Shown here piece by piece: positions 1 through 64,000 of a stretch of 64,000 bases of DNA. How positions within the stretch are numbered: the first letter of the stretch is position 1; the number at the start of each line of letters is the position of its first letter. This stretch comes from Eutreptiella sp. 'Long Island Sound 2002' (Eukaryota > Euglenozoa > Euglenophyceae > Eutreptiales > Eutreptiaceae): the NCBI GenBank assembly GCA_964036045.1, contig OZ038381.1, positions 142,204,096 through 142,268,095 on the forward strand. Reading direction: 5' to 3'. The translations under genes and the position numbers were made by a program. The notes beneath the pieces were generated by a model. It did not search any database, was not told the origin of the DNA, and worked only from the letters and a program-made list of their open reading frames with translations.

Positions 1-3000
1 GGGGTCTACACCCGCAAAATATTAGACGGATGTATGTCCGTCAAATATTTGACGCATGCCCATGCGTCAGTTATCTGGGGGTGTAGACCCACAAAATATT
101 TGACGGATGTATGTCCGGCAAATATTTGGGGGGTCTACACCCCCAAAGCATTTGACGTATGTACGTCCGTCAAATATTTGACGCATGCCCATGCGTCAGT
201 TATCTGGGGGGTGTAGACCCCCGAAATATTTGACGGATGTATGTCCGACAAATTTTTGGGGGGTATACACCCCCAAAACATTCGACGGATGTATGTCCGT
301 CAAATGTTTGGGGGGCGTACAACCCCAAAATATTTGACGGATGTATGTCCGTCAAATGTTTGGGGGGTCTACACCACGAAAATATTTGACGGATGTATGT
401 CAGTCAAACATTTGGGGGGTCTACACCCTCAAAATATTTGACGGATGTATGTCCGTCAAATATTTGACGCATGCCCATGCGTCAGTTATCTGGGGGGTGT
501 AGACCCCTAAAATATTTGACGGACGTATGTCCGTCAAATATTTCGGGGATGTAGACCGCCCAAATATTTGAGGGACGTATGTCCGTCAAATATTTGGGGG
601 GTCTACACCCCCGAAGTATTTGTAAGGATGTATGTCCGTCAAATATTTGGGAGGTCTACACCCCCAAAATATTTGACGGATGTATGTCCGTCAAATATTT
701 GTGGGGTCTACACCCCCAAAATATTTGACGGCTGTATGTCCGTCAAATATTAGCCGCATGCCCATGCGTCAGTTATCTGGGCGGTGTAGACCCCCAAAAT
801 ATTTGACGGATGTATGTCCGTCAAATATTTGGGGGGTCTACACCCCCAAAATGTTTGACGGATGTATGTCCGTCAAATATTTGACGCATGCCCATGTGTC
901 AGTTATCTGGGGGGTGTAGACCCCCCAAATATTTGGGGGATGTATGTCCGTCAAATATTTGACGCATGACCATGCGTCAATTATCTTGGGGGTGTAGAAC
1001 CCAAAATATTTGACGGATGTATGTCCGTCAAATATTTGGCAGGTCTACACCCCCGAAATATTTGACGGATGTATGTCCGTCAAATATTTGGGGGGTCTAC
1101 ACCCCGGAGATATTTGACGGCTGTATGTCCGTCAAATATTTGCTGCATGGCCATGCGTCAGTTATCTGGGGGCTGTAGACCCCCAAAATATTTGACAGAT
1201 GTATGTCCGTCAAATATTTGGGGGGTCTACACCCTGAAAACATTTGACGGATGTATGTCCGTCAAATATTTGGGGGGTCTACACCCCCAAAATATTTGAC
1301 AGATGTATGTCCGTCAAATATTTGGGGGGTCTACACCCCGGAAATATTTGACGGTTGTATGTCCGTCAAATATTTGCTGCATGGCCATGCGTCAGTTATC
1401 TGGGGGATGTAGACCCCCAAAATATTTGACGGATGTATGTCCGTCAAATATTTGGGGGGTCTACACCCCGAAAATATTTGACGGATGTATGTCCGTCAAA
1501 TATTTTGGGGGGTCTACAGCCCCAAAATATTTGACGGATGTATGTCCGTCAAATATTTGGGGGGTCTACGGCCCGGGAATATATTTGACAGATGTATGTC
1601 TGTCAAATGCTTGGGGGGTCTACACCCCAAAAACATTTGACGGATGTATGTCCCTCAAATATTTGACGCATGCCCATGCGTCAGACATCTGGGGGGTGTA
1701 GACCCCCAAAATATTTGACGGACGTATGTCCGTCAAATATTTCGGGGATGTAGACCGCCCAAATATTTGAGGGACGTATGTCCGTCAAATATTTGGGGGG
1801 TCTACACCCCCGAAGTATTTGAAAGGATGTATGTCCGTCAAATATTTGGGAGGTCTACACCCCCAAAATATTTGACGGATGTATGTCCGTCAAATATTTG
1901 GGGGGTCTACACCCCCAAAATATTTGACGGATGTATGTCCGTCAAATGTTTGGGGGGTCTACACCCCGAAAATATTTGACGGGTGTATGTCGTCAAATAT
2001 TTGGGGGGTCTACACCCCCAAAATATTTGACGGCTGTATGTCCGTCAAATATTTGCTGCATGCCCATGCGTCAGTTATCTGGGGGGTGTAGACCCCCCAA
2101 ATATTTGACGGATGTATGTCCGGCAAATATTTGGGGGGTCTACACCCGCAAAATATTAGACGGATGTATGTCCGTCAAATATTTGACGCATGCCCATGCG
2201 TCAGTTATCTGGGGGTGTAGACCCACAAAATATTTGACGGATGTATGTCCGGCAAATATTTGGGGGGTCTACACCCCCAAAGCATTTGACGTATGTACGT
2301 CCGTCAAATATTTGACGCATGCCCATGCGTCAGTTATCTGGGGGGTGTAGACCCCCGAAATATTTGACGGATGTATGTCCGACAAATTTTTGGGGGGTAT
2401 ACACCCCCAAAACATTCGACGGATGTATGTCCGTCAAATGTTTGGGGGGCGTACAACCCCAAAATATTTGACGGTTGTATGTCCGTCAAATGTTTGGGGG
2501 GTCTACACCACGAAAATATTTGACGGATGTATGTCAGTCAAACATTTGGGGGGTCTACACCCTCAAAATATTTGACGGATGTATGTCCGTCAAATATTTG
2601 ACGCATGCCCATGCGTCAGTTATCTGGGGGGTGTAGACCCCTAAAATATTTGACGGACGTATGTCCGTCAAATATTTCGGGGATGTAGACCGCCCAAATA
2701 TTTGAGGGACGTATGTCCGTCAAATATTTCGGGGGTCTACACCCCCGAAGTATTTGAAAGGATGTATGTCCGTCAAATATTTGGGAGGTCTACACCCCCG
2801 AAATATTTGACGGATGTATGTCCGTCAAATATTTGGGGGGTCTACACCCCCAAAATATTTGACGGCTGTATGTCCGTCAAATATTTGCCGCATGCCCATG
2901 CGTCAGTTATCTGGGCGGTGTAGACCCCCAAAATATTTGACGGATGTATGTCCGTCAAATATTTGGGGGGTCTACACCCCCAAAATGTTTGGCGGATGTA

Positions 3001-6000
3001 TGTCCGTCAAATATTTGACGCATGCCCATGTGTCAGTTATCTGGGGGGTGTAGACCCCCCAAATATTTGGGGGATGTATGTCCGTCAAATATTTGACGCA
3101 TGACCATGCGTCAATTATCTTGGGGGTGTAGAACCCCAAATATTTGACGGATGTATGTCCGTCAAATATTTGGGGGGTCTACACCCCCGAAATATTTGAC
3201 GGATGTATGTCCGTCAAATATTTGGGGGGTCTACACCCCGGAAGGATTTTACGGCTGTATGTCCGTCAAATATTTGCTGCATGGTCATGCGTCAGTTATC
3301 TGGGGGCTGTAGACCCCCAAAATATTTGACAGATGTATGTCCGTCAAATATTTGGGGGGTCTACAATCCGAAAATATTTGACGGATGTATGTCCGTCAAA
3401 TATTTGGGGGGTCTACAGCCCAAAAATATTTGACGGATGTATGTCCGTCAAATATTTGGGGGGTCTACACCCCGGAAATATTTGACGGATGTATGTCCGT
3501 CAAATATTTGCTGCATGGCCATGCGTCCGTTATCTGGGGGGTGTAGACCCCCAAAATATTTGACTGATGTATGTCCGTCAAATATTTGGGGGGTCTACAC
3601 CCTGAAAATATTTGACGGATGTATGTCCGTCAAATATTTGGGGGGTCTACACCCCAAAAATATTTGACAGATGTATGTCCGTCAAATATTTGGGGGGTCT
3701 ACACCCCGGAAACATTTGACGGATGTATGTCTGTCAAATGCTTGGGGGGTCTACACCCCAAAAATATTTGACGGATGTATGTCCCTCAAATATTTGACGC
3801 ATGCCCATGAGTCAGACATCTGGGGGGTGTAGACCCCCAAAATATTTGAAAGGATGTATGTCCGTCAAATATTTGGGGGGTCTACACCCCGAAAATATTT
3901 GACGGGTGTATGTCGTCAAATATTTGGGGGGTCTACAGCCCCAAAATATTTGACGGTGTATGCCCGTCAAATATTTGGGGGGTCTACACCCCAGAAATAT
4001 TTGACGGCTGTATGTCCGTCAAATATTTGCTGCATGCCCATGCGTCAGTTATCTGGGGGGTGTAGACCCCCAAAATATTTGACGGATGTATGTCCGGCAA
4101 ATATTTGGGGGGTCTACACCCGCAAAATATTAGACGGATGTATGTCCGTCAAATATTTGACGCATGCCCATGCGTCAGTTATCTGTGGGGTGTAGACCCC
4201 CAAAATATTTGACGGGTGTATGTCCGTCAAATATTTGGGGGGTCTACACCCCCAAAGCATTTGACGTACGTACGTCCGTCAAATATTTGACGCATGCCCA
4301 TGCGTCAGTTATCTGGGGGGTGTAGACCCCAAAAATATTTGACGGATGTATGTCCGACAAATTTTTGGGGGGTATACACCCCCCAAAACATTCGACGGAT
4401 GTATGTCCGTCAAATGTTTGGGGGGTGTACACCCCCAAAATATTTGACGGATGTATGTCGGTCAAATGTTTGGGGGGTCTAGACCACGAAAATATTTGAC
4501 GGATGTATGTCAGTCAAACATTTGGGGGGTCTACACCCTCAAAATATTTGACGGATGTATGTCCGTCAAATATTTGACGCATGCCCATGCGTCAGTTATC
4601 TGGGGGTTGTAGACCCCTAAAATATTTGACGGATGTATGTCCGTCAAATATTTCGGGGATGCAGACCCCCCAAAAATTTGACGGACGTATGTCCGTCAAA
4701 TATTTGGGGGGTCTACACCCCCGAAATATTTGAAAGGATGTATGTCCGTCAAATATTTGGGGGGTGTACACCCCCAAAATATTTGACGGATGTATGTCCG
4801 TCAAATATTTGGGGGGTCTACACCCCCAAAATATTTGACGGCTGTATGTCCGTCAAATATTTGCTGCATGCCCATGCGTCAGTTATGTGGGCGGTGTAGA
4901 CCCCCAAAATATTTGACGGATGTATGTCCGTCAAATATTTGGGGGGTCTACACCCCCAAAATGTTTGGCGGATGTATGTCCGTCAAATATTTGACGCATG
5001 CCCATGTGTCAGTTATCTGGGGGCTGTAGATCCCCCAAATATTTGGGGGATGTATGTCCGTCAAATATTTGACACATGCCCATGCGTCAATTATCTTGGG
5101 GGTGTAGACCCCCCAAATGTTTAACGGATGTATGTCCGTCAAATATTTGGGGGGTCTACACCCCCAAAATATTTGACGGATGTATGTCCGTCAAATTTTT
5201 GGGTGGTCTACACCCCCCAAATATTTGACGGATGTATGTCCGTCAAATATTTGCTGCATGCCCATGCGTCAGTTATCTGGGTGGTGTAGACCCCCAAAAT
5301 ATTTGACGGATGTACGTCCGTCAAATAATTGGGGGGTCTACACCCATAAAATATTTGACGGATGTATGTCCGTCAAATATTTCACGCATGCCCTTGCGTC
5401 ACTTATCTGGGGGGTGTAGACCCCCAAAATATTTGACAGATGTATGTCCGTCAAATGTTTGGGGGGTCTACACCCCAAAAAAATTTACGGACGTATGTCC
5501 CTCAAATATTTGACGCATGCCCATGCGTCAGACATCTGGGGGGTGTAGACCCCCAAAATATTTGAAAGGATGTATGTCCGCAAATGTTTGGGGGGTGTAC
5601 ACCCCCAACATATTTGACGGATGTATGTCCGTCACATATTTGGGGGGTCTACACCCCGAAAATATTTGACGGGTGTATGTCCATCAAATATTTGGGGGGT
5701 CTACACCCCCAAAATATTTGACGGTGTATGTCCGTCAAATATTTGGGGGGTCTACACGCCAAAAATATTTGACGGCTGTATGTCCGTCAAATATTGGCTG
5801 CATGCCCATGCGTGAATTATCTGGGGGGTGTAGACCCCCAAAATATTTGATAGATGTATGTCTGGCAAATATTTGGGGGGTCTACACCCGCAAAATATTA
5901 GACGGATGTATGTCCGTCAAATATTTGCGCATGCCCATGCGTCAGTTATCTGGGGGCTGTAGACCCCCCAAATATTTGACGGATGTATGTCCGTCAAATA

Positions 6001-9000
6001 TTTGGGGGGTCTACACCCCCAAAACATTCGACGGATGTATGTCCGTCAAATGTTTGGGGGGTCTACACCACGAAAATATTTGACGGATGTATGTCAGTCA
6101 AATATTTGGGGGGTCTACACCCTCAAAATATTTGACGGATGTATGTCCGTCAAATATTTGACGGATGTATGTCCGTCAAATATTTGGGGGGTCTACACCC
6201 CCTAAATATTTGAAAGGATGTATGTCCGTCAAATATTTGGGGGGTCTACACCCCCAAAATATTTGACGGATGTATGTCCGTCAAATATTTGGGGGATCTA
6301 CACCCCCAACATATTTGACGGATGTATGTCCGTCAAATATTTGACGCATGCCCATGCGTCAGTTATCTCGGGGGTGTAGACCCCCCAAATATTTGACGGA
6401 TGTATGTCCGTCAAATATTTGGGGTGTCTACACCGCGAAAATATTTGACGGATGTATGTCCGTCAAATATTTGGGGGGTCTACACCCCGAAAATATTTGA
6501 CGGTTGTATGTCCGTCAAATTTTTGGGGGTCTACACCCCCAAAATATTTGACCAATGTATGTCCGTCAAATATTTGGGGGGTCTACACCCCCAAAATATT
6601 TGACAAATGTATGTCCATCAAGTATTTGACGCATGCCCATGCGTCAGTTATCTGGGGGGTGTAGACCCCCCAAATATTTGACGGATGTATGTCCGTCAAA
6701 TATTGGGGGGGTCTACACCGCGAAAATATTTGACGGATGTATGTCCGTCAAATATTTGGGGGGTCTACAGCCCGAAAATATTTGACGGATGTATGTCCGT
6801 CAAACATTTGGGGGGTCTACACCGCGAACGTATTTGACGGATGTATGTCCGTCAAATATTTGGAGGGTCTACACCCCGAAAATGTTTGACGGATGTATGT
6901 GTGTCGAATATTTGGGGGGTCTACACCCCCAAAATATTTGACGGATGTATGTCCATCAAATATTTGACGCATGCCCATGCGTCAGTTATCTGGGAGGTTT
7001 AGACCCCCCAAATATTTGACGGATGTATGTCCGTCAAATATTTGGGGGGTCTACACCCCGAAAATGTTTAACGGATGTATGTCCGTCAAATATTTGGGGG
7101 GTCTACGGCCCCAAAATATTTGACGGATGTATGTCCGTCAAATATTTGACGCATGCCCATGCGTCAGTTATCTGGGGGGTGTAGACCCCCCAAATATTTG
7201 ACGGATGTATGTCCGTCAAATATTTAGGGGGTCTACACCCCGAAAACATTTGACGGATGTATGTCCGTCAAATATTTGGGGAGTCTACACCGCGAAAATA
7301 TTTGACGGATGTATGTCCGTCAAATATTTGGGGGGTCTACACCCCGAAAATATTTGACGGATGTATGTCCGTCAAATATTTGGGGGGTCTACACCGCGAA
7401 AATATTTGACGGATGTATGTCCGTCAAATGTTTGGGGGGTCTACACCCCCAAAATGTTTGACGGATGTATGTCCGTAAAATATTTGACGCATGCCCATGC
7501 GTCAGTTATCTGAGGGGTCTACACCTCCAAATTGTTTGACGGATGTATGTCCGTCAAATATTTTGGGGGTGTAGACCCCCCAAAATTGGGGGTATTTGGG
7601 GGGTCTACACCCCCAAAATATTTGACGGATGCATGTCCGTCAAATATTTGACGCATGTCCATGCGTCAGCTATCTGGGGGGTGTAGACCCCCAAAATATT
7701 AGATGGATGTATGTCCGTCAAATATTTGGGGGGTCTACACCCCCGTAACATTTGACGGATGTGTGTCCGTCAAATATTTTGGGGGGTCTACACCACCCAA
7801 ACATTTGACGGATGTATGTCCGTCAAATATTTGACGCATGCCCATGCGTCAGTTATCTGCGGGGTGTAGACCCCCAAAATATTTGACGGATGTATGTCCG
7901 TCAAATATTTGGGGGGTCTACACCCCGAAAATATTTGACGGATGTATGTCCGTCAAATGTTTGGGGGGTCTACACCCCCAAAATATTTGACGGATGTATG
8001 TCCGTCAAATATTTGGGGGGTCTACACCCCCAAAATATTTGACGGATGTATGTCCGTGAAATATTTGGGGGGTCTATAGCCCCAAAATACTTGACGGATG
8101 TATGTCCGTCAAATATTTGACGCATGCCCATGCGTCAGTTATCTGCGGGGTGTGGACCCCCAAAATATTTGACGGATGTATGTCCGTCAAATGTTTGGGG
8201 CGTCTACACCCCCAAAATATTTGACGGATGTATGTCCGTCAAATATTTGGGGGGTCTACACCCCCAAAATATTTGACGGCTGTATGTCCGTCAGATATTT
8301 GACGCATGTCCATGCGTCATTCATCTGGGGGGTGTAGACCCCCCAAATGTTTGACGGATGTATGTCCGTCAAATATTTGGGGGGTCTACACCCTGAAAAT
8401 ATTTGACGGATCTATGTCCTTCAAATATTTGGGGGGTCTACACCCCGAAAATAGTTGACGGATGTATGTCCGTCAAATATTTGGGGGGTCTACACCCCCA
8501 AAATATTTGACGGATGTATGTCCGTCAAATATTTGGGGGGTCTACACCCCTGAAATATTTCACGGATGTATGTCCGTCAAATATTTGACGCATGCCCATG
8601 CGTCAGTTATCTGGGGGGTCTACACCCTCAAATTATTTGACGGACGTATGTCCGTCAAATATTTTGGGGGTGTACACCCCCCACCTCTGGGGGTATTTGG
8701 GGGGTCTACACCCCCAAAATATTTGACGGCTGTATGTCCGTTAAATATTTGACGCATGTCCATGCGTCATTCATCTGGGGGGTGTAGACCCCCCAAATGT
8801 TTGACAGATGTATGTCCGTCAAATATTTTGCAGGTCTACACCCCTAAAATATTTGACGGATGTATGTCCGTCAAATATTTGGGGGGTCTACACCCTGAAA
8901 ATATTTGACGGATGTATGTCCGTCAAATATTGGGGGGGTCTACATCCCCAAAATATTTGACGGATGTATGTCCGTCAAATATTTGGGGGGTCTACACCCC

Positions 9001-9103
9001 CAAAAAATTTGACGGATGTATGTCGGTCAAATATTTGACGCATGCCCATGCGTAAGTTATCTGGGGGGTGTAGACCCCCAAAATATTTGACGGATGTATG
9101 TCC
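1..9103. repeat. Satellite A: tandem array of inverted-repeat units
   Basis: The stretch is built almost entirely of a 52-bp unit made of two inverted 26-bp halves. TTTGACGGA and TCCGTCAAA arms flank a TGTATG spacer, and GGGGGGTCTACACCCCC forms a second inverted repeat. About every fourth to sixth unit is replaced by a 78-bp variant whose palindrome has TGACGCATG and CATGCGTCA arms followed by 'gttatctggggggtgtagac'. A higher-order repeat is visible: the same diverged stretch (ggggtctacacccgcaaaat) recurs at 1, 2,135, 4,109 and 5,877. The many 60-139-residue open frames here only reflect the unit length and carry no codon signal. Near 7,580 and 8,680 the array is interrupted by short variant units. 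Confidence 0.95.
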
Positions 9104-11190
9104 CCTCCCAAGTGGCTAAATAACTCGCGGAGGGACTGTACAACCCTCCCAAGTGGCTAAATAATTCACGGAGGGATTGTACATCCCTCCCAAGTGGCTA
9201 AATAATTCACGGAAGGATTGTACACCCCTCCAAACTGGATAAATGATTCACGGAAGGATTGTACACCCCTCCCAAATGGAAAAATAATTCACGGAGGGAT
9301 TGTACACCCCTCCCAAGTGGATAAATAATTCACGGACAGATTGTACACCCCTCCAATGTGGATAAATATTCCACGGAGGGAGTGTACACCCCTGCCAAGT
9401 GGATAAATAATTCACGGAGGGATTGTACACCCCTCCCAAGTGTGGGGTATACAGGTGTATAATGTGTCTAATGTTCCACTGAGGGGGGTATACAGGTGTC
9501 TAATGTGTCTAATGTTCCACTGAGGGGGGTATAGAGGTGTCGACCGTGTCTAATGTTCCACTGAGGGGGGTATACAGGTGTGTAATGCGTTTAATGTTCC
9601 ACTGAGAGGGGTATACAGGTGTCGAACGTGTCCAATGTGCCACTGAGGGGGGTATACAGGTGTCTAATGTGTCTAATGTCTAATGTATGTCCGTCAAATA
9701 TTTCACGCATGTCCATGCGTCAGTTATCTCGGGGGTCTACACCCCCAAAATATTTGATGGATGTATGTCCGTCAAATATTTGGGGGGTCTACACCCCGAA
9801 AATGTTTGACGGATGTATGTCCGTCAAATATTTGGGGGGTCTACACCCCCAAAAAATTCCGACGGATGTATGTCCGTCAAATATTAGACGCATGCCCATG
9901 CGTAAGGTATCTGCGGGGTGTAGACCCCCAAAATATTTGACGGATGTATGTCCCCTCCCAAGTGGCTAAATAATTCACGGAGGGAGTTTACAACCCTCCC
10001 AAGTGGCTAAATAATTCACGGAGGGATTGTACTTCCCTCCCAAGTGGCTAAACAATTCACGGAAGGATTGTACACCCCTCCCAAATGGAAAAATAATTCA
10101 CGGAGGGATTGTACACCCCTCCAAACTGGATAAATATTTCACGGAAGATGATTGTACACCTCTCCCGAATGGATAAATAATTCACGGAGGGATTGTACAC
10201 CCCTCCCAAGTGGATAAATAATTCACGGACGGATTGTACACCCCTGCAATGTGCATAAATATTCCACGGAGGGAGTGTACAACCCTGCCAAGTGGATAAA
10301 AAATTCACGGAGGGATTGTACACCCCTCCCAAGTGTGGGGTATACAGGTGTATAATGTGTCTAATGTTCCACTGAGGGGGGTATGCAGGTGTCTAATGTG
10401 TCTAATGTTCCACTGAGGGGGGTATACAGGTGTCTAATGTGTCTAATGTTCCACTGAGGGGGGTATACAGGTGTGTAATGTGTTTAATGTTCCACTGAAA
10501 GGGGTATACAAGTGTCCAATGTGTCCAATGTGCCACTGAGGGGGGTATACAGGTGTCTAATGTGTCTAATGTCTAATGTATGTCCGTCAAATATTTGACG
10601 CATGCCCATGCGTCAGTTATCTGGGGGGTGTAGACCCCCAAAATGTTTGACGGATGTATGTCCGTCAAAAATTTGGGGGGTCTACACCCCCAAAATATTT
10701 GACGGATGTATGTCCGTCAAATATTTGGGGGGTCTACACCCCCAAAATATTTGACGGATGTATGTCCGTCAAATATTTGACGCATGCCCATGCGTAAGTT
10801 ATCTGGGGGGTGTAGACCCCCAAAATATTTGACGGATGTATGTCCCCTCCCAAGTGGCTAAATAATTCACGGAGGGACTGTGCAACCCTCCCAAGTGGCT
10901 AAATAATTCACGGAGGGATTGTACATCCCTCCCAAATGGCTAAATAATTCACGGAAGGATTGTACACCCCTCCCAAGTGGATAAATATTCCACGGAGGGA
11001 TTGTACACCCCTGCCAAGTGGATAAATAATTCACGGAGGGATTGTACACCCCTCCCAAGTGGGTGAGTAATTCACGGACCAATTGTACACCCCTCCAGAG
11101 TGGATAAATATTCCACGGAGGGAGTGTACACCCCTGCCAAGTGGATAAATAATTCACGGAGGGATTGTACACCCCTCCCAAGTGGGGGGT
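9104..11190. repeat. Composite B-C-A satellite block
   Basis: Three blocks repeat in the same order at a period of roughly 850-895 bp: B (9,104-9,438; 9,951-10,335; 10,846-11,190), C (9,441-9,682; 10,336-10,576) and short runs of satellite A (9,683-9,950; 10,577-10,845). B is a 41-bp unit around 'cccaagtggataaataatt' and 'cacggagggattgtacac'. C is also 41 bp, around 'gtatacaggtgtctaatgtg' and 'ttccactgagggggg'. The junctions are reused (for example 'ggatgtatgtcccctccca' at each A-to-B step), so the composite was amplified as a unit. Confidence 0.93.
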
Positions 11191-14118
11191 ATCAGGTGTC
11201 TAATGTGTCTAATGTTCCACTGAGAGGGGTATGCAGGTGTCTAATGTGTGTAATGTCCCATTGAGAGGGGTATACAGGTGTCTAATGTGTCTAATGTTCC
11301 ACTGAGGGGGGTATACAAGTGTCGACTGTGTCTAATGTTCCACTGAGGGGGGTAAATAGGTGTCTAATACGTCTAATGTTCCACTGAGGGGGGTATGCAG
11401 GTGTCTAATGTGTCCAATGTGCCACTGAGGGGGGTATACAGGTGTCTAATGTGTCTAATGTTCCACTGAGAGGGGTATACAGGTGTCGACTGTGTCTAAT
11501 GTTCACCCCTGCCAAGTGGATAAATAATTCACGGAGGGTTTGTACACCCCTCCCAAGTGGGGGGTATACAGGTGTCTAATGTGTCTAATGTACCACTGAG
11601 GGGGGTATACAGGTGTCTAATGTGTCTAATGTTCCACTGAGGGGGGTATACAGGTGTCTAATGTGTCTAATGTTCCACTGAGGGGGGTATACAGGTGTGT
11701 AATGTGTTTAATGTTCCACTGAGAGGGGTATACAGGTGTCGACTGTGTCTAAGGTTCCACTGAGGGGGGTATACAGGTGTGTAATGTGTCTAATGTTCCA
11801 CTGAGGGGGGTAGACAGGTGTCGACTGTGTCTAATGTTCCACTGAGGGGGGTATACAGGTGTGTAATGTGTTTAATGCTCCACTGAGAGGGGTATACACG
11901 TGTCTAATGTGTCTAATGTTCCGCGGAGAGGGGTATACAGGTGTCTAATGTGTCTAATGATCCACTGAAGGGGGTATACAGGTGTCTAATGTATCTAATG
12001 TTCCACTGAGGGGGGTATACAGGTGTCTAATGTATCTAAGGTTCCACTGAGGGGGGTATGCAGGTGTCTAATGTGTCCAATGTTCCACTGAGGGGGGTAT
12101 ACAGGTGTCTAATGTGTCTAATGTTCCACTGAGAGGGGTATGCAGGTGTCTAATGTGTCTAATGTTCCACTGAGAGGGGTATACAGGTGTCGACTGTGTC
12201 TAATGTTCCACTGAGGGGGGAATACAGGTGTGTAATGCGTTTGATGTTCCACTGAGAGGCGTATATAGGTGTCGAATGTGTCCAATGTTCCACTGAGGGG
12301 GGTATACAGGTGTCTAATGTGTCTAATGTTCCACTGAGGGGGGTATACAGGTGTCGACTGTGTCTAATGTTCCACTGAGGGGGGTATACAGGTGTGTAAT
12401 GCGTTTGATGATCCACTGATATGCGTATACAGGTGTCGAATGTGTCCAATGTGCCACTGAGGGGGGTATACAGGTGTCTAATGTGTCTAATGTTCCACTG
12501 AGAGGGGTATACAGGTGTCTAATGTGTCTAATGTTCCACTGAGAGGGGTATACAGGTGTCGACTGTGTCTAATGTTCCACTTAGGGGGGTATACGGGTGT
12601 GTAATGCGTTTGATGTTCCACTGAGATGCGTATACAGGTGTCGAATGTGTCCAATGTTCCACTGAGGGGGGTATACAGGTGTCTATTGTGTCTAATGTTC
12701 CACTGAGAGGGGTATACAGGTGTTGACTGTGTCTAATGTTCCACTTAGGGGGGTATACGGGTGTGTAATGCGTTTGATGTTCCACTGAGATGCGTATACA
12801 GGTGTCGAATGTGTCCAATGTTCCACTGAGGGGGGTATACAGGTGTCTAATGTGTCTAATGTTCCACTGAGGGGGGTATACAGGTGTGTAATGTGTTTAA
12901 TGTTCCACTGAGAGGGGTATACAGGTGTCGACTGTGTCTAATGTTCCACTGAGGGGGGTATACAGGTGTGTAATGTGTCTAATGTTCCACTGAGGGGGGT
13001 AGACAGGTGTCGACTGTGTCTAATGTTCCACTGAGGGGGGTATACAGGTGTGTAATGTGTTTAATGCTCCACTGAGAGGGGTATACACGTGTCTAATGTG
13101 TCTAATGTTCCGCGGAGAGGGGTATACAGGTGTCTAATGTGTCTAATGATCCACTGAAGGGGGTATACAGGTGTCTAATGTATCTAATGTTCCACTGAGG
13201 GGGGTATACAGGTGTCTAATGTATCTAAGGTTCCACTGAGGGGGGTATGCAGGTGTGTAATGCGTTTGATGTTCCACTGAGGGGGGTATACAGGTGTCTA
13301 ATGTGTCTAATGTTCCACTGAGAGGGGTATGCAGGTGTCTAATGTGTCTAATGTTCCACTGAGAGGGGTATACAGGTGTCGACTGTGTCTAATGTTCCAC
13401 TGAGGGGGGTATACAGGTGTGTAATGCGTTTGATGTTCCACTGAGAGGCGTATATAGGTGTCGAATGTGTCCAATGTTCCACTGAGGGGGGTATACAGGT
13501 GTCTAATGTGTCTAATGTTCCACTGAGGGGGGTATACAGGTGTCGACTGTGTCTAATGTTCCACTGAGGGGGGTATACAGGTGTGTAATGCGTTTGATGT
13601 TCCACTGATATGCGTATACAGGTGTCGAATGTGTCCAATGTGCCACTGAGGGGGGTATACAGGTGTCTAATGTGTCTAATGTTCCACTGAGAGGGGTATA
13701 CAGGTGTCTAATGTGTCTAATGTTCCACTGAGAGGGGTATACAGGTGTCGACTGTGTCTAATGTTCCACTTAGGGGGGTATACGGGTGTGTAATGCGTTT
13801 GATGTTCCACTGAGATGCGTATACAGGTGTCGAATGTGTCCAATGTTCCACTGAGGGGGGTATACAGGTGTCTATTGTGTCTAATGTTCCACTGAGAGGG
13901 GTATACAGGTGTTGACTGTGTCTAATGTTCCACTTAGGGGGGTATACGGGTGTGTAATGCGTTTGATGTTCCACTGAGATGCGTATACAGGTGTCGAATG
14001 TGTCCAATGTTCCACTGAGGGGGGTATACAGGTGTCTATTGTGTCTAATGTTCCACTGAGAGGGGTATACAGGTGTCTAATGTGTCTAATGTTCCACTGA
14101 GGGGGGTAAATAGGTGTC
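11191..14118. repeat. Satellite C array, 41-bp units
   Basis: A tandem array of the 41-bp C unit, with a short B insert near 11,503-11,551. Variant strings such as 'gttccgcggagagg' recur about 1.19 kb apart (near 11,930 and 13,110), so long segments were duplicated inside the array. The 96-residue minus-strand frames repeating 'DTCIPPSVEHWTHS'-like text are translations of the 41-bp unit, not genes. Confidence 0.93.
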
Positions 14119-14940
14119 AAGGGGGCGCCTAGGGGAGTGGTGCCCCATCCACCCTCCACCGGAACTAACTAAGGAACGGAGTAACATACCTCCTATTTTA
14201 ATTTTTTTGGGGTTCGGACCTTGGTAAGCTGCGGGAAAGCACTCTACTAGAAAAGAAAACCTGAAAAAGAAAAACAGGCATACCCTCCCTAACCTCAACC
14301 ACACAAGCAGGGAAATGATAGGGTGGGAGGGAGGGAGGGAGGGAGGGAGGGAGGCTCTCTTGGGCGGCCGTAGGGGCTGTGTTGTGCTGTGTTGTGCTGT
14401 AATATGTTGTGCTATGTTGTATGTTGTGTTGTGCTATGGTGTGCTGTGATGTGCTGTGCCGTGCTGTGCTGTGCCGTGCTGTGATGTGCCGTGCTCGAAA
14501 ACCACTACCCCCCCTCTCCACAGTTCCGGCCCAACCCGATGAAGCCCCACCCACCCACCCCACCAGCAAAACTGACCCGATTAGCTCAGGTGAGGTTGCT
14601 TGGGCCAGACATCAGGATTCTGTTCCCACTTGTCTTCAGTCACATATGAGCCCCCCGATCGGTTTGAGTCAGAGAGATGGGGTGGGGTGGGGTGGGGTGG
14701 GGGGGCGGGGGGCACGTACCATCATTGAAGGGGTTGCAAGCACCGGTTGGGTTTCAGAGGCTAGGGTCGAGACCACAACCCACTTCTACACCTCAAGGCT
14801 GTGGTGACAATGGGACAAGTCTGATATTGGGGGGGACACGGGGGGGGGGGGGGGCGAAGTCCGACACGGGGGGTGGGGGGTTAGAAAGGGTGTTGGGGTG
14901 GGTGGGCGGGGGGGGGGGGGGGGTTGGGGGTGATGGTCCA
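14119..14940. other. Simple-sequence region between the satellites and element 7
   Basis: No gene is supported. The stretch holds a run of GGGA units (14,325-14,354), a TGTGC/TGTTG-rich microsatellite (about 14,378-14,490), GGGGT repeats (14,679-14,702) and long G runs near 14,837 and 14,910, all able to form G-quadruplexes. A possible short exon (14,525-14,590) has an acceptor-like 'ccacag' before it and 'ctcag/gtgagg' after it. It could be an upstream exon of the element 7 gene B, but nothing confirms that. Confidence 0.6.
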
Positions 14941-14997
14941 TAAAAGTCTGATGTCTGATGTCTGATAGCCGACTAGGTCGCTATACACATAGCTGGT

Positions 14998-15228
14998 CGC
15001 CGGAAGGGGTTCCAGCGTTGGAAGGGTCTGCTGGAAAGGTGCCAAAAAGGTGCTGGAAGGGGTTCCAGTGCTGGAAGGGTCCGCTGGAAGGGGTTCCAGT
15101 GTTGGCAGGGGGGTTCTAGCAGGGTTCCAACCAGGGGTTCCAGCGCGGTAAGGGGTTCCAGCAGGGGTTCCAGCAGGGGTTCCAGCAGGCATCGTATCAC
15201 CTGTTTCACCTGCATTTTGTCCTCTTTT
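14998..15228. promoter_or_regulatory. Element 7 motif cluster upstream of the gene B exon
   Basis: Repeated 'ggaaggggttccag' and 'ttccagtgctggaa' palindromes followed by four direct 'gggttccagcag' repeats. They end just before a 'cctcttttag' splice acceptor at 15,230, so at least part of the cluster is probably intronic. Confidence 0.7.
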
Positions 15229-15230
15229 AG

Positions 15231-16292
15231 GCTACAGTGGATGTCTGGCCGCAACTGGTACAGCGGGATGAGTAGGTGGCCGAGCCGCAGCGGCGAGGAG
15301 ACAGTGCAGTATCTGTGGTGGACAGCGTGTCGGTCGCGTGGTAGGCCCGCGCGGTGGTGACTTGGCCAACGAGTGCAGCAGCAAAGCCAGGGGCCGTGGC
15401 CGAGCTCATGTTCCAGTCTGGTCAAACGCCGTGGTACAAGGTTCCGGAGCTCAATGTGGCGACAGCGAGCGGCATGAAGGTGGTGTGCACGTTTCCGGTG
15501 CGAGTGAAGAGTCTGCAGGGCAAGAAGCGAGCCGAGTACATGTTTGGCGTTGGAAAAGGGCTGCACCGATCTTGGTCGTACCAGATGTACCATGAGGAGG
15601 ATGGGCGGAGCGTGTGGTATGGTCTGCGGGGGCTGCAAGGCGTTCGAGGAGATGAGGTTCCGGAGTCCGTCATGAAGGTGTTCGCTGCATGGGTGAACGA
15701 GCGCAAGGAGAGTTACGTTGGTGGCCGAGGGCACACAAGGGGCGCTGCGATTGAGGTGGAAGGAGACGACGATGATGCCGAGGACAAGGAGCAGCCGAAG
15801 GACAAAGACAAAGACAAAGGCAAGGACAAAGCCAAGGACGAGCCAAAGGAGAAAGGCAAGGACAAAGGCCGGCGCAAGGACAAGGAGAAGGACAAGGACA
15901 AGGACAAGGGCAAGGACAAGGACAAGACAGCCCGGGCATCTCAGTCATCGCATTCGCAGTCCCAGTAGTCCGAGCAGTCCCAGCAAATGGTTGACGCTCG
16001 GGCTATGGCTGACGAGGTGGTACAGCAGTGCAAGGACTCCCTGACACAGCAGATGAGTGTGACCTTGAGAGATTGTGTCCCTTCGGCAGTGGCAAAGGCG
16101 ATGTCTGACGCCTCCAAGAGCAAGGCAGAGACACCGATTGGCCGGCTGACCAAGCAGCTTGAGACGGGGCGCGTGGGACGGGCGAGCGCCGAGGCCTAGT
16201 TGGACAAAGTGCGGAAACGGGTCAGGGAGTTGGAGCTGGAGAATGAGAGCATGAAAAAGAAGCTCGGTGGAGAGCAACACCAAGACGGCTGA
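15231..16292 (+). pseudogene. Element 7 accessory protein B (coiled-coil), decayed
   Basis: Not a recognised family; its relative is gene B of element 2. The exon starts after the acceptor at 15,230 with ATVD(V)WPQL, matching ATVD(L)LPRL at the same place in element 2. Next comes a domain with GQTPWYKVPEL (element 2: GQTTWHKEFEL) and a C-terminal AAWVNER-like helix. A lysine/aspartate-rich linker follows, with near-perfect KDKDKGKDK repeats (residues about 185-240), then a C-terminal coiled coil. One frame stays open from 15,231 to the TGA at 16,290 except for four stops, all TAG (15,273; 15,342; 15,966; 16,197), two of them in CAG-rich context. The repeats suggest a nuclear, nucleic-acid-associated protein; the function is unknown. 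Confidence 0.6.
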
Positions 16293-17077
16293 AGCAAAGC
16301 AACAGGCAGAGCAGCTGTTGGCGGTGATGGCGGGCAATTACAAGAAGGCGTAGGCACTGGACGAGACATTTTGGGACCTGCAGACGAGACCTGTCGGCAC
16401 CTGTTGGGACGTGGTGATGAGACCGGTTGGGACCTGGAGAAGAGCCCTGTTGGGACCTGAAGAGCAGACCTGTTGGGACCTGGTGCGCGGCGATGGTGCT
16501 GACGGCAATGCGCCATCTTGAACGGAAACCTTTTTTGGTTTTAGCCTCTGGGTTGCGTGTTACCTCGCGTAGGACATTAGTTGCGATCTGCACGAAGTGC
16601 CTAACGTGGTGTCACGAGTGGGAGGCTTCACATAGCCTACCCCTTAGGGACGTCACCAAGATTTACGCCCTATATGCATGCATTCATTCAAAGTTTTGAT
16701 ATATTATTGTAGCCTGTTTGATTCTGCACTGAAGGGGGTGGTACCATGGGGTGGAACACATGAATACACTGTACGACATTGCAAAGTGTTGACCATGACA
16801 TTGCATTGTGCCTGTGCCTGTCCCTTTGGCTGAATGAGAGGGAAAGGCAAAACAAGGGGGGGGGGGGCAGTGCTGGAAGGGGGTGCTAGAAGGGGTGCTG
16901 GAAGGGGTTCCAGCGCTGAAAGGGTTCGCTGGAAGGGTCCGCTAGAAGGGGGTTCCACCGCTAGAAGGGGTTCCAGCATGGGTTCCAGCAAAGAGGTCCA
17001 GCAAGGAAAGGGGTTCCAGCATGGAGACCCAGCAGGGGTTCTAGCGGTCACACCTTTCCTGTTTGTCACGAAAAACC
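16293..17077. other. Element 7 spacer between gene B and transposase
   Basis: Contains a short degenerate tandem repeat of 'gttgggacctg' (16,385-16,485), an AT-rich stretch near 16,690-16,730, a G run at 16,857-16,866, and the second motif cluster (16,870-17,050) placed directly in front of the transposase start. No coding signal is seen. Confidence 0.6.
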
Positions 17078-18729
17078 ATGGAAAAGGCGGTTGCCGCACT
17101 TGTGGGTAGCTTCCCACAGCTCAAGCTATACACGGCCATCAAGGGGAAGGCCCGGGCAGAGCGGCGGCACCACATACAGACCTTCATGCGGGAACTTTTA
17201 GTGGATCCGGAGGCAGTTGTCGTTGAGGGTGGTGGGGGCTTGTACATCCGTTTCGCCGGGCATGACGACGATGAGGACCCTCGTGTAGTGCGCGCAATCG
17301 GACTATGGGCCACCGGTAGGAGATTGAAGTTATCAATACGGCAGATGTTGGCCCTCCCGCGCGAATGCACGCGCCGCGATCTTGCCGAAGCGCGCACAAG
17401 GTTACCACCGTACTCCACCACAACCTATGCTATCAATGGCCCCAACATAATCGAGCGGCGGTGCGCAGCGACAGCAACACTAGAAGGCCTCGTTTTGACG
17501 CAGTTGAAGATAGCCGAGACCCTAGGGGAGCTTGAAGTGGAAACTGAGAAGATTTGGATTTTAATATGCCCCGATGCAACGTCATTATGGCACACATCGG
17601 TCACTAAGATCGATGTTTTTGTAAACTGCTGGGCCTCGGGGTTTTCTGCTGCGGGGGACATCCACAAATGGGTGATGTGGGTGTGCACGGATGGGCCCGA
17701 TGACGCTGTATGGCTGCAGGCTTTAGATGAGGATTCCGGCCTAAGCTCAAATCATCCACCTACAAGAAAGTTGTACATTCCGTGTCAAAAGCGAAACCAA
17801 AAAGTTTCAATGTAAACTGACCGGGGATGGGAAACTAATGATGGTGACGAACGGGGGGGGGGGGGGTGTTGGTGGGGCTGCCCCGATGCCACCGGCTTGG
17901 TGCCGATAGAGGGCACGGTAAACAAAATTTAATGGGGGGCATTTCTTCGAAGTGTGTGTATTCGCATTGGAGACTATGCACACGCAGGTTGTAGAGTAAC
18001 CAATGCTTTCAAGAAGCGCCTAACAGAAACTATTACCACGTTAACAGTGGGTGTTGTTGGAGTGCGGCGAATCGCTAGTGAGTTTGCCGATATATGGTGT
18101 ACCCTTTTAGCAGATGTAAAGCATGTGGTTCCTGCTGACAGGCTTTTCCAAAAGACCACTAAGGCAGGGCAATTTGATATCAGCACCTCTATGTTGTTCT
18201 TGACATACCCCAGGTACCATGTTCGAATTGTACATGGCCTCAGGAACCTTTTTCCTAACACCATGTTTGGTGGTGTCCTCTTGTGGACACTTATTGAAGT
18301 GTTGCTGCGCAATATGCGTAGCCTATATGCCTTGTGGAGGCAAAAGACACCATTGACCAATGGTCAGGTGCAAGAGGCCAAGACTCACTGCCGCAAAATC
18401 GGTGAGGCATGGCTCCGATTGGGTTGGAAGTCAACCCCATGGGTCCACTGGACAGTGGCCCATTGTGGAGCGGTGCTCCGAAGTTTTGTAACCTTTATGT
18501 GTTCAGCAGTCTACCTGCGGAACACAGGCATAAGCCTTTCAAACTTGCTGTCAAAAACAGCATGCGTGGGTGGTGTCTCCGCCGCCCACGCGTTTCACGA
18601 CGTGGTCTCACCCATGTATTGAACATGGAGACCCTTGACGTGGGGCTACGACATCGCGCGGCCCGGCAAAGGCTTGCCCTTGGCGAGGCCACAAAGGACC
18701 GAAGAAAAAGGCACTGCATGTACGCTTGA
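17078..18729 (+). pseudogene. Element 7 DDE transposase, frameshifted
   Basis: Homologous along its length to the transposases of elements 2 and 8: the MEKAV start, the LALPRECTRRDL segment, PDATSLWHTSVTKIDVFV (first acidic site), TGDGK (second acidic site, followed by a degenerate Cys cluster), the RIGDYAHAGCRV segment, the LGWKSTPWVHWTVAHCG segment and FSSLPAEHRHKPFK (third acidic site, E). It would cut and join the element ends. The first frame (17,078-17,815) breaks before a 12-G run at about 17,851. The middle resumes at about 17,940-18,500 and the E-motif C-terminus lies in a third frame (18,409-18,729). There is also an in-frame TAA near 17,930. Clearly inactive. Confidence 0.8.
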
Positions 18730-18796
18730 GAAACCAAATTTGAACCCGGTGGATGCATTTGGTGCCCTTCTGAGAAAAAATCCTTGGCGCAGAAAC

Positions 18797-19085
18797 TCCC
18801 CCCCGCAGAAAGGGTGCAGAAAGGGGGTTCCAGCGCACAAAGGGTGTGCAGAAAGGGTGCAGAAAGGGTGCTAGAACCCCTCTTCCAGCAAAAGGGGGGC
18901 GGTGTAGAAAATCCGGCAAAACGGACCGTTTCGGACAAAAGTGAAAATCAGCCACCAAAAGGGGCATAAACATGTGGTGATTGGCCCCAAACCACTTTCC
19001 AACCACACAAGGTGGTGTGGCTTGGGTAATCATGCAAAAAGGGCGCTAGAAGGGGGGGGTTCTTGCGCACACCTTCTAGCGACGC
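18797..19085. repeat. Element 7 right-end motif cluster
   Basis: Directly repeated 'agaaagggtgcagaaag', 'ggttccagcgc' and 'gggcgctagaagg' strings of the element 7 private motif, downstream of the transposase. The sequence changes character after 19,085, taken as the approximate right end. Confidence 0.6.
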
Positions 19086-19117
19086 ACCCCATTGACTGAG
19101 TCGAAAAATCATGACTT

Positions 19118-19768
19118 GTGACTGACTTGACTGGGTCAGCCCAACACTGCTGCAGAAGTGATGCCTGCCGCATGCAAGGGACCAAGGCTACTGAAGGAGG
19201 AGTATTCCGCCCTAAAATTGTGGACGGTGCGATCACCTTGTCGCTCTCACCGCTAGCAATTGGTGTTGGGGCACATTGTTCTTCCTTTTTTCCAATGTCG
19301 TCCACGGAGAAATCTCCAAGAAAAGGACACACCATGCAACAACCCAAGCAAGTTTACTTGGAACTGAAGTGGTCTGCACCATGGGATCCACTCATGACCA
19401 CATCCAACCTTTTGGGAACGGCAAGTGATAACAGTGAGGATGCGTTGAGTAGAAAGCATTCTCTTAAGAGTGATGACAAGCTGCTTTTTTCCGGCACAGA
19501 ATCTGTGCCAAGCAGCAATGAAGGCACCACCACATCAAAGAAAACCGCTTTCAGAGTAGACGACGACTTGAACCGTGACGGTGCCTATGTGGAACAACCG
19601 GATTGTCATTGGCAATGCCCCCTAGCGGCACGGCACGGCACAGGGCGGCACAGCCCCCCCCCCCCCCCCCCGCCACAGCCGTACCCCCCCGGACCTTTCC
19701 GAAAATTGGCCTTTAAAATCAACCAAAATGAAGTGTTGTACGCATGCACTGGTCTAACTACGAAGTAA
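19118..19768 (+). CDS. Hypothetical ORF, 216 aa
   Basis: No family recognised. An internal Met at 19,295 (MSSTEKSPRKG) may be the true start. It would give a hydrophilic protein with a tryptophan-containing stretch (ELKWSAPWDP), a Ser/Asp/Lys-rich middle and a polyproline run (a C homopolymer at 19,653-19,669) near the C-terminus. It lies between element 7 and the relic transposase, shares no motif with either, and could be a host exon, part of another transposon, or chance. Confidence 0.25.
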   Translation: MTDLTGSAQHCCRSDACRMQGTKATEGGVFRPKIVDGAITLSLSPLAIGVGAHCSSFFPMSSTEKSPRKGHTMQQPKQVYLELKWSAPWDPLMTTSNLLGTASDNSEDALSRKHSLKSDDKLLFSGTESVPSSNEGTTTSKKTAFRVDDDLNRDGAYVEQPDCHWQCPLAARHGTGRHSPPPPPPPQPYPPGPFRKLAFKINQNEVLYACTGLTTK

Positions 19769-20439
19769 TGTTTCTCAGTAAATAGCAAAAATAAGACGCA
19801 AAAATGGGGTAAAAATGAGGAAGTGGTCAAAAGCATCATTTTGGTCAAAAATGAGTATGAAATTCAAATCCGGCATGCTCAAAATACCCCCATGCTCCAT
19901 GTTCTATGTTGGAAACACGCACAGTGGTCCCCTGCCCCTACCCGCAGTGTTCTCTTGTACCTTTGAGGCCTGGTAGTATGCTTCAGGGATTTTACTTGGT
20001 TTTTGCGTGCGTAAAAAGGCCATTTTGCGTGCGTAAATTGCCCTTTTTACTTACCACGTTTTTTTCCACTCGGGACGCAAAACACCCCTTTTACCTACGC
20101 ACAATCAGGGTAAATGCCTGCTTGTGACCCCCCCCACCACCCCTTACACGCAAACACAAACCCACATCCCGGGTCCAATGCATGCCATGCGTGCAAGCAA
20201 ACATGGAGGCAATTGCTGGGATCTTTCTTTCATTTTTCCAATCATTCCGTCACACATGTCCAAGTGGTATTCCACCACCAAACCTCCAGAGTATGCACAA
20301 TAGAATTGTAACATTGTACGACAAACATGCGAGAAACCCTACAACTTCCCCTTACACATCACCCTTTCCCAATACTGCTTGGCATTCCCATTTGCCTCTT
20401 GGCGGGTCCAAGAGACTGCCAGACGTTGAACCCCCTGGC
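19769..20439. other. Non-coding stretch with GCGTGCGTAAA motifs
   Basis: No supported gene. 'tgcgtgcgtaaa' is repeated around 20,006-20,040 and a related inverted string (ttacctacgcac) lies at 20,090-20,102. These may be the subterminal motif of another element, perhaps the one to which the relic transposase at 20,440 belonged. 20,130-20,430 shows nothing recognisable. Confidence 0.4.
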
Positions 20440-20693
20440 TTACAACCCCCAGCCCAGGTTGTCGTTCCGAAGCAGTTCGGCCCACCTCTTCAGTGCTCGG
20501 CGTGCCCCCACTAGGGAAGACCCCGGTTTCTTACTTCCCCCCTTGAAGCTCATGTTCCTAATCTGACTTTTCAACGACTAATGCCTCCCCTCACCCTTGA
20601 AAGCACTGAATGCGGACAGGGTACCCCATTCCCTCGCAATCCCCCACATGTGGTCCACCCAAAGGTGGGCCCACAGGGTCACCACAAACCCAC
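20440..20693 (-). pseudogene. Relic transposase (element 9), C-terminal part
   Basis: Read on the minus strand, this matches the C-terminus of the element 1 transposase: LWAHLWVDHMWGIAREWGTL aligns with LWTHLWIDHMYYFAKKWRIL, and FKGEGRH-stop-SLKSQIRN aligns with FAMEGSHRRLKRMLRN, which contains the presumed catalytic E. It ends at a TAA (20,440-20,442) and has one premature TAG (20,578-20,580). Its upstream half lies at 24,006-24,192 on the far side of element 6; removing element 6 and one AA duplication rejoins the frame exactly. Confidence 0.75.
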
Positions 20694-20737
20694 AATGTAA
20701 CTGCTAAGATCTGCCCCATTTTGTTCACATGTATGTG

Positions 20738-20930
20738 TACGCGTTATCCTACGCACTGATTTTGTAACACGCACAAACTAGCGAACCAGCGCATACGCGT
20801 TGCGATCTGAGTGCGTACGCGTTGTGATCTAAGTGCGTACGCGCTGGTATTTTGGCGCGTACAAGTTGGTATTTTAGCGCGTACGCACTCAGATTGCAAC
20901 GCGTGCGCGCCGCCTGTGGTGCCCGTACGC
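20738..20930. promoter_or_regulatory. Element 6 motif cluster upstream of gene B
   Basis: Closely spaced 'gcgtacgcgttg' and 'gcgcgtacaagttgg' half-sites in both orientations, ending about 100 bp before the gene B start codon. This is the position expected for promoter-proximal binding sites. Confidence 0.7.
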
Positions 20931-21036
20931 TGTTTGCAGCACTCGCGGTTGAATTGTGTTCCTTTCGACGTGACAAAGAAAATCTTTTTCTTTGCTTCAA
21001 GTGTGTCTTCCTTTTCTTAGTGCCTTTTTGCACCAT

Positions 21037-23260
21037 ATGGGTGGAAAGAAAAAACCGGCAAAGAAGAAGGTGGCAAGGAAAGGCGCCGTGCCTGCCGCCG
21101 AAGGCGGGGCCATCGCAAAGAAAGCGCCCAGGACAAGTGAGGGTCGAGCGGTGGTGGTGCCTTCGGAGGAAGAGGAGGAGGAGGAGGAGGAGGAGGAGGA
21201 TGTTGAGGTGGTGGCCGAAGGTAATAGGCCCGCCGAGATTGTGAAGTGGGCCTTGGAGGTCGGGGAGTTGGACGCGGATGAAACGGTGGACCGTTGGTTT
21301 ACGGACACTCGTGAGGCGGGAGATCTTGCACACGATGTTCATGGTGTTGTTGTTGTTCGTTTAACGTTGCGTGTCCAAGACGTTAAGGGTCTTCCACAAT
21401 TGCCATATTCATGGCAAGATGTTTTGCCTTTGGATGTGAATGCGCAAGCACAAGGTGTTATTGCAGTCGATAGTCGTCCGTTCTTGCATGGGCCAATGCC
21501 GATGCAATGCCCCACACCATTCTCCCTGTTGCTTTGTTTGAGTTTGTGGGTGAGCGTTTGCTCATGGTTTCCATTAGTTTGAGTCCTAGTGAGCGTGACG
21601 CACTTTTCACAACTATGAATGGGTGCTTGCGTAAGGGTAAGGTTGCCAAGACCCTTACGCAAAAATATGCCGTGTACGTGCCTCGTACGCGTTACGTTTT
21701 TCGTGCGTACGTGTTGCCTGGCCGACGCGTACGCGTCGGCCAGGCAAATCGTACGTGTTGGGGTAGCAACACATATGGGTTGCCCGAGCGGATCGTACGT
21801 GTTGCCCGAGCGGATCGCACGTGTTGCCCGTGTGGATCGTACGTGCTGCCGCACCAACACGTACGTGTTGCCCAAGTAGATCGTACACGCTAATGTACCA
21901 ACACGTACGCGTTGCGTGTGCTGACCACGCGTGCCATTTCACTCAGGTACGCACACGCTATCACCATTGCCCTTCCTCTCTTGCAGTTGCACGTGACCCC
22001 CTTCAAGTACAAGGAGCGGCGCCCTTGGCCCTCTGAAGCACAAGTGCGCCCAACGCCTCCGGATGTGAGCCGGAAGGTTTTGAAGCCGAAGGGCCTTCTT
22101 CAGAGCCCCCCGGGAGGCGCTCCACTGGTGGCCCCAGCCCCTGAGTCGATAGGGACAATTCCAGGGCAACTGGTGCAGGTGAGTAAGGAGGAGGTTATTG
22201 ACAATGTCCATGTTGGGGATGTTGCCAAGTTTAGTTTTTATGATCAGGCTACATTGCAGGTACGAACAAAGGAAGACAATGGTGCGGTCACATCGGCTGA
22301 GCCCGTGATTGTCCAATTTCCCATGTGGATGAAGGGGCATGCCGTTGGGAGGGACCCAGCAGCAGTTTTTATTGGGGGGACTTTGTACCAGATTAAAGGG
22401 GACAGCCACAGTTACGTGCAGACATGGCGTGTGCACGGAGGGCAGCTCAAGCAGGCCAAGCGTGTTCAATGGTCAGGGGTGGCGGGTTACCTCCCAATCA
22501 CTGACGTTGCTGTTGTTGCAGAGGTGGATGGGGCAATGGAGAGATGGAAGCTTCTCCTTGCGGGGAAGGTTCGGGGGAAGAGGGAGACGGAGACGGAGGC
22601 AGAGCAGGGCTATGACACTGACCAATCGCGGCATAGTGCTCGTGTGTCCCGTGCCAAGAAACCAAAGCTTGGTGCCAAGGGAGGGCCCACGGGTACAAAG
22701 CCCACTGGGCCCACCGCCTCCCCCTCAGCACCACTGCGTGAGCACCTCAAAGACACACAGCAGCAACTAAGAGCGCGAATTGAGGAACTGGAGAAGGTGG
22801 GCAAGCAGAGTGACCAGGCACAGAAAGCTGCAGAGGAGATGCTGAGGAAGGAGCGTGCAAAGTGGGAGGATGAGCGAAAAGAAAAGGACAATGAGATTAG
22901 AAACTTAAGAGAGAAGCTGCACGATGCCTCTGTGAAGGCAAGCAAGAAAGGCCCAGCCAGCCCTGGCCCTGGGCAGGGGGGGGGGAAGATGCGGAAGACC
23001 AGAAGAATTTTTTGCAACTGGCAGCAATGGAAATCAGGGATGTCCTTCTCCACGCCACCATATCCATTGAGGACCTGAGGGATTCACTCAGCGATGCAAG
23101 AGGCAAGGAGTCAACACGAGGGGAGAAGACTCTGCGTGCTCTTACATCATTGGGGGACAAGTACACTGTGCAGAGTCTACAGTTAGGCAAGGCGGTGGAG
23201 CAACCCAGTGGCTGTGGTAGTGGCGGTGGCAGAGGCCGTGATGGTGGTAATGGCAGTTGA
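21037..23260 (+). CDS. Element 6 accessory protein B
   Basis: Two-exon gene. Exon 1 (21,037 to 21,630/21,636) starts MGGKKKPAKKK, followed by a Lys/Ala-rich tail, an 11-Glu run and a folded segment (EIVKWALEVGELDADE, DVHGVVVVRL). A frame slip occurs near 21,485-21,510. Exon 2 starts after 'ctcttgcag' (21,986) and encodes a beta-rich domain (VGDVAKFSFYDQATLQV, then FIGGTLYQIKGDSHSYVQTW), a basic Ser/Pro linker and a long C-terminal coiled coil (EELEKVGKQSDQAQKAAEEM onward). A G run at 22,977-22,985 shifts the frame; the tail then continues as LQLAAMEIRDVLLHATISIE to a TGA at 23,258. The layout matches B in elements 1, 2 and 7, but sequence similarity is weak. Likely a dimeric nuclear protein; role inferred only. 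Confidence 0.6.
21637..21986 (+). other. Intron of element 6 gene B packed with private motifs
   Basis: The intron begins at a GTAAGG donor (21,631 or 21,637) and ends at CTCTTGCAG (21,986). Almost all of it is repeats of the CGTACG-type motif, for example 'gcgtacgtgttgcctggccg' and 'gatcgtacgtgttgcc'. Bases 21,714-21,747 form a 34-bp perfect palindrome centred on CGTACG. Confidence 0.75.
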
Positions 23261-23987
23261 CTCCCAGGGGCTGCTGCTATCCCCTCCCCTCACATATGTT
23301 TTTTGTTGGAGGGGTCGGAAGGGGCATGGCAGTCCAAGGACAGCGCCTATATTTGTTGGTTGCGCCCCATGGGGTAAGTCCTCCTCCGCTCTGCGCCGCA
23401 TCGCACGAGTGTCGTCCTTTGTGGGCCCCTGGTCTTGCGGTTCCTTCCTGCGATGCAGACAGAGTGTGTATGCAAGGAATTGAACCCACGGTTTCGAAAC
23501 ATAGGGAACATGCACATACCTCTAGACCAACCAGATGCCATACCACGTAACACGTAGGCGGTGCGTACGAACTGCGTACGCACCAGCAGATCAACACGTA
23601 CGCGTCGGTAATCTAACACGTACGCGTTGGTGAGTTGACGCGTACGTGTTAAGTTACTAAGGCGTACACATTGGATTAGCAACGCGTACGCGTCGAAACA
23701 CCAACACGTACGCGCCGCGCACCCAACGTACGTGTCAGAGGACAATCTGAAATCAAGGTTTTGAGAAATTTAGTATGGTTTTCCGGACACTCTGTGGAGG
23801 GAGAAGGCGACCTACGGTCGGCAATGTCTGCAATGGCACCGAGTGGTACAAGGGAAGTGCAAAAAGGGGTTGGGTTGGGTAGGGTGATACCCCACACATG
23901 AATTTTCTATGAAAAATGATACGTTTCTAACAAAGAGAAAACCAACGCGTACGAGTTAAGATTTCAACACATACGCGTCCATGTGAA
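23261..23987. repeat. Element 6 right side: spacer and motif clusters
   Basis: Downstream of gene B. 23,261-23,540 shows nothing recognisable. 23,558-23,735 and 23,940-23,980 contain dense 'acgcgtacgcgtc' and 'caacacgtacgcg' motifs next to the right terminal repeat. Confidence 0.65.
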
Positions 23988-24005
23988 CAGATCTTAGCAG
24001 TTACA

Positions 24006-24192
24006 AAGCTTTGTGGGCACTCGCCATCTCGGACAAAGCACTTCTCATCACATTCATATCGCGAAGGTCCAACCTCCCCTCTTTCCACACAAGGTCACAA
24101 GTCACTGCAAATTTCTCTCCCCACAAACGCCAACAAGCAGTCCATGTCATTGGCATTGTAACCCCCCCATCTTGCACCGGGATTCCCCCCTA
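24006..24192 (-). pseudogene. Relic transposase (element 9), upstream part
   Basis: The minus strand reads MTWTACWRLWGEKFAV, then LRDMNVMRSALSEMASAHKA, aligning with the WESVCKTWWENFASM to IAMGAAHNEL region of the element 1 transposase. It leads directly, across element 6, into the fragment at 20,440-20,693. The similarity stops near 24,192, where other sequence (probably the end of retroelement R1) begins, so the N-terminal two thirds of this transposase is absent here. Confidence 0.7.
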
Positions 24193-24563
24193 ACCTCCTG
24201 ATAGGTACAACTTACAACTCACACATGCACAGTACAGAAAACCAACACTGATGCTTGCTCCTTCACTGGCGCGCCAGGCCCGAAGGGCACTGTGGGTCAT
24301 CTCTGACTCTCACTCATGCTTGGCTCTCGTGGTTCCACATACATGGGCATGCTCGCTCACTGACTCACACTGTGCTGTCTCATCCATCGCACTTGCGAGG
24401 GGAGCTCTCTTTTATACACCCCGGGTATGTCCTGCTCTGCCTGCACCACTCACATCCCTCCCCCCCCCCCTGCCCTCTCTAGCCCACTCTTTCCTTACTC
24501 TGGTACATGAGCGCTATGGATGGTCCGTGCAGGAGTGACAGCCATCTTCATGCCAGCCTCGCC
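24193..24563 (-). other. Possible 3' end of retroelement R1
   Basis: Lies just downstream of the last R1 coding frame (minus strand). On that strand it shows a purine-rich run (gggctagagagggcaggggg, about 24,466-24,485), a candidate polypurine tract, and about 45 bp further on a TATA-like 'gtataaaag' (24,412-24,421). This would suit the U3 part of a long terminal repeat, but I found no matching copy near the presumed 5' end at about 59,000. Confidence 0.35.
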
Positions 24564-25859
24564 TCAGTCTGAGTCCTTCTGTTCCAGATCATCCTTCACA
24601 AGCTTGAAAACATCCGTGATGAGGTCCGCTTTGCCATTGAGGGTGACTCTCTGCACTGATGTGGTATGGTGGGTGAAGGACATCGTCAGCCTGACTCCTG
24701 GTACGTCGCAGCTCGTGGCGGACGAGGTAAAGGTGGCGTTGGGCTTGGTCCTTGCCCTTCTCAGCAGGCTCGACTCGCGCCATTGCATACTGCGCCCCGG
24801 TGCGGCGCGTGATCCATCCACAGAAGGTCTGCCATGCGTTGTGGAGGTCCCGTTCTGGCACTGGTTGGCATAGCACTAACTCGAAGGACTGCTCGGTCAT
24901 CGCTCCCAGGCGGTATCTGGGCTGTTCTGCATTGAGGTGGCCATACGCTCTCTCCGCTCTCCGCCTCAACGTGCGCGCCTTCTGCGCCAGCTTGCCTTCC
25001 GGGCCCCGCGATCCTCGTGGGCGCTTCGATCCCACTGTCCCCTTGTCATGGGATTCCTCCTCATGTCGGTCGCCCCACTCAGACATGTTGCAGGGGCCTG
25101 CTACAACAAAAGAGGGGGCACTCCAGCCACGCTCATGCGAGGATTGTCCCCCCCCCCTGCTACAGTCGGACCGACCCAAAGCTCTGCACAAGGTGCAGCT
25201 CCTCGCACAACGCAACCCACTTATGTGCCGCCTCACCCTTTGCCCTGGTAATGCTTGCGGGTGTCAGGTCTGGCAAACGGGATACAACATCAGCAGGCAT
25301 GCGCGCAGCATCAACCCAGACAACATTCAAGACCATGCCCGTGTGCCACAACACGTTCGAAAGAGCACGGAGTATCTTCACTTGCGTACATGCTCTCGTC
25401 GACGCTCTCATATTGGCCGCACTGTAGCAGGCCGCTGTATTGTCCACAAACAAAGAGATCCTGTGCCACTTCTGGGTCACCGCAAACCTACACGCATGTA
25501 GGACACCGCTGAGCTCTGCCTGTTGCTGGTTCTTCGCCGGGATCTTTCGCGTTCGCATGACTCCTTTGCGCCCAGAGATACTCGGGCGGTACCCACCGGG
25601 AGTCTCCGCTGCATCCACCGACAGGGCTGGCGCAAATCCAAAATGCCCAGGCATTGGGTCAACCGTGGTTGGCACATACGATATCGCCAGCGCATCAAAT
25701 AGTGCCGATATCAGGGCCGGGCTCGGGCGGTGCTGAAACCGATGATGTCCCCAACTGAACCTATGCCACCCCTGCAGAAATAGGGTGACCCCTTTCCGTG
25801 GTCCAAACGCCCATTGCATTTTTCCCGTGACCCGTTCCGCCACCTTCGGAGACACAAGC
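24564..25859 (-). pseudogene. R1 RT thumb, RNase H and C-terminal tail
   Basis: The minus strand begins with LVSPKVAERVTGKMQWAF, typical of the thumb just after a reverse transcriptase palm. It continues into an RNase H domain with the acidic residues visible in order: D in LSVDAAETPGG, E in QQQAELSGVL, D in LFVDNTAACY, D in RMPADVVSRLPD. The short PADVVSR ending resembles the RNase H of hepadna- and caulimo-type reverse transcribers more than classic Ty1/Ty3. After a TAG at 25,160-25,162 and a C run (25,148-25,158) the frame shifts. The tail then reads MSEWGDRHEEES and ends with VTLNGKADLITDVFKLVKDD after another frame slip near 24,770. Confidence 0.7.
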
Positions 25860-27265
25860 GTGTTGCGTTGTGCAGGGGTGACAATGGAATAATAGCAATA
25901 GTGAATAGGATCAGAGAGGATGGAGAATGGCAGGGGAACTCAACAGTGGCATGGAAATAAGAAGGGTACTGTAAAATCTTCACCTGGGGTCAATCAACAA
26001 AGATGCTGAAGTTCTTTGCAAGATTCACTTTGCAAAATTTCCACCTCATCTTTTCCGTTTACATCGTCAATACATACTACAATGCCAATGTAATCCTTAG
26101 GACCCGTCTTTTGTTCAAATCGTGAAGTTGTAGCTTTAGAGGCGGGGGGGGGGGGTTGGGGCCGGCTTCACAGCTGGAGAAATTTAACAGGAGAAGTGGA
26201 CAGGATTGCTACATCATACAAGGAAAGCAAACAAGTCAACCTGGAGGTGGTTCGGCTTACAAGCTTCACAAATCAAACAGGCACATGGAAGAGTGGAATG
26301 CTGTACATAAGGTACATGACATTTCGGGAGACAGTTTGATATTGCAAGCTTCTAAGCAGGTGAGCTAGCAGATCTGGGAGACAACGGTGGTAGAGGTTTA
26401 AAAGATGTATGCAGCTCCTGTGACGTGTCAAGAACCCACTGTCGTAGATATACCATGCTGCAACAAACAATTCATGCAGTCATTTATGTAACTGTAAAGA
26501 TTGCATTGCATTGCATTCTATTGAGTTGTGTAACTAAACAGTGCCACCAAAGTGTGTTGGCTTCGGCGGAGGTTGCAAGGTAGGGTTGGGAGCACATTAA
26601 TGCATATTGTGAAAGTACCCAAAAAAATCAGGCAACTGTCAACATGAAACCAACATGACAAGGTTGGTGATGAAACCTCATAGCGATTGTGATGGTGCAA
26701 TGCAAAAGAGCATGTTGCTGCATGATATGTAAACACAACCACAAGGATGTCCTTGGTGTTGATTGCGAAGTGTGATAAAATGGATGTGTTGCGTTGTGCA
26801 GGGGTGACAATGGAATAATAGCAATAGTGAATAGGATCAGAGAGGATGGAGAATGACAGGGGAACTCAACAGTGGCATGGAAATAAGAAGGGTACTGTAA
26901 AATCTTCACCTGGGGTCAATCAACAAAGATGCTGAAGTTCTTTGCAAGATTCACTTTGCAAAATTTCCACCTCATCTTTTCCGTTTACATCGTCAATACA
27001 TACTACAATGCCAATATAATCCTTAGGACCCGTCTTTTTTTCAAATCGTGAAGCTGTAGCTTCAGAGGCGGGGGGGGGGGGGGGCGCCGGCTTCACAGCT
27101 GGAGAAATTAAACAGGAGAAGTGGACAGGATTGCTACATCATACAAGGAAAGCAAACAAGTCAACCTGGAGGTGGTTCGGCTTACAAGCTTCACAAATCA
27201 AACAGGCACATGGAAGAGTGGAATGCTGTACATAAGGTACATGACATTTCGGGAGACAGTTTGAT
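25860..27265. repeat. Pair of ~480-bp direct repeats flanking a 445-bp core
   Basis: 25,860-26,340 and 26,786-27,265 are near-identical direct repeats (gtgttgcgttgtgcaggggt to gggagacagtttgat), differing by a few substitutions and by the length of a G run (near 26,146 and 27,070). The 445-bp core between them is AT-richer and has no coding signal. It resembles a small terminal-repeat retrotransposon (TRIM-like), but the repeat ends are not TG...CA and I see no clear target duplication. It sits exactly where the R1 reverse transcriptase core should be, so insertion and deletion of R1 sequence are linked here. Confidence 0.6.
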
Positions 27266-28101
27266 GTGCCTCTTGTGGATCCACGTCCAACATCTCCTCG
27301 TCCGATATGCCCTGTTCATCGACGTGGGCCGCAGTTCCCAGCTATAATAATTCGAAATTTCGGGCCGCGTGCCGGAATCGTCTAATGCGACACCCACTCT
27401 TGGAAAACCCCATGTCGGAGGGTCGGACCCTATGTGACCATCGTATCGGCTGGCCCAATGGTCCGTAACTCTTGCCACAAACTCATCCTTCCCGAAGTTC
27501 CCGGTCACCAACTCCCGGTGGTCCCACCAATGCGGTGAATTGGCCTGGGCTCGCTACTTTCGAGCAGCCACTCGGTCTTGCATACCCATCCGCATGTGGG
27601 CGACAACCCGGTCGATCTTCGAGTGAGGGCGTACGTCAACAATCTCTGTAGGGTCCCTCTTTTCTTCAAACATGACCCTCATCGGCACGGACTCTACCCT
27701 CCTGATGAACGCTTCATCACCGGTGGGATGGCACTGTGAACCATTGACCAAGAAGGCCTTCATACTCCATGCTTGTCCCGGGCAGGGCATCTGTATACCT
27801 CCGGCGTCAATGAACAACTGCTCCTCAGGTGCCAATTGCATCTCGCTGAGGGTGATAGAGTCCAACGTCAGCTTAAGATCCTCCAGCGGACATCGGCTGG
27901 ATCCTACCCCCGTCACGACCAGGATACCTTTTGCTCCATCCGCAATCATCTTGTTCACCGTACGTGATGTGTCTTCCCGGGCTCGGTTCCCGTACATGGG
28001 CCCCAACTCCATCAAACCCCAATGCTTTGACAACGCAGAGTCCCCCTTGTGCCAATGCCTCGTACACTTTTTCAGCTGCGGGGCATCCCGGGAAGCAAAT
28101 A
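27266..28101 (-). pseudogene. R1 polyprotein segment of unknown domain
   Basis: The minus-strand frame runs from the element 3s insertion site: FASRDAPQLKK, then NKMIADGAKGILVVTGV, PLEDLKLTLDSITLSEM, EEQLFIDAGGIQMP and RMGMQDRVAARK, a TAG stop at about 27,555, then WWDHRELVTGNFGKDEF and GSDPPTWGFPRVGV. It lies between protease and reverse transcriptase, where Ty3-like elements have no extra domain. The SDPPTW string recalls the DPP(Y/F/W) catalytic motif of N6-adenine methyltransferases carried by DIRS elements, but the usual partner motif is not evident, so I leave it unassigned. Confidence 0.5.
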
Positions 28102-29795
28102 CTCTGCGTGCGCGCAATGGTGCATTTTTTCCATAGTGCGCGCAAATTGTCCAAAATATGACCTTTATAGCGCGCCTATTGCGCGCGCTCTACCGCGCTA
28201 TATTGTCCCGTTTTTCAAATTTTTCAAAACCGGAAAATGTTTCAAAACCATGCTTTTTCGGGTGTCCTGCGTTTCTCCAAAACCCCTTGCTTTTCAACAA
28301 CATTCCCTGTTGCTCATCCAACCCAAGACACATGCAAAAACACTGTCTGAAAGGTCTGAAAAGTGTGCAACAGTACAGGTCCTCACGGGCACAGACAGTG
28401 TAGCGCGCGCAACATATTTACAGCGCGCGCTATGAGCCTTACGGCGCGCGCTATACCAGGTATAGTGCGCGCTGTCATTCATTGATCTCCTTAATGGTTT
28501 GGACCACCACTTCGGCCTCCCACTCCTTCTCCCATTCGGGTCTGTGGTCTTCTGCCCCAGTGGCAGCTGGGGCTGCATCCCCTTCTTCTTGTGGGCTTGG
28601 GTCGCCTTCTGGTGTTGCTCCTTCTGGTGCCTCTTCTTCTTTCGGGGCTGCTTCTTTACCTTCTTGTGGCGCGGCTGCTGGTGCCTCTTCTTCTTGTGGT
28701 GGGGCTGGTGCGTCGTCTTCTTGTGCTGCTGCTGCTGCTGGGGCTGGTGCCTCTTCTTCTTGTGCAGCTGCTGCTGGTGCTTCTGCTGGTGCTGCAGCTT
28801 CGGCGGGTCCCTTGTCTTCTTGTGGGGGGGCTGGTGGCTGGGCTGGTGGGTCTCCTTGGGGCTTCTTCTTCTTTGGGGTTGGTGGCTTGGACGGGGACGT
28901 CCTTGCCAAGTGACCATGGTTGGCAAAGGAAATGGACATCTGGCACCACGATTCCCCCCCACAAGGCAACCCATCCCCCCTCACAATGATCCACAGCTCT
29001 CCTTGGCACTCCCTGGGGTATTGGAGGTTAGAAACAATGGAATCAAAGGAAAATATATAGTCAAAAAAGTGTTGCAGGGGCAACTGCGAAAAAACTGTGA
29101 CCCCATCTGTGTGCACGGCAACCTGTAAATGCTGCCTACTTGCAAGCTGGTTCCATTCTGTGGCGAAACTAGCATAGGAGGGGAGAGAAAAAAGGTGTGT
29201 GGGGACCTTACTTCTCGTCCAAGTAATCAAATCTTTGTACCTGAGTAAAATAGCGCGCGCAACATGAGGACGTAGCGCGCGCAGAAGTCAACGAAGCGCG
29301 TGCTATGAGCGGAAGTGCGCGCAATGTCACATGCAAAGCGCGCGCAATAATACCTTCTTCTTGGAATCTTCAGGAGCAGGACCAAGTCCACCACCAACAG
29401 GGGTGTGACGGCGTTGGCAGCCTCGGTCCTGCGACGCTTCTTCTTTGCTTCAGACACTGGGACCCTTTTTTCCAACTTGGCCCACAAAGACCGTTAGACG
29501 GCAGACCCTGAGCAAAAAAACTCAACTAGGTCCGCCAAAAGGTCCTCGTTCTTCCACAGGGACCACCCATAGTGGGGGCCCAAAATGCTGGCATTCTTTC
29601 TTGACATTGACAGCGTCACATGCCGTGCCGGAAGCATCTGAAACTTTAGAAAAATAGGCGTTTTTGCCCTGCTTGTTAGGACATGGGGTTACAAACCCAA
29701 GACCCCGAGCCATAGCGCGCGCTATTCTGCGCGCTATAGTTTTGTAGTGCGCACTGAGCCATCGCGCGGCAATACCCTGTAGCGCGCACACAGGG
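28102..29795 (-). mobile_element. Element 3s: internal-deletion derivative of element 3
   Basis: 1,694 bp with ends CTCTGCGTGCGCGC (28,102) and, at the other end, GCGCGCACACAGGG (29,795), flanked by TA duplications (28,100-28,101; 29,796-29,797). Removing it with one TA restores the R1 frame (SETDI into FASRDAP). Both arms are nearly identical to element 3: reverse-complemented, it equals 37,142 to about 38,041 joined to about 55,738-56,531. The private GCGCGC motif is present at 28,105-28,215, 28,395-28,475, 29,250-29,350 and 29,710-29,795. Confidence 0.9.
28475..29230 (-). CDS. Chimeric ORF: transposase N-part fused to B C-part
   Basis: An uninterrupted 251-codon frame created by the internal deletion. 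Residues 1-~115 equal the element 3 transposase exon 2 (ITWTRSKVPTHL, AVHTDGVTVF, GLPCGGESWCQM). Residues from ~118 equal the C-terminus of element 3 protein B (SPSKPPTPKKKKPQGDPP), then a low-complexity Pro/Ala/Glu tail with repeated EEEAPA units, ending WEKEWEAEVVVQTIKEI. The junction lies in the shared GGACGT/GATGTCC string (near 28,902). The frame is cleaner here than in element 3, which has one extra base near 37,980. Whether it is expressed is unknown; with only part of the catalytic domain it could at most compete with the full protein. Confidence 0.65.
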   Translation of the reverse strand: MITWTRSKVPTHLFSLPSYASFATEWNQLASRQHLQVAVHTDGVTVFSQLPLQHFFDYIFSFDSIVSNLQYPRECQGELWIIVRGDGLPCGGESWCQMSISFANHGHLARTSPSKPPTPKKKKPQGDPPAQPPAPPQEDKGPAEAAAPAEAPAAAAQEEEAPAPAAAAAQEDDAPAPPQEEEAPAAAPQEGKEAAPKEEEAPEGATPEGDPSPQEEGDAAPAATGAEDHRPEWEKEWEAEVVVQTIKEINE

Positions 29796-31308
29796 TATGT
29801 CCGTCTCGGATTTTTTACCTCCAAGTTGCTGAACCATGCGATTGTACACTTGTGGCGCCATGCCATATGCCCTCAGATGACCTCCGCGGTCCCCATTGAA
29901 CTTGGTACTCACGGGCTTGACCGCCCGCACAATTCTATCCTCCTCATCTCCGGTCCACTCAGATAATCCTGGGGCATGGTCCGTAGATAGCCAAGTAAGA
30001 TGCTCCTTGTCCTCTCGAACCAACGTTGCACGATGAGGAAGCGCCCCAATGGCGGTGCTCACCATAAAATCATACCCCATAATCATATCCCAAGCAGAAA
30101 TATCCGAGGCATAAGAATTTTCGAAAAGTACAATTCGCTTCGCCATATCCGGTCAGTTCAAGCGGTCATATTCCCAAAATGGCATGCCGATAGTGGCTTC
30201 ATGGGTACCCTGACCCCTAATTTTGCCATTGGCGACCTTCAAGCGCACCGGTCTTCGGCTGGGCTTCAGAAATTCCTCTCAAAACAAAGCCTTCTGAACC
30301 AAGCTCACTTGGGCACCCATATCCACCAATACATCCGCAATCACTTCTTCTTTCCACATCTTACTTGCACTTTCAAGTGCAACTGCCGTTCGTCTCCATC
30401 TGGAGTATGGACAACTCTCACGGCATGCAAGTCTAGTACGCTTGGATGCTTCAATAGTTTAGGCGTGTGATCCCGGACGGTGTAGATCTTGGGCTGGTCA
30501 TGCCCATACACGGATCTCTCCGTGGTCTCTCGTTCTCTTTCTTGTGTGCTGCCCAAACCCATGTGTACTTCCCTTCGAAGGGGATTCCATGGGCTCGGAT
30601 TGGCAAAGCTGAGCTTACTTGGCTCTTCCGGAGCCCTCTTGAATACCATGGGTACCTTCCTTCTTTCGATTTTGCTGAATTCTGGCAGAGAGACCTCAGG
30701 TGTCCCATCCCCGTTGGAGCCTCTCTAGGTCCTGTTTACTGCAGCACCATCCTGCTGTGAATCACCTGGGCCTTGACCTCCCATTCGTTCTCGCAAATTT
30801 TTCAAGACCTCCGTGGCCTTTGTTAGCGACCCGGCAACCTCATCAATTGCCAAATCTGCCGATCGCCACCGTGGCTGGATCCCACTGGCCGACCTCCACC
30901 AGCTTGTCTCTTTTTCAACTCATCAATCCACTTCATAGTGGGGACTTTTTCGGAGTGGGCTTGGAAGTATGCCCGCTTGTTGTCCTCGCACACTTTGCGC
31001 GTTTTGTGGACGTGCTTATGGGAATGCCCTTTCCCATAGCTGACCAAGCATGCACCATGTTCCCACTGGTAGTCTGTAAAGCTCAACGGGGGATTTCCAA
31101 TATTCCGCGGCTCCTTTCCTTGACGGGGTGGTGCTTTCCTGCACTTGCCCTTGTCATGACAATACGCTTTCGTGTTGTGGGCCACGAACGCGAAGAAGTG
31201 TGCATCTTCATGATCTTCCAAAGTCACGTACTCCCCGCCAGACGATGTCTTTCCAACCTCGGACCCCGGCCTTTGACCTCGCTCTTCGCGGGCGGTTGGT
31301 GCATCTTG
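29796..31308 (-). pseudogene. R1 gag C-terminus and retropepsin-like protease
   Basis: From right to left on the minus strand: a gag-like part (31,308-30,823) with GGEYVTLEDHEDAHFFAF, a Cys/His-containing stretch (CHDKGKCRK, then HGACLVSYGKGHSHKH) and a hydrophilic linker. The protease follows, with VIADVLVDMGAQVSLV (active-site D-M-G instead of D-T/S-G) and, about 80 residues later, SAWDMIMGYDFM, the usual hydrophobic-G second motif. The frame is broken just before the active site, by TGA after QKALF and by TGA in LN-stop-PDM (TGG to TGA). The DMG change and the stops show it is inactive. Confidence 0.65.
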
Positions 31309-32197
31309 CTTAGGCGGCTCAAGTTGCATGGTCAAAAACGAAGGAAAAGGTAGGAAAATGACAGGTTTCCAAAGGCATCAAAAAATAGTTGTTTTGATGG
31401 ATATTTCTAAACCGTCGCAAACAAGTATGGCGAAATAAATATTCTATAAGAATGACGTGTCCCATGGGCGAGACAGGGAAAAGTATTGTTTTGTGACCAT
31501 TCTTTGCGCGAGGCCTCGCGCAAAGACGTTCATTTGTGTCAGATTAATGTACTACAGCACGACGCATTAGGCAGGTTGTCGAAAAATGGAACGTTGTCGT
31601 ATTTATACAAATACCCTTAGTACCATTATCAGGATTGCGCGATAGAGATGGATCTATTAACGAATAAACTTCAACAATGGTGTACCCAAGAATCTTGAAA
31701 AGTATAAATGTTCCGGAACAAACTGTAGTTTCAAGCGCGAGGCCTCGCGCATGGAACGGCGCATGAGAAACATTAAAGTTTCGGTGATCATTGCGCGAGG
31801 CCTCGCGCAATGGATCTGATAAGCGCTCATAGAAACCAAAAATGGAACACATCCACCAACTACAGAGCATGTGCATTCCCTTGATGCGGCGCTGCTGCAT
31901 GGGCGCCCACACAGGTCCCGCCGGCATCTCCAGTTTTCATACTGTGGTCACCGCTGGCTTCACTGCCCAACAGCGATGGTAGCGCGCCGCAGCTGGCTAC
32001 CGCAATCAGGATTAACTAGTCAAATGTGAGATCACCAGACAGTTACAGTTAACCAAAAATGGTGCATGCGACAAGCGAATCACAGAATAATTGGTCGCGC
32101 GAAAATTGTGTGACAGGTTGATGTTTCAAATCAAGAAAGTTTTTCAAACAGCGATTTTTACGTAGATATAGTTACGCAATTATTTTTCACAGCAACA
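31309..32197. promoter_or_regulatory. Element 5 left non-coding region with three palindromes
   Basis: AT-rich upstream region of the transposase gene. Three TTGCGCGAGGCCTCGCGCAA-type palindromes (31,505; 31,737; 31,793) are spaced about 230 and 56 bp apart. No open frame with a family signature is seen. Confidence 0.65.
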
Positions 32198-34181
32198 ATG
32201 CCCCTGCGAAAAGAGGTGGACCTTGAGAAGACAATGGCCGCAGCATCTGGAGTTTTCCGCGATGTCTGCTCAGAGGAACCGCCGTACCACACGGCAGAAG
32301 AACTGTGGGAAGGGCTAAAACAGGGGGACGAGGGCGCGCGATTGTTGTTTGTGTTTTTTCTACGTCTGCGCAAAAATGAACGGACGCGTTGCAGCGTTGA
32401 AAAGGCGATTGCGGCAGAGGGCAAGAGATGGGTTGGTGTTTTGATAGAGGAGGCCTAGCGCCTTTATTTGCTGATGCGCCACCGCGCAGTTCCATACCAG
32501 GGAAAACCAAAGTCAGTTGTTGCAATAGGGGAGTAGGGCGCAGCGTCGCATTTTAGCAAGGTCAGGTCTGGCGCGATACAGCGCACCTTCGCTGAAGGAG
32601 AAGGCCGCAGTCAGGTTACAGACTACATGGAACAAAATACACCAGCAGTGGGTTGTGTTATGGATGGACAACTGGTACAACAAACAGTTTACCACAAATC
32701 CTGACAAGAACGACAAAAGCCTTAACGCAACAGCGTTGGCTGTTTTGCTACTGAGGGATGCACCGCGCTACTGGCATGGTCATCCTAGCCTGGAAGAGCT
32801 TGAACGGCGTGTTCCTGTTGTTGCACGCATGGTGGGGAACACCGAGGGAGCATTTGCAAGTATCTTGCGTGATCTAGGATTTGCAAGCACGCGGCCTGTT
32901 GTTCGAAACATTAGGGCGCCGCTTGACATTATTCGCCCTGCACCTGCCAGGAGACCACATTGGCGACCCCTTTGTCTAAGCAAAGAAAAGGTGAGCGGCA
33001 ACGTCTCGCTGCTTGATCTATTGCAATTCACTAGGGACTTGGCGCAACACACTCGACCAGTTGTGCCTGTTTTATGTGATGAGAACATCCATTGCCGCAT
33101 TTGTAAGATGATGTACGGCGAAAAAACAACGGATTGGAATGTCCGGCTTTTCTTGCGGTCACACCCTATATTGTATGGTTTCTGGCACGCGTACAAGTTT
33201 TGCGTTACACAAACATTTCGCTCATTTTGGCCGATCGTGACTTTCTTCCGTAAAGGTTTGTTGCGCAGCGGTGACACAGTCCCCTGTTTTCCCAAGCTGA
33301 TCACAATGGAGATAACTGTTGGCGCACTGCTGTTGGGTATGGGCCCCCACATACGCCGCCTCAACAGAAAATGTCATTCCCTTCGGCTGGCACGTCCTGT
33401 AAATCGGCAAGGCCACCTCCGTTACGCTGTGTGTAAGGCCATGCAGGTTCTGTTAACACAATACTGTCCTATGTTACTATACCTAGGACACCTCGTTAGA
33501 CAGTGCAATTGGGCCGGGGAGACGGCCAACACGGGTGTTTTTGCTTCTGAGGGATGGCAGATTGTTATGTGTCTGTTAGACCGTTTAAACATGGGGGACA
33601 CACTTTTAAAATACGAACGCACTGTTGCAACTGCGCTATTGTGCCACACTGCATGGCACACAGCCATGCCTGGACAGGCTTTTGCCGAGGAGTTTTGTGA
33701 AAGTCTGCTTTCCAGCCTTGTGACAAAGAAGGGCCAAAACAGAGGTGCAGTGACCATTGAAGATGTTGACGATCTGTATCATCTCATCACTATCCGCAAA
33801 GAAGGTCACAAGGTGAACGTCTGCAAAATCCCCAATTACTTTGTCAATTCCATGCGTCAGCGGCTAACTGCTTACTTGAACGCAGAGCGTGTATATGTGC
33901 CTTGGGTTAGGTGGTGTGCTGAGCCTACTTGTACAATTCAGGCGCATTGGCCGCGCAGGGGTGTACCTAACTTTCCACCGTCTCTTCTAATTCCAAAGGG
34001 TTCTAACCCCTACAAACAAGTCCTTGTGTCTGTGTTGTTGGTGCTAACGCAGCAGGGGCCGCTTAAGGCTGGTTTTAAGCGAAAAATGTTGGAGCTGATC
34101 CCCCAACGCAGTGTGTTGGAGGAACAGAGAGAGGCCGACACGCTGCGAAACGTTCGAAGAAGATTGGAGAACATGCAGTGA
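32198..34181 (+). CDS. Element 5 transposase-like protein
   Basis: An N-terminal piece (32,198-32,458, MPLRKEVDLEKTM, ending in a TAG after IEEA) and, in another frame after about 170 bp of broken or intronic sequence, a long open part to a TGA at 34,179. The main part opens with WVVLWMDNWYNKQF (an acidic DN motif), then VLCDENIHCRICKMMYG, a second acidic motif, followed by PILYGFWHAYKFCVTQTF and CFPKLITMEITVGALLLG. A later acidic stretch is AFAEEFCESLLSS. This order of motifs is shared by a protein family I have seen in algae and dinoflagellates; catalysis by acidic residues of an RNase H fold is my inference. The start and the first exon boundary are uncertain. Confidence 0.6.
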
Positions 34182-34416
34182 TGCGCGAGGCCTCGCGCAA
34201 ACAGCATGTAACAACAGGTTAGTACACCCCCTCTCTTGCGCGAGGCCTCGCGCAAGGTTGACAGTCAAAAACAGTGACGTGCCCCTTCCGTTTTGCATTC
34301 TCAACCATACTGTACTCGTATTCGCTAAAAACGCCTCACATATGCATTATCGACGACGATTTTAACCCTTTTCAATGTTTCGTTTCCTTCAATACGGGCT
34401 TTCTCCTTATCGCAGA

Positions 34417-35489
34417 ATGGCAAGCCCCGCCAAAAAAACAGCCGAGGAACGAGAAGATACCGACTATGACCCTGAGACCTCAGGATCGGAGGCTGGAACA
34501 CCAAAGAAGGCGCGGAAGAAGAAGGAAACACCAGATCCTGGCCTAACCTTGGGTACTGACATCGGGGACCACCTGAAGCCGGATGGGAGGCAGGTGGAGG
34601 TTGAGCTGGACAACGTGAGAATCGACCAGGAGAAGACAAAGGGGCAGATCAGACGGAAAGATACGATTAGAAGTTACTGCAGAAGCGTATTGAGTCACTC
34701 GAAGCAGCACCGCCAACAGGCCCATTACACGTCGTTCTCTGGGAAAATAATAGTATGTTGCCAACCGGCTGTTATTTCGATACTCACCTCTTTTACCTGA
34801 AGCAGGATAAGAGCTTCAAGCCTGCGTTTGTGTTCATTGATCATCAGCCGGATCTGGTGTGCAAGATCGCGTCCATCGAGCCGGATTCTCGTATGTACCT
34901 TCTTGGTGTTACCACCGACAATCTCTCCGATTGGGTCAACAGAGTGCAGACGCAGTTGAACCACGTCTTGACACAAGGGTCGAAACTGGACGCGTCTGGT
35001 GATTGGGACCAACAGGCCAACTGGGCAAACCGTGGTATTCCCCTTTGGGTTCGCGATGACAAGTTGGGTTCTGAGGCGTTGTCGCTGAAGGAGGAAGAGA
35101 CTGTTGAGAAAGGTCAAGCTGCAGAAGCACTGGCCCCTGCAAAGCGGAAGTCTACTGGTGGGGAACCTGCCCCCAAGAAGAAGAAGACTGCCTCCAAGCC
35201 TCAAGCAGCGAAGTCGGTTACCGGTGCAGAATCCGACGAGAGCGATGAGGATGAAGAGGAGGAGAGCGAGGAAGAAGAGGAGGAGGAACCGCAGGTCTCC
35301 CAGGGCAAGGCAGTGAAGAAAGTGGCAGCGAAGCCGAGGTCCGAGGAAACCGGGGCCCGAGCTCCATTCAAGCAGCCAGCCCGTCAGTCCCAACCAAGAA
35401 GCGAGCCCGCAAAGCCACCGCCTAAGGGTAAGACGTCCGTTGCTAAAGCACTGGGTTCTAAGATGCAAACTGTTCCGAAGAAAAAGTAA
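34417..35489 (+). CDS. Element 5 accessory protein B
   Basis: Starts MASPAKKTAEERED (34,417; another Met at 34,375 in the same frame is possible). An acidic/basic N-terminus is followed by a short coiled coil (VELDNVRIDQEKTKGQIRRK, then LLQKRIESLEAAPP in the next frame, so one base is lost near 34,668). A compact domain comes next (LPTGCYFDTHLFYLKQ, AFVFIDHQPDLVCKI, YLLGVTTDNLSDWVN). A long Lys/Glu-rich tail with a 12-Glu/Asp stretch and repeated Pro-Lys clusters runs to the TAA at 35,487. Unlike element 7 B, the coiled coil precedes the folded domain. No family is recognised. It is flanked by palindromes at 34,181/34,237 and 35,514/35,622. Confidence 0.55.
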
Positions 35490-35988
35490 TTTCTTCATTT
35501 GTTCTGATATATTATGCGCGAGGGCTCGCGCTATGCATTCCTCTTCGACGACCTTTATGCTGTCACCTTGTGCGGCACATTTTTCTCTGTGATGCATTTT
35601 ATTGCGCTGTTGTGTTGGTGTTTGCGCGAGGCCTCGCGCAAAGAAGGGTGCCAAAAAATGCTTCTTGTGGTGCTGCGTGCAACATGGTTTTCAAAAACTG
35701 GTTTTCCAAAAGATTGAAAGCTCATGGGTGTTTTTATTGCAAAGCATAAGTGGTAGAGTAAACAAAAAGTCGCGGTTTTCCCAAAAAAGAACTTCATTTT
35801 TGGAGAAATAAATCATTTTCCCGGGCACTCGGTTTTCTTGAAAATAAATGAAAATGGACCAGTTAATTGCTTTTCACGGGATTTTTGGTTCTTGTGTTTT
35901 AGGTCCCCCCCAAAAAAACTATTTTTTCGCAGTGCCGCGGAGAGGCAGTTTTGGGCGCATTTTGACCATGCAACTTGAGCCGCCTAAG
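35490..35988. other. Element 5 right non-coding end
   Basis: Two palindromes (35,514, one base off; 35,622, perfect), then an AT-rich tail with repeated 'aaaagaacttcatttttgga'-type and 'aaataaatgaaaa' strings, leading into the right terminal repeat. No gene is seen. Confidence 0.6.
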
Positions 35989-37141
35989 TCTTGGATTGCG
36001 CGATAGGTCCGATCCTCCCGCCGATCTCGATTCCCATGGCGGTGACGATCCCTAATGTGAGCTTCGTTTTTAAAGTAAGCTTCAATTCCACGCTCATGTA
36101 TTGAACTACTGAGTCCCAGCTCATGCGGGCTGGGATCCTCTGCATCCTCAGCTTCTCTTCACGTCTGCACTCGACGTTGTTGAGCCGCAGCGTACGTCCT
36201 CTGGCCGTGTCCTCAATCACCTCCACGTAGACCGAATTCTTTATGGAGATCATCCGGTCGGGCTTTCCTGGGTTTATGCGGAAGTATTTAATGATACGAA
36301 GATGTTGATCTTGCTGCGACCTAATATGCACTGCCATGCGCTTTTTTGCCCGCTTCCTTTCTTCGTCTTCCACACGCTTCTTCCAATGCGATGGTAGTAC
36401 ATTCCGCAGGAGATGGCGAATCTCGCTTGATTCTGACCAATCTTCTACTTGCTTCAAAAGCCGGCGGTACTTACTGTAACGGAGAAACCTCCACCAATCC
36501 GTCAACCGCAATTCTCCACGCTCGAAGTTGAGGGGTGTTGACCAAAGATCGTCCAACTTTTGGTTTGGAGCATCAACTCTTTCTTTTTGCTCCAACCAAT
36601 CCAAATGATGATCCTCCGTATTCATCCTCTTCTCGCGAATTTGATCACATAAATCCGCTTTAAGTTCCGAGGCCAAACGATGTGGAAAGGTGCGGCATGC
36701 CCACTCGTCACGCATGTCCTGCCGCACGTCATCCACGACTTCCTCGGCAAAATCTTCTCAGTCGAGGATGAAGTCCTCGAGTGTGACCGCCTTGGCGTCA
36801 TAGTAGGGACGTTCCACACCCCGAAGGTCTTCGAGCCTCACGGCATCCCCAACATCCGATGCGATGACGCCCCCGAGGCGGCTTCCTCCCGAGCTCCCGT
36901 TTCCCGGGGAGTCGGAATATACGCCCCTGAAATCCATATATTCACGCAGCCGGGGCTCAGCTTCTCCCATACTGGGACCTCCCATAGTCCATATTCCCGA
37001 ACGCGAGTCCCGCACCCATGGATCCTCCGCTCTTCCACTTGAGCCATTCCCGCGAGCCGCTGACCTCAACCCTTCTTCGTCCACACGTGCCGCATAAGCA
37101 GCTCTGGCGTTGAACGTCGCCGCGGCTGGCGGACTAATCAT
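35989..37141 (-). pseudogene. R1 gag-like segment
   Basis: The minus strand reads from the element 3 site: MISPPAAATFNARAAYAARV, a Gly/Ser/Arg-rich stretch with DSRSGIWTMGGPSMGEAE, then VTLEDFILD. After a frame step come MDDVRQDMRDEWACRTFPHR, DHHLDWLEQKERVDAPN, LTDWWRFLRYSKYRRLLKQ and a basic C-terminus, ending where element 5 is inserted (IGPIAQSK). The Trp-rich WWRFLRY helix and the charge pattern suit a capsid-like protein, but no family motif is certain. Joining it across element 5 (TCTTG removed) leaves a one-base frame difference from the downstream part, so R1 carries an older frameshift here. Confidence 0.5.
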
Positions 37142-37331
37142 CCCTGCGTGCGCGCTACAGGGTATTGCCGCGCGATGGCTCAGTGCGCACTACAAAACTA
37201 TAGCGCGCAGAATAGCGCGCGATATGGCTCGGGGTCTTGGGTTTGTAACCCCATGTCCTAATAAGCAGGGCAAAAACGCCTATTTTTCTAAAGTTTCAGA
37301 TGCTTCCGGCACCGCATGTGACACTGTCAAT

Positions 37332-39132
37332 GTCAGGGAAGATTGCAAACATTTTGGGCCCCCACTATGGGTGGTCCCTGTGGAAGAACGAGGACCTTTT
37401 GGCGGACCTTGTTGAGTTTTTTTGCTCAGGGTCTGCCGTCTAACGGTCTTTGTGGGCCAGGTTGGAAAAAAGGGTCCCCGTGTCTGAAGCAGAGAAGAAG
37501 CGTCGCAGGACCGAGGCTGCCAACGCCGTCACACCCCTGTCGGTGGTGGACTTGGTCCTGCTCCTGAAGATTCCAAGAAGAAGGTATTATTGCGCGCGCT
37601 TTGCATGTGACATTGCGCGCACTTCCGCTCATAGCACGCGCTTCGTTGACTTCTGCGCGCGCTACGTCCTCATGTTGCGCGCGCTATTTTACTCAGGTAC
37701 AAAGATTTGATTACTTGGACGAGAAGTAAGGTCCCCACACACCTTTTTTCTCTCCCCTCCTATGCTAGTTTCGCCACAGAATGGAACCAGCTTGCAAGTA
37801 GGCAGCATTTACAGGTTGCCGTGCACACAGATGGGGTCACAGTCTTTTCGCAGTGGCCCTTGCAGCACTTTTTTGACTATATATTTTCCTTTGATTCCAT
37901 TGTTTCTAACCTCCAATACCCCAGGGAGTGCCAAGGAGAGCTGTGGATCATTGTGAGGGGGGATGGGTTGCCTTGTTGGGGGGGAATCGTGGTGCCAGAT
38001 GTCCATTTCCTTTGCCAACCATGGTCACTTGGCAAGGACGTTGTCCTACCACTGGACTGTTAACGTCGCCCTTTGTGGTGAGAAGTCCACCTCTGTGTTG
38101 TCCCAGGTGTGGGCTAACAATCTTGCTTTTCTGCAGAGTGCCCTTGACGATGGTGTGGTTCCCATCCGGGGTGCATCCAGACGCTGCAGGATTTTCTGCG
38201 GTGGGGATAGCCCTCGGCTGCGTCGGTTGTCGGGTGTCACTACACATTGGATGGCAGGTAGTCTGTTCACTTACATGACGTGGTGCAAGTCCAGTGCAAC
38301 GTGGTTGCAACAGGATGTGGATAGAACCACCGAGCGAGATGAGCAGTTGCTAGGGCTTATTGCACCTGGGGCCAACTGCAGGCCCATGGATATATTTGGT
38401 GTTGTCCAGAGCAGGTTGTTGAAGGTGCCTCTGAGGCGGCGTCACCTTATACCATGTGTCCAGCACCTTCTGATTCTTGTAGGGAGGCAGGTCACGGCCT
38501 TGGTACGCAGATTGGCCAAGTCTGTGCGTCCCAGTACTAGGGTCTCTGTTCAGGCTATTCTTCACAGGTCTGGTTGTCACATAGCACTACAGGGGACGGC
38601 AGAGCCAGATGGGGAAGAGACTTGGTGCCTTCTAAAGGTTTGGGAGGACCTGGCCCCCCTCCTTGGGGGTGACATGAGGATGCACACAGCAGTGGTTGCC
38701 ATGTACATACTACTGGGGGACATGTATGGCACAATGTTTGAAGAGGGTGCATTGCAGGCTCTAGAGGTTGACCAGGCTTTCTAGAGGTGGGTTTGTCCAG
38801 CAATAAGATCACCTTATATTAACTGGATGTTGCACGATGCTACAGTCACTATTCAGGCCATAAGGCCCTATGGCCTAGGAATGTTTTCGGGGGATCTTTT
38901 GGAAGGGAGCAACAGGGTGCTGAAGGACATTTGGTCCTCCTTTTGTGATAGAGGTGGGGGGGCAGGAACCCTGGTGTCGCGCCGCATTAAGATGCTCAGG
39001 CAGGTTAATGAGCGTCTGTTCCTGTACTTTGAAGTACCCAGGTGGAATGGGACCTCAAGAAGCAACCTGTGCAATGCACAAAAATTGGCTGATGAGGTTC
39101 GGGCATATTTTGCGGATGAGGAACTGTGGTAG
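37332..39132 (+). pseudogene. Element 3 DDE transposase
   Basis: Exon 1 (37,332-37,583) reads MSGKIANILGPHYGWSLWKN, a TAA also present in element 3s, then LEKRVPVSEAEKKRRR. The intron (37,584-37,696) is filled with GCGCGC motifs. Exon 2 carries AVHTDGVTVF (first D), a frameshift at an expanded G run near 37,980, ALCGEKSTSVLSQVWANN, then FCGGDSPRLRRLSGVTTHW (second D), YMTWCKSSATW, a TAG after DQAF (38,782), and GLGMFSGDLLEGSNRVLKDI (third site, E). It ends at the TAG at 39,130. The overall plan matches the KDZ-type (Kyakuja/Dileera/Zisupton) transposase description, but this is by motif order only. The function, DNA strand transfer of the element, is inferred from the family. Confidence 0.65.
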
Positions 39133-39416
39133 CGCGCGCTATTTGTTTTTTAGCGCGCGCTACATGCCATTTAGTGCGCGCAATGACCACTATCGCGGGC
39201 GCTATGCTGTTTTCAAGCGCCGGAACCCTTGAAATCGCGATATATAATTGGAAGTAGCGTGCTATGACTACGCACTTCAAACGTGCCTCCAATTTGGAAT
39301 GCATTGATTTGTTCCTTTTCGTCCGTTTTTTTTGGTGATTTCGATTTTTTTGTTACTGCATTTTCCTTTTTGTATTACTGCTGGAACAGGGGTACTTTAA
39401 TGTAACCCTCTTGCCC
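39133..39416. promoter_or_regulatory. Element 3 intergenic motif cluster upstream of gene B
   Basis: 'tagcgcgcgcta', 'tagtgcgcgcaatg' and 'tcgcgggcgctatg' sites at 39,130-39,210, then AT-rich sequence up to the gene B start codon. Confidence 0.6.
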
Positions 39417-39920
39417 ATGCAGCCCGTGGGCTGGGGGTATCCGCCTCCTGCAGCACCGCCAACAACTGCTGCAGTGGCCACAGGAGCAGGTGCGACACCG
39501 CAACCACCGCCACATGCAGCTGTACAACCGGGACTGCAGCAGCCGTCCACGACGCCGTGGAGCATGGAGCCACAGGTACTTGCCGTGTGCACTACTGTTT
39601 CCGTTGCGCGTGCTACGCTCTTGTTGTGCGTGCTAGCTGTCTCGTTGTGCGCACTACGCATGTACCCTTCGTGAACGGCCGTTAAGTGGCCGTTTGAATA
39701 ATTGCGTGAATTTCACGTGAATTTACCCAAGTTTTGAGGTTTTTGGGGGAAAATGCCATATTCTTGGTTCATTTCAAGGGCTTTGAGGGGCCAAAATTCC
39801 TCCCCTAGCTTTGTTACGCATCATCCAATGAAAGTCCCGCCCTAAAAGCATGCATCATGACCGCACCGTGCCCAAAACGAGAGGTCCCGGTACCCGGCAA
39901 GCCTGTAGCCGATTCACAGC

Positions 39921-40012
39921 CGTGAATTCACGTGAATTCGTACGAAATTCGCACGAATTTCGTACGAATTTCGTACGAATTTCACGTGAATTCACGTGAT
40001 TTTACACAAATG
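39921..40012. repeat. Element 1 left-end motif cluster
   Basis: Overlapping TTCGTACGAA and TTCACGTGAA palindromes next to the left terminal repeat and downstream of the transposase gene. Confidence 0.75.
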
Positions 40013-40145
40013 TTACCCGTGTGCACCCCCTGATTTGTCCTCACACCCCTAGTAAGCCCTTCAGCATGCACCCCGGTCACAGGCAACAATGGTCTGGGTT
40101 CGTAAGGTCATCTCATGTCCGTCTCTTGCGGCACCGGAACCGCCG

Positions 40146-41876
40146 CTATAGAGTCTGAAGGTGCTGCATGTCGGTTAGAAGCCGTCTTCTTGTGCGGCTT
40201 GCATACGTTTGTACACTTATGGGCCCTTGCCCATGTTGAGCCCTTTTGGTCGCATCCCACCCATGCAACCAAAGGCCCTCGTCAATGGTGTGGTTGTCCA
40301 CAACCACTTGCACCCCTAGTCTCCCCCGGAAGAGGCTTAGGCCCCCGCTGTTGCGCAACATGCGCTTCAGCCTCCGGTGACTTCCCTCCATGGCAAAGCG
40401 GGAGAACTTTGACAAGATTCTCCACTTCTTTGCAAAATAATACATGTGGTCGATCCAAAGATGCGTCCACAGAAGTTTGCCCCACTGGAGCTCATTGTGG
40501 GCAGCGCCCATGGCTATGCTATGGTTCCGGAGCCGCCCCAAGTCGGCCCCAAGGAACCATGCGGAACGCCACGCGTATACACACATGCTTGCAAAATTCT
40601 CCCACCACGTTTTGCACACCGACTCCCAACTTTTTCCCCCTACTTGATGCTGCCTGACACTAGGCTGCTCTAGGCAAGCATCTATTATCTTCTCCCAACC
40701 CCTATTGCGCATGAGATGGATGGCAGCAGCACACTCCATCCTCACCTTCCCCTTGCTGTTTGCCTTGTCATTATTTAATGAGGCACGGGTGCAAGTTCGT
40801 GCAGCAAGCCGTGCCTCATCTAGAACCGGTTGCAGCATGGTGCGTGCCACAGTGGCCGGTGCCTTCCCTGTCAATTGTACAACTAGGTCCCGTGTCCCGT
40901 TGACTGCACACAAAAGGACACGAAGGACCCCATGGAGGCCATAATCAGGCACTCGCCTATCACTCGTAATGGTCCTATATATAGCATTTATGGCAACGGC
41001 TGGTTCCCAGTTGCCGTCTATCGCACTTGCTGTGCCAAAGGTAGCAAGGCACAGAGCACGGTTACGCATGCGAACCCAACACACAGTGGCACCAGGGGAT
41101 TCTGCCTTCCAGTTTTGGCAGCCCGCCATGAGCATCTGTGCCTTACCATCTGCACACAGAAAAAAAAGGGACTGCCTATCGTTCCCTGCCGTATCCTTAA
41201 AACTTACGGTTGCGGCCTTGCGCAACTCATCATCAAAATCAATTTCCTGGGAGGCCGCGTAGAGGGTCTCCCACTTTTCACTGCCCCCTAGTAGCCACCA
41301 ACTAGATAGTTGGTTGGGGCTGGCGGTGCCACCAAGCGTGCAATGGACGTACGAGGCCTCATGCCTCGATGTACCGTCCACCGCAATAGGCAACCAATGC
41401 AGCCGTCGGTCCCCGGGCTGCATGATGGCCGAGGGTGGGGGTGGGCGACACTTGAATAGGTGGCCGATGCGGTCAGGTAGGTAGCAGGCCGCACCATTGA
41501 TGGCCGTGTCGTCACCCGTATAGGCAGTGAACGCCCGGGACTCTGGCAACGCTAGCTGCCGAAGCATGCCGTACACCTGGTCCCATACCACACCGTACGT
41601 CATGCTCCCCACTAGGTACCGGGACTCTGTCCTAGAGAGGTGCAATGACCGGATCCTCCACACGGCCATAATCAACCTCTCCTCCTGGGTGGGCCCGGGC
41701 TGAGCGGTGGCTACAATTCTTGTTTCGGGGGTAAGCACTGTTTGCCCCGTGTCGGGCAGGTACTTGACGGTGTAGGGTGCTGCAAGCTCCTTGGTAACAA
41801 CCTCCTGGAGCTCTTGTAGGCGCCGCCGTCGTGTACGATCCGCTACCAGATGGAATGGCTCCTTGGGCCGTGGCAT
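40146..41876 (-). CDS. Element 1 DDE transposase, 576 aa
   Basis: A single intact frame, the best-preserved transposase in the window. Visible layout: N-terminal basic helix, D167 in LPIAVDGTSRHEASYVH, D243 in LFFLCADGKAQML with Cys residues just after (CQN...TVCW), the TSDRRVPDYGLHGVLRVLL segment, the LLWTHLWIDHMYYFAKKW segment, and E497 in RFAMEGSHRRLKRMLRN. These match in order the D...D...E sites of the element 2, 7 and 8 proteins. It would bind the terminal repeats and catalyse excision and insertion. The stop is TAG; reading on would add a short basic tail to a TGA, which I note but do not include. It is closest to the relic at 20,440-24,192. Upstream lies a dense motif cluster (41,985-42,165). 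Confidence 0.82.
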   Translation of the reverse strand: MPRPKEPFHLVADRTRRRRLQELQEVVTKELAAPYTVKYLPDTGQTVLTPETRIVATAQPGPTQEERLIMAVWRIRSLHLSRTESRYLVGSMTYGVVWDQVYGMLRQLALPESRAFTAYTGDDTAINGAACYLPDRIGHLFKCRPPPPSAIMQPGDRRLHWLPIAVDGTSRHEASYVHCTLGGTASPNQLSSWWLLGGSEKWETLYAASQEIDFDDELRKAATVSFKDTAGNDRQSLFFLCADGKAQMLMAGCQNWKAESPGATVCWVRMRNRALCLATFGTASAIDGNWEPAVAINAIYRTITSDRRVPDYGLHGVLRVLLCAVNGTRDLVVQLTGKAPATVARTMLQPVLDEARLAARTCTRASLNNDKANSKGKVRMECAAAIHLMRNRGWEKIIDACLEQPSVRQHQVGGKSWESVCKTWWENFASMCVYAWRSAWFLGADLGRLRNHSIAMGAAHNELQWGKLLWTHLWIDHMYYFAKKWRILSKFSRFAMEGSHRRLKRMLRNSGGLSLFRGRLGVQVVVDNHTIDEGLWLHGWDATKRAQHGQGPISVQTYASRTRRRLLTDMQHLQTL

Positions 41877-41984
41877 GGTGTGAGATACAGGACCTGTTGA
41901 ATGGGCAGGCAGTCATCGCAAAGTTTCTACCATCCCCCTCCCGCAGACAACTCTCTCTACTGTGATTCGCATGCAATTAAAAGA

Positions 41985-42165
41985 AATTCACATAGATTCG
42001 CACGAAATTCGTACGAAATTCGTACGAAATTGGTACGAATTTCGTACGAATTTCGTGCGAATTTCACGTGAATAGAAATGTGTAAATATTCTGAAAATGT
42101 GAAATTCGTACAAATTTCGTACGAATTTCGTACGAATTTTGTGCGAATTTCACATGACTGTCACA
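41985..42165. promoter_or_regulatory. Element 1 motif cluster upstream of the transposase
   Basis: Tandem AAATTCGTACGAAATT and GAATTTCGTACG repeats, about 110-290 bp upstream of the transposase start codon (minus strand). Confidence 0.78.
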
Positions 42166-42563
42166 GAATTTTTGCCAAAGCCTCATCCTTCTGCCCTCGT
42201 TGACCCTCACGAAGCAAGCTCAGGATGGTGCTCATGGACTATCACACACCCAGTCCAGTGGCTGTCATTCCGGCTGTCACTCAGCCAGCAGTGTAACACT
42301 TCAGGGGGCATAGCATAACCCAAATAAAATACAAACAGTTCCGCAGAAAAAATCGCAAACAGGTCAGGGGGCACACCGTACCCCAATTAATGTACAAACA
42401 GTGCTGCAGAAAATTTCGCACAGTGGGGGGGGGGTGCCCCACATATCGGTCAAACTGCCCATGCTTGGGGGGGGGGGGGGGCAGGATAACATTCGTCGTG
42501 GTTAGAAAGGACAGGTGCTCCGGAGGGTACCTAGGCACCCTCCCCCCGGGAGCAGAGCTCCGG
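42166..42563. other. Element 1 spacer between gene B and transposase
   Basis: No gene. Contains a degenerate duplicated segment (gggggcatagcataaccc at 42,306 and gggggcacaccgtacccc at 42,366, each followed by acaaacag) and long G runs at 42,425 and 42,469. Confidence 0.5.
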
Positions 42564-44042
42564 CTAGCGGTGCCCTGGGAGCTCTGCTCCGCCACCGCCT
42601 CCACAAAGGAGGGGTCCATGGCCGCCGACGTGAGGCGGTGTGGGGGGGTACTGCCGGCGCACTTCCTCCATTGCGGCAGTCACCTTGGGGGCGTCGAAGG
42701 CCACGCTGTCCACATCGACCTGCTTGCCACTGGCCATCATGGCCATCCGCACGCCGGTGGACACTGCGGACATCTGGCCGGCGCATGCCTCGGCCTGGGC
42801 ATGCCAGGCCTGTGCGCCGGCCAGGAGGTACCGGACACCGGCGGCACTGGCCCCCCCCCTGTCACCCGGGGGGGCGGGGGCCTCGGCACCCTCAGCCCTC
42901 TCCACTTCCTCTGCTGGCTGTGCCGCTGGCTTTGCCTTGCGCAACGTCGCCACGTCGCGCTCAAGAGTCCTCACCTTAGGGCCAGCCGGTCACGCTCGTT
43001 GGTGACGTCCGCCAACCGCGACTCGCAGTCCCGCCTGTCCTCGTTGGCCCTGGACGGACGGGCCTCGAGGTCGCGGTTGGCGGCCTCCGCGCTGATGGCG
43101 CGTGCCTCCCACGCCCCCGCCCGCTGCTGGTCCACCCACTCCTGCACCACCCCCCTCTGCCCCCGCCCCCCCACCGGCTCCGCCTGCTCCGCCCGCGCTG
43201 CCCGCTCCGCCGGGGTGGCCGTACGCGGGGCTTTGGGGGGGGGGGGGGGGCGTGTCCCCTTCGGGGCGCCCTTTCCGCTTGCGCGTGGGGGGGGGTTCGT
43301 CCTCCCCGACGTCCATGACGTCAATCACCACCCCCATCTTCCGCTGCCTCCCCACATGGACGCGCATGGCAAGCCATGCCACGTCCACCCACTCCGGCCT
43401 CCGCTGCTCCCAACCCGTGAGCACATTCAGCCCGAAAACCCCAGCCGTCGTCACCGTCCCCGCCTCCCAGATCCGCGCCACCCCCGTCTGCACCCGCCAG
43501 TGCCCACTCACAAGCCGGTAGGCAAATATGCCCACCAGCTCCTGCCCCGCAGGCAGGTTGGACCCCCCCCGGACCACAATGGGGCAGGGGAAGGAGATGC
43601 GGAGGGTGCCCTGCACCCCCCGCGACTCCAACTCCATGTCCCACACGGCACTGAGGTGCCGCTGCCGCCCATCGGGCCCGGGCGGCACCTGCTGGGTCCA
43701 GGCCGGATCCGGCTGCCTGGCGGCCAGGGTGACCCGGTCCAGGGGGGGGTCGTTGTGGGCGTCGCCCAACTCGTCGCGGGACGGCTGGGGCACCACCACC
43801 TCGCGCGCCACATGCCCCCTGGCGGTGCTGGCCTCGCTGCCTCCTGAACGTCGAGAGCGCTGCGACCCCTCACTGCGCACACTGCCGGCCTCGCTTGGTG
43901 CCCGTCCACCGCCGGTGCCTGCGGGCTGGTCGCCACCGGGGCCTTCGGCGGGCTCGGCGTGCTCCTCGGGCAATCGGGGCCGGGGCTTGTACTTGCGCTT
44001 GCTGTGGTGCCGAATATCCGGCGACCAAGCGGTGAACAGGAC
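42564..44042 (-). pseudogene. Element 1 accessory protein B, frameshifted
   Basis: The exon starts after a 'catgcag' acceptor at 44,043 with VLFTAWSPDIRHHSKRKYKP. An acidic/Ser-rich linker follows, then a beta-rich domain (SAVWDMELESRGVQGTL, GIFAYRLVSGHWRVQTG, EWVDVAWLAMRVHVGRQRK) and a basic patch (PPPTRKRKGRPEGDT). A C run at 43,238-43,250 shifts the frame; the coiled coil continues as AVVQEWVDQQ-type and EARAISAEAANRDLEARPSR. After a second slip near 42,975 it ends with RTLERDVATLRKAKPAAQ and a Gly/Ala helix. The same plan (domain, basic linker, coiled coil) is seen in element 2 B; sequence similarity is clearest in the WDMELE...F.C/L.V block. Role unknown; dimerisation through the coiled coil is likely. 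Confidence 0.6.
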
Positions 44043-44137
44043 CTGCATGCAGATGTGGGGAGGTGTGCAAGGCACAAATTGAGAAAGGGGGAATGGACAC
44101 GAGGGAATGCAAGAGCAAAAGGAGCAAATTGGACAAA

Positions 44138-44310
44138 ATTCACAGAAATTCGTACGAAATTCGTACGAAATTTGTACGAATTTCGTACCAATTTCGTACG
44201 AATTTCACATTTCGAGAAAATTCGCACAAATTTATTCACGTGAAATTCGTACGAACTTCGTACGAATTTCGTACGAACTTCGTACGAATTTCACGTGAAT
44301 TTCGTCCAAT
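44138..44310. promoter_or_regulatory. Element 1 motif cluster between dioxygenase and gene B
   Basis: Tandem 'aattcgtacgaaattcgtac' repeats. It lies just downstream of the dioxygenase stop and upstream of gene B (both minus strand). The last dioxygenase codons overlap its right edge. Confidence 0.78.
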
Positions 44311-46267
44311 TTGCCAATACACAAAGCAAACACACAAGCAAGCACACCTTGCACTCGCATGGGCAAGTGATGCTCCATGCCCCCGTCCTCGCGCACTTGG
44401 GCGACCGCCACGCTGCGACCGTGTTCACTGGGTGCCACAGCGTGGTCGGCCGACCCGGGGGGGCAATGCCGGACAAGGCGAAGTGGATCTCCGACTCCGC
44501 GTCGACATCGCCCCCCTTGGCGACCTCCAGCTGGTGCACGCTGCCCACGAAGAACAGCATGCATTGGGGGCCGACCTCGATGACGGCGAGGTCGGAGGCC
44601 GGGGCCGACCGAGAGATGAAGGTGGGGTGGAAGGGGCAGGTGGGGGGGCCTGCCGGGAGCGTCTGGGGGGGGTCGGCGAAGAGGGCCTGGGCAGCCTCTC
44701 CCTCCCACAACCCCATCCTCCAAACCGCCCCCTTCCCCACCCACAACACCTGTTCCACGCTGGGGAGGTCCCAGCTGGACAAATCCCCAGCCACGTCCAG
44801 GGCCTCCTTGGGGGGGGTGGTGTCCAAGTGTGTGGTGTTGGCCTGGTGGTGTTTGTGTCGGGGGTCGGGGGTCCACAAGTTAAAAAGAACCCCCTGCAGC
44901 CCATCCTTGGAGTCGGGGAGGGCAGGCAATCCATGATGGCGGCTGGTGGCCGCCATCAGCAGCATGTCCCCCCGATGCAGCTCAACGGTGTCCCAGCGCG
45001 CCTCCCCCGCCTCCCCCAGGGCCATCCCCGCCTGCACCGCCACCTCGTAGTCCTCTGACAAGCAGAGGAAGCTACTCAGGTGGCAGTCCCCCACCTCCCT
45101 GTCGCTGGGGGGGAGGACGTCGGGGTGGGTGGCCACGTCGGTGTGGGGGAGCTGCGGCCCACTCCCCACACTGGCCACAATGACGCTGCCCGGCGTCATT
45201 GGGTGGAGGTCCCCAACCCCGAGGACACTTTCGGTGAGGTGGGGGTGGAACTTCTTGAAGAGAGGCCCCCCCACCCCCGACCCCAAGGTGCTCTTGCTTT
45301 GCCACCGGCGGGGGAGCGTAGGATGCTTGGCCTGCTCCTCACTCCGCGCGGCGTTGAAAAGGACCTCAAAATTCTTTGCGACAACTTTTTCGTCGCCGCT
45401 GCCCCACGCCTTCATCACCTTGTTCCACCCCACCTCACAATCCCGTGCCTCCACAAGCCCCCGAAGCACAATGTAGCCGTTCCCATCAACAAAGTTGAGG
45501 GGCGGCTGAGAGGGGCCAACCCTGTCGGGGGCGGGGTCAGGGCTGCCCGTCACCCAATGAGGGGGGTCGGGAAGGGGTTCGGTGCGGACGGGGGGCTCAC
45601 TTGAAATGAAGGGGGGGGCGCATGAGGCACCACGGTACCATTGCAAAGAAGTTGTGCTATAGAAGGTGGGGTGGGTGACGTCGGGGACGTGCACCTGGGG
45701 GGGGATGGTGGGATGGAAAGGGGCGACGCCCAAACCATCCCACCACCGGGGGTTGGCAAGATGCCAAGAAAAGGGGAAAAAAGAGTAGTCTGCTGGTGCA
45801 CCTGCAGCAAGATCCTGCAGGCACACCATATCGCAGTGGGGGGGGGTGTGGACGAGGTTAGTGGTGGGGTACACCTGGACGTGGGCGTCCTTAGGCTTCC
45901 CCATAGGGTTATTCCTCATCGAGTTGAGGAGCTGGTCGACACTGGAGGGGAGAGGGGTTAGATGGAGAAATTTGAGGGTGGGGAGTTGGCGGCGCAGTTC
46001 CCTCCACAGGGTTGTGGCCCATCCCCTCCGCCCGAGGTAGCTGCTGCGGGTGGGGCTGCGCATGTCGATGTGGATGACATCGGGGGAGGGGTCGAGGGAG
46101 GCTGCCCAGCCCACGATGTCATCCACCCCCAGTGCCTCCGACTCGTACGTTGCCTCCTCCAATTGATGGTGGGCAACGGGGAGGGCTTGGTAGTGGGCGA
46201 GGGTGTCGGCTGCGGGGTCGGGGCGCGAGGCCAGGCTTGCGAGTTGAGACATAGTCTGCTGCGACAT
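44291..46267 (-). CDS. Putative 2-oxoglutarate/Fe(II) dioxygenase (transposon cargo)
   Basis: An intact 658-residue frame; MSQQTMSQLASL at 46,267 is preferred because it follows AT-rich leader sequence (an in-frame Met 14 codons upstream exists). The metal-binding pattern is visible: PQLPHTDVATHP (HxD, residues about 375-377), a distal His in ATSRHHGLPAL (about 444), then LQGVLFNLWTPDPRHKHHQ, the strand where the 2-oxoglutarate-binding basic residue normally sits, although here the expected Arg is Gln or displaced. An N-terminal half (VHTPPHCDMVCLQDL) and a C-terminal region (VEQVLWVGKGAVWR) are extra. In fungi and algae TET/JBP-type members oxidise methylated bases and travel with KDZ transposons. 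The substrate here is unknown; a demethylation or anti-silencing role is inference. Confidence 0.6.
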   Translation of the reverse strand: MSQQTMSQLASLASRPDPAADTLAHYQALPVAHHQLEEATYESEALGVDDIVGWAASLDPSPDVIHIDMRSPTRSSYLGRRGWATTLWRELRRQLPTLKFLHLTPLPSSVDQLLNSMRNNPMGKPKDAHVQVYPTTNLVHTPPHCDMVCLQDLAAGAPADYSFFPFSWHLANPRWWDGLGVAPFHPTIPPQVHVPDVTHPTFYSTTSLQWYRGASCAPPFISSEPPVRTEPLPDPPHWVTGSPDPAPDRVGPSQPPLNFVDGNGYIVLRGLVEARDCEVGWNKVMKAWGSGDEKVVAKNFEVLFNAARSEEQAKHPTLPRRWQSKSTLGSGVGGPLFKKFHPHLTESVLGVGDLHPMTPGSVIVASVGSGPQLPHTDVATHPDVLPPSDREVGDCHLSSFLCLSEDYEVAVQAGMALGEAGEARWDTVELHRGDMLLMAATSRHHGLPALPDSKDGLQGVLFNLWTPDPRHKHHQANTTHLDTTPPKEALDVAGDLSSWDLPSVEQVLWVGKGAVWRMGLWEGEAAQALFADPPQTLPAGPPTCPFHPTFISRSAPASDLAVIEVGPQCMLFFVGSVHQLEVAKGGDVDAESEIHFALSGIAPPGRPTTLWHPVNTVAAWRSPKCARTGAWSITCPCECKVCLLVCLLCVLANWTKFT

Positions 46268-46330
46268 TGTTAAAAGAGAAGAACGCGAGGGCTTTGAGAG
46301 CTGTAACAAAGCGAAAGAGTGGAAAGGAGG

Positions 46331-46674
46331 GTAAATTCGTACGAAATTCGTACGAAACTTCGTACGAATTTCGTACGAATTCGTACGAAATTCGTGCGAA
46401 TTTCACATTCTCGTGAATCTGTGAATCTAGCGTGAATTTCTGCGTGAATTTAGGTGCGTGAACTTCACATTCACGCGAATCTCACCAAATGTGTTAAACC
46501 ATGCGGGGACTTTCAACCTCTAAATTGCACCTATTTGTTGCATCTTACTTTGGGCGAAGGTAGCACGACAAAAGCACACGATAGCACCAAGTTACGAGCA
46601 AAACAGAGCAAAATTGGGTGAAATTCACGCTACCGTGAATCTCGGATTCAAACGGCCGGTTCACGAAGGGTACA
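46331..46674. promoter_or_regulatory. Element 1 right end: motif cluster and terminal repeat
   Basis: 46,331-46,410 holds 'attcgtacgaaattcgtacg' tandem sites upstream of the dioxygenase. 46,410-46,490 has looser TTCACG/CGTGAA sites. The terminal repeat is at about 46,645-46,674. Confidence 0.75.
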
Positions 46675-46713
46675 CACGTCCTCGTTGCGCGTGCTTTGTC
46701 CTGTTTTCCGCAG

Positions 46714-47324
46714 ACACTGTCCCAGCAGCTGACCCAGTTCTCCCCAACTCAGCCTCTGTGGCCCGCGCCGCAGTCCCCGTTACGAGCTGCCTCACAGCAG
46801 CTGTCTCCCATGCTCTTCCCCGGTGGGTCGCCCACCTTGGGCTCCCCAGTGCGCGGCAGTCTTCCAGTGGGCCAAGTGCAGCAAGTGCTCTTCGGCCCAC
46901 TGCCGGTGCAGCAGCAGCAGCAAATGCAGCAGCAGCAAGTGCAGGCTGCGGCCCAGCAAGTCGGCAGCCCAGAACAGCAGTAGCAGCAGCAGCAGCAGCA
47001 GGTCCAACCAAGACAGCAGCAACCCCAAGTGCAAGCACAGTTTTAGTCTCCCCCACCCGGGCCACGTAAGGGCTGCGCCTTCAGCAGCGACTTCAAGAAC
47101 CGAATCTGGCCCAACCAAAACAGCACCATCTGCGCCCAAGGGCCCGACTGGGCATGGCTGAAGGACGTGACACCGGCCTACCTCTTCGAGGCGGCCTTCT
47201 ACAAGTTCTGGCGCCAAAGGGCCACGGCCATTGCCAAGATCCCAGACGGAGCCGTGAAACCCTGCTGGCATGACGAGAGCATTACTGGCCACTGGTGCAG
47301 TCTGGCGAACCTGCATGTTGAATA
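46714..47324 (+). pseudogene. Element 3 gene B, exon 2
   Basis: Continues exon 1 in phase after the acceptor CCGCAG (46,713): TLSQQLTQFSPTQPLW, then a Gln-rich tract with TAG at 46,981 and 47,044 replacing CAG-type codons. A Cys-containing segment follows (KGCAFSSDFKNRIWPNQNST, ICAQGPDWAWLKDV, FEAAFYKFWRQRAT, KPCWHDESITGHWC). The Cys and His spacing hints at a zinc-binding unit but fits no family I know. It is cut at LHVE by element 2. Confidence 0.6.
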
Positions 47325-47700
47325 GGGTGTAACACAGTAAGGGGGTGCATAGTAACCCTCCCTTACTGAGTTTGACTTTGCCCCCCCTCCCAAACATGTG
47401 TCCCGGTTGTTTTTCTCCACCCTGGGTGGTCCAACACACTTCCCTATGTCCACTCTAGAGGTGTATAACTTCGTTTACCCGGAACTCCATGGTGTGTCGA
47501 TTTCGCGAAACCCCCCCAAAACTCAGTAACCCCCCTTACTGACACCCTTACTACCGCAGTAACCCAACTCAGTAAGGGGGGTTACTGACCCCTTAGTGAC
47601 TTAGTAACCCCCTTACTCACTCAGTAACCCCCCCTTACCGACCCCCCGTACTGAGTTAGTAACCCCCTTACTGAACCCCCTTACTGTGTTTTAACCGTAG
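47325..47700. repeat. Element 2 left end with motif cluster
   Basis: Terminal repeat, then a spacer and a dense array of 'cagtaacccccttactga'-type sites from 47,525 to 47,695, immediately downstream of the transposase stop. Confidence 0.75.
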
Positions 47701-47741
47701 CAACACTAGGGCATGAAGAAATCAGGCAAGTATCAAATGTA

Positions 47742-49397
47742 TCACTCAGCCCTTCGTCGTTTGCGAGCCAACAAAGCCTCCCCTTGTCCTCCCTTGGCCT
47801 TGCGCAATTGTACACCCACCGCAAGTGCATCCGTGTTGACCACATGGGCCATACCACGCCTCGTCACTCGCGGCTTCTTCAAGCACCAACCTCTCATACT
47901 GTTTTGCAACCGGACTTTGAAGGTCCGGTTGCGGTACTCAATGGGGATGCTAGAGAACAGGTACAAAGACCTATACATCCCCAAAACTTTGCCACTGTGA
48001 CACGCGGCCCAATGGGCCCACAGTGTGGGCTTCCACCCCAAGGCACTCCAACACTCGCCAATCTGACGGGCATGTGCCTGAGCTTGGGCAACTTGAGTGG
48101 GGGTGAGGTACTGCTTTTCCCTCCACAGACTATACATACCTGCGAAAGACCGCAACAATAGCTTAATGAGGACATGGGCACGCATTCCTCTCTCCCCGAC
48201 CACCTCATGCTCAAAGTGGCTACACAAGATCACAACCAACTTGTCTGGTGTTTGGTGATTCCTCCAGAACAAGGCACTAGAGGTCAGACTAAACTTTCCG
48301 TCCTTTGTTTGTTTCTGCTGCAAGCGTTCAGCAGGTGGGATTGCCTCTGCCTCAGGTTGTACATGCTGATGGAATTCCTGTAACTCCTTCACAGCACCAC
48401 GCTTGCTGTGGTCGGCTGCTACCCAATCCTCAACCATCCAACCCATCCGTGTCACAATGGCATTTAAAACACGGCAGGCACAATGATTATAATCACCAAT
48501 GCGCCGCCTTGGTGGGACGGAGGTAAGAAAAGAGCCCCAACGGCACAGGGCCTCGACAAAATCGGTGGGAACCATGCTTCCCACATTGCCACAACACCAA
48601 CACTTGTCGCCAGGGTTACTGACTAACATCAGCTTTCCATCCCCGGTGACAAACACCTCAAAAGTGTACCTTGTACCCCCCCACATTATATCCCGATCCT
48701 GCTCAAGGTTTTCAACCTCCCTTTCTAGGCCGGCAAGCCGGTCGACGGCACGGAGGCATCGTCCATCGTCAGGACCATCAAGGGCCCACCATGTGGCCCA
48801 CCTCCTTACAGCGCTGGCTCGACTCGGGGTACCCCACACGTGGACGTAGACGTCGCAGCGCGTGGACGATGTGCGCCACAGGGGTGTGGCCTCTGGGGCT
48901 ACAATGACCTTGATCTTAGTGTCCGTAGGGGGAGGGATTTGGCACTGTTGTGCCAATGCAACTTGTGTGCTCACCACATCACATAGTGGGACAGCGGCAG
49001 CGGCTCTTTGGGACATGCCGCTGCCAAAGACAGCCATCGGGTGGGCCGTGTAGGGGCGCATGTGGCGGCGGGCGTTATCCAAGTCGGCCCGCGTGCAAGT
49101 GCGTGGCAGCTTGTATAACTGCCGCACACTAGCTTGCATGTCGATCATCCGCTCAACAAGGGAAGCAGCCTCCTCCAGTGGGGTATCAGAGTCGTCACCG
49201 CCGTCACTTGGGATGCCCAAGGTTATCCCCGTGCCCGCTATGGCAACGTTGGTGACGTTGGTGCCTAGCAGGGCGCTTGCCACGCGTGCAAGGCACTTCT
49301 TGCGTTGTGCCTTGGTCTTGGGGTCTTTGAGGGCTTCCAGTGGTGTAAGGGTGAGACGTTGTAGGTTCGCCTCAAACGTATCCACCGCCGCTTCCAT
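47742..49397 (-). CDS. Element 2 DDE transposase, 551 aa
   Basis: Intact frame ending in TGA, with a basic C-terminus (LLARKRRRAE) that could serve as a nuclear signal. Order of motifs: MEAAV start, KLPRTCTRADLDNARRHMRP, APEATPLWRTSSTRCDVYVH (D182; the D of the homologous PDAT is E here), FVTGDGKLMLV (D253) followed by a CWCC cysteine cluster, PPRRRIGDYNHCACRVLNAI, LGWKPTLWAHWAACHSGK, and LFSSIPIEYRNRTFKVRLQN (E487). Elements 7 and 8 have the same protein, so these three form one transposase group. Upstream (49,455-49,735) is a dense cluster of the element's motif. Confidence 0.82.
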   Translation of the reverse strand: MEAAVDTFEANLQRLTLTPLEALKDPKTKAQRKKCLARVASALLGTNVTNVAIAGTGITLGIPSDGGDDSDTPLEEAASLVERMIDMQASVRQLYKLPRTCTRADLDNARRHMRPYTAHPMAVFGSGMSQRAAAAVPLCDVVSTQVALAQQCQIPPPTDTKIKVIVAPEATPLWRTSSTRCDVYVHVWGTPSRASAVRRWATWWALDGPDDGRCLRAVDRLAGLEREVENLEQDRDIMWGGTRYTFEVFVTGDGKLMLVSNPGDKCWCCGNVGSMVPTDFVEALCRWGSFLTSVPPRRRIGDYNHCACRVLNAIVTRMGWMVEDWVAADHSKRGAVKELQEFHQHVQPEAEAIPPAERLQQKQTKDGKFSLTSSALFWRNHQTPDKLVVILCSHFEHEVVGERGMRAHVLIKLLLRSFAGMYSLWREKQYLTPTQVAQAQAHARQIGECWSALGWKPTLWAHWAACHSGKVLGMYRSLYLFSSIPIEYRNRTFKVRLQNSMRGWCLKKPRVTRRGMAHVVNTDALAVGVQLRKAKGGQGEALLARKRRRAE

Positions 49398-50246
49398 TAT
49401 AAAAAGCTGTGCACAAGGAAAAGGGCATCCTTGTTGCGTTGGTCTCTACTCATCAATTGGGGGCAGTAAGGGGGGTCAGTAAGGGGGTTACTGACTCAGT
49501 AAGGGGGTCAGTAAGGGGGGGGTTACTGGGTCAGTAAGGGGGTTACTGAGTCAGTAAGGGGGGGTCAGTAACCCCCTTACTGACTCAGTAACCCCCCCCC
49601 TTACTGACTCAGTAAGGGGGTTACTGACCTCCCCCTACTAACTCAGTAACCCCCTTACTGACTCAGTAACCCCCCCCCTTACTGACCTCCTTACTGAGTC
49701 AGTAACCCCCTTACTAACCCCCCTTGCTGACCTAGAAAGTGGTGTACCGAGGCAACTGTTTTCCTAGGGGTTGAATGTGGTTTCACTCTTTCAGATGGTA
49801 TGCCCATGCCATGGACACTAGCAAAGCGTTGCACAACACAAAAGGACATTGTCTGCACCCTCAAGTCACAAGAGTTGGAAAGATTGTTGATATCGGTGGA
49901 CCTCTCATGAAACACATCATCAGTGCGCCAACCACATTGTCATTGCTCAGAAAAGGAATTGGACGTGCCTTTAGGCACCCGATCACGCACCCATTCATGA
50001 GCCCATTCACGCGCCCAATCACGCATCCAATGACCCATCCCTTCATGAGCCCTTTCACGCACGCATTGACGCGCCCATTCACGTGTCTAATGACTCATCC
50101 GTTCGGGAGCCCATTCACGCACCCATTCACGCGCCCATTCACGCACCCATTCACGCGCCCATTCACGCGCCCATTCACGCGTCCAACCACCCATCCATTC
50201 ATGCGCTCGGTCGCACGCCCAGCGACGCGTGCACCTGCATGCTTGA
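49398..50246. promoter_or_regulatory. Element 2 transposase upstream region: motifs and a minisatellite
   Basis: 49,455-49,735 carries TCAGTAAGGGGG and CCCCCTTACTGA sites in both orientations. 49,775-49,975 shows nothing certain. 49,978-50,215 is a 12-bp minisatellite of 'cccattcacgcg' units. The open frame of about 267 codons that runs through the minisatellite is an artefact of its 12-bp period. Confidence 0.7.
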
Positions 50247-51460
50247 CTACTTCTTCCCTTGTCCGATCACCTGCAGCAACTCATTCTTGTGCCTTGCTAC
50301 CACCTGTGCCTCTGTCTTTGCCTTTTCTCCTGCCGAGCGTTCTTCGGCGGTCTTCTGCTTTTCGGCTTGGACCGCCTCTTGGAGCGTGCGCACTTGCGCT
50401 TCCAACTCCACGATCCTACCTTTCTGCTGAGCGGTCACTTGCCGCATTGCGGCCAGGTCCGCCTCTGCTTTGGACGCCTTACCCTTGGCGGCCTTCTTCA
50501 CGATCCTCTCGAGGCGGTCCGGTAGTCCCACAAGCGCGCTCATTGCGTCTCTTGTGTCCTCTGGGACTACCTCACTGACCGACTCGGAGACTGCACGCTC
50601 GACAACCGCACGGAGCTCCGACACCGTCAACCCGTCCCCAACTTGAGGAGCCCCCCCCCCCCCCCCGCCCTCGACGTTCCTCTGCTGCCCCTGCCTCTTC
50701 CTCTTGTCCTTCCCTTGGGACGGGGGGGAGGAGGACTGGGACGAGGTCTTCGACTGTCCAGCAGGGGAGGGGGACTGCTCATCCTCGGGCGCCTCTCGCT
50801 TGATCCCCCTCCCCGAGGGCCCCATGCGGTGCTGCTCCTGAAGCCACGCTTGCTGCGCAGTTTCTGCAAGCCCCGTTGCCGGCCCGCCCACGCCACAGAT
50901 TTGCCCAAGTCCGCGCAGCTTCATCCGCTTCCCATTTTCGTCGATGCAGATGTAATAGTGCGCGGTGTTGGCACGTGAGAAGCTCGTCCAAAGCCAAAAT
51001 CGCGGCGCCGGCTGGCCCGCGGCCTCCACTCCATCCACGCCCACGGGCAGCTGCACCTTCACCGTTTGCATGGTCTTCCCCTCCTGCAACGATGGGCAGG
51101 AAGGGTAACTAAACGATTTCAACTGAAGACCTCCGCCACGTACAAGGAACTAGCCCCTTTATTTGCTTTGGGGCATATCAACCTGCAAACTTAAATCCCG
51201 TGACATGTCGCACCTACACATACCTTGAATTTCAGCTCAAATTCTTTGTGCCACGTGGTCTGCCCGACAGACCACACGGCAGACCCCGCATTGAGGACAA
51301 CGGGGGTTGATCCCGGGGGCCACTGCACGGTATTCACCGAGGTCGGACCCACCACTGTTGCAGCCTGGAGTGTGGCCGGCTTTGCACTACCCGCCTTGGG
51401 TGCCACGTCCTCCAAGGGGAGATCTGCCGGGATCAACCGGGGCAGCAAGTCAACGGTAGC
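50247..51460 (-). CDS. Element 2 accessory protein B
   Basis: Exon 1 (51,460-51,224) follows a 'tgtgttgtag' acceptor and begins ATVDLLPRLIPADLPL. It includes WSVGQTTWHKEFELKFK and joins over a 140-bp intron (51,084-51,223, GTATGT...TTGCAG) to EGKTMQTVKVQLPVGVDGV. A domain with RFWLWTSFSRANTAHYYIC and KLRGLGQICGVGG follows, then a Ser/Pro/Lys linker, a Gly run (a C homopolymer at 50,648-50,666) and a C-terminal coiled coil (KAEADLAAMRQVTAQQKGRI, then EAQVRTLQEAVQAEKQKTAE). It aligns with element 7 B from ATVD through the GQT.W motif to the coiled coil. An upstream first exon is probable but not found. Best-preserved gene B in the window; function unknown. Confidence 0.68.
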
Positions 51461-52000
51461 CTACAACACATAGGGATGCAGGCAATCCCCTTCCACACCC
51501 CCTCAGAGCCCACTCCTACCCTGACCCAGTTACAACTCGTAAAACTCAGGAAGGGGGGTCAGTATGGGGGTTACTGACTCATTAAGGGGGGTCAGTAAGG
51601 GGGGGTTACTGAGTCAGTAAGGGGGTTGCTGAGTCAGTAAGGGGGGGTCAGTAACCCCCTTACTGAGTCAGTAAGGGGGGGGGTTACTGAGTCAGTAAGG
51701 GGGTTACGGACCCCACCTTACTGACTCAGTAACCCCCTTACTGAGTCAGTAACCCCCCCCCTTACTGAGTCAGTAACCCCCCTTACTGACTCAGTAACCC
51801 CCCCCTTACTGTCATCTGGCATTTGTATGTGCCTGTGGTCTGTGACTATCTGTGACTGTTTGTGACTGTCTGTGACTATCTGTGACTGTCTGTGACTATC
51901 TGTGACTGGTCTGTGACTGTGTGTGACGGAAATCAGTGACGGATGTAATTGGGGGGGTGGGTGTCCCTCCCTCCCCCCCCCCCTGCTGTGACGAGGCAGG
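51461..52000. promoter_or_regulatory. Element 2 region upstream of gene B
   Basis: 51,545-51,815 has TTACTGAGTCAGTAA palindromes and half-sites. 51,838-51,925 is a short tandem repeat of 'ctgtgactgt/ctgtgactat' (about 11 bp). A poly-C run lies near 51,972. No coding signal is seen. Confidence 0.7.
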
Positions 52001-52373
52001 CGAATAATCACTGGGGGTTCTTGGGTTTTCCCCTTCCCGTGAACAACAAAGATTCCTAGCCCCTTTATGGGCATGGCGCACGAATAATCAGCGGGGGTTC
52101 TTGGGTTTTCCCCTTCCCCTCAACAACAAAGATTCCTAGCCCCTTTATGGGCATGGGGCACGAATAATCACTTGGGGTTCTTGGGTTTTTCCCTTCCCCT
52201 CAACAACAAAGATTCCTAGCCCCTTTATGGGCATGGGGCACAAATAATCACTGGGGGTTCTTGGGTTTTCCCCTTCCCCTCAACAACAAAGATCCCTAGC
52301 CCCTTTATGGGCATGGGGCACGAATAATCACTGGGGGTTCTTGGGTTTTCCCCTTCCCATCAACAACAAATCA
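52001..52373. repeat. 80-bp tandem repeat downstream of gene D
   Basis: Five units (starts at 52,001, 52,081, 52,161, 52,241, 52,321) of 'cgaataatcactgggggttc' continuing through 'ttgggttttccccttccc' and 'caacaacaaagattcctagc', with few mismatches. The last unit is partial and runs into the gene D stop. Recent amplification is implied by the low divergence. Confidence 0.9.
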
Positions 52374-53423
52374 TCAAATTCCTAAAGAACAAAGAGCAAA
52401 AGGGACACAGGGGGGAGCGGGGGGAGCAGGGCAGGAATCGACCTGGTGCCGCACATGTGCAGCCCAGCGCAAGAGCGTGGGTAAGGGGTGCTCGACACCC
52501 GGGAACTGGGTCCTCACCGAACCCGGCGGGGGGGGAGGCGGCACAGCGTACCCCAATTGCCGTGCGGGACGTTCCTCAGGGTGCGCATACGTGGGCATGG
52601 TGCTATTAAAAATGTTCTTGCGCAGTTTGTGGTCCAAACCACCAAACTCACTGCGGAGGTCTGCCGTAAACGAGGCAACCCCACCTTGAGCAAACCAATG
52701 CTCGAACTCGAGCAACTTTTCCTTGACCTGGTTAACCATTGGGGCAGGGGGCAGAACAATGGCGGTGCGAGGCTCAGCGCTACCTAGCAAACATGGGCCG
52801 CTCTAGAGTGGTAGAGCTAAAATAGTCCCGGTGGTGTATTTCGTTGGTGTTGCTGCACCAGGAAGGTCTTCGAGCCAAGCTTGTGGCTGGCGGCTGTGAA
52901 CAGAGTAAACCGGCACCCGCTGCTCACAATCTGTTGAGCGAACATAGCGAAGTTGCTGCACGCATTGTTGGGGGCACCATTGTCCCTCTTGAAAATCGCG
53001 AGGTTTCGGCTTCTGGACACTAAATTGAACTGCACCATGCAACGGTGCAACCCAAAGTTTTTGGTTTTTGTTCACTGTTGTGGTGATTTCCTTATCGAGC
53101 ACTTTGGTAAGGTGGTCATACTCTGCGAAAGGGAGGCGGATCTGGAAACACGGCACGTGGGGGTGGCGAGCTGCGATGTCGAGGATAGAATCGGAAAGCA
53201 CACACGGTGCCCTCTTGTCGAAGAGGGGGAAAGTCACCTTGACGGAACCAAAATCCGTATCCGCGGGAAACTCAACGAACTCACTCGCATGCTTAACAAC
53301 CGCACCATGCTCGACAAACCCGTCCCCCCCCCCCCCGTACCCGCGTGTCCCAACTAGGTTATTGACATGGTTAACCCACGTTAGGACGGGCGGGAAGGCA
53401 GCCAGCAGCCCAGCACAAGCCAT
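52374..53423 (-). pseudogene. Element 2 gene D, unknown protein
   Basis: Starts MACAGLLAAFPPVLTWVNHV (53,423). The readable blocks are FVEFPADTDFGSVKVTFPLF, CVLSDSILDIAARHPHV, RLPFAEYDHLTKVLDKEIT and, after a one-base slip near 53,040, NLAIFKRDNGAPNNACSNFA and FTLFTAASHKLGSKTFLVQQ. Past a stop and another slip comes APMVNQVKEKLLEFEHWFAQ, then DLRSEFGGLDHKLRKNIF and a Pro-rich end. I recognise no family and see no HxD...H dioxygenase pattern. It occupies the same slot (third gene, furthest from the transposase) as the dioxygenase of element 1, so it may be alternative cargo. Confidence 0.45.
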
Positions 53424-53487
53424 GGCACTCCGGGGCCACAAAAAGTCTAAAAGGAGAACAAAAGTGTGCAGGAAGGACACAGCGCAA

Positions 53488-53864
53488 AACTCAGTAAGGG
53501 GGGTCAGTAAGGGGGTTACTGAGTCAGTAAGGGGGGGGTTACTGAGTCAGTAAGGGGGGGGTTACTGAGTCAGTAAGGGGGTTACGGAGTCAGTAAGGGG
53601 GGTTCAGTAAGGGGGGTTACTGCTCAGTAAGGGGGTTACTGACCCAAGGTCAGTAACCCTTATTGACCCAAACGGGGGGGGTTACTGACTTTTTTCAACT
53701 TTGTCTACCGAGGGCATACGGGCGGAGAGACACATGTCCTCCCCTATTTTGGGCATGGAGAACATAAATATGCGCCTAGGTCCTAGCAATATGGGCACAT
53801 GTGGTGATGGCAGAGGTGTCCATTTTGGGGGGGTTACTATAGACCCCCTTACTGTGTTACACCC
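53488..53864. promoter_or_regulatory. Element 2 right end: motif cluster and terminal repeat
   Basis: 53,488-53,690 is a dense array of 'gggggttactgagtcagtaa' sites upstream of gene D. 53,690-53,830 shows nothing recognisable. The terminal repeat ends at 53,864. Confidence 0.75.
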
Positions 53865-54361
53865 CAAACCCCTCCGTGCCAACCCAAGAGGGACAAGCTG
53901 CCTGTGGACACTGCAAGGTGGAGGAGTACGAGCTGCTGTTCTCGTGCTGGGCAAGTTATGGGTGGGGTCATGTTCGGACCCACACGCCTCCGGGTGCCAC
54001 CGCAAAGACCGTCCACCACTTCTACTTCAACAAGGACCCACCGAGCTTCATCAACGCGACCGACGCGGGGGCAATGGCCTTCAAGAACGAGTGCGCCTCG
54101 GTGAGAAGTGCGGGTGCCAGTTTGCTGCGGGGGTCAGCAAAGAAAGGAGCCAGTGCCGCAAGGGCACTTGCAACCGGCGCCAGGGTCAAAACCACGGCGG
54201 TCAAGGACGAGGAGCAGCCGCAGCAGCAGCAAGTGCAGTAGCAGCAGCTCCAATAGCAGGCAGCCGTGCAGCAAGCAACACTGCAGCTGCTCCAGCAGCA
54301 GCAGCGGGTGCATATGGCCCAGCAACAGCAGCAACAACAACAACAACTGGCACAGGCACAG

Positions 54362-54486
54362 GTACGCGCTATGTTTGCCATTGCGCGCGCTTTCGACGTT
54401 GTTGCGCGCGCTTCATTTCATGTAGCGCGCGCGATTTGATTGTTTGCGCGCGCTACGGCCCTACCTTCTGTCCCATTGTCACGTAG
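54362..54486 (+). other. Intron in element 3 gene B with GCGCGC motifs
   Basis: GTACGC donor and ACGTAG acceptor. The interior is a run of 'ttgcgcgcgctt' and 'tagcgcgcgcga' sites, the same motif as in the element termini. Confidence 0.75.
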
Positions 54487-55083
54487 GTGGGCAGCTTCGA
54501 GCAGCTCCTGTGCCTGGGATCCCGCAGAGGGCCGTTGATGATCAGCGTGCCCGCGGACATTGCCGGGCAGTCCAAGCATGCGGCCGACTGGCTTGACGGA
54601 CGGAAGGAGCAAGGCCCCTCCCCGGTGCTGGCCCGGGCTAAGCGGCAGCTGGAGGAGCTGTAGGTGGACTGGGCCGACGCCTTTGCCGTGCCGGAGACGG
54701 AATCCGTGACAGTCCCAAGGCCCAAGAAGAAGCGTACCGAGGAGCCAGCAGCCACCAGCCACCTACCACCAGCCATCACCGCCTCCCACACCGCTAAGCC
54801 CCCCCATCCGCCTGGAAAGGTCCTTGCCCAGAAGACTGCCGACCAGCAGCTGCTGACACAGGCGGCACAGAGAGTCCAACGTCAGGCGGAACAGGCCAAG
54901 AAGAAAGAGGACGAAGCAAAGAAGAAGAGAAAGGAAGAGGAGGAAAAGAGGAAGAAGAAGGAGGAGGAAGAGGAGGAAAAGAGGAAGAAGAAGGAGAAGG
55001 AAGAGGAAGAGAGGAGGAAGAAGAAGGAGAAGGAAGAGGAGGAGAAGAGACGGAAGAAAGCAGAGGAGGAGAAAGCAGAAAAG

Positions 55084-55198
55084 GTAATGCAGCGCGCGCT
55101 ATCGTTGTCATTGCACGTGCTATGCATTTCGTCGCGCGTGTTATGCTCCGTATTGCGCGTGCTATGCCTGTGCTATGCCTCTGCGCTACTCTTTCCAG
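55084..55198 (+). other. Second motif-filled intron in element 3 gene B
   Basis: GTAATG donor and CTTTCCAG acceptor. It contains 'cagcgcgcgctatcg', 'cgcgcgtgttatg' and 'ttgcgcgtgctatg' sites; exon phase is preserved across it. Confidence 0.75.
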
Positions 55199-56161
55199 GC
55201 AAGCAAGACGGCACCGCAGCAGGCACCCCAGCCGCAACTCGCATCAAAGCCAGCACCGAAGCAGCCTATCCCAGTCCCAGACCACCCACAAGAACAAGGA
55301 GGTCTGTGCGGTTCCACCCCACCCAGTACGGGTCCCAAGGCCAAGCAGCAGAGCAGAGCCGACGCAGACAAGGAGGCAAGAGATGAGCTCATGCAGCGCC
55401 GAGATTGGTCCTACAAAGAAGGCTACAAGCCTCGGTGGATCATCTACTGCACCACTGCGATCGCGCCGATGATTGTGGAGGGAGCCGAAGTCAAGCCAGC
55501 AGGCGCCAGGGCCCCTCAAGACCACGTGGCCGTCATCATCCCCAACGATCAGTGGAGCCCCAGCCAACAAGGGGAGGAGGAGGAAGAGGACGACTGCTCG
55601 GAGTTCATGCCCAGCTGCCAGGTGTTCTCCGCCAAAAGCAAAGCGTATGAGGAGTTGGACAAGTGGCAGTCGTGGTGGGAGACGTACGAGGCCGATGAAA
55701 TTGTGGACCTCTGCCCCGACCCAAAGACCATGAGGATGTCCCCGTCCAAGCCACCAACCCCAAAGAAGAAGAAGCCCCAAGGAGACCCACCAGCCCAGCC
55801 ACCAGCCCCCCCACAAGAAGACAAGGGACCTGCCGAAGCTGCAGCACCAGCAGAAGCACCAGCAGCAGCTGCACAAGAAGAAGAGGCACCAGCCCCAGCA
55901 GCAGCAACAGCACAAGAAGACGACGCACCAGCCCCACCACAAGAAGAAGAGGCACCAGCGGCCGCGCCACAAGAAGGAAAAGGAGCAGCCCCAAAAGAAG
56001 AAGAGGCACCAGAAGGAGCAACCCCAGAAGGCGACCCAAGCCCACAAGAAGAAGGGGATGCAGCCCCAGCTGCCACTGGGGCAAAAGACCACAGACCCGA
56101 ATGGGAGAAGGAGTGGGAGGCCGAAGTGGTGGTCCAAACCATTCAGGAGATCACTGAATGA

Positions 56162-56531
56162 CAGCGCGCGCTATACCTAGTATAGCGCACGCCGTAAGGC
56201 TCATAGCGCGCGCTGTAAATATTTTGCGCGCGCTACACTGTCTGTGCCCGTGAGGACCTGTACTGTTGCACACTTTTCAGACCTTTCAGACAGTGTTTTT
56301 GCATGTGTCTTGGGTTGGTTGAGCAACAGGGAATGTTTTTGAAAAGCAAGGGGTTTTTGAGAAACACAGGACACTGGAGAAAGCAGTTTGAAACATTTTC
56401 CGGTTTTGAAAAATTTGAAAAACGGGACAATATAGCGCGGTAGAGCGCGCGCAATAGGCGCGCTATAAAGGTCATATTTTTGAAAATTTGCGCGCACTAT
56501 GGAAAAAATGCACCATTGCGCGCACGCAGGG
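56162..56531. repeat. Element 3 right subterminal region
   Basis: GCGCGC motif clusters at 56,163-56,240 and 56,425-56,531 frame a 180-bp AT-rich stretch nearly identical to 28,215-28,400 in element 3s. It ends in the terminal repeat. Confidence 0.8.
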
Positions 56532-56674
56532 ATGTCGATCTCAACGGTCTTCTCACGAGTATCCCGCTTGGGCGTACAAGTCCCTGGTCCTTTTTCCGGC
56601 GTCTTCTCCACCAGCATGACACTTGCCGAAAATAGTGGCATGTGCCTCAATAATGAGGGGCCGACACGTGGCGG
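56532..56674 (-). pseudogene. R1 gag-like fragment between elements 3 and 4
   Basis: The minus strand reads VGPSLLRHMPLFSASV, then VEKTPEKGPGTCTPKRDTR, and EKTVEID into the element 3 junction. It connects in frame to 58,455 (across element 4) and to 37,141 (across element 3). Confidence 0.6.
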
Positions 56675-56879
56675 ACCATATTCCTTTATCTACCCGCCTA
56701 TGTGCAGCCGAAAAAAAGCAGCCGAAAAATTTTTCGTCACAAAATTTTATGAAAAGTGGTACACCTAGGTTTTTGAACGTGCCGAACGCGATGGAAACGT
56801 CCGTTTTTGATGGTTTTAATTTTTTTATTTTTGGCTGCAAATGTGCAGCCGGTATGCACCCGAAAGCCTCAATTGGGGC

Positions 56880-57066
56880 AGTTTTTAAGCAGAATTTTGG
56901 GTGCAGTATGCACCCGGGCTGCACACGTGCAGCCAAAAATACACCCAGTGTCCCTAATTTTCCGGGAATCACACCGTTTGGCTGCATCTTTGCAACCGAT
57001 TGGCTGCAAAGTGCAGCCAATCGGCTGCACTGTGCAGCCATTTGGATGCATAGTGCACCCGTTTAA
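56880..57066. promoter_or_regulatory. Element 4 motif cluster upstream of its gene
   Basis: 'ggctgcaaagtgcagccaat' and 'tggctgcatctttgcaacc' type sites in both orientations, then a TTTAAATAAA box-like sequence at 57,061-57,070, about 50 bp before the start codon. Confidence 0.65.
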
Positions 57067-57118
57067 ATAAAGATATGCATCTCTCTTGTTTCTCGTGTTT
57101 GTCCCAGAGTCACACATC

Positions 57119-58238
57119 ATGGCTATGCCCCCCCTGCCTGACGACTATCAGCGGGAAGCTGGTTACCTCGCGGTGACCAAGCCCGAGGAATTGGAGTTTG
57201 AGACGTGCATCTGCTTCCAGGTTTGATGCCCCTTGACTCCCGTTACACCCTGCTACGTGTGTTCCCCTGCATTCACGCTCCCTTCACACCCCTTAATTCC
57301 CATCCACTACCTGCACTCATCCACTTCGCATGCAGAGCACAGCGGCACCCAAGCTGTAGTATGCAGCTTGGGTGCAGAAGAATGCTCCAAAGAGCAAGAA
57401 GCTCTGGTTGACGAGCATCGTCAGCTACAAGGTCACCGGTCGGGGCAACAACCGGGTGGCCGGTGCCACAACCAACGTGGCTGATGGTACATGGAAATAC
57501 TCTGAGGTGTGCAGCTGTCCTATTGCCTATCCTATCGCTTGCTTTTGTTCTTCATTGTTGTTGTGTGGTTTACCTAGGAATTTCCATCTCCGTGCACTTG
57601 TTTTTCAGATCACAGCGTTGTGGTCCCAATGGAAGGATGACTCGGATGAGGAAGGACAGGAGGAGGAAGAGCAGCAGCAGGAGGAGGAGGAGGAGGAGGA
57701 GGAAGGGGAAGACCTAGGGAAGGTCCCCATCACCCCTCCCCCCAAGAAGGCCCCCCGCACCAGCCAAGGGAAGGAGATCGTGAAGAAGGGCAGTCCCAAG
57801 GCCCAAGAAGCCCGAAGCCCCAAGCCCAGCCCCAAGAAGAAGGCCAAGAAGGCACTCCCCGCCACAAGTTTCAAGAAGATCGTGGTCAAGGAGGGGCCGA
57901 CCCGGAGGCAAGCAAACTTGCGGCGCCCTGGGTTCAGGCAGAAGATCCAGCAGGCCTTGGAGACCTGCGCAGAGGCCGGGTACAACTTTACCTGGGCCAA
58001 GTGGCGCAAGCACTACGCCGAGTGCATCGCCCACGCCGCCAAGGGGCAGCGGGCCTACTACAAGGAGCTCTTCTGCCTCGCATGGTCTGGGTTGCTGCAC
58101 GACGGGATGGCTGCACATGGGCTGCACATCGGCTGCACAGAGCTTACCGTGGCTGCACATGGGCTGCATGTTTTGGGCATGGCTGCACAATGGCTGCATA
58201 CATGCAGCCAAATGGCTGCACTCATCGGCTGCAAATAA
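57119..58238 (+). CDS. Element 4 accessory protein
   Basis: Three exons: 57,119-57,220 (MAMPPLPDDYQREAGYLAVT); 57,336-57,506, with a TAG at 57,357, or starting instead at 57,378 (KNAPKSKKLWLTSIVSYKVT), both acceptors keep phase; and 57,609-58,238. The middle exon encodes a small domain ending VADGTWKYSE. Exon 3 has ITALWSQWKDD, a 16-residue Glu-rich run, Pro/Lys repeats (PKPSPKKKAKK), then FRQKIQQALETCAEAGYNFT and WAKWRKHYAECIAHAAKGQR. The last 45 residues are a translation of the GGCTGCA motif, so the natural end may be earlier. TAA stop. Small domain, acidic-basic linker and helical C-terminus fit the B-type plan. Confidence 0.55.
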
Positions 58239-58454
58239 ATACGTTTTGGCTGCAGACATGAAGCCATTTGGCTGCATTTGTGCAGCCATTTGGCACACAT
58301 GCAGCCGAATGGCTGCACAATGCAGCCACTTTTTTGGCTGCTTTTTTTTGCCACCGGCTGCACTTGGCTGCGTTGGTCCCATCGACTGCCGAAAAAGCAG
58401 CCAAAATCCTGGCGGGGTCGCAGCCGACCCAGCCGGTAGATAAAGGAATATGGT
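58239..58454. repeat. Element 4 right-end motif cluster
   Basis: Continuous 'ggctgcatttgtgcagccat'-type palindromes up to the terminal repeat. Confidence 0.75.
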
Positions 58455-58850
58455 GTCGACTCCATGGGACCGTCCATGGGCGCCACTCCTTCTGCCGCTG
58501 TCCTTAAGTTCGTCACCTGTCTCAGCAACGACTCGTGGCAGGATCCCGTGGCAAGTCGGGGCCTGGTACCGGGATGGGCGTTGGAACTCCTCCACGCTTC
58601 TCCAACTCTCTCCGACCTGTTTTCGACTGTCTCCAAGCACTTGATCACGGTGTCCAACAACCCTTGCTGCCGTACCAGCATTCTCTCCAGCTTGGCGTCG
58701 TACTCCTCTCCATGTAATCGGATTGTCTTCAAATTGTTTCTGAAGATGGCCTGGTCTTCAAGAATTCCAAAGGTGATGTCGTCCAACTTGTCGATCCTTT
58801 GGATAAGGGCATCTTTGCCCAGCCGGGGATAACTTCTGATGAGAACTTTT
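58455..58850 (-). pseudogene. R1 gag-like N-terminal part
   Basis: The minus strand reads DQVLKVLIRSYPRLGKDALI, then KLDDITFGILEDQAIFRNNL and EYDAKLERMLVRQQGLLDTV, a helical, heptad-like segment. VTNLRTAAEGVAPMDG follows, ending at STPYSFI where element 4 begins. The coiled-coil-like N-terminus is common in gag proteins. No start codon is obvious; it may lie further right. Confidence 0.5.
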
Positions 58851-59695
58851 AGAACTTGGTCCTACCGGACGCGTTTCGCGTTCTGTCTGAATCCGCAGCC
58901 ACCCGATAAGTGTCGCGGTCGCATTTGGGAGGTTGGTTTCCCTCCACGGTCCCTCAGTTTGGAGATCACAATTTTTTTGCTGCGCTATTTTTGGTAACAA
59001 CTGTTATTGCTATTGGTATAAAATTTGTTCCTCTTTTGTCCGCATTTGGGGCACCTTAGGACAATCCGACCGGATCCACGACCATTTTTTCGCGAGCCGG
59101 ACGCGATAGCGACGTCTGTTCGAGCTCATATTGCACCTGGTGTCCCATGACTCTGCAAATTGGAGTACAAAAACTCTTACATTGTTTGTGTCTACGCTTG
59201 ACATGATGCATGATGACCCTCCCCAAATGCCAATGTCTTCCAGAGGTGATCCATTGCTCTCATGTCTCTTGGTAGGAGTGCGGGTCTCGTGAGGGGTTCA
59301 TGCTGTGCATGGCAAGCTTCATATATCTGTTTGTGGTCTTTTTATGTACACCGGTCGACGACCTTGCTCTTGTCTATCTTTGATCCGCCGAGCCTATGCT
59401 TTTAGGTTTACTGGTGACAGGAGGGAGTTCATTTTTTTGAGTTCCCCCCCCCCCCCCCCCCGATTACTTTTGCGGGTGGCCACGGTGTATGAGGGGACCG
59501 CCAAGGGAACAGGCGGGATCCTCCCGTCCTCTTTATGTCTTTCCGAGCAAGTGACAATGCTCTGGGAAGGGGGGTGAAGCCGGTTCGGATCCCGTTTGGC
59601 TGCATTGATTTTTATCTAAGCGATTTTTGCGATTTCAGCAATTTGGTGTATAAATTGAGGAGACTTCCGAATTTATAACATTTATAAACCAGAGG
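58851..59695. other. Unassigned stretch right of R1
   Basis: May include the R1 leader: a minus-strand frame at 59,127-59,010 reads MSSNRRRYRVRLAKKWSWIR. The rest shows no clear gene. A C homopolymer of about 18 bases lies at 59,444-59,461. 'gtgtataaattgagg' (59,646-59,660) is a TATA-like string upstream of the next ORF. Confidence 0.4.
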
Positions 59696-60214
59696 ATGGA
59701 GGAATTAACATTTCCGGTTCAGAGCAGGCCTCCCGTGTGCGCGCGCGCCCTTCCCGTGTTCCTGTTGGCGTGCGTGTGCTCTGTGTTCCTCAATGCGGGC
59801 CGATCGTCTGAAAATTCCTCCCAATGGGGGCTAATAGTGTTAGTTCTATCGTGTTGCGCAAATGGATACAAATTGGAAGCTAGGGTAACTCCAGTGGATG
59901 ATAGAAGGCCCGGAACTGCGATCTGGCTAAACCCTGGTTTGGTGCCTCTGCCCACCCCGGCTGTTGCCCTTGGGTGCATCACTGCACTTAATCGGGGACT
60001 GGTGTACGGTGATGGGCGCATCTGCTTCGGCAGTGCCACACCTACGTGCATGGGGGATCACATTTCTTCAAGCTGGAGGAGCGCTAGTGGAAGAGGAGTT
60101 GAAGTGGAGGTGGCTGAGGTAGGCGCACCGGGCGGGAAGAAAGTAACTCGGTCGTTGCTCCGCCATGAATATCTTCAACTTGTATTCTTTTTCCATCGTT
60201 TGCTTGGCGTGTGA
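59696..60214 (+). CDS. Hypothetical ORF, 172 aa
   Basis: MEELTFPVQSRPPVCARALP, with a hydrophobic segment (VFLLACVCSVFLNAG) that could be a signal or membrane anchor and a second one (LIVLVLSCC), then a Pro/Gly-rich middle. A TATA-like sequence lies 40-50 bp upstream of the ATG. No family is recognised and there are no repeats. It may be a chance frame; the N-terminal hydrophobic stretch is the only positive sign. Confidence 0.22.
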   Translation: MEELTFPVQSRPPVCARALPVFLLACVCSVFLNAGRSSENSSQWGLIVLVLSCCANGYKLEARVTPVDDRRPGTAIWLNPGLVPLPTPAVALGCITALNRGLVYGDGRICFGSATPTCMGDHISSSWRSASGRGVEVEVAEVGAPGGKKVTRSLLRHEYLQLVFFFHRLLGV

Positions 60215-60829
60215 ATCATGTTAAATCAATCTTTGGAGATGGTGTGTGTTTGGAAAATGTTGTGTGCACGTGCAGTGGGTGAAAATGTTAAAGGTGGAAA
60301 ATTGCACCTATGCCTTGGTTGCTTGCTTGGTTGTATGCCGTCTTAAGTCGTTGACTTTCGGTGAATTCACATCATTGGTCGAACACGGTTGGTGATCCAC
60401 TATCCCTCCTTTGTCAACTTGCAGTATGGCATGAGGATAGCTCATTTGATTTGGCAATTGGGTGTAGGGATAATCCTCAATCAATGTCGGAGATTCTCCT
60501 GGATTGGGGCGGGACTATCTCTCTTGGAGGCGGGGCAATCTCTCCTTGGGATAGGACAATCTCACCATGTGTCAGATGTGCTCTCATTGAACCCGGGAGA
60601 TCTCTCCAAGTGCACTCTCTCTGCGGGCCGGGTCTATGGGATGCAGCGTTCTAGGGCGTGGTGCGGAACCCCTAGTTAGAACGCAATTTCTGGAACACCC
60701 ACCTATACCCTTAATTTTGGGGCAAACCACCTAAAAAAATGGATTCAGCACCCTCAAAAACCCCCCATCCCCTTTCTTTCCCCACATAACCCTCATTGTA
60801 GGGGTGGTTTTTGGGGGGGGGGTCAAAGA
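60215..60829. other. Non-coding stretch before element 8
   Basis: No gene supported. A plus-strand frame near 60,389-60,679 has repeated 'ggcgggactatctctcttgg'-like text (60,505-60,555) but no recognisable domain. A G run lies near 60,812. Confidence 0.4.
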
Positions 60830-60837
60830 GTTAGAGC

Positions 60838-60955
60838 ACAGTTAGAACAGAGTTAGAACGCAGTTAGAGCACCTTGCTCTAACTAGTTATCGCGCTAGTT
60901 ATCGCGCGATAACTCAGTTATCGCGTAGTTATCGCGTGTAGTTATCGCGCACCCC
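60838..60955. repeat. Element 8 motif cluster downstream of the transposase
   Basis: 'agttagagcaccttgctcta' and 'gttatcgcgcgataactcag' palindromes and half-sites. Confidence 0.75.
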
Positions 60956-61019
60956 TCCTCCATCCCTCACTAGGACAAACAACAGAAAACACTTGGCACA
61001 AAGCATGTATGGTCTTTTT

Positions 61020-63430
61020 TCATACAAAGTCATCAATGTCTGAGGCCTTGGCTGCCTCCAATCCCAAAAGCCCTTGCTCCAGGGCGTTCATGGACATGCA
61101 ATGGTGCATGTGGCGGAGGGACATACTTGGCCTCACCAAGGACCAACCCTTAAAACAATTTTTGAGCCTCCTCTTGTAAGGCCCATGCCGATACTCCGTT
61201 GGGATGGAGGAAAACTGAAAAATGTTCCTCCATTTCTTGGCAAAAAAGGTGGAATGTGCCAAGCACCAATGGATCCACCTGGTGGGGGACCAACCTGAGT
61301 CTCCCCACGCTTTCGAAAATTTTGTGGTCAACGCACGGTGGCGTTCCACTTGGGTTAGAGTGTACAACTCCCTCACCCTCCAAAGCTCATACAAACCCTC
61401 AATGCATTTCACCATGACATGCACAACAACCCATAACATAGGTCCCCCAGGGGTCCTCACTGTGGGGACATGCTCTTTGAGGCAATCCACAAATTGCCTT
61501 TGGAAGGGGGGGGGGGGTTAGGAAAACTTTGGTGCTGGTTAGATCGAAATCTTGTTCTGTGGCCCTCGAGGCCGAAGGGAGGCGTTCCCTGAGAGGGATG
61601 CCTGAGGTCTCATCCTTGTAACTACGAAGCCAAGGGACATTCGCCAACTTGCTTCGGAATGCAGCCAAATCATGGCGGGTGTCTATTATGTTGTTACACT
61701 GGCTACCTAGGGATTTTTTCCTCCTTTTTGGTGTAAATGGAAACTTTTTACCCTGAAAAACCCCGGGTTTCATGCCCCTCTCGTGCTGAAAACACTCATA
61801 CACGGTGAAAAAGTCCCAAAGTTGGCTTCCCGGGCCTTGGCTGGCCCAAATTCGCAAGTTGGCGCGCGCCAACTCCGGAGTTGGCGCGCCAAATCCTGAC
61901 TTGGCGCGCCAAAACTGTCAAGTTGGCGCGCCAAAACTGTTAAGTTGGCGCGCGCCAAGTGTCCCCCCACCGATCCAACTGTTAGGCGCGCGCGACTGGG
62001 CTTTTGGCGCGCGCGACAGCCGGACTTGGCGCGCGCCAACTTGACAGTTTTGGCGCGCCAAGTCCGGATTTGGCGCGCCAACTCCGGACTTTTGGCGCGC
62101 CAACTTGCGACTTGGCGCGCCAACTTGTGAAAAAACTTTGACTTGGCTTCCAAAAAGTTGGCTTCGACCCAAAAAACCGACATATTGCAACATAACAACA
62201 AAGCAACGCAACCATAAGCTGTAAAATATAGATAGTTCCTCACGTTTCATGCACAAGGCGTAGCAACAACACAGTGCACAAGTACAAGCAAGTTGAATGC
62301 TCTCGACATGGAGTTGACCAGGAGTTGGCGAATGTACAGTATCTGGGGTTGGCTTCGTAGTTACACTTGAGGGCTTGTTTGAAGGCCTGCAAAGCTGCAA
62401 GAGCTTGGGCCTTACCAGGGGTACCAGGGGGGAGGGCCTGAAGGGTGGTCTCAATGCGCTTTGCAATGCCGTTTAGGATGCGGCATGCTGCATGTTGGTA
62501 GTCCCCCGGCCGCCTATCAGGGGTCACACTTCTCAAGAATGCCCCCCATCTTGAGGTGGACTCCACCCCCCTTTGCTCAACAATCCCATTGGGGTCTTTG
62601 CACAACCAACACTTAGACCCAGCCCCCCCCATTGCTTGCATCCCCTTCCCATCCCCTGTCAAAATGACAGTGCAAGTCAAAAATTGGTTTTGAAAGAGGA
62701 CAACGTCCTCTTCCACATCCCTCACCTCTTGGTTGAGGTTGGCGGAGATGTCCAGGCTTCTCAAAAAAGCCTGTTCATCCCCGCCATCCATGCAAAACCA
62801 TGAGGCCCATAGCTTCACCTTCGAAGCATATTGTGCCCCCCCCCATACATTAACCCATACATCCGCACGGGTAGAGGATGCCTTCCACAAGGAAGTCGCA
62901 TCAACTGAAATAACAACAATGGCAACGCCACTAGGGGGGGGTTTCCCAATAACTCGGGCCATAGATATTGCATTTTGCACAATTGATTGCAAAGGCACAT
63001 GGGCAGCTGCCCTATTGCGGCCTGTGGTAGACTTTACAATGGTTATTTGGGGAAAGTAGGGCATGATCCGTTGCCGAACGGTCCTTAGGTCCCGTTGTGT
63101 GCAACGGCGGGGCATTCGCAAAAGGGCCCGTTGGGAGAGATGCATGCTGCATGCCATGCGTAGCATGCTCAGGGCCTCATGCTCCTGAGCTGTTAATGCA
63201 AGATGGCCGCCAAGTGGGCCAGACAGGGCAGTGCACGCCCCACCACTTAAACAAACTTCGCCTTTGGTGTTGGTGCCACACACGACGTCTGGGTCACCCA
63301 ATAGAACTCGCACCAGCCGCTGAACCGCCTTCAAACGCCGCCGCCGGGCCTTGGGGCACTGCAGATCGGTGTACCGCCGGAGGTTAGCTGTGTTGAGAGC
63401 CCGCAGGGCCTCATTGACAGCACTGTCCAT
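61020..63430 (-). pseudogene. Element 8 DDE transposase
   Basis: MDSAVNEALRALNTANLRRY start at 63,430. Then LLRMPRRCTQRDLRTVRQRI, ISVDATSLWKASSTRADVWV (first acidic site), ILTGDGKGMQAMGGAGSKCW (second D, then CWLC), TPDRRPGDYQHAACRILNGI. After a non-coding interruption come VPWLRSYKDETSGIPLRERL, a G run (61,507-61,518) that shifts the frame, GWSPTRWIHWCLAHSTFF and FSSIPTEYRHGPYKRRLKN (third site, E), ending in TGA. All three catalytic positions are present. The frames break at the interruption (about 61,820-62,290) and at the G run. The interruption may be an intron (acceptor-like 'gttttcag' near 61,794) or a separate insertion. Confidence 0.75.
61856..62115. repeat. TTGGCGCGCCAA cluster inside the element 8 transposase
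   Basis: More than ten TTGGCGCGCCAA or GGCGCGCGCCAA sites in 260 bp, spaced about 15-25 bp. They interrupt the element 8 transposase, yet the motif differs from the GTTATCGCGCGATAAC motif of that element. Either an intron with a second motif or a remnant of another element. Confidence 0.75.
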
Positions 63431-64000
63431 GAAGAATAAGAGGACCTGGACACGAAATGAGGGAGGGTTTTGAAGCAAGGGCCCAAAAAACACACGCGAT
63501 AACCCACGCGATAACCCCCGCGATAACTAGGTTATCGCGCGATAACCCCCGCGATAACCCCGCGCGATAACTAGTTAGAGCGCGATAACCCCCCGCGATA
63601 ACTAGTTAGAGCACCCAGTTAGAGCGCGATAACCCCCGCGATAACTAGTTAGAGCAGGGGTTAGTGCGCACTAACTGGTGGGGTTAGAGCAAGCGTTGGG
63701 CACCCTAAAACCTTCACAAACGTTGATTTTGCACCCAGGAAACCTTGGAGATTTCAACAATGTGCAGGCACGGGGTACATGGCGCCACAATCACAAATTC
63801 AAATCAGTCAAATGGACATGTTCCGGGCTAGTTGCCCCTCCTCAGAGTACACAATGACAAACCATGGTGGGCATCCCACCAAAGCAGAAAAAATAGAATT
63901 TGAAATAGTGAACAATAATCGAATCACAAATTACACTAGCTGGAGGGGTTAGAGGGAGCATTGGGCACCCTAAAACCCATGGACAGCAGCTGCTGCCGCC
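63431..64000. promoter_or_regulatory. Element 8 transposase upstream region
   Basis: 63,490-63,680 holds 'ggttatcgcgcgataacccc', 'cccgcgataactagttagag' and related sites in front of the transposase start (minus strand). 63,690-64,000 shows no gene. Confidence 0.65.

Follow-up and report, generated by a model that had tools for sequence, protein, structure and literature searches.

The window, the whole 64,000-nucleotide stretch of Eutreptiella sp. DNA analysed here, contains eight elements (el1 to el8), with the following features.

39661..46674, minus strand: el1, a DNA transposon inserted in an el3 intron, with TIR TGTACCCTTCGTGAAC and the 2-bp target-site duplication CA
40149..41876, minus strand: el1 gene A, a candidate RAG1/CMCT-like transposase of 576 aa
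42993..44042, minus strand: el1 exon for the B domain, a homologue of el9 B
44043..44347, minus strand: predicted GT-AG intron of el1, holding a motif array and joining the C and B exons
44348..46267, minus strand: el1 C exon, with 2OG-dioxygenase-like residues (HxD..H, also conserved in el9)
39925..39992: el1 array of TTCGTACGAA, 3' terminus
41996..42151: el1 array upstream of gene A
44145..44305: el1 array within the C/B intron
46333..46404: el1 array upstream of gene C/B, 5' terminus
47323..53866, minus strand: el2, inserted in el3, with ends TGGGGTGTAAC..GTTACACCCCA, also present in other copies; left end TA in the window copy
47745..49398, minus strand: el2 gene A, a candidate RAG1/CMCT-like transposase with Glu at the expected first Asp
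50250..51460, minus strand: el2 gene B, a homologue of el7 B with exons at 51224-51460 and 50250-51085 and a charged C-terminal tail
47336..47690: el2 array of TTACTGA[G/C]TCAGTAA / CAGTAAGGGG, 3' terminus
49459..49731: el2 array upstream of gene A
51544..51811: el2 array upstream of the 51224-51460 exon, in a probable intron
53489..53690: el2 array, 5' terminus
37139..56534, plus strand: el3, interrupted by the nested el1 and el2, with TIR CATCCCTGCGTGCGCGC
37584..37696: el3 A intron (GT-AG) with a TAGCGCGCGCTA-type array
39130..39204: el3 array between the A and B genes, mostly of 21-bp period
54362..54486: el3 B intron (GT-AG) with an array, mostly of 21-bp period
55084..55198: el3 B intron (GT-AG) with an array
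56162..56500: el3 3'-end arrays
56675..58454, plus strand: el4, with a B-like gene, TIR ACCATATTCC and TGGCTGCA/TGCAGCCA arrays at 56832-57057 and 58092-58396
31309..35988, plus strand: el5, with a perfect 29-bp TIR and target-site duplication TCTTG
31504, 31791, 34236 and 35622 (exact) and 34181 (near): el5 palindrome TTGCGCGAGGCCTCGCGCAA, with weaker copies besides
20696..24005, plus strand: el6, with a B gene, TIR TGTAACTGC and duplication AA
20733-20913, 21675-21955 and 23558-23985: el6 ACGCGTACGCGT arrays, 22-bp period
14960..19090, plus strand: el7, termini approximate, with B at 15345-15968 and transposase pieces at 17045-17815 and 17933-18622
15009-15190, 16870-17035 and 18820-18890: el7 GGGGTTCCAGC/TTCCAGCGCTGGAA-type arrays
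60829..64000, minus strand: el8, extending beyond the window, with transposase at 62243-63526 and 61023-61848
60883-60950 and 63495-63645: el8 GTTATCGCG(CGATAAC) arrays
61856..62127: intron-like gap in the el8 transposase, with a second palindrome, TTGGCGCGCCAA, of 20/22-bp period

Past the window end, at about 65.2-66.5 kb, el8 continues with a B-like gene and a GTTATCGCG array. It carries two different palindromes. No TIR was found for el7; its palindrome has no exact 14-bp copy in the window (best, 1 mismatch), but in 5 of 74 homologues the reading frame passes through peptides compatible with translation of this palindrome. Inspection by eye for target-site duplications revealed none at el3 or el4.

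The initial annotation held that each of the eight elements has its own palindrome, placed in promoters, introns and ends and almost never in exons. Counts in the window uphold both points. Exact searches find TTCGTACGAA 20 times, every copy within 39937-46389 (el1), TTACTGAGTCAGTAA 10 times, every copy within 49543-53576 (el2), and TTGCGCGAGGCCTCGCGCAA four times, always in el5. With exons delimited manually on the basis of ORFs and splice sites, and 0 to 4 mismatches allowed depending on the motif, the eight elements together have 150 sites in their own non-coding DNA (introns, promoters and termini of each), 0 in their own exons and 16, all near-matches, in the rest of the window; 0 to 0.2 are expected in own non-coding DNA or own exons. 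In that order, the figures are 28/0/1 for el1, 24/0/0 for el2, 32/0/10 for el3, 17/0/4 for el4, 7/0/0 for el5, 15/0/1 for el6, 10/0/0 for el7 and 17/0/0 for el8. Other genomic copies, where coding was defined by tblastn independently of the hand-drawn exons, agree: 257 sites lie outside coding and 0 inside at 10 el1 loci, and 261 and 0 at 29 of 30 el2 loci, the window's own locus being left out. The el1 and el2 arrays recur at the same places in these other copies. Recurrent nine-mers (at least 5 occurrences, not of low complexity, after 14.9 kb) number 287, against 46, 37 and 19 in three first-order Markov sequences. The family words include TTCGTACGAA, TTCGCGCGAA, TGAGCGCTCA, TTACTGAGTCAGTAA, TTCCAGCGCTGGAA and GTTATCGCGCGATAAC.

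Such palindromes could act in RNA, as intron or leader hairpins or as sources of small RNAs, rather than as protein sites. Inverted palindromes inside transcripts are able to pair, and CpG-rich repeats attract RdDM; both facts count for this idea. However, the palindromes, of 10-16 bp, have no loop of their own, and a phasing of 21-22 bp is a feature of double-stranded DNA. We consider an RNA role very improbable.

Neutral expansion of tandem repeats, tolerated only outside exons and starting in each family from its own founder, deserves slightly more credit. Many of the arrays are detected by Tandem Repeats Finder. The el1 arrays have an 11-bp period with 1-bp spacers and a flank identity of 0.63; those of el2 have runs of C or G as spacers, a flank identity of 0.42 and only 7 of 20 spacings in helical register, i.e. 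they are not in register. In el4, whose word is an 8-mer in both orientations, register is weak (8 of 15 spacings). Because of this poor register (el2, el4) and the flank identity (el1, el2), plain duplication can explain the arrays of these three elements. The targets of VANC likewise grow as tandem repeats (PMC5735166). Duplication accounts less well for three arrays, those of el3, el6 and the inner one of el8, which keep word and spacing (20-22 bp from centre to centre) despite unrelated flanks, for the identical word at several separated places, or for the different word of el9 in el1's four places. Moreover, several reading frames run open through the el1 arrays, so exons would have been able to accommodate them. 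Both the neutral and the RNA readings are set low, and we consider neutral expansion improbable.

Several transposases look RAG1/CMCT-like, with all or most of a RAG1-type signature, judging from their residues and, for el1, a structure model. That of el1 has D1, D2, HxxxxH and E; the second Cys of its CxxC is Arg in the window copy and is present in P0002, which is 97% identical. The residue set is complete in P0002, P0041 and, over two pieces, el8; the el9 and el10 transposases match all the patterns, and el7 shows D1 alone. All three patterns are matched by 13 of 44 el1-family homologues, or 9 of 13 among those of 480 aa or longer, and the HxxxxH+E pattern arises by chance in 7 of 880 shuffles. 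The H+20=E spacing is that of RAG1 H942/E962. A low-confidence model of the el1 transposase ranked RAG1/Transib first in VIA-align and gave no significant match in Foldseek; the RAG1 call is made from the VIA-align ranking together with the residues. The el3 and el5 transposases failed to align with the RAG1-like profile (E 0.07 and 0.24) and so are not related by that test. Against Pfam, neither 23 proteins from the window or related to it nor one alignment scored above the cut-off of any family. When the transposase and C alignments were run as profiles against solved structures, only chance-level rows appeared (E 1.6 and 0.95). Viral contigs scanned with the el1 and el2 transposases contained no relative, and Rfam gave 0 matches.

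The el1 TIR lies at both ends in nine other loci, with a 2-bp duplication in 8 of the 9. A sister family, with a transposase 60% identical to that of el1, carries TTCGCGCGAA in place of TTCGTACGAA, and el9 (A 40%, B 29% and C 30% identical to el1) has TGAGCGCTCA in el1's four array places. In these two related families, found at new loci, the palindrome has thus changed along with the element proteins. The el2 word is of odd length, with a central G/C. One el2 relative, L049 (transposase 42% in one comparison, 60% in another), retains an el2-type word, so protein divergence does not always change the word; a second, L050 (52% and 68%), is mixed: one of its ends has an el2-type word, and a TTCTAGC-type repeat occupies other places. 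The proposed co-diversification of reader and motif is therefore supported by the sister family and el9 and opposed by L049, with L050 undecided between them, in a test covering these four diverged relatives outside the window.

These patterns would also arise if the palindromes were subterminal sites recognised by the transposase itself and B were an accessory or a passenger. Where the ends of el1 and el2 copies can be read, arrays lie close to both of them, and word similarity follows transposase identity: in the el1 lineage, 81% goes with the same word, 60% with two changed bases and 40% with a different word. Yet el4 and el6 have arrays and a B gene, while no transposase was seen in the window between the TIRs of either, and end recognition alone does not need arrays in introns and promoters far from the ends. 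We regard the transposase as an unlikely reader, if the foremost of the rivals to B.

It had been claimed that most elements encode a coiled-coil protein B, which is borne out in part, since heptad periodicity is clear in some B proteins and weak or absent in others. It is clear in el6, el8 and el9 (reached by 0 to 2 of 200 shuffles). It falls short of significance in el2 (11 and 23 of 200) and el3 (16 of 200) and is absent from el5 (47 of 200). For el1 it is reached by 3 of 200 shuffles, but the stretch is not coil-like; el4 and el7 offer no stretch that can be scored. The B proteins form two groups, el1/el9 and el2/el7, the latter with el6 and el8 as weaker members. A single B domain in all elements, first drawn by eye, was dropped because el1 B is unrelated by test to the B of el2, el6 and el7; as far as their sequences tell, the el1/el9 and el2/el7 proteins are not demonstrably one family. 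A B-family search gave 74 proteins, 60 nearest to el7 (the window's own included), 14 to el2 and 0 to el6.

The el1 C and B exons are predicted to form one gene. In el1, and in el9 judging by layout, the protein appears to begin with a 2OG-dioxygenase-like part and to end with the B domain. A candidate iron triad, HxD..H (H375, D377 and H444), and R432-G-D-M are conserved in five aligned C proteins, el9 included at 32%. For el1 C, Pfam gave no dioxygenase family and the PDB no match, and the structure model (pLDDT 30) is unusable.

The reading that we prefer, with a confidence just short of even, is that these are DNA transposons, several bearing a RAG1-type signature in their transposase, whose private palindromes are likely binding sites of the same element's B protein. 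The interpretation in the initial annotation is partly supported: the words are private, and in two related families the word changed with the proteins. The uneven coiled-coil evidence, L049, the mixed words of L050, the two palindromes of el8, the spacings or flanks of el1, el2 and el4, the two B groups and the el3 and el5 transposases count against the preferred reading. B would dimerise via its predicted coiled coil, each dimer would bind one palindrome, and successive dimers, all on the same side of the helix, would fill each array. The resulting coat on promoters, introns and ends might then mark the element as 'self', keep silent chromatin or DNA methylation away and pair the element ends for the transposase. 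In el1 and el9, where the B domain appears to be joined to the 2OG-dioxygenase-like part, a demethylating enzyme may thus come built into the reader. Divergence of word and reader would make the families mutually orthogonal. Taken to its full extent, the C/B gene would be a self-aiming DNA demethylase, a 2OG dioxygenase with a coiled-coil reader of its own CpG-bearing palindrome, and one genome would hold ten or more orthogonal reader-word pairs, largely on RAG1-like transposons, each policing its own copies; this extended version we think doubtful.

B might instead be a reader that serves solely as a TnpA-like transposition factor and repressor, in synapsis and autoregulation, without anti-silencing. 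CACTA elements, in the accessible part of PMC2613891, provide the precedent of a transposase with a TnpA-type protein, and several of our transposases resemble the CMCT type. The positions in introns and promoters match, however, the VANC pattern (PMC5735166), and binding within its own introns would put a roadblock before the element's own transcripts, a poor fit to a suppressor. We hold this restricted role to be unlikely too.

VANC and TnpA are known precedents for a transposon that carries a sequence-specific recognition system of its own. If, as is likely, the element's own protein reads the word, each family could locate, and perhaps release from silencing, its own copies and no others. 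One genome here offers several homologous putative reader-word pairs at graded divergence, many at high copy number, so that how a DNA-binding protein and its site evolve together can be put to a direct test. Should C prove to be a dioxygenase, the elements would also be targeted epigenome editors of natural origin. Through their RAG1-like transposases, a further eukaryotic lineage joins the relatives of the V(D)J recombinase.

No description of these elements was found in the open-access PMC literature, subscription papers and Repbase lying outside the scope of that search. VANDAL elements are MULEs; here no MULE or VANC domain (DUF1985/DUF287) appears in the Pfam lists, taken to E up to 10 (in one list, the best 25 of 41) or up to 1. 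As in VANDAL elements, a short family-private motif lies in introns, between genes and in the non-coding termini, frequently as tandem arrays, it differs between related families, and the element encodes a protein beside the transposase. Unlike theirs, the words here are palindromic and some are helically phased, and several transposases are RAG1-like; the present elements are known from sequence alone, whereas motif binding and hypomethylation are proved for VANC of Arabidopsis VANDAL (PMC5735166, PMC10398659).

With the TnpA/TnpD pair of CACTA/EnSpm elements they share a transposase, a separate DNA-binding protein (here the putative B) and divergent motif arrays. In the part of PMC2613891 available to us, the TnpA-type protein has divergent subterminal motifs as its binding sites, is required for the element to transpose and works as a suppressor; co-diversification of motif and binder is already proposed there. 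The arrays there are subterminal, whereas ours lie in promoters and introns too. In addition, our elements have no Pfam match to a known transposase, and their termini are not CACTA/G (el1 TGTACCC, el2 TGGGGTG, el6 TGTAACTG, el5 CTTAGGC).

Plavaka, ESTA and RAG1/Transib, the CMCT clade, have C(2)C and H(4)H between D2 and E and 2-bp duplications, as here, and the el1 and el6 termini are TGT..ACA as in PlavakaA (PMC12730594, in the portion available). These A-type termini with a 2-bp duplication occur in 8 of 9 two-ended el1 loci and the window copy, and for el6 in the window; the likeness to Plavaka lies in termini and duplication, and membership, with no Pfam match, is not claimed. That portion of PMC12730594 makes no mention of motif arrays, and the main text uses 'subterminal' 0 times. 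The paper also describes fungal DNA transposons carrying TET/JBP genes, which resemble ours in a 2OG-dioxygenase-like gene with HxD..H residues; ours differ in having no TET/JBP family similarity in Pfam and in the predicted joining of the domain to B. On the best reading, the elements belong with CACTA-TnpA and VANDAL-VANC among transposons with an element-specific reader, as a new variant of that kind.

The window opens on palindrome-rich satellite DNA (1-14.1 kb), followed by a pile of DNA transposons, several of them nested. Boundaries, introns (all with predicted splice sites) and the C domain of el1 are as follows.

1-14118: satellite built from palindromic units of 26/52 bp (TCAAATATTTGA, TGACGGATGTACATCCGTCA) and from 41-bp units; palindrome arrays at a larger scale
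37139-56534: el3, TIR CATCCCTGCGTGCGCGC, host to el1 and el2
37584-37696, 54362-54486, 55084-55198: el3 GT-AG introns with motif arrays
39576-46713: el3 GT-AG intron with motif array, 124 bp once el1 is removed
39661-46674: el1, TIR TGTACCCTTCGTGAAC, CA duplication, inside the el3 intron
44043-44347: el1 GT-AG intron with motif array
44351-46267: el1 C domain, 2OG-dioxygenase-like HxD..H
about 47323-53866: el2, inserted in el3
el5: 29-bp perfect TIR, TCTTG duplication
el6: termini TGTAACTGC, AA duplication

An inverted, internally deleted copy of the el3 ends, with arrays retained, lies at 28099-29798 (97-98% to 37142-37983 and 55733-56385). At 25867-27270 there is a direct repeat of ~480 bp (25.87-26.34 and 26.79-27.26 kb), its copies nearly identical by eye and carrying two short ORFs 97-98% identical between them; reverse-transcriptase-like sequence adjoins it (RVT_3, E 0.011, under the cut-off). 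The el2 interior holds an 80-bp tandem repeat (52001-52370; 4.6 copies, 94% matches). By eye, the el6 gene for B, the candidate word reader, is frame-shifted at a poly-G run (22975-22990); similar homopolymer breaks in the B genes of el1 and el2 may be sequencing errors.

Every element named in the initial annotation (el1-el8) does possess its own palindrome-like word, and the claim that these words avoid exons is borne out: 150 lie in the element's own non-coding DNA, none in its own exons and 16 in the remaining window, where Markov controls predict 0-0.2 for an element's own non-coding or exon DNA. The 16 include ten near-matches of el3 type; nine of these fall in el8, where the palindromes are CG-rich like the el3-type word. 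The exons were drawn by hand from ORFs and splice sites, ahead of the word count; some circularity is therefore possible in the window count, from which word tests at other loci are free. The gap in the el8 transposase (61856-62127) carries a second palindrome, TTGGCGCGCCAA, unlike el8's GTTATCGCGCGATAAC and with 21 TTGGCGCG half-sites counted in el8; it may represent word turnover or a nested insertion.

The genome assembly searched comprises 2,280,300,865 bases in 2205 contigs. It contains 931 + 900 occurrences of the el1 array pattern and none of a reversed control. At ten el1 loci, picked by clustered pattern matches and with coding DNA defined by tblastn, 257 words fall outside coding DNA and 0 inside. 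Positions too are conserved: five complete el1 copies have four word clusters at matching places, one of them within the C/B intron, and eight of the nine loci having both ends show a 2-bp duplication. The same holds for el2, where 29 loci (the window's own was left out of 30) give 261 words and 448 half-sites outside coding DNA, with none of either inside. Since, among the ends listed, TG precedes 9/11 left ends and CA follows 13/14 right ends, the true el2 ends are probably TGGGGTGTAAC..GTTACACCCCA. Independent of these counts are proteins predicted from other copies by reading through into arrays: translated-array peptides occur in 11/67 el1-family proteins (0/67 shuffled), and 5/74 B homologues contain peptides that the full el7 palindrome could encode (0/1480 shuffles). 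A JGI metagenome protein on a 2.5-kb contig, P0041, is 34% identical to the el1 transposase, and this family thus extends beyond the Eutreptiella genome.

Word columns look conserved by construction because words were selected by similarity, an effect that does not touch spacing or flank divergence. Flank columns are near-random (identity 0.25-0.36) in el3, el6 and the el8 inner array, while spacing is retained: 21 bp in 13/23 cases in el3, 22 bp in 14/16 and 44 bp in 2/16 in el6, and 20 or 22 bp in 9/10 in el8. These three arrays are phased as expected of sites on one helix face, a pattern unlike the outcome of plain unit duplication. Such duplication is a possible origin of the el1 array (11 bp in 21/25, single-base spacers, flank identity 0.63) and of the el2 array (helical register in only 7/20, spacers of C- and G-runs). 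In el4 the register is kept in 8/15.

The proposal that word and reader diversify together predicts a different word at matching places in diverged relatives. Four were read, and the word has changed with the lineage in two. The first, el9 (two loci), shares gene order and strand with el1, with identities of 40% for the transposase (A), about 29% for B (E about 1e-10) and 30% for C (E about 1e-41). The el1 word TTCGTACGAA is absent from both loci, up to one mismatch; they have 26 + 14 copies of TGAGCGCTCA (<=1 mismatch), none in coding DNA, and at the L052 locus they gather into four clusters that match those of el1 in position: at the 3' end, upstream of genes A and C, and between B and C. 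The second, el10, has a transposase 60% identical to el1's and a similar TIR (TGTACCCTTTGCGAA). In the 4 kb read, TTCGTACGAA was not found, and TTCGCGCGAA stands at the 3' end and upstream of A, with none within A. The el10 query P0027 has at least 93 matches; as those listed reach down to 59%, they probably include el1 copies.

The other two relatives qualify the proposal. L049 retains an el2-type word although its transposase is 42% / 60% identical to el2's (two comparisons), which counts against a simple rule that the word changes with the proteins. It also holds a decayed el1 copy (81%) with degenerate TTCGTACGAA. L050 (52% / 68%, two comparisons) is mixed: one end carries an el2-type word, other parts TTCTAGC-type repeats; at 1200-7990 these repeats occupy the promoter and other places, an el1-type array lies nearby, and the region is possibly a hybrid or nested pile. 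Transposase identity and word similarity correlate across six families (r 0.79, 3/720 permutations), several identities being over partial alignments and much of the signal coming from the el1-el10 pair; el3, el4, el5 and el6 have no comparable transposase and are omitted.

The 703-aa C ORF of el1 has 23 homologues, one of which, P0045, represents 193 member sequences. The C proteins of el1 and el9 (32%) have in common HxD (H375, D377), H444 further downstream and an RGDM motif, a residue pattern suggestive of 2OG-Fe(II) dioxygenases; no profile, structure or model supports this reading. In el1, C and B would form one predicted protein, joined over the word-filled GT-AG intron, and the layout shared with el9 suggests the same join there.

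The likeliest reading is that a B dimer would bind the word, that arrays would thereby become coated, and that the coating would hold silencing off and pair the element ends. The literature searched yielded neither palindromic phased words across RAG1-like transposons nor a reader fused to a dioxygenase-like domain. That an element may encode a reader for its own private word is an idea already published, and its nearest precedents are VANC21/VANDAL and CACTA TnpA. VANC21 binds non-coding DNA of its own VANDAL family, in introns, between genes and at the termini, and removes methylation there, its targets expanding as tandem repeats (PMC5735166); these VANDAL regions are under RdDM pressure (PMC10398659). 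For CACTA TnpA, the subterminal motifs are divergent (PMC2613891). The placement of words in introns argues for a VANC-like role rather than a purely TnpA-like one.
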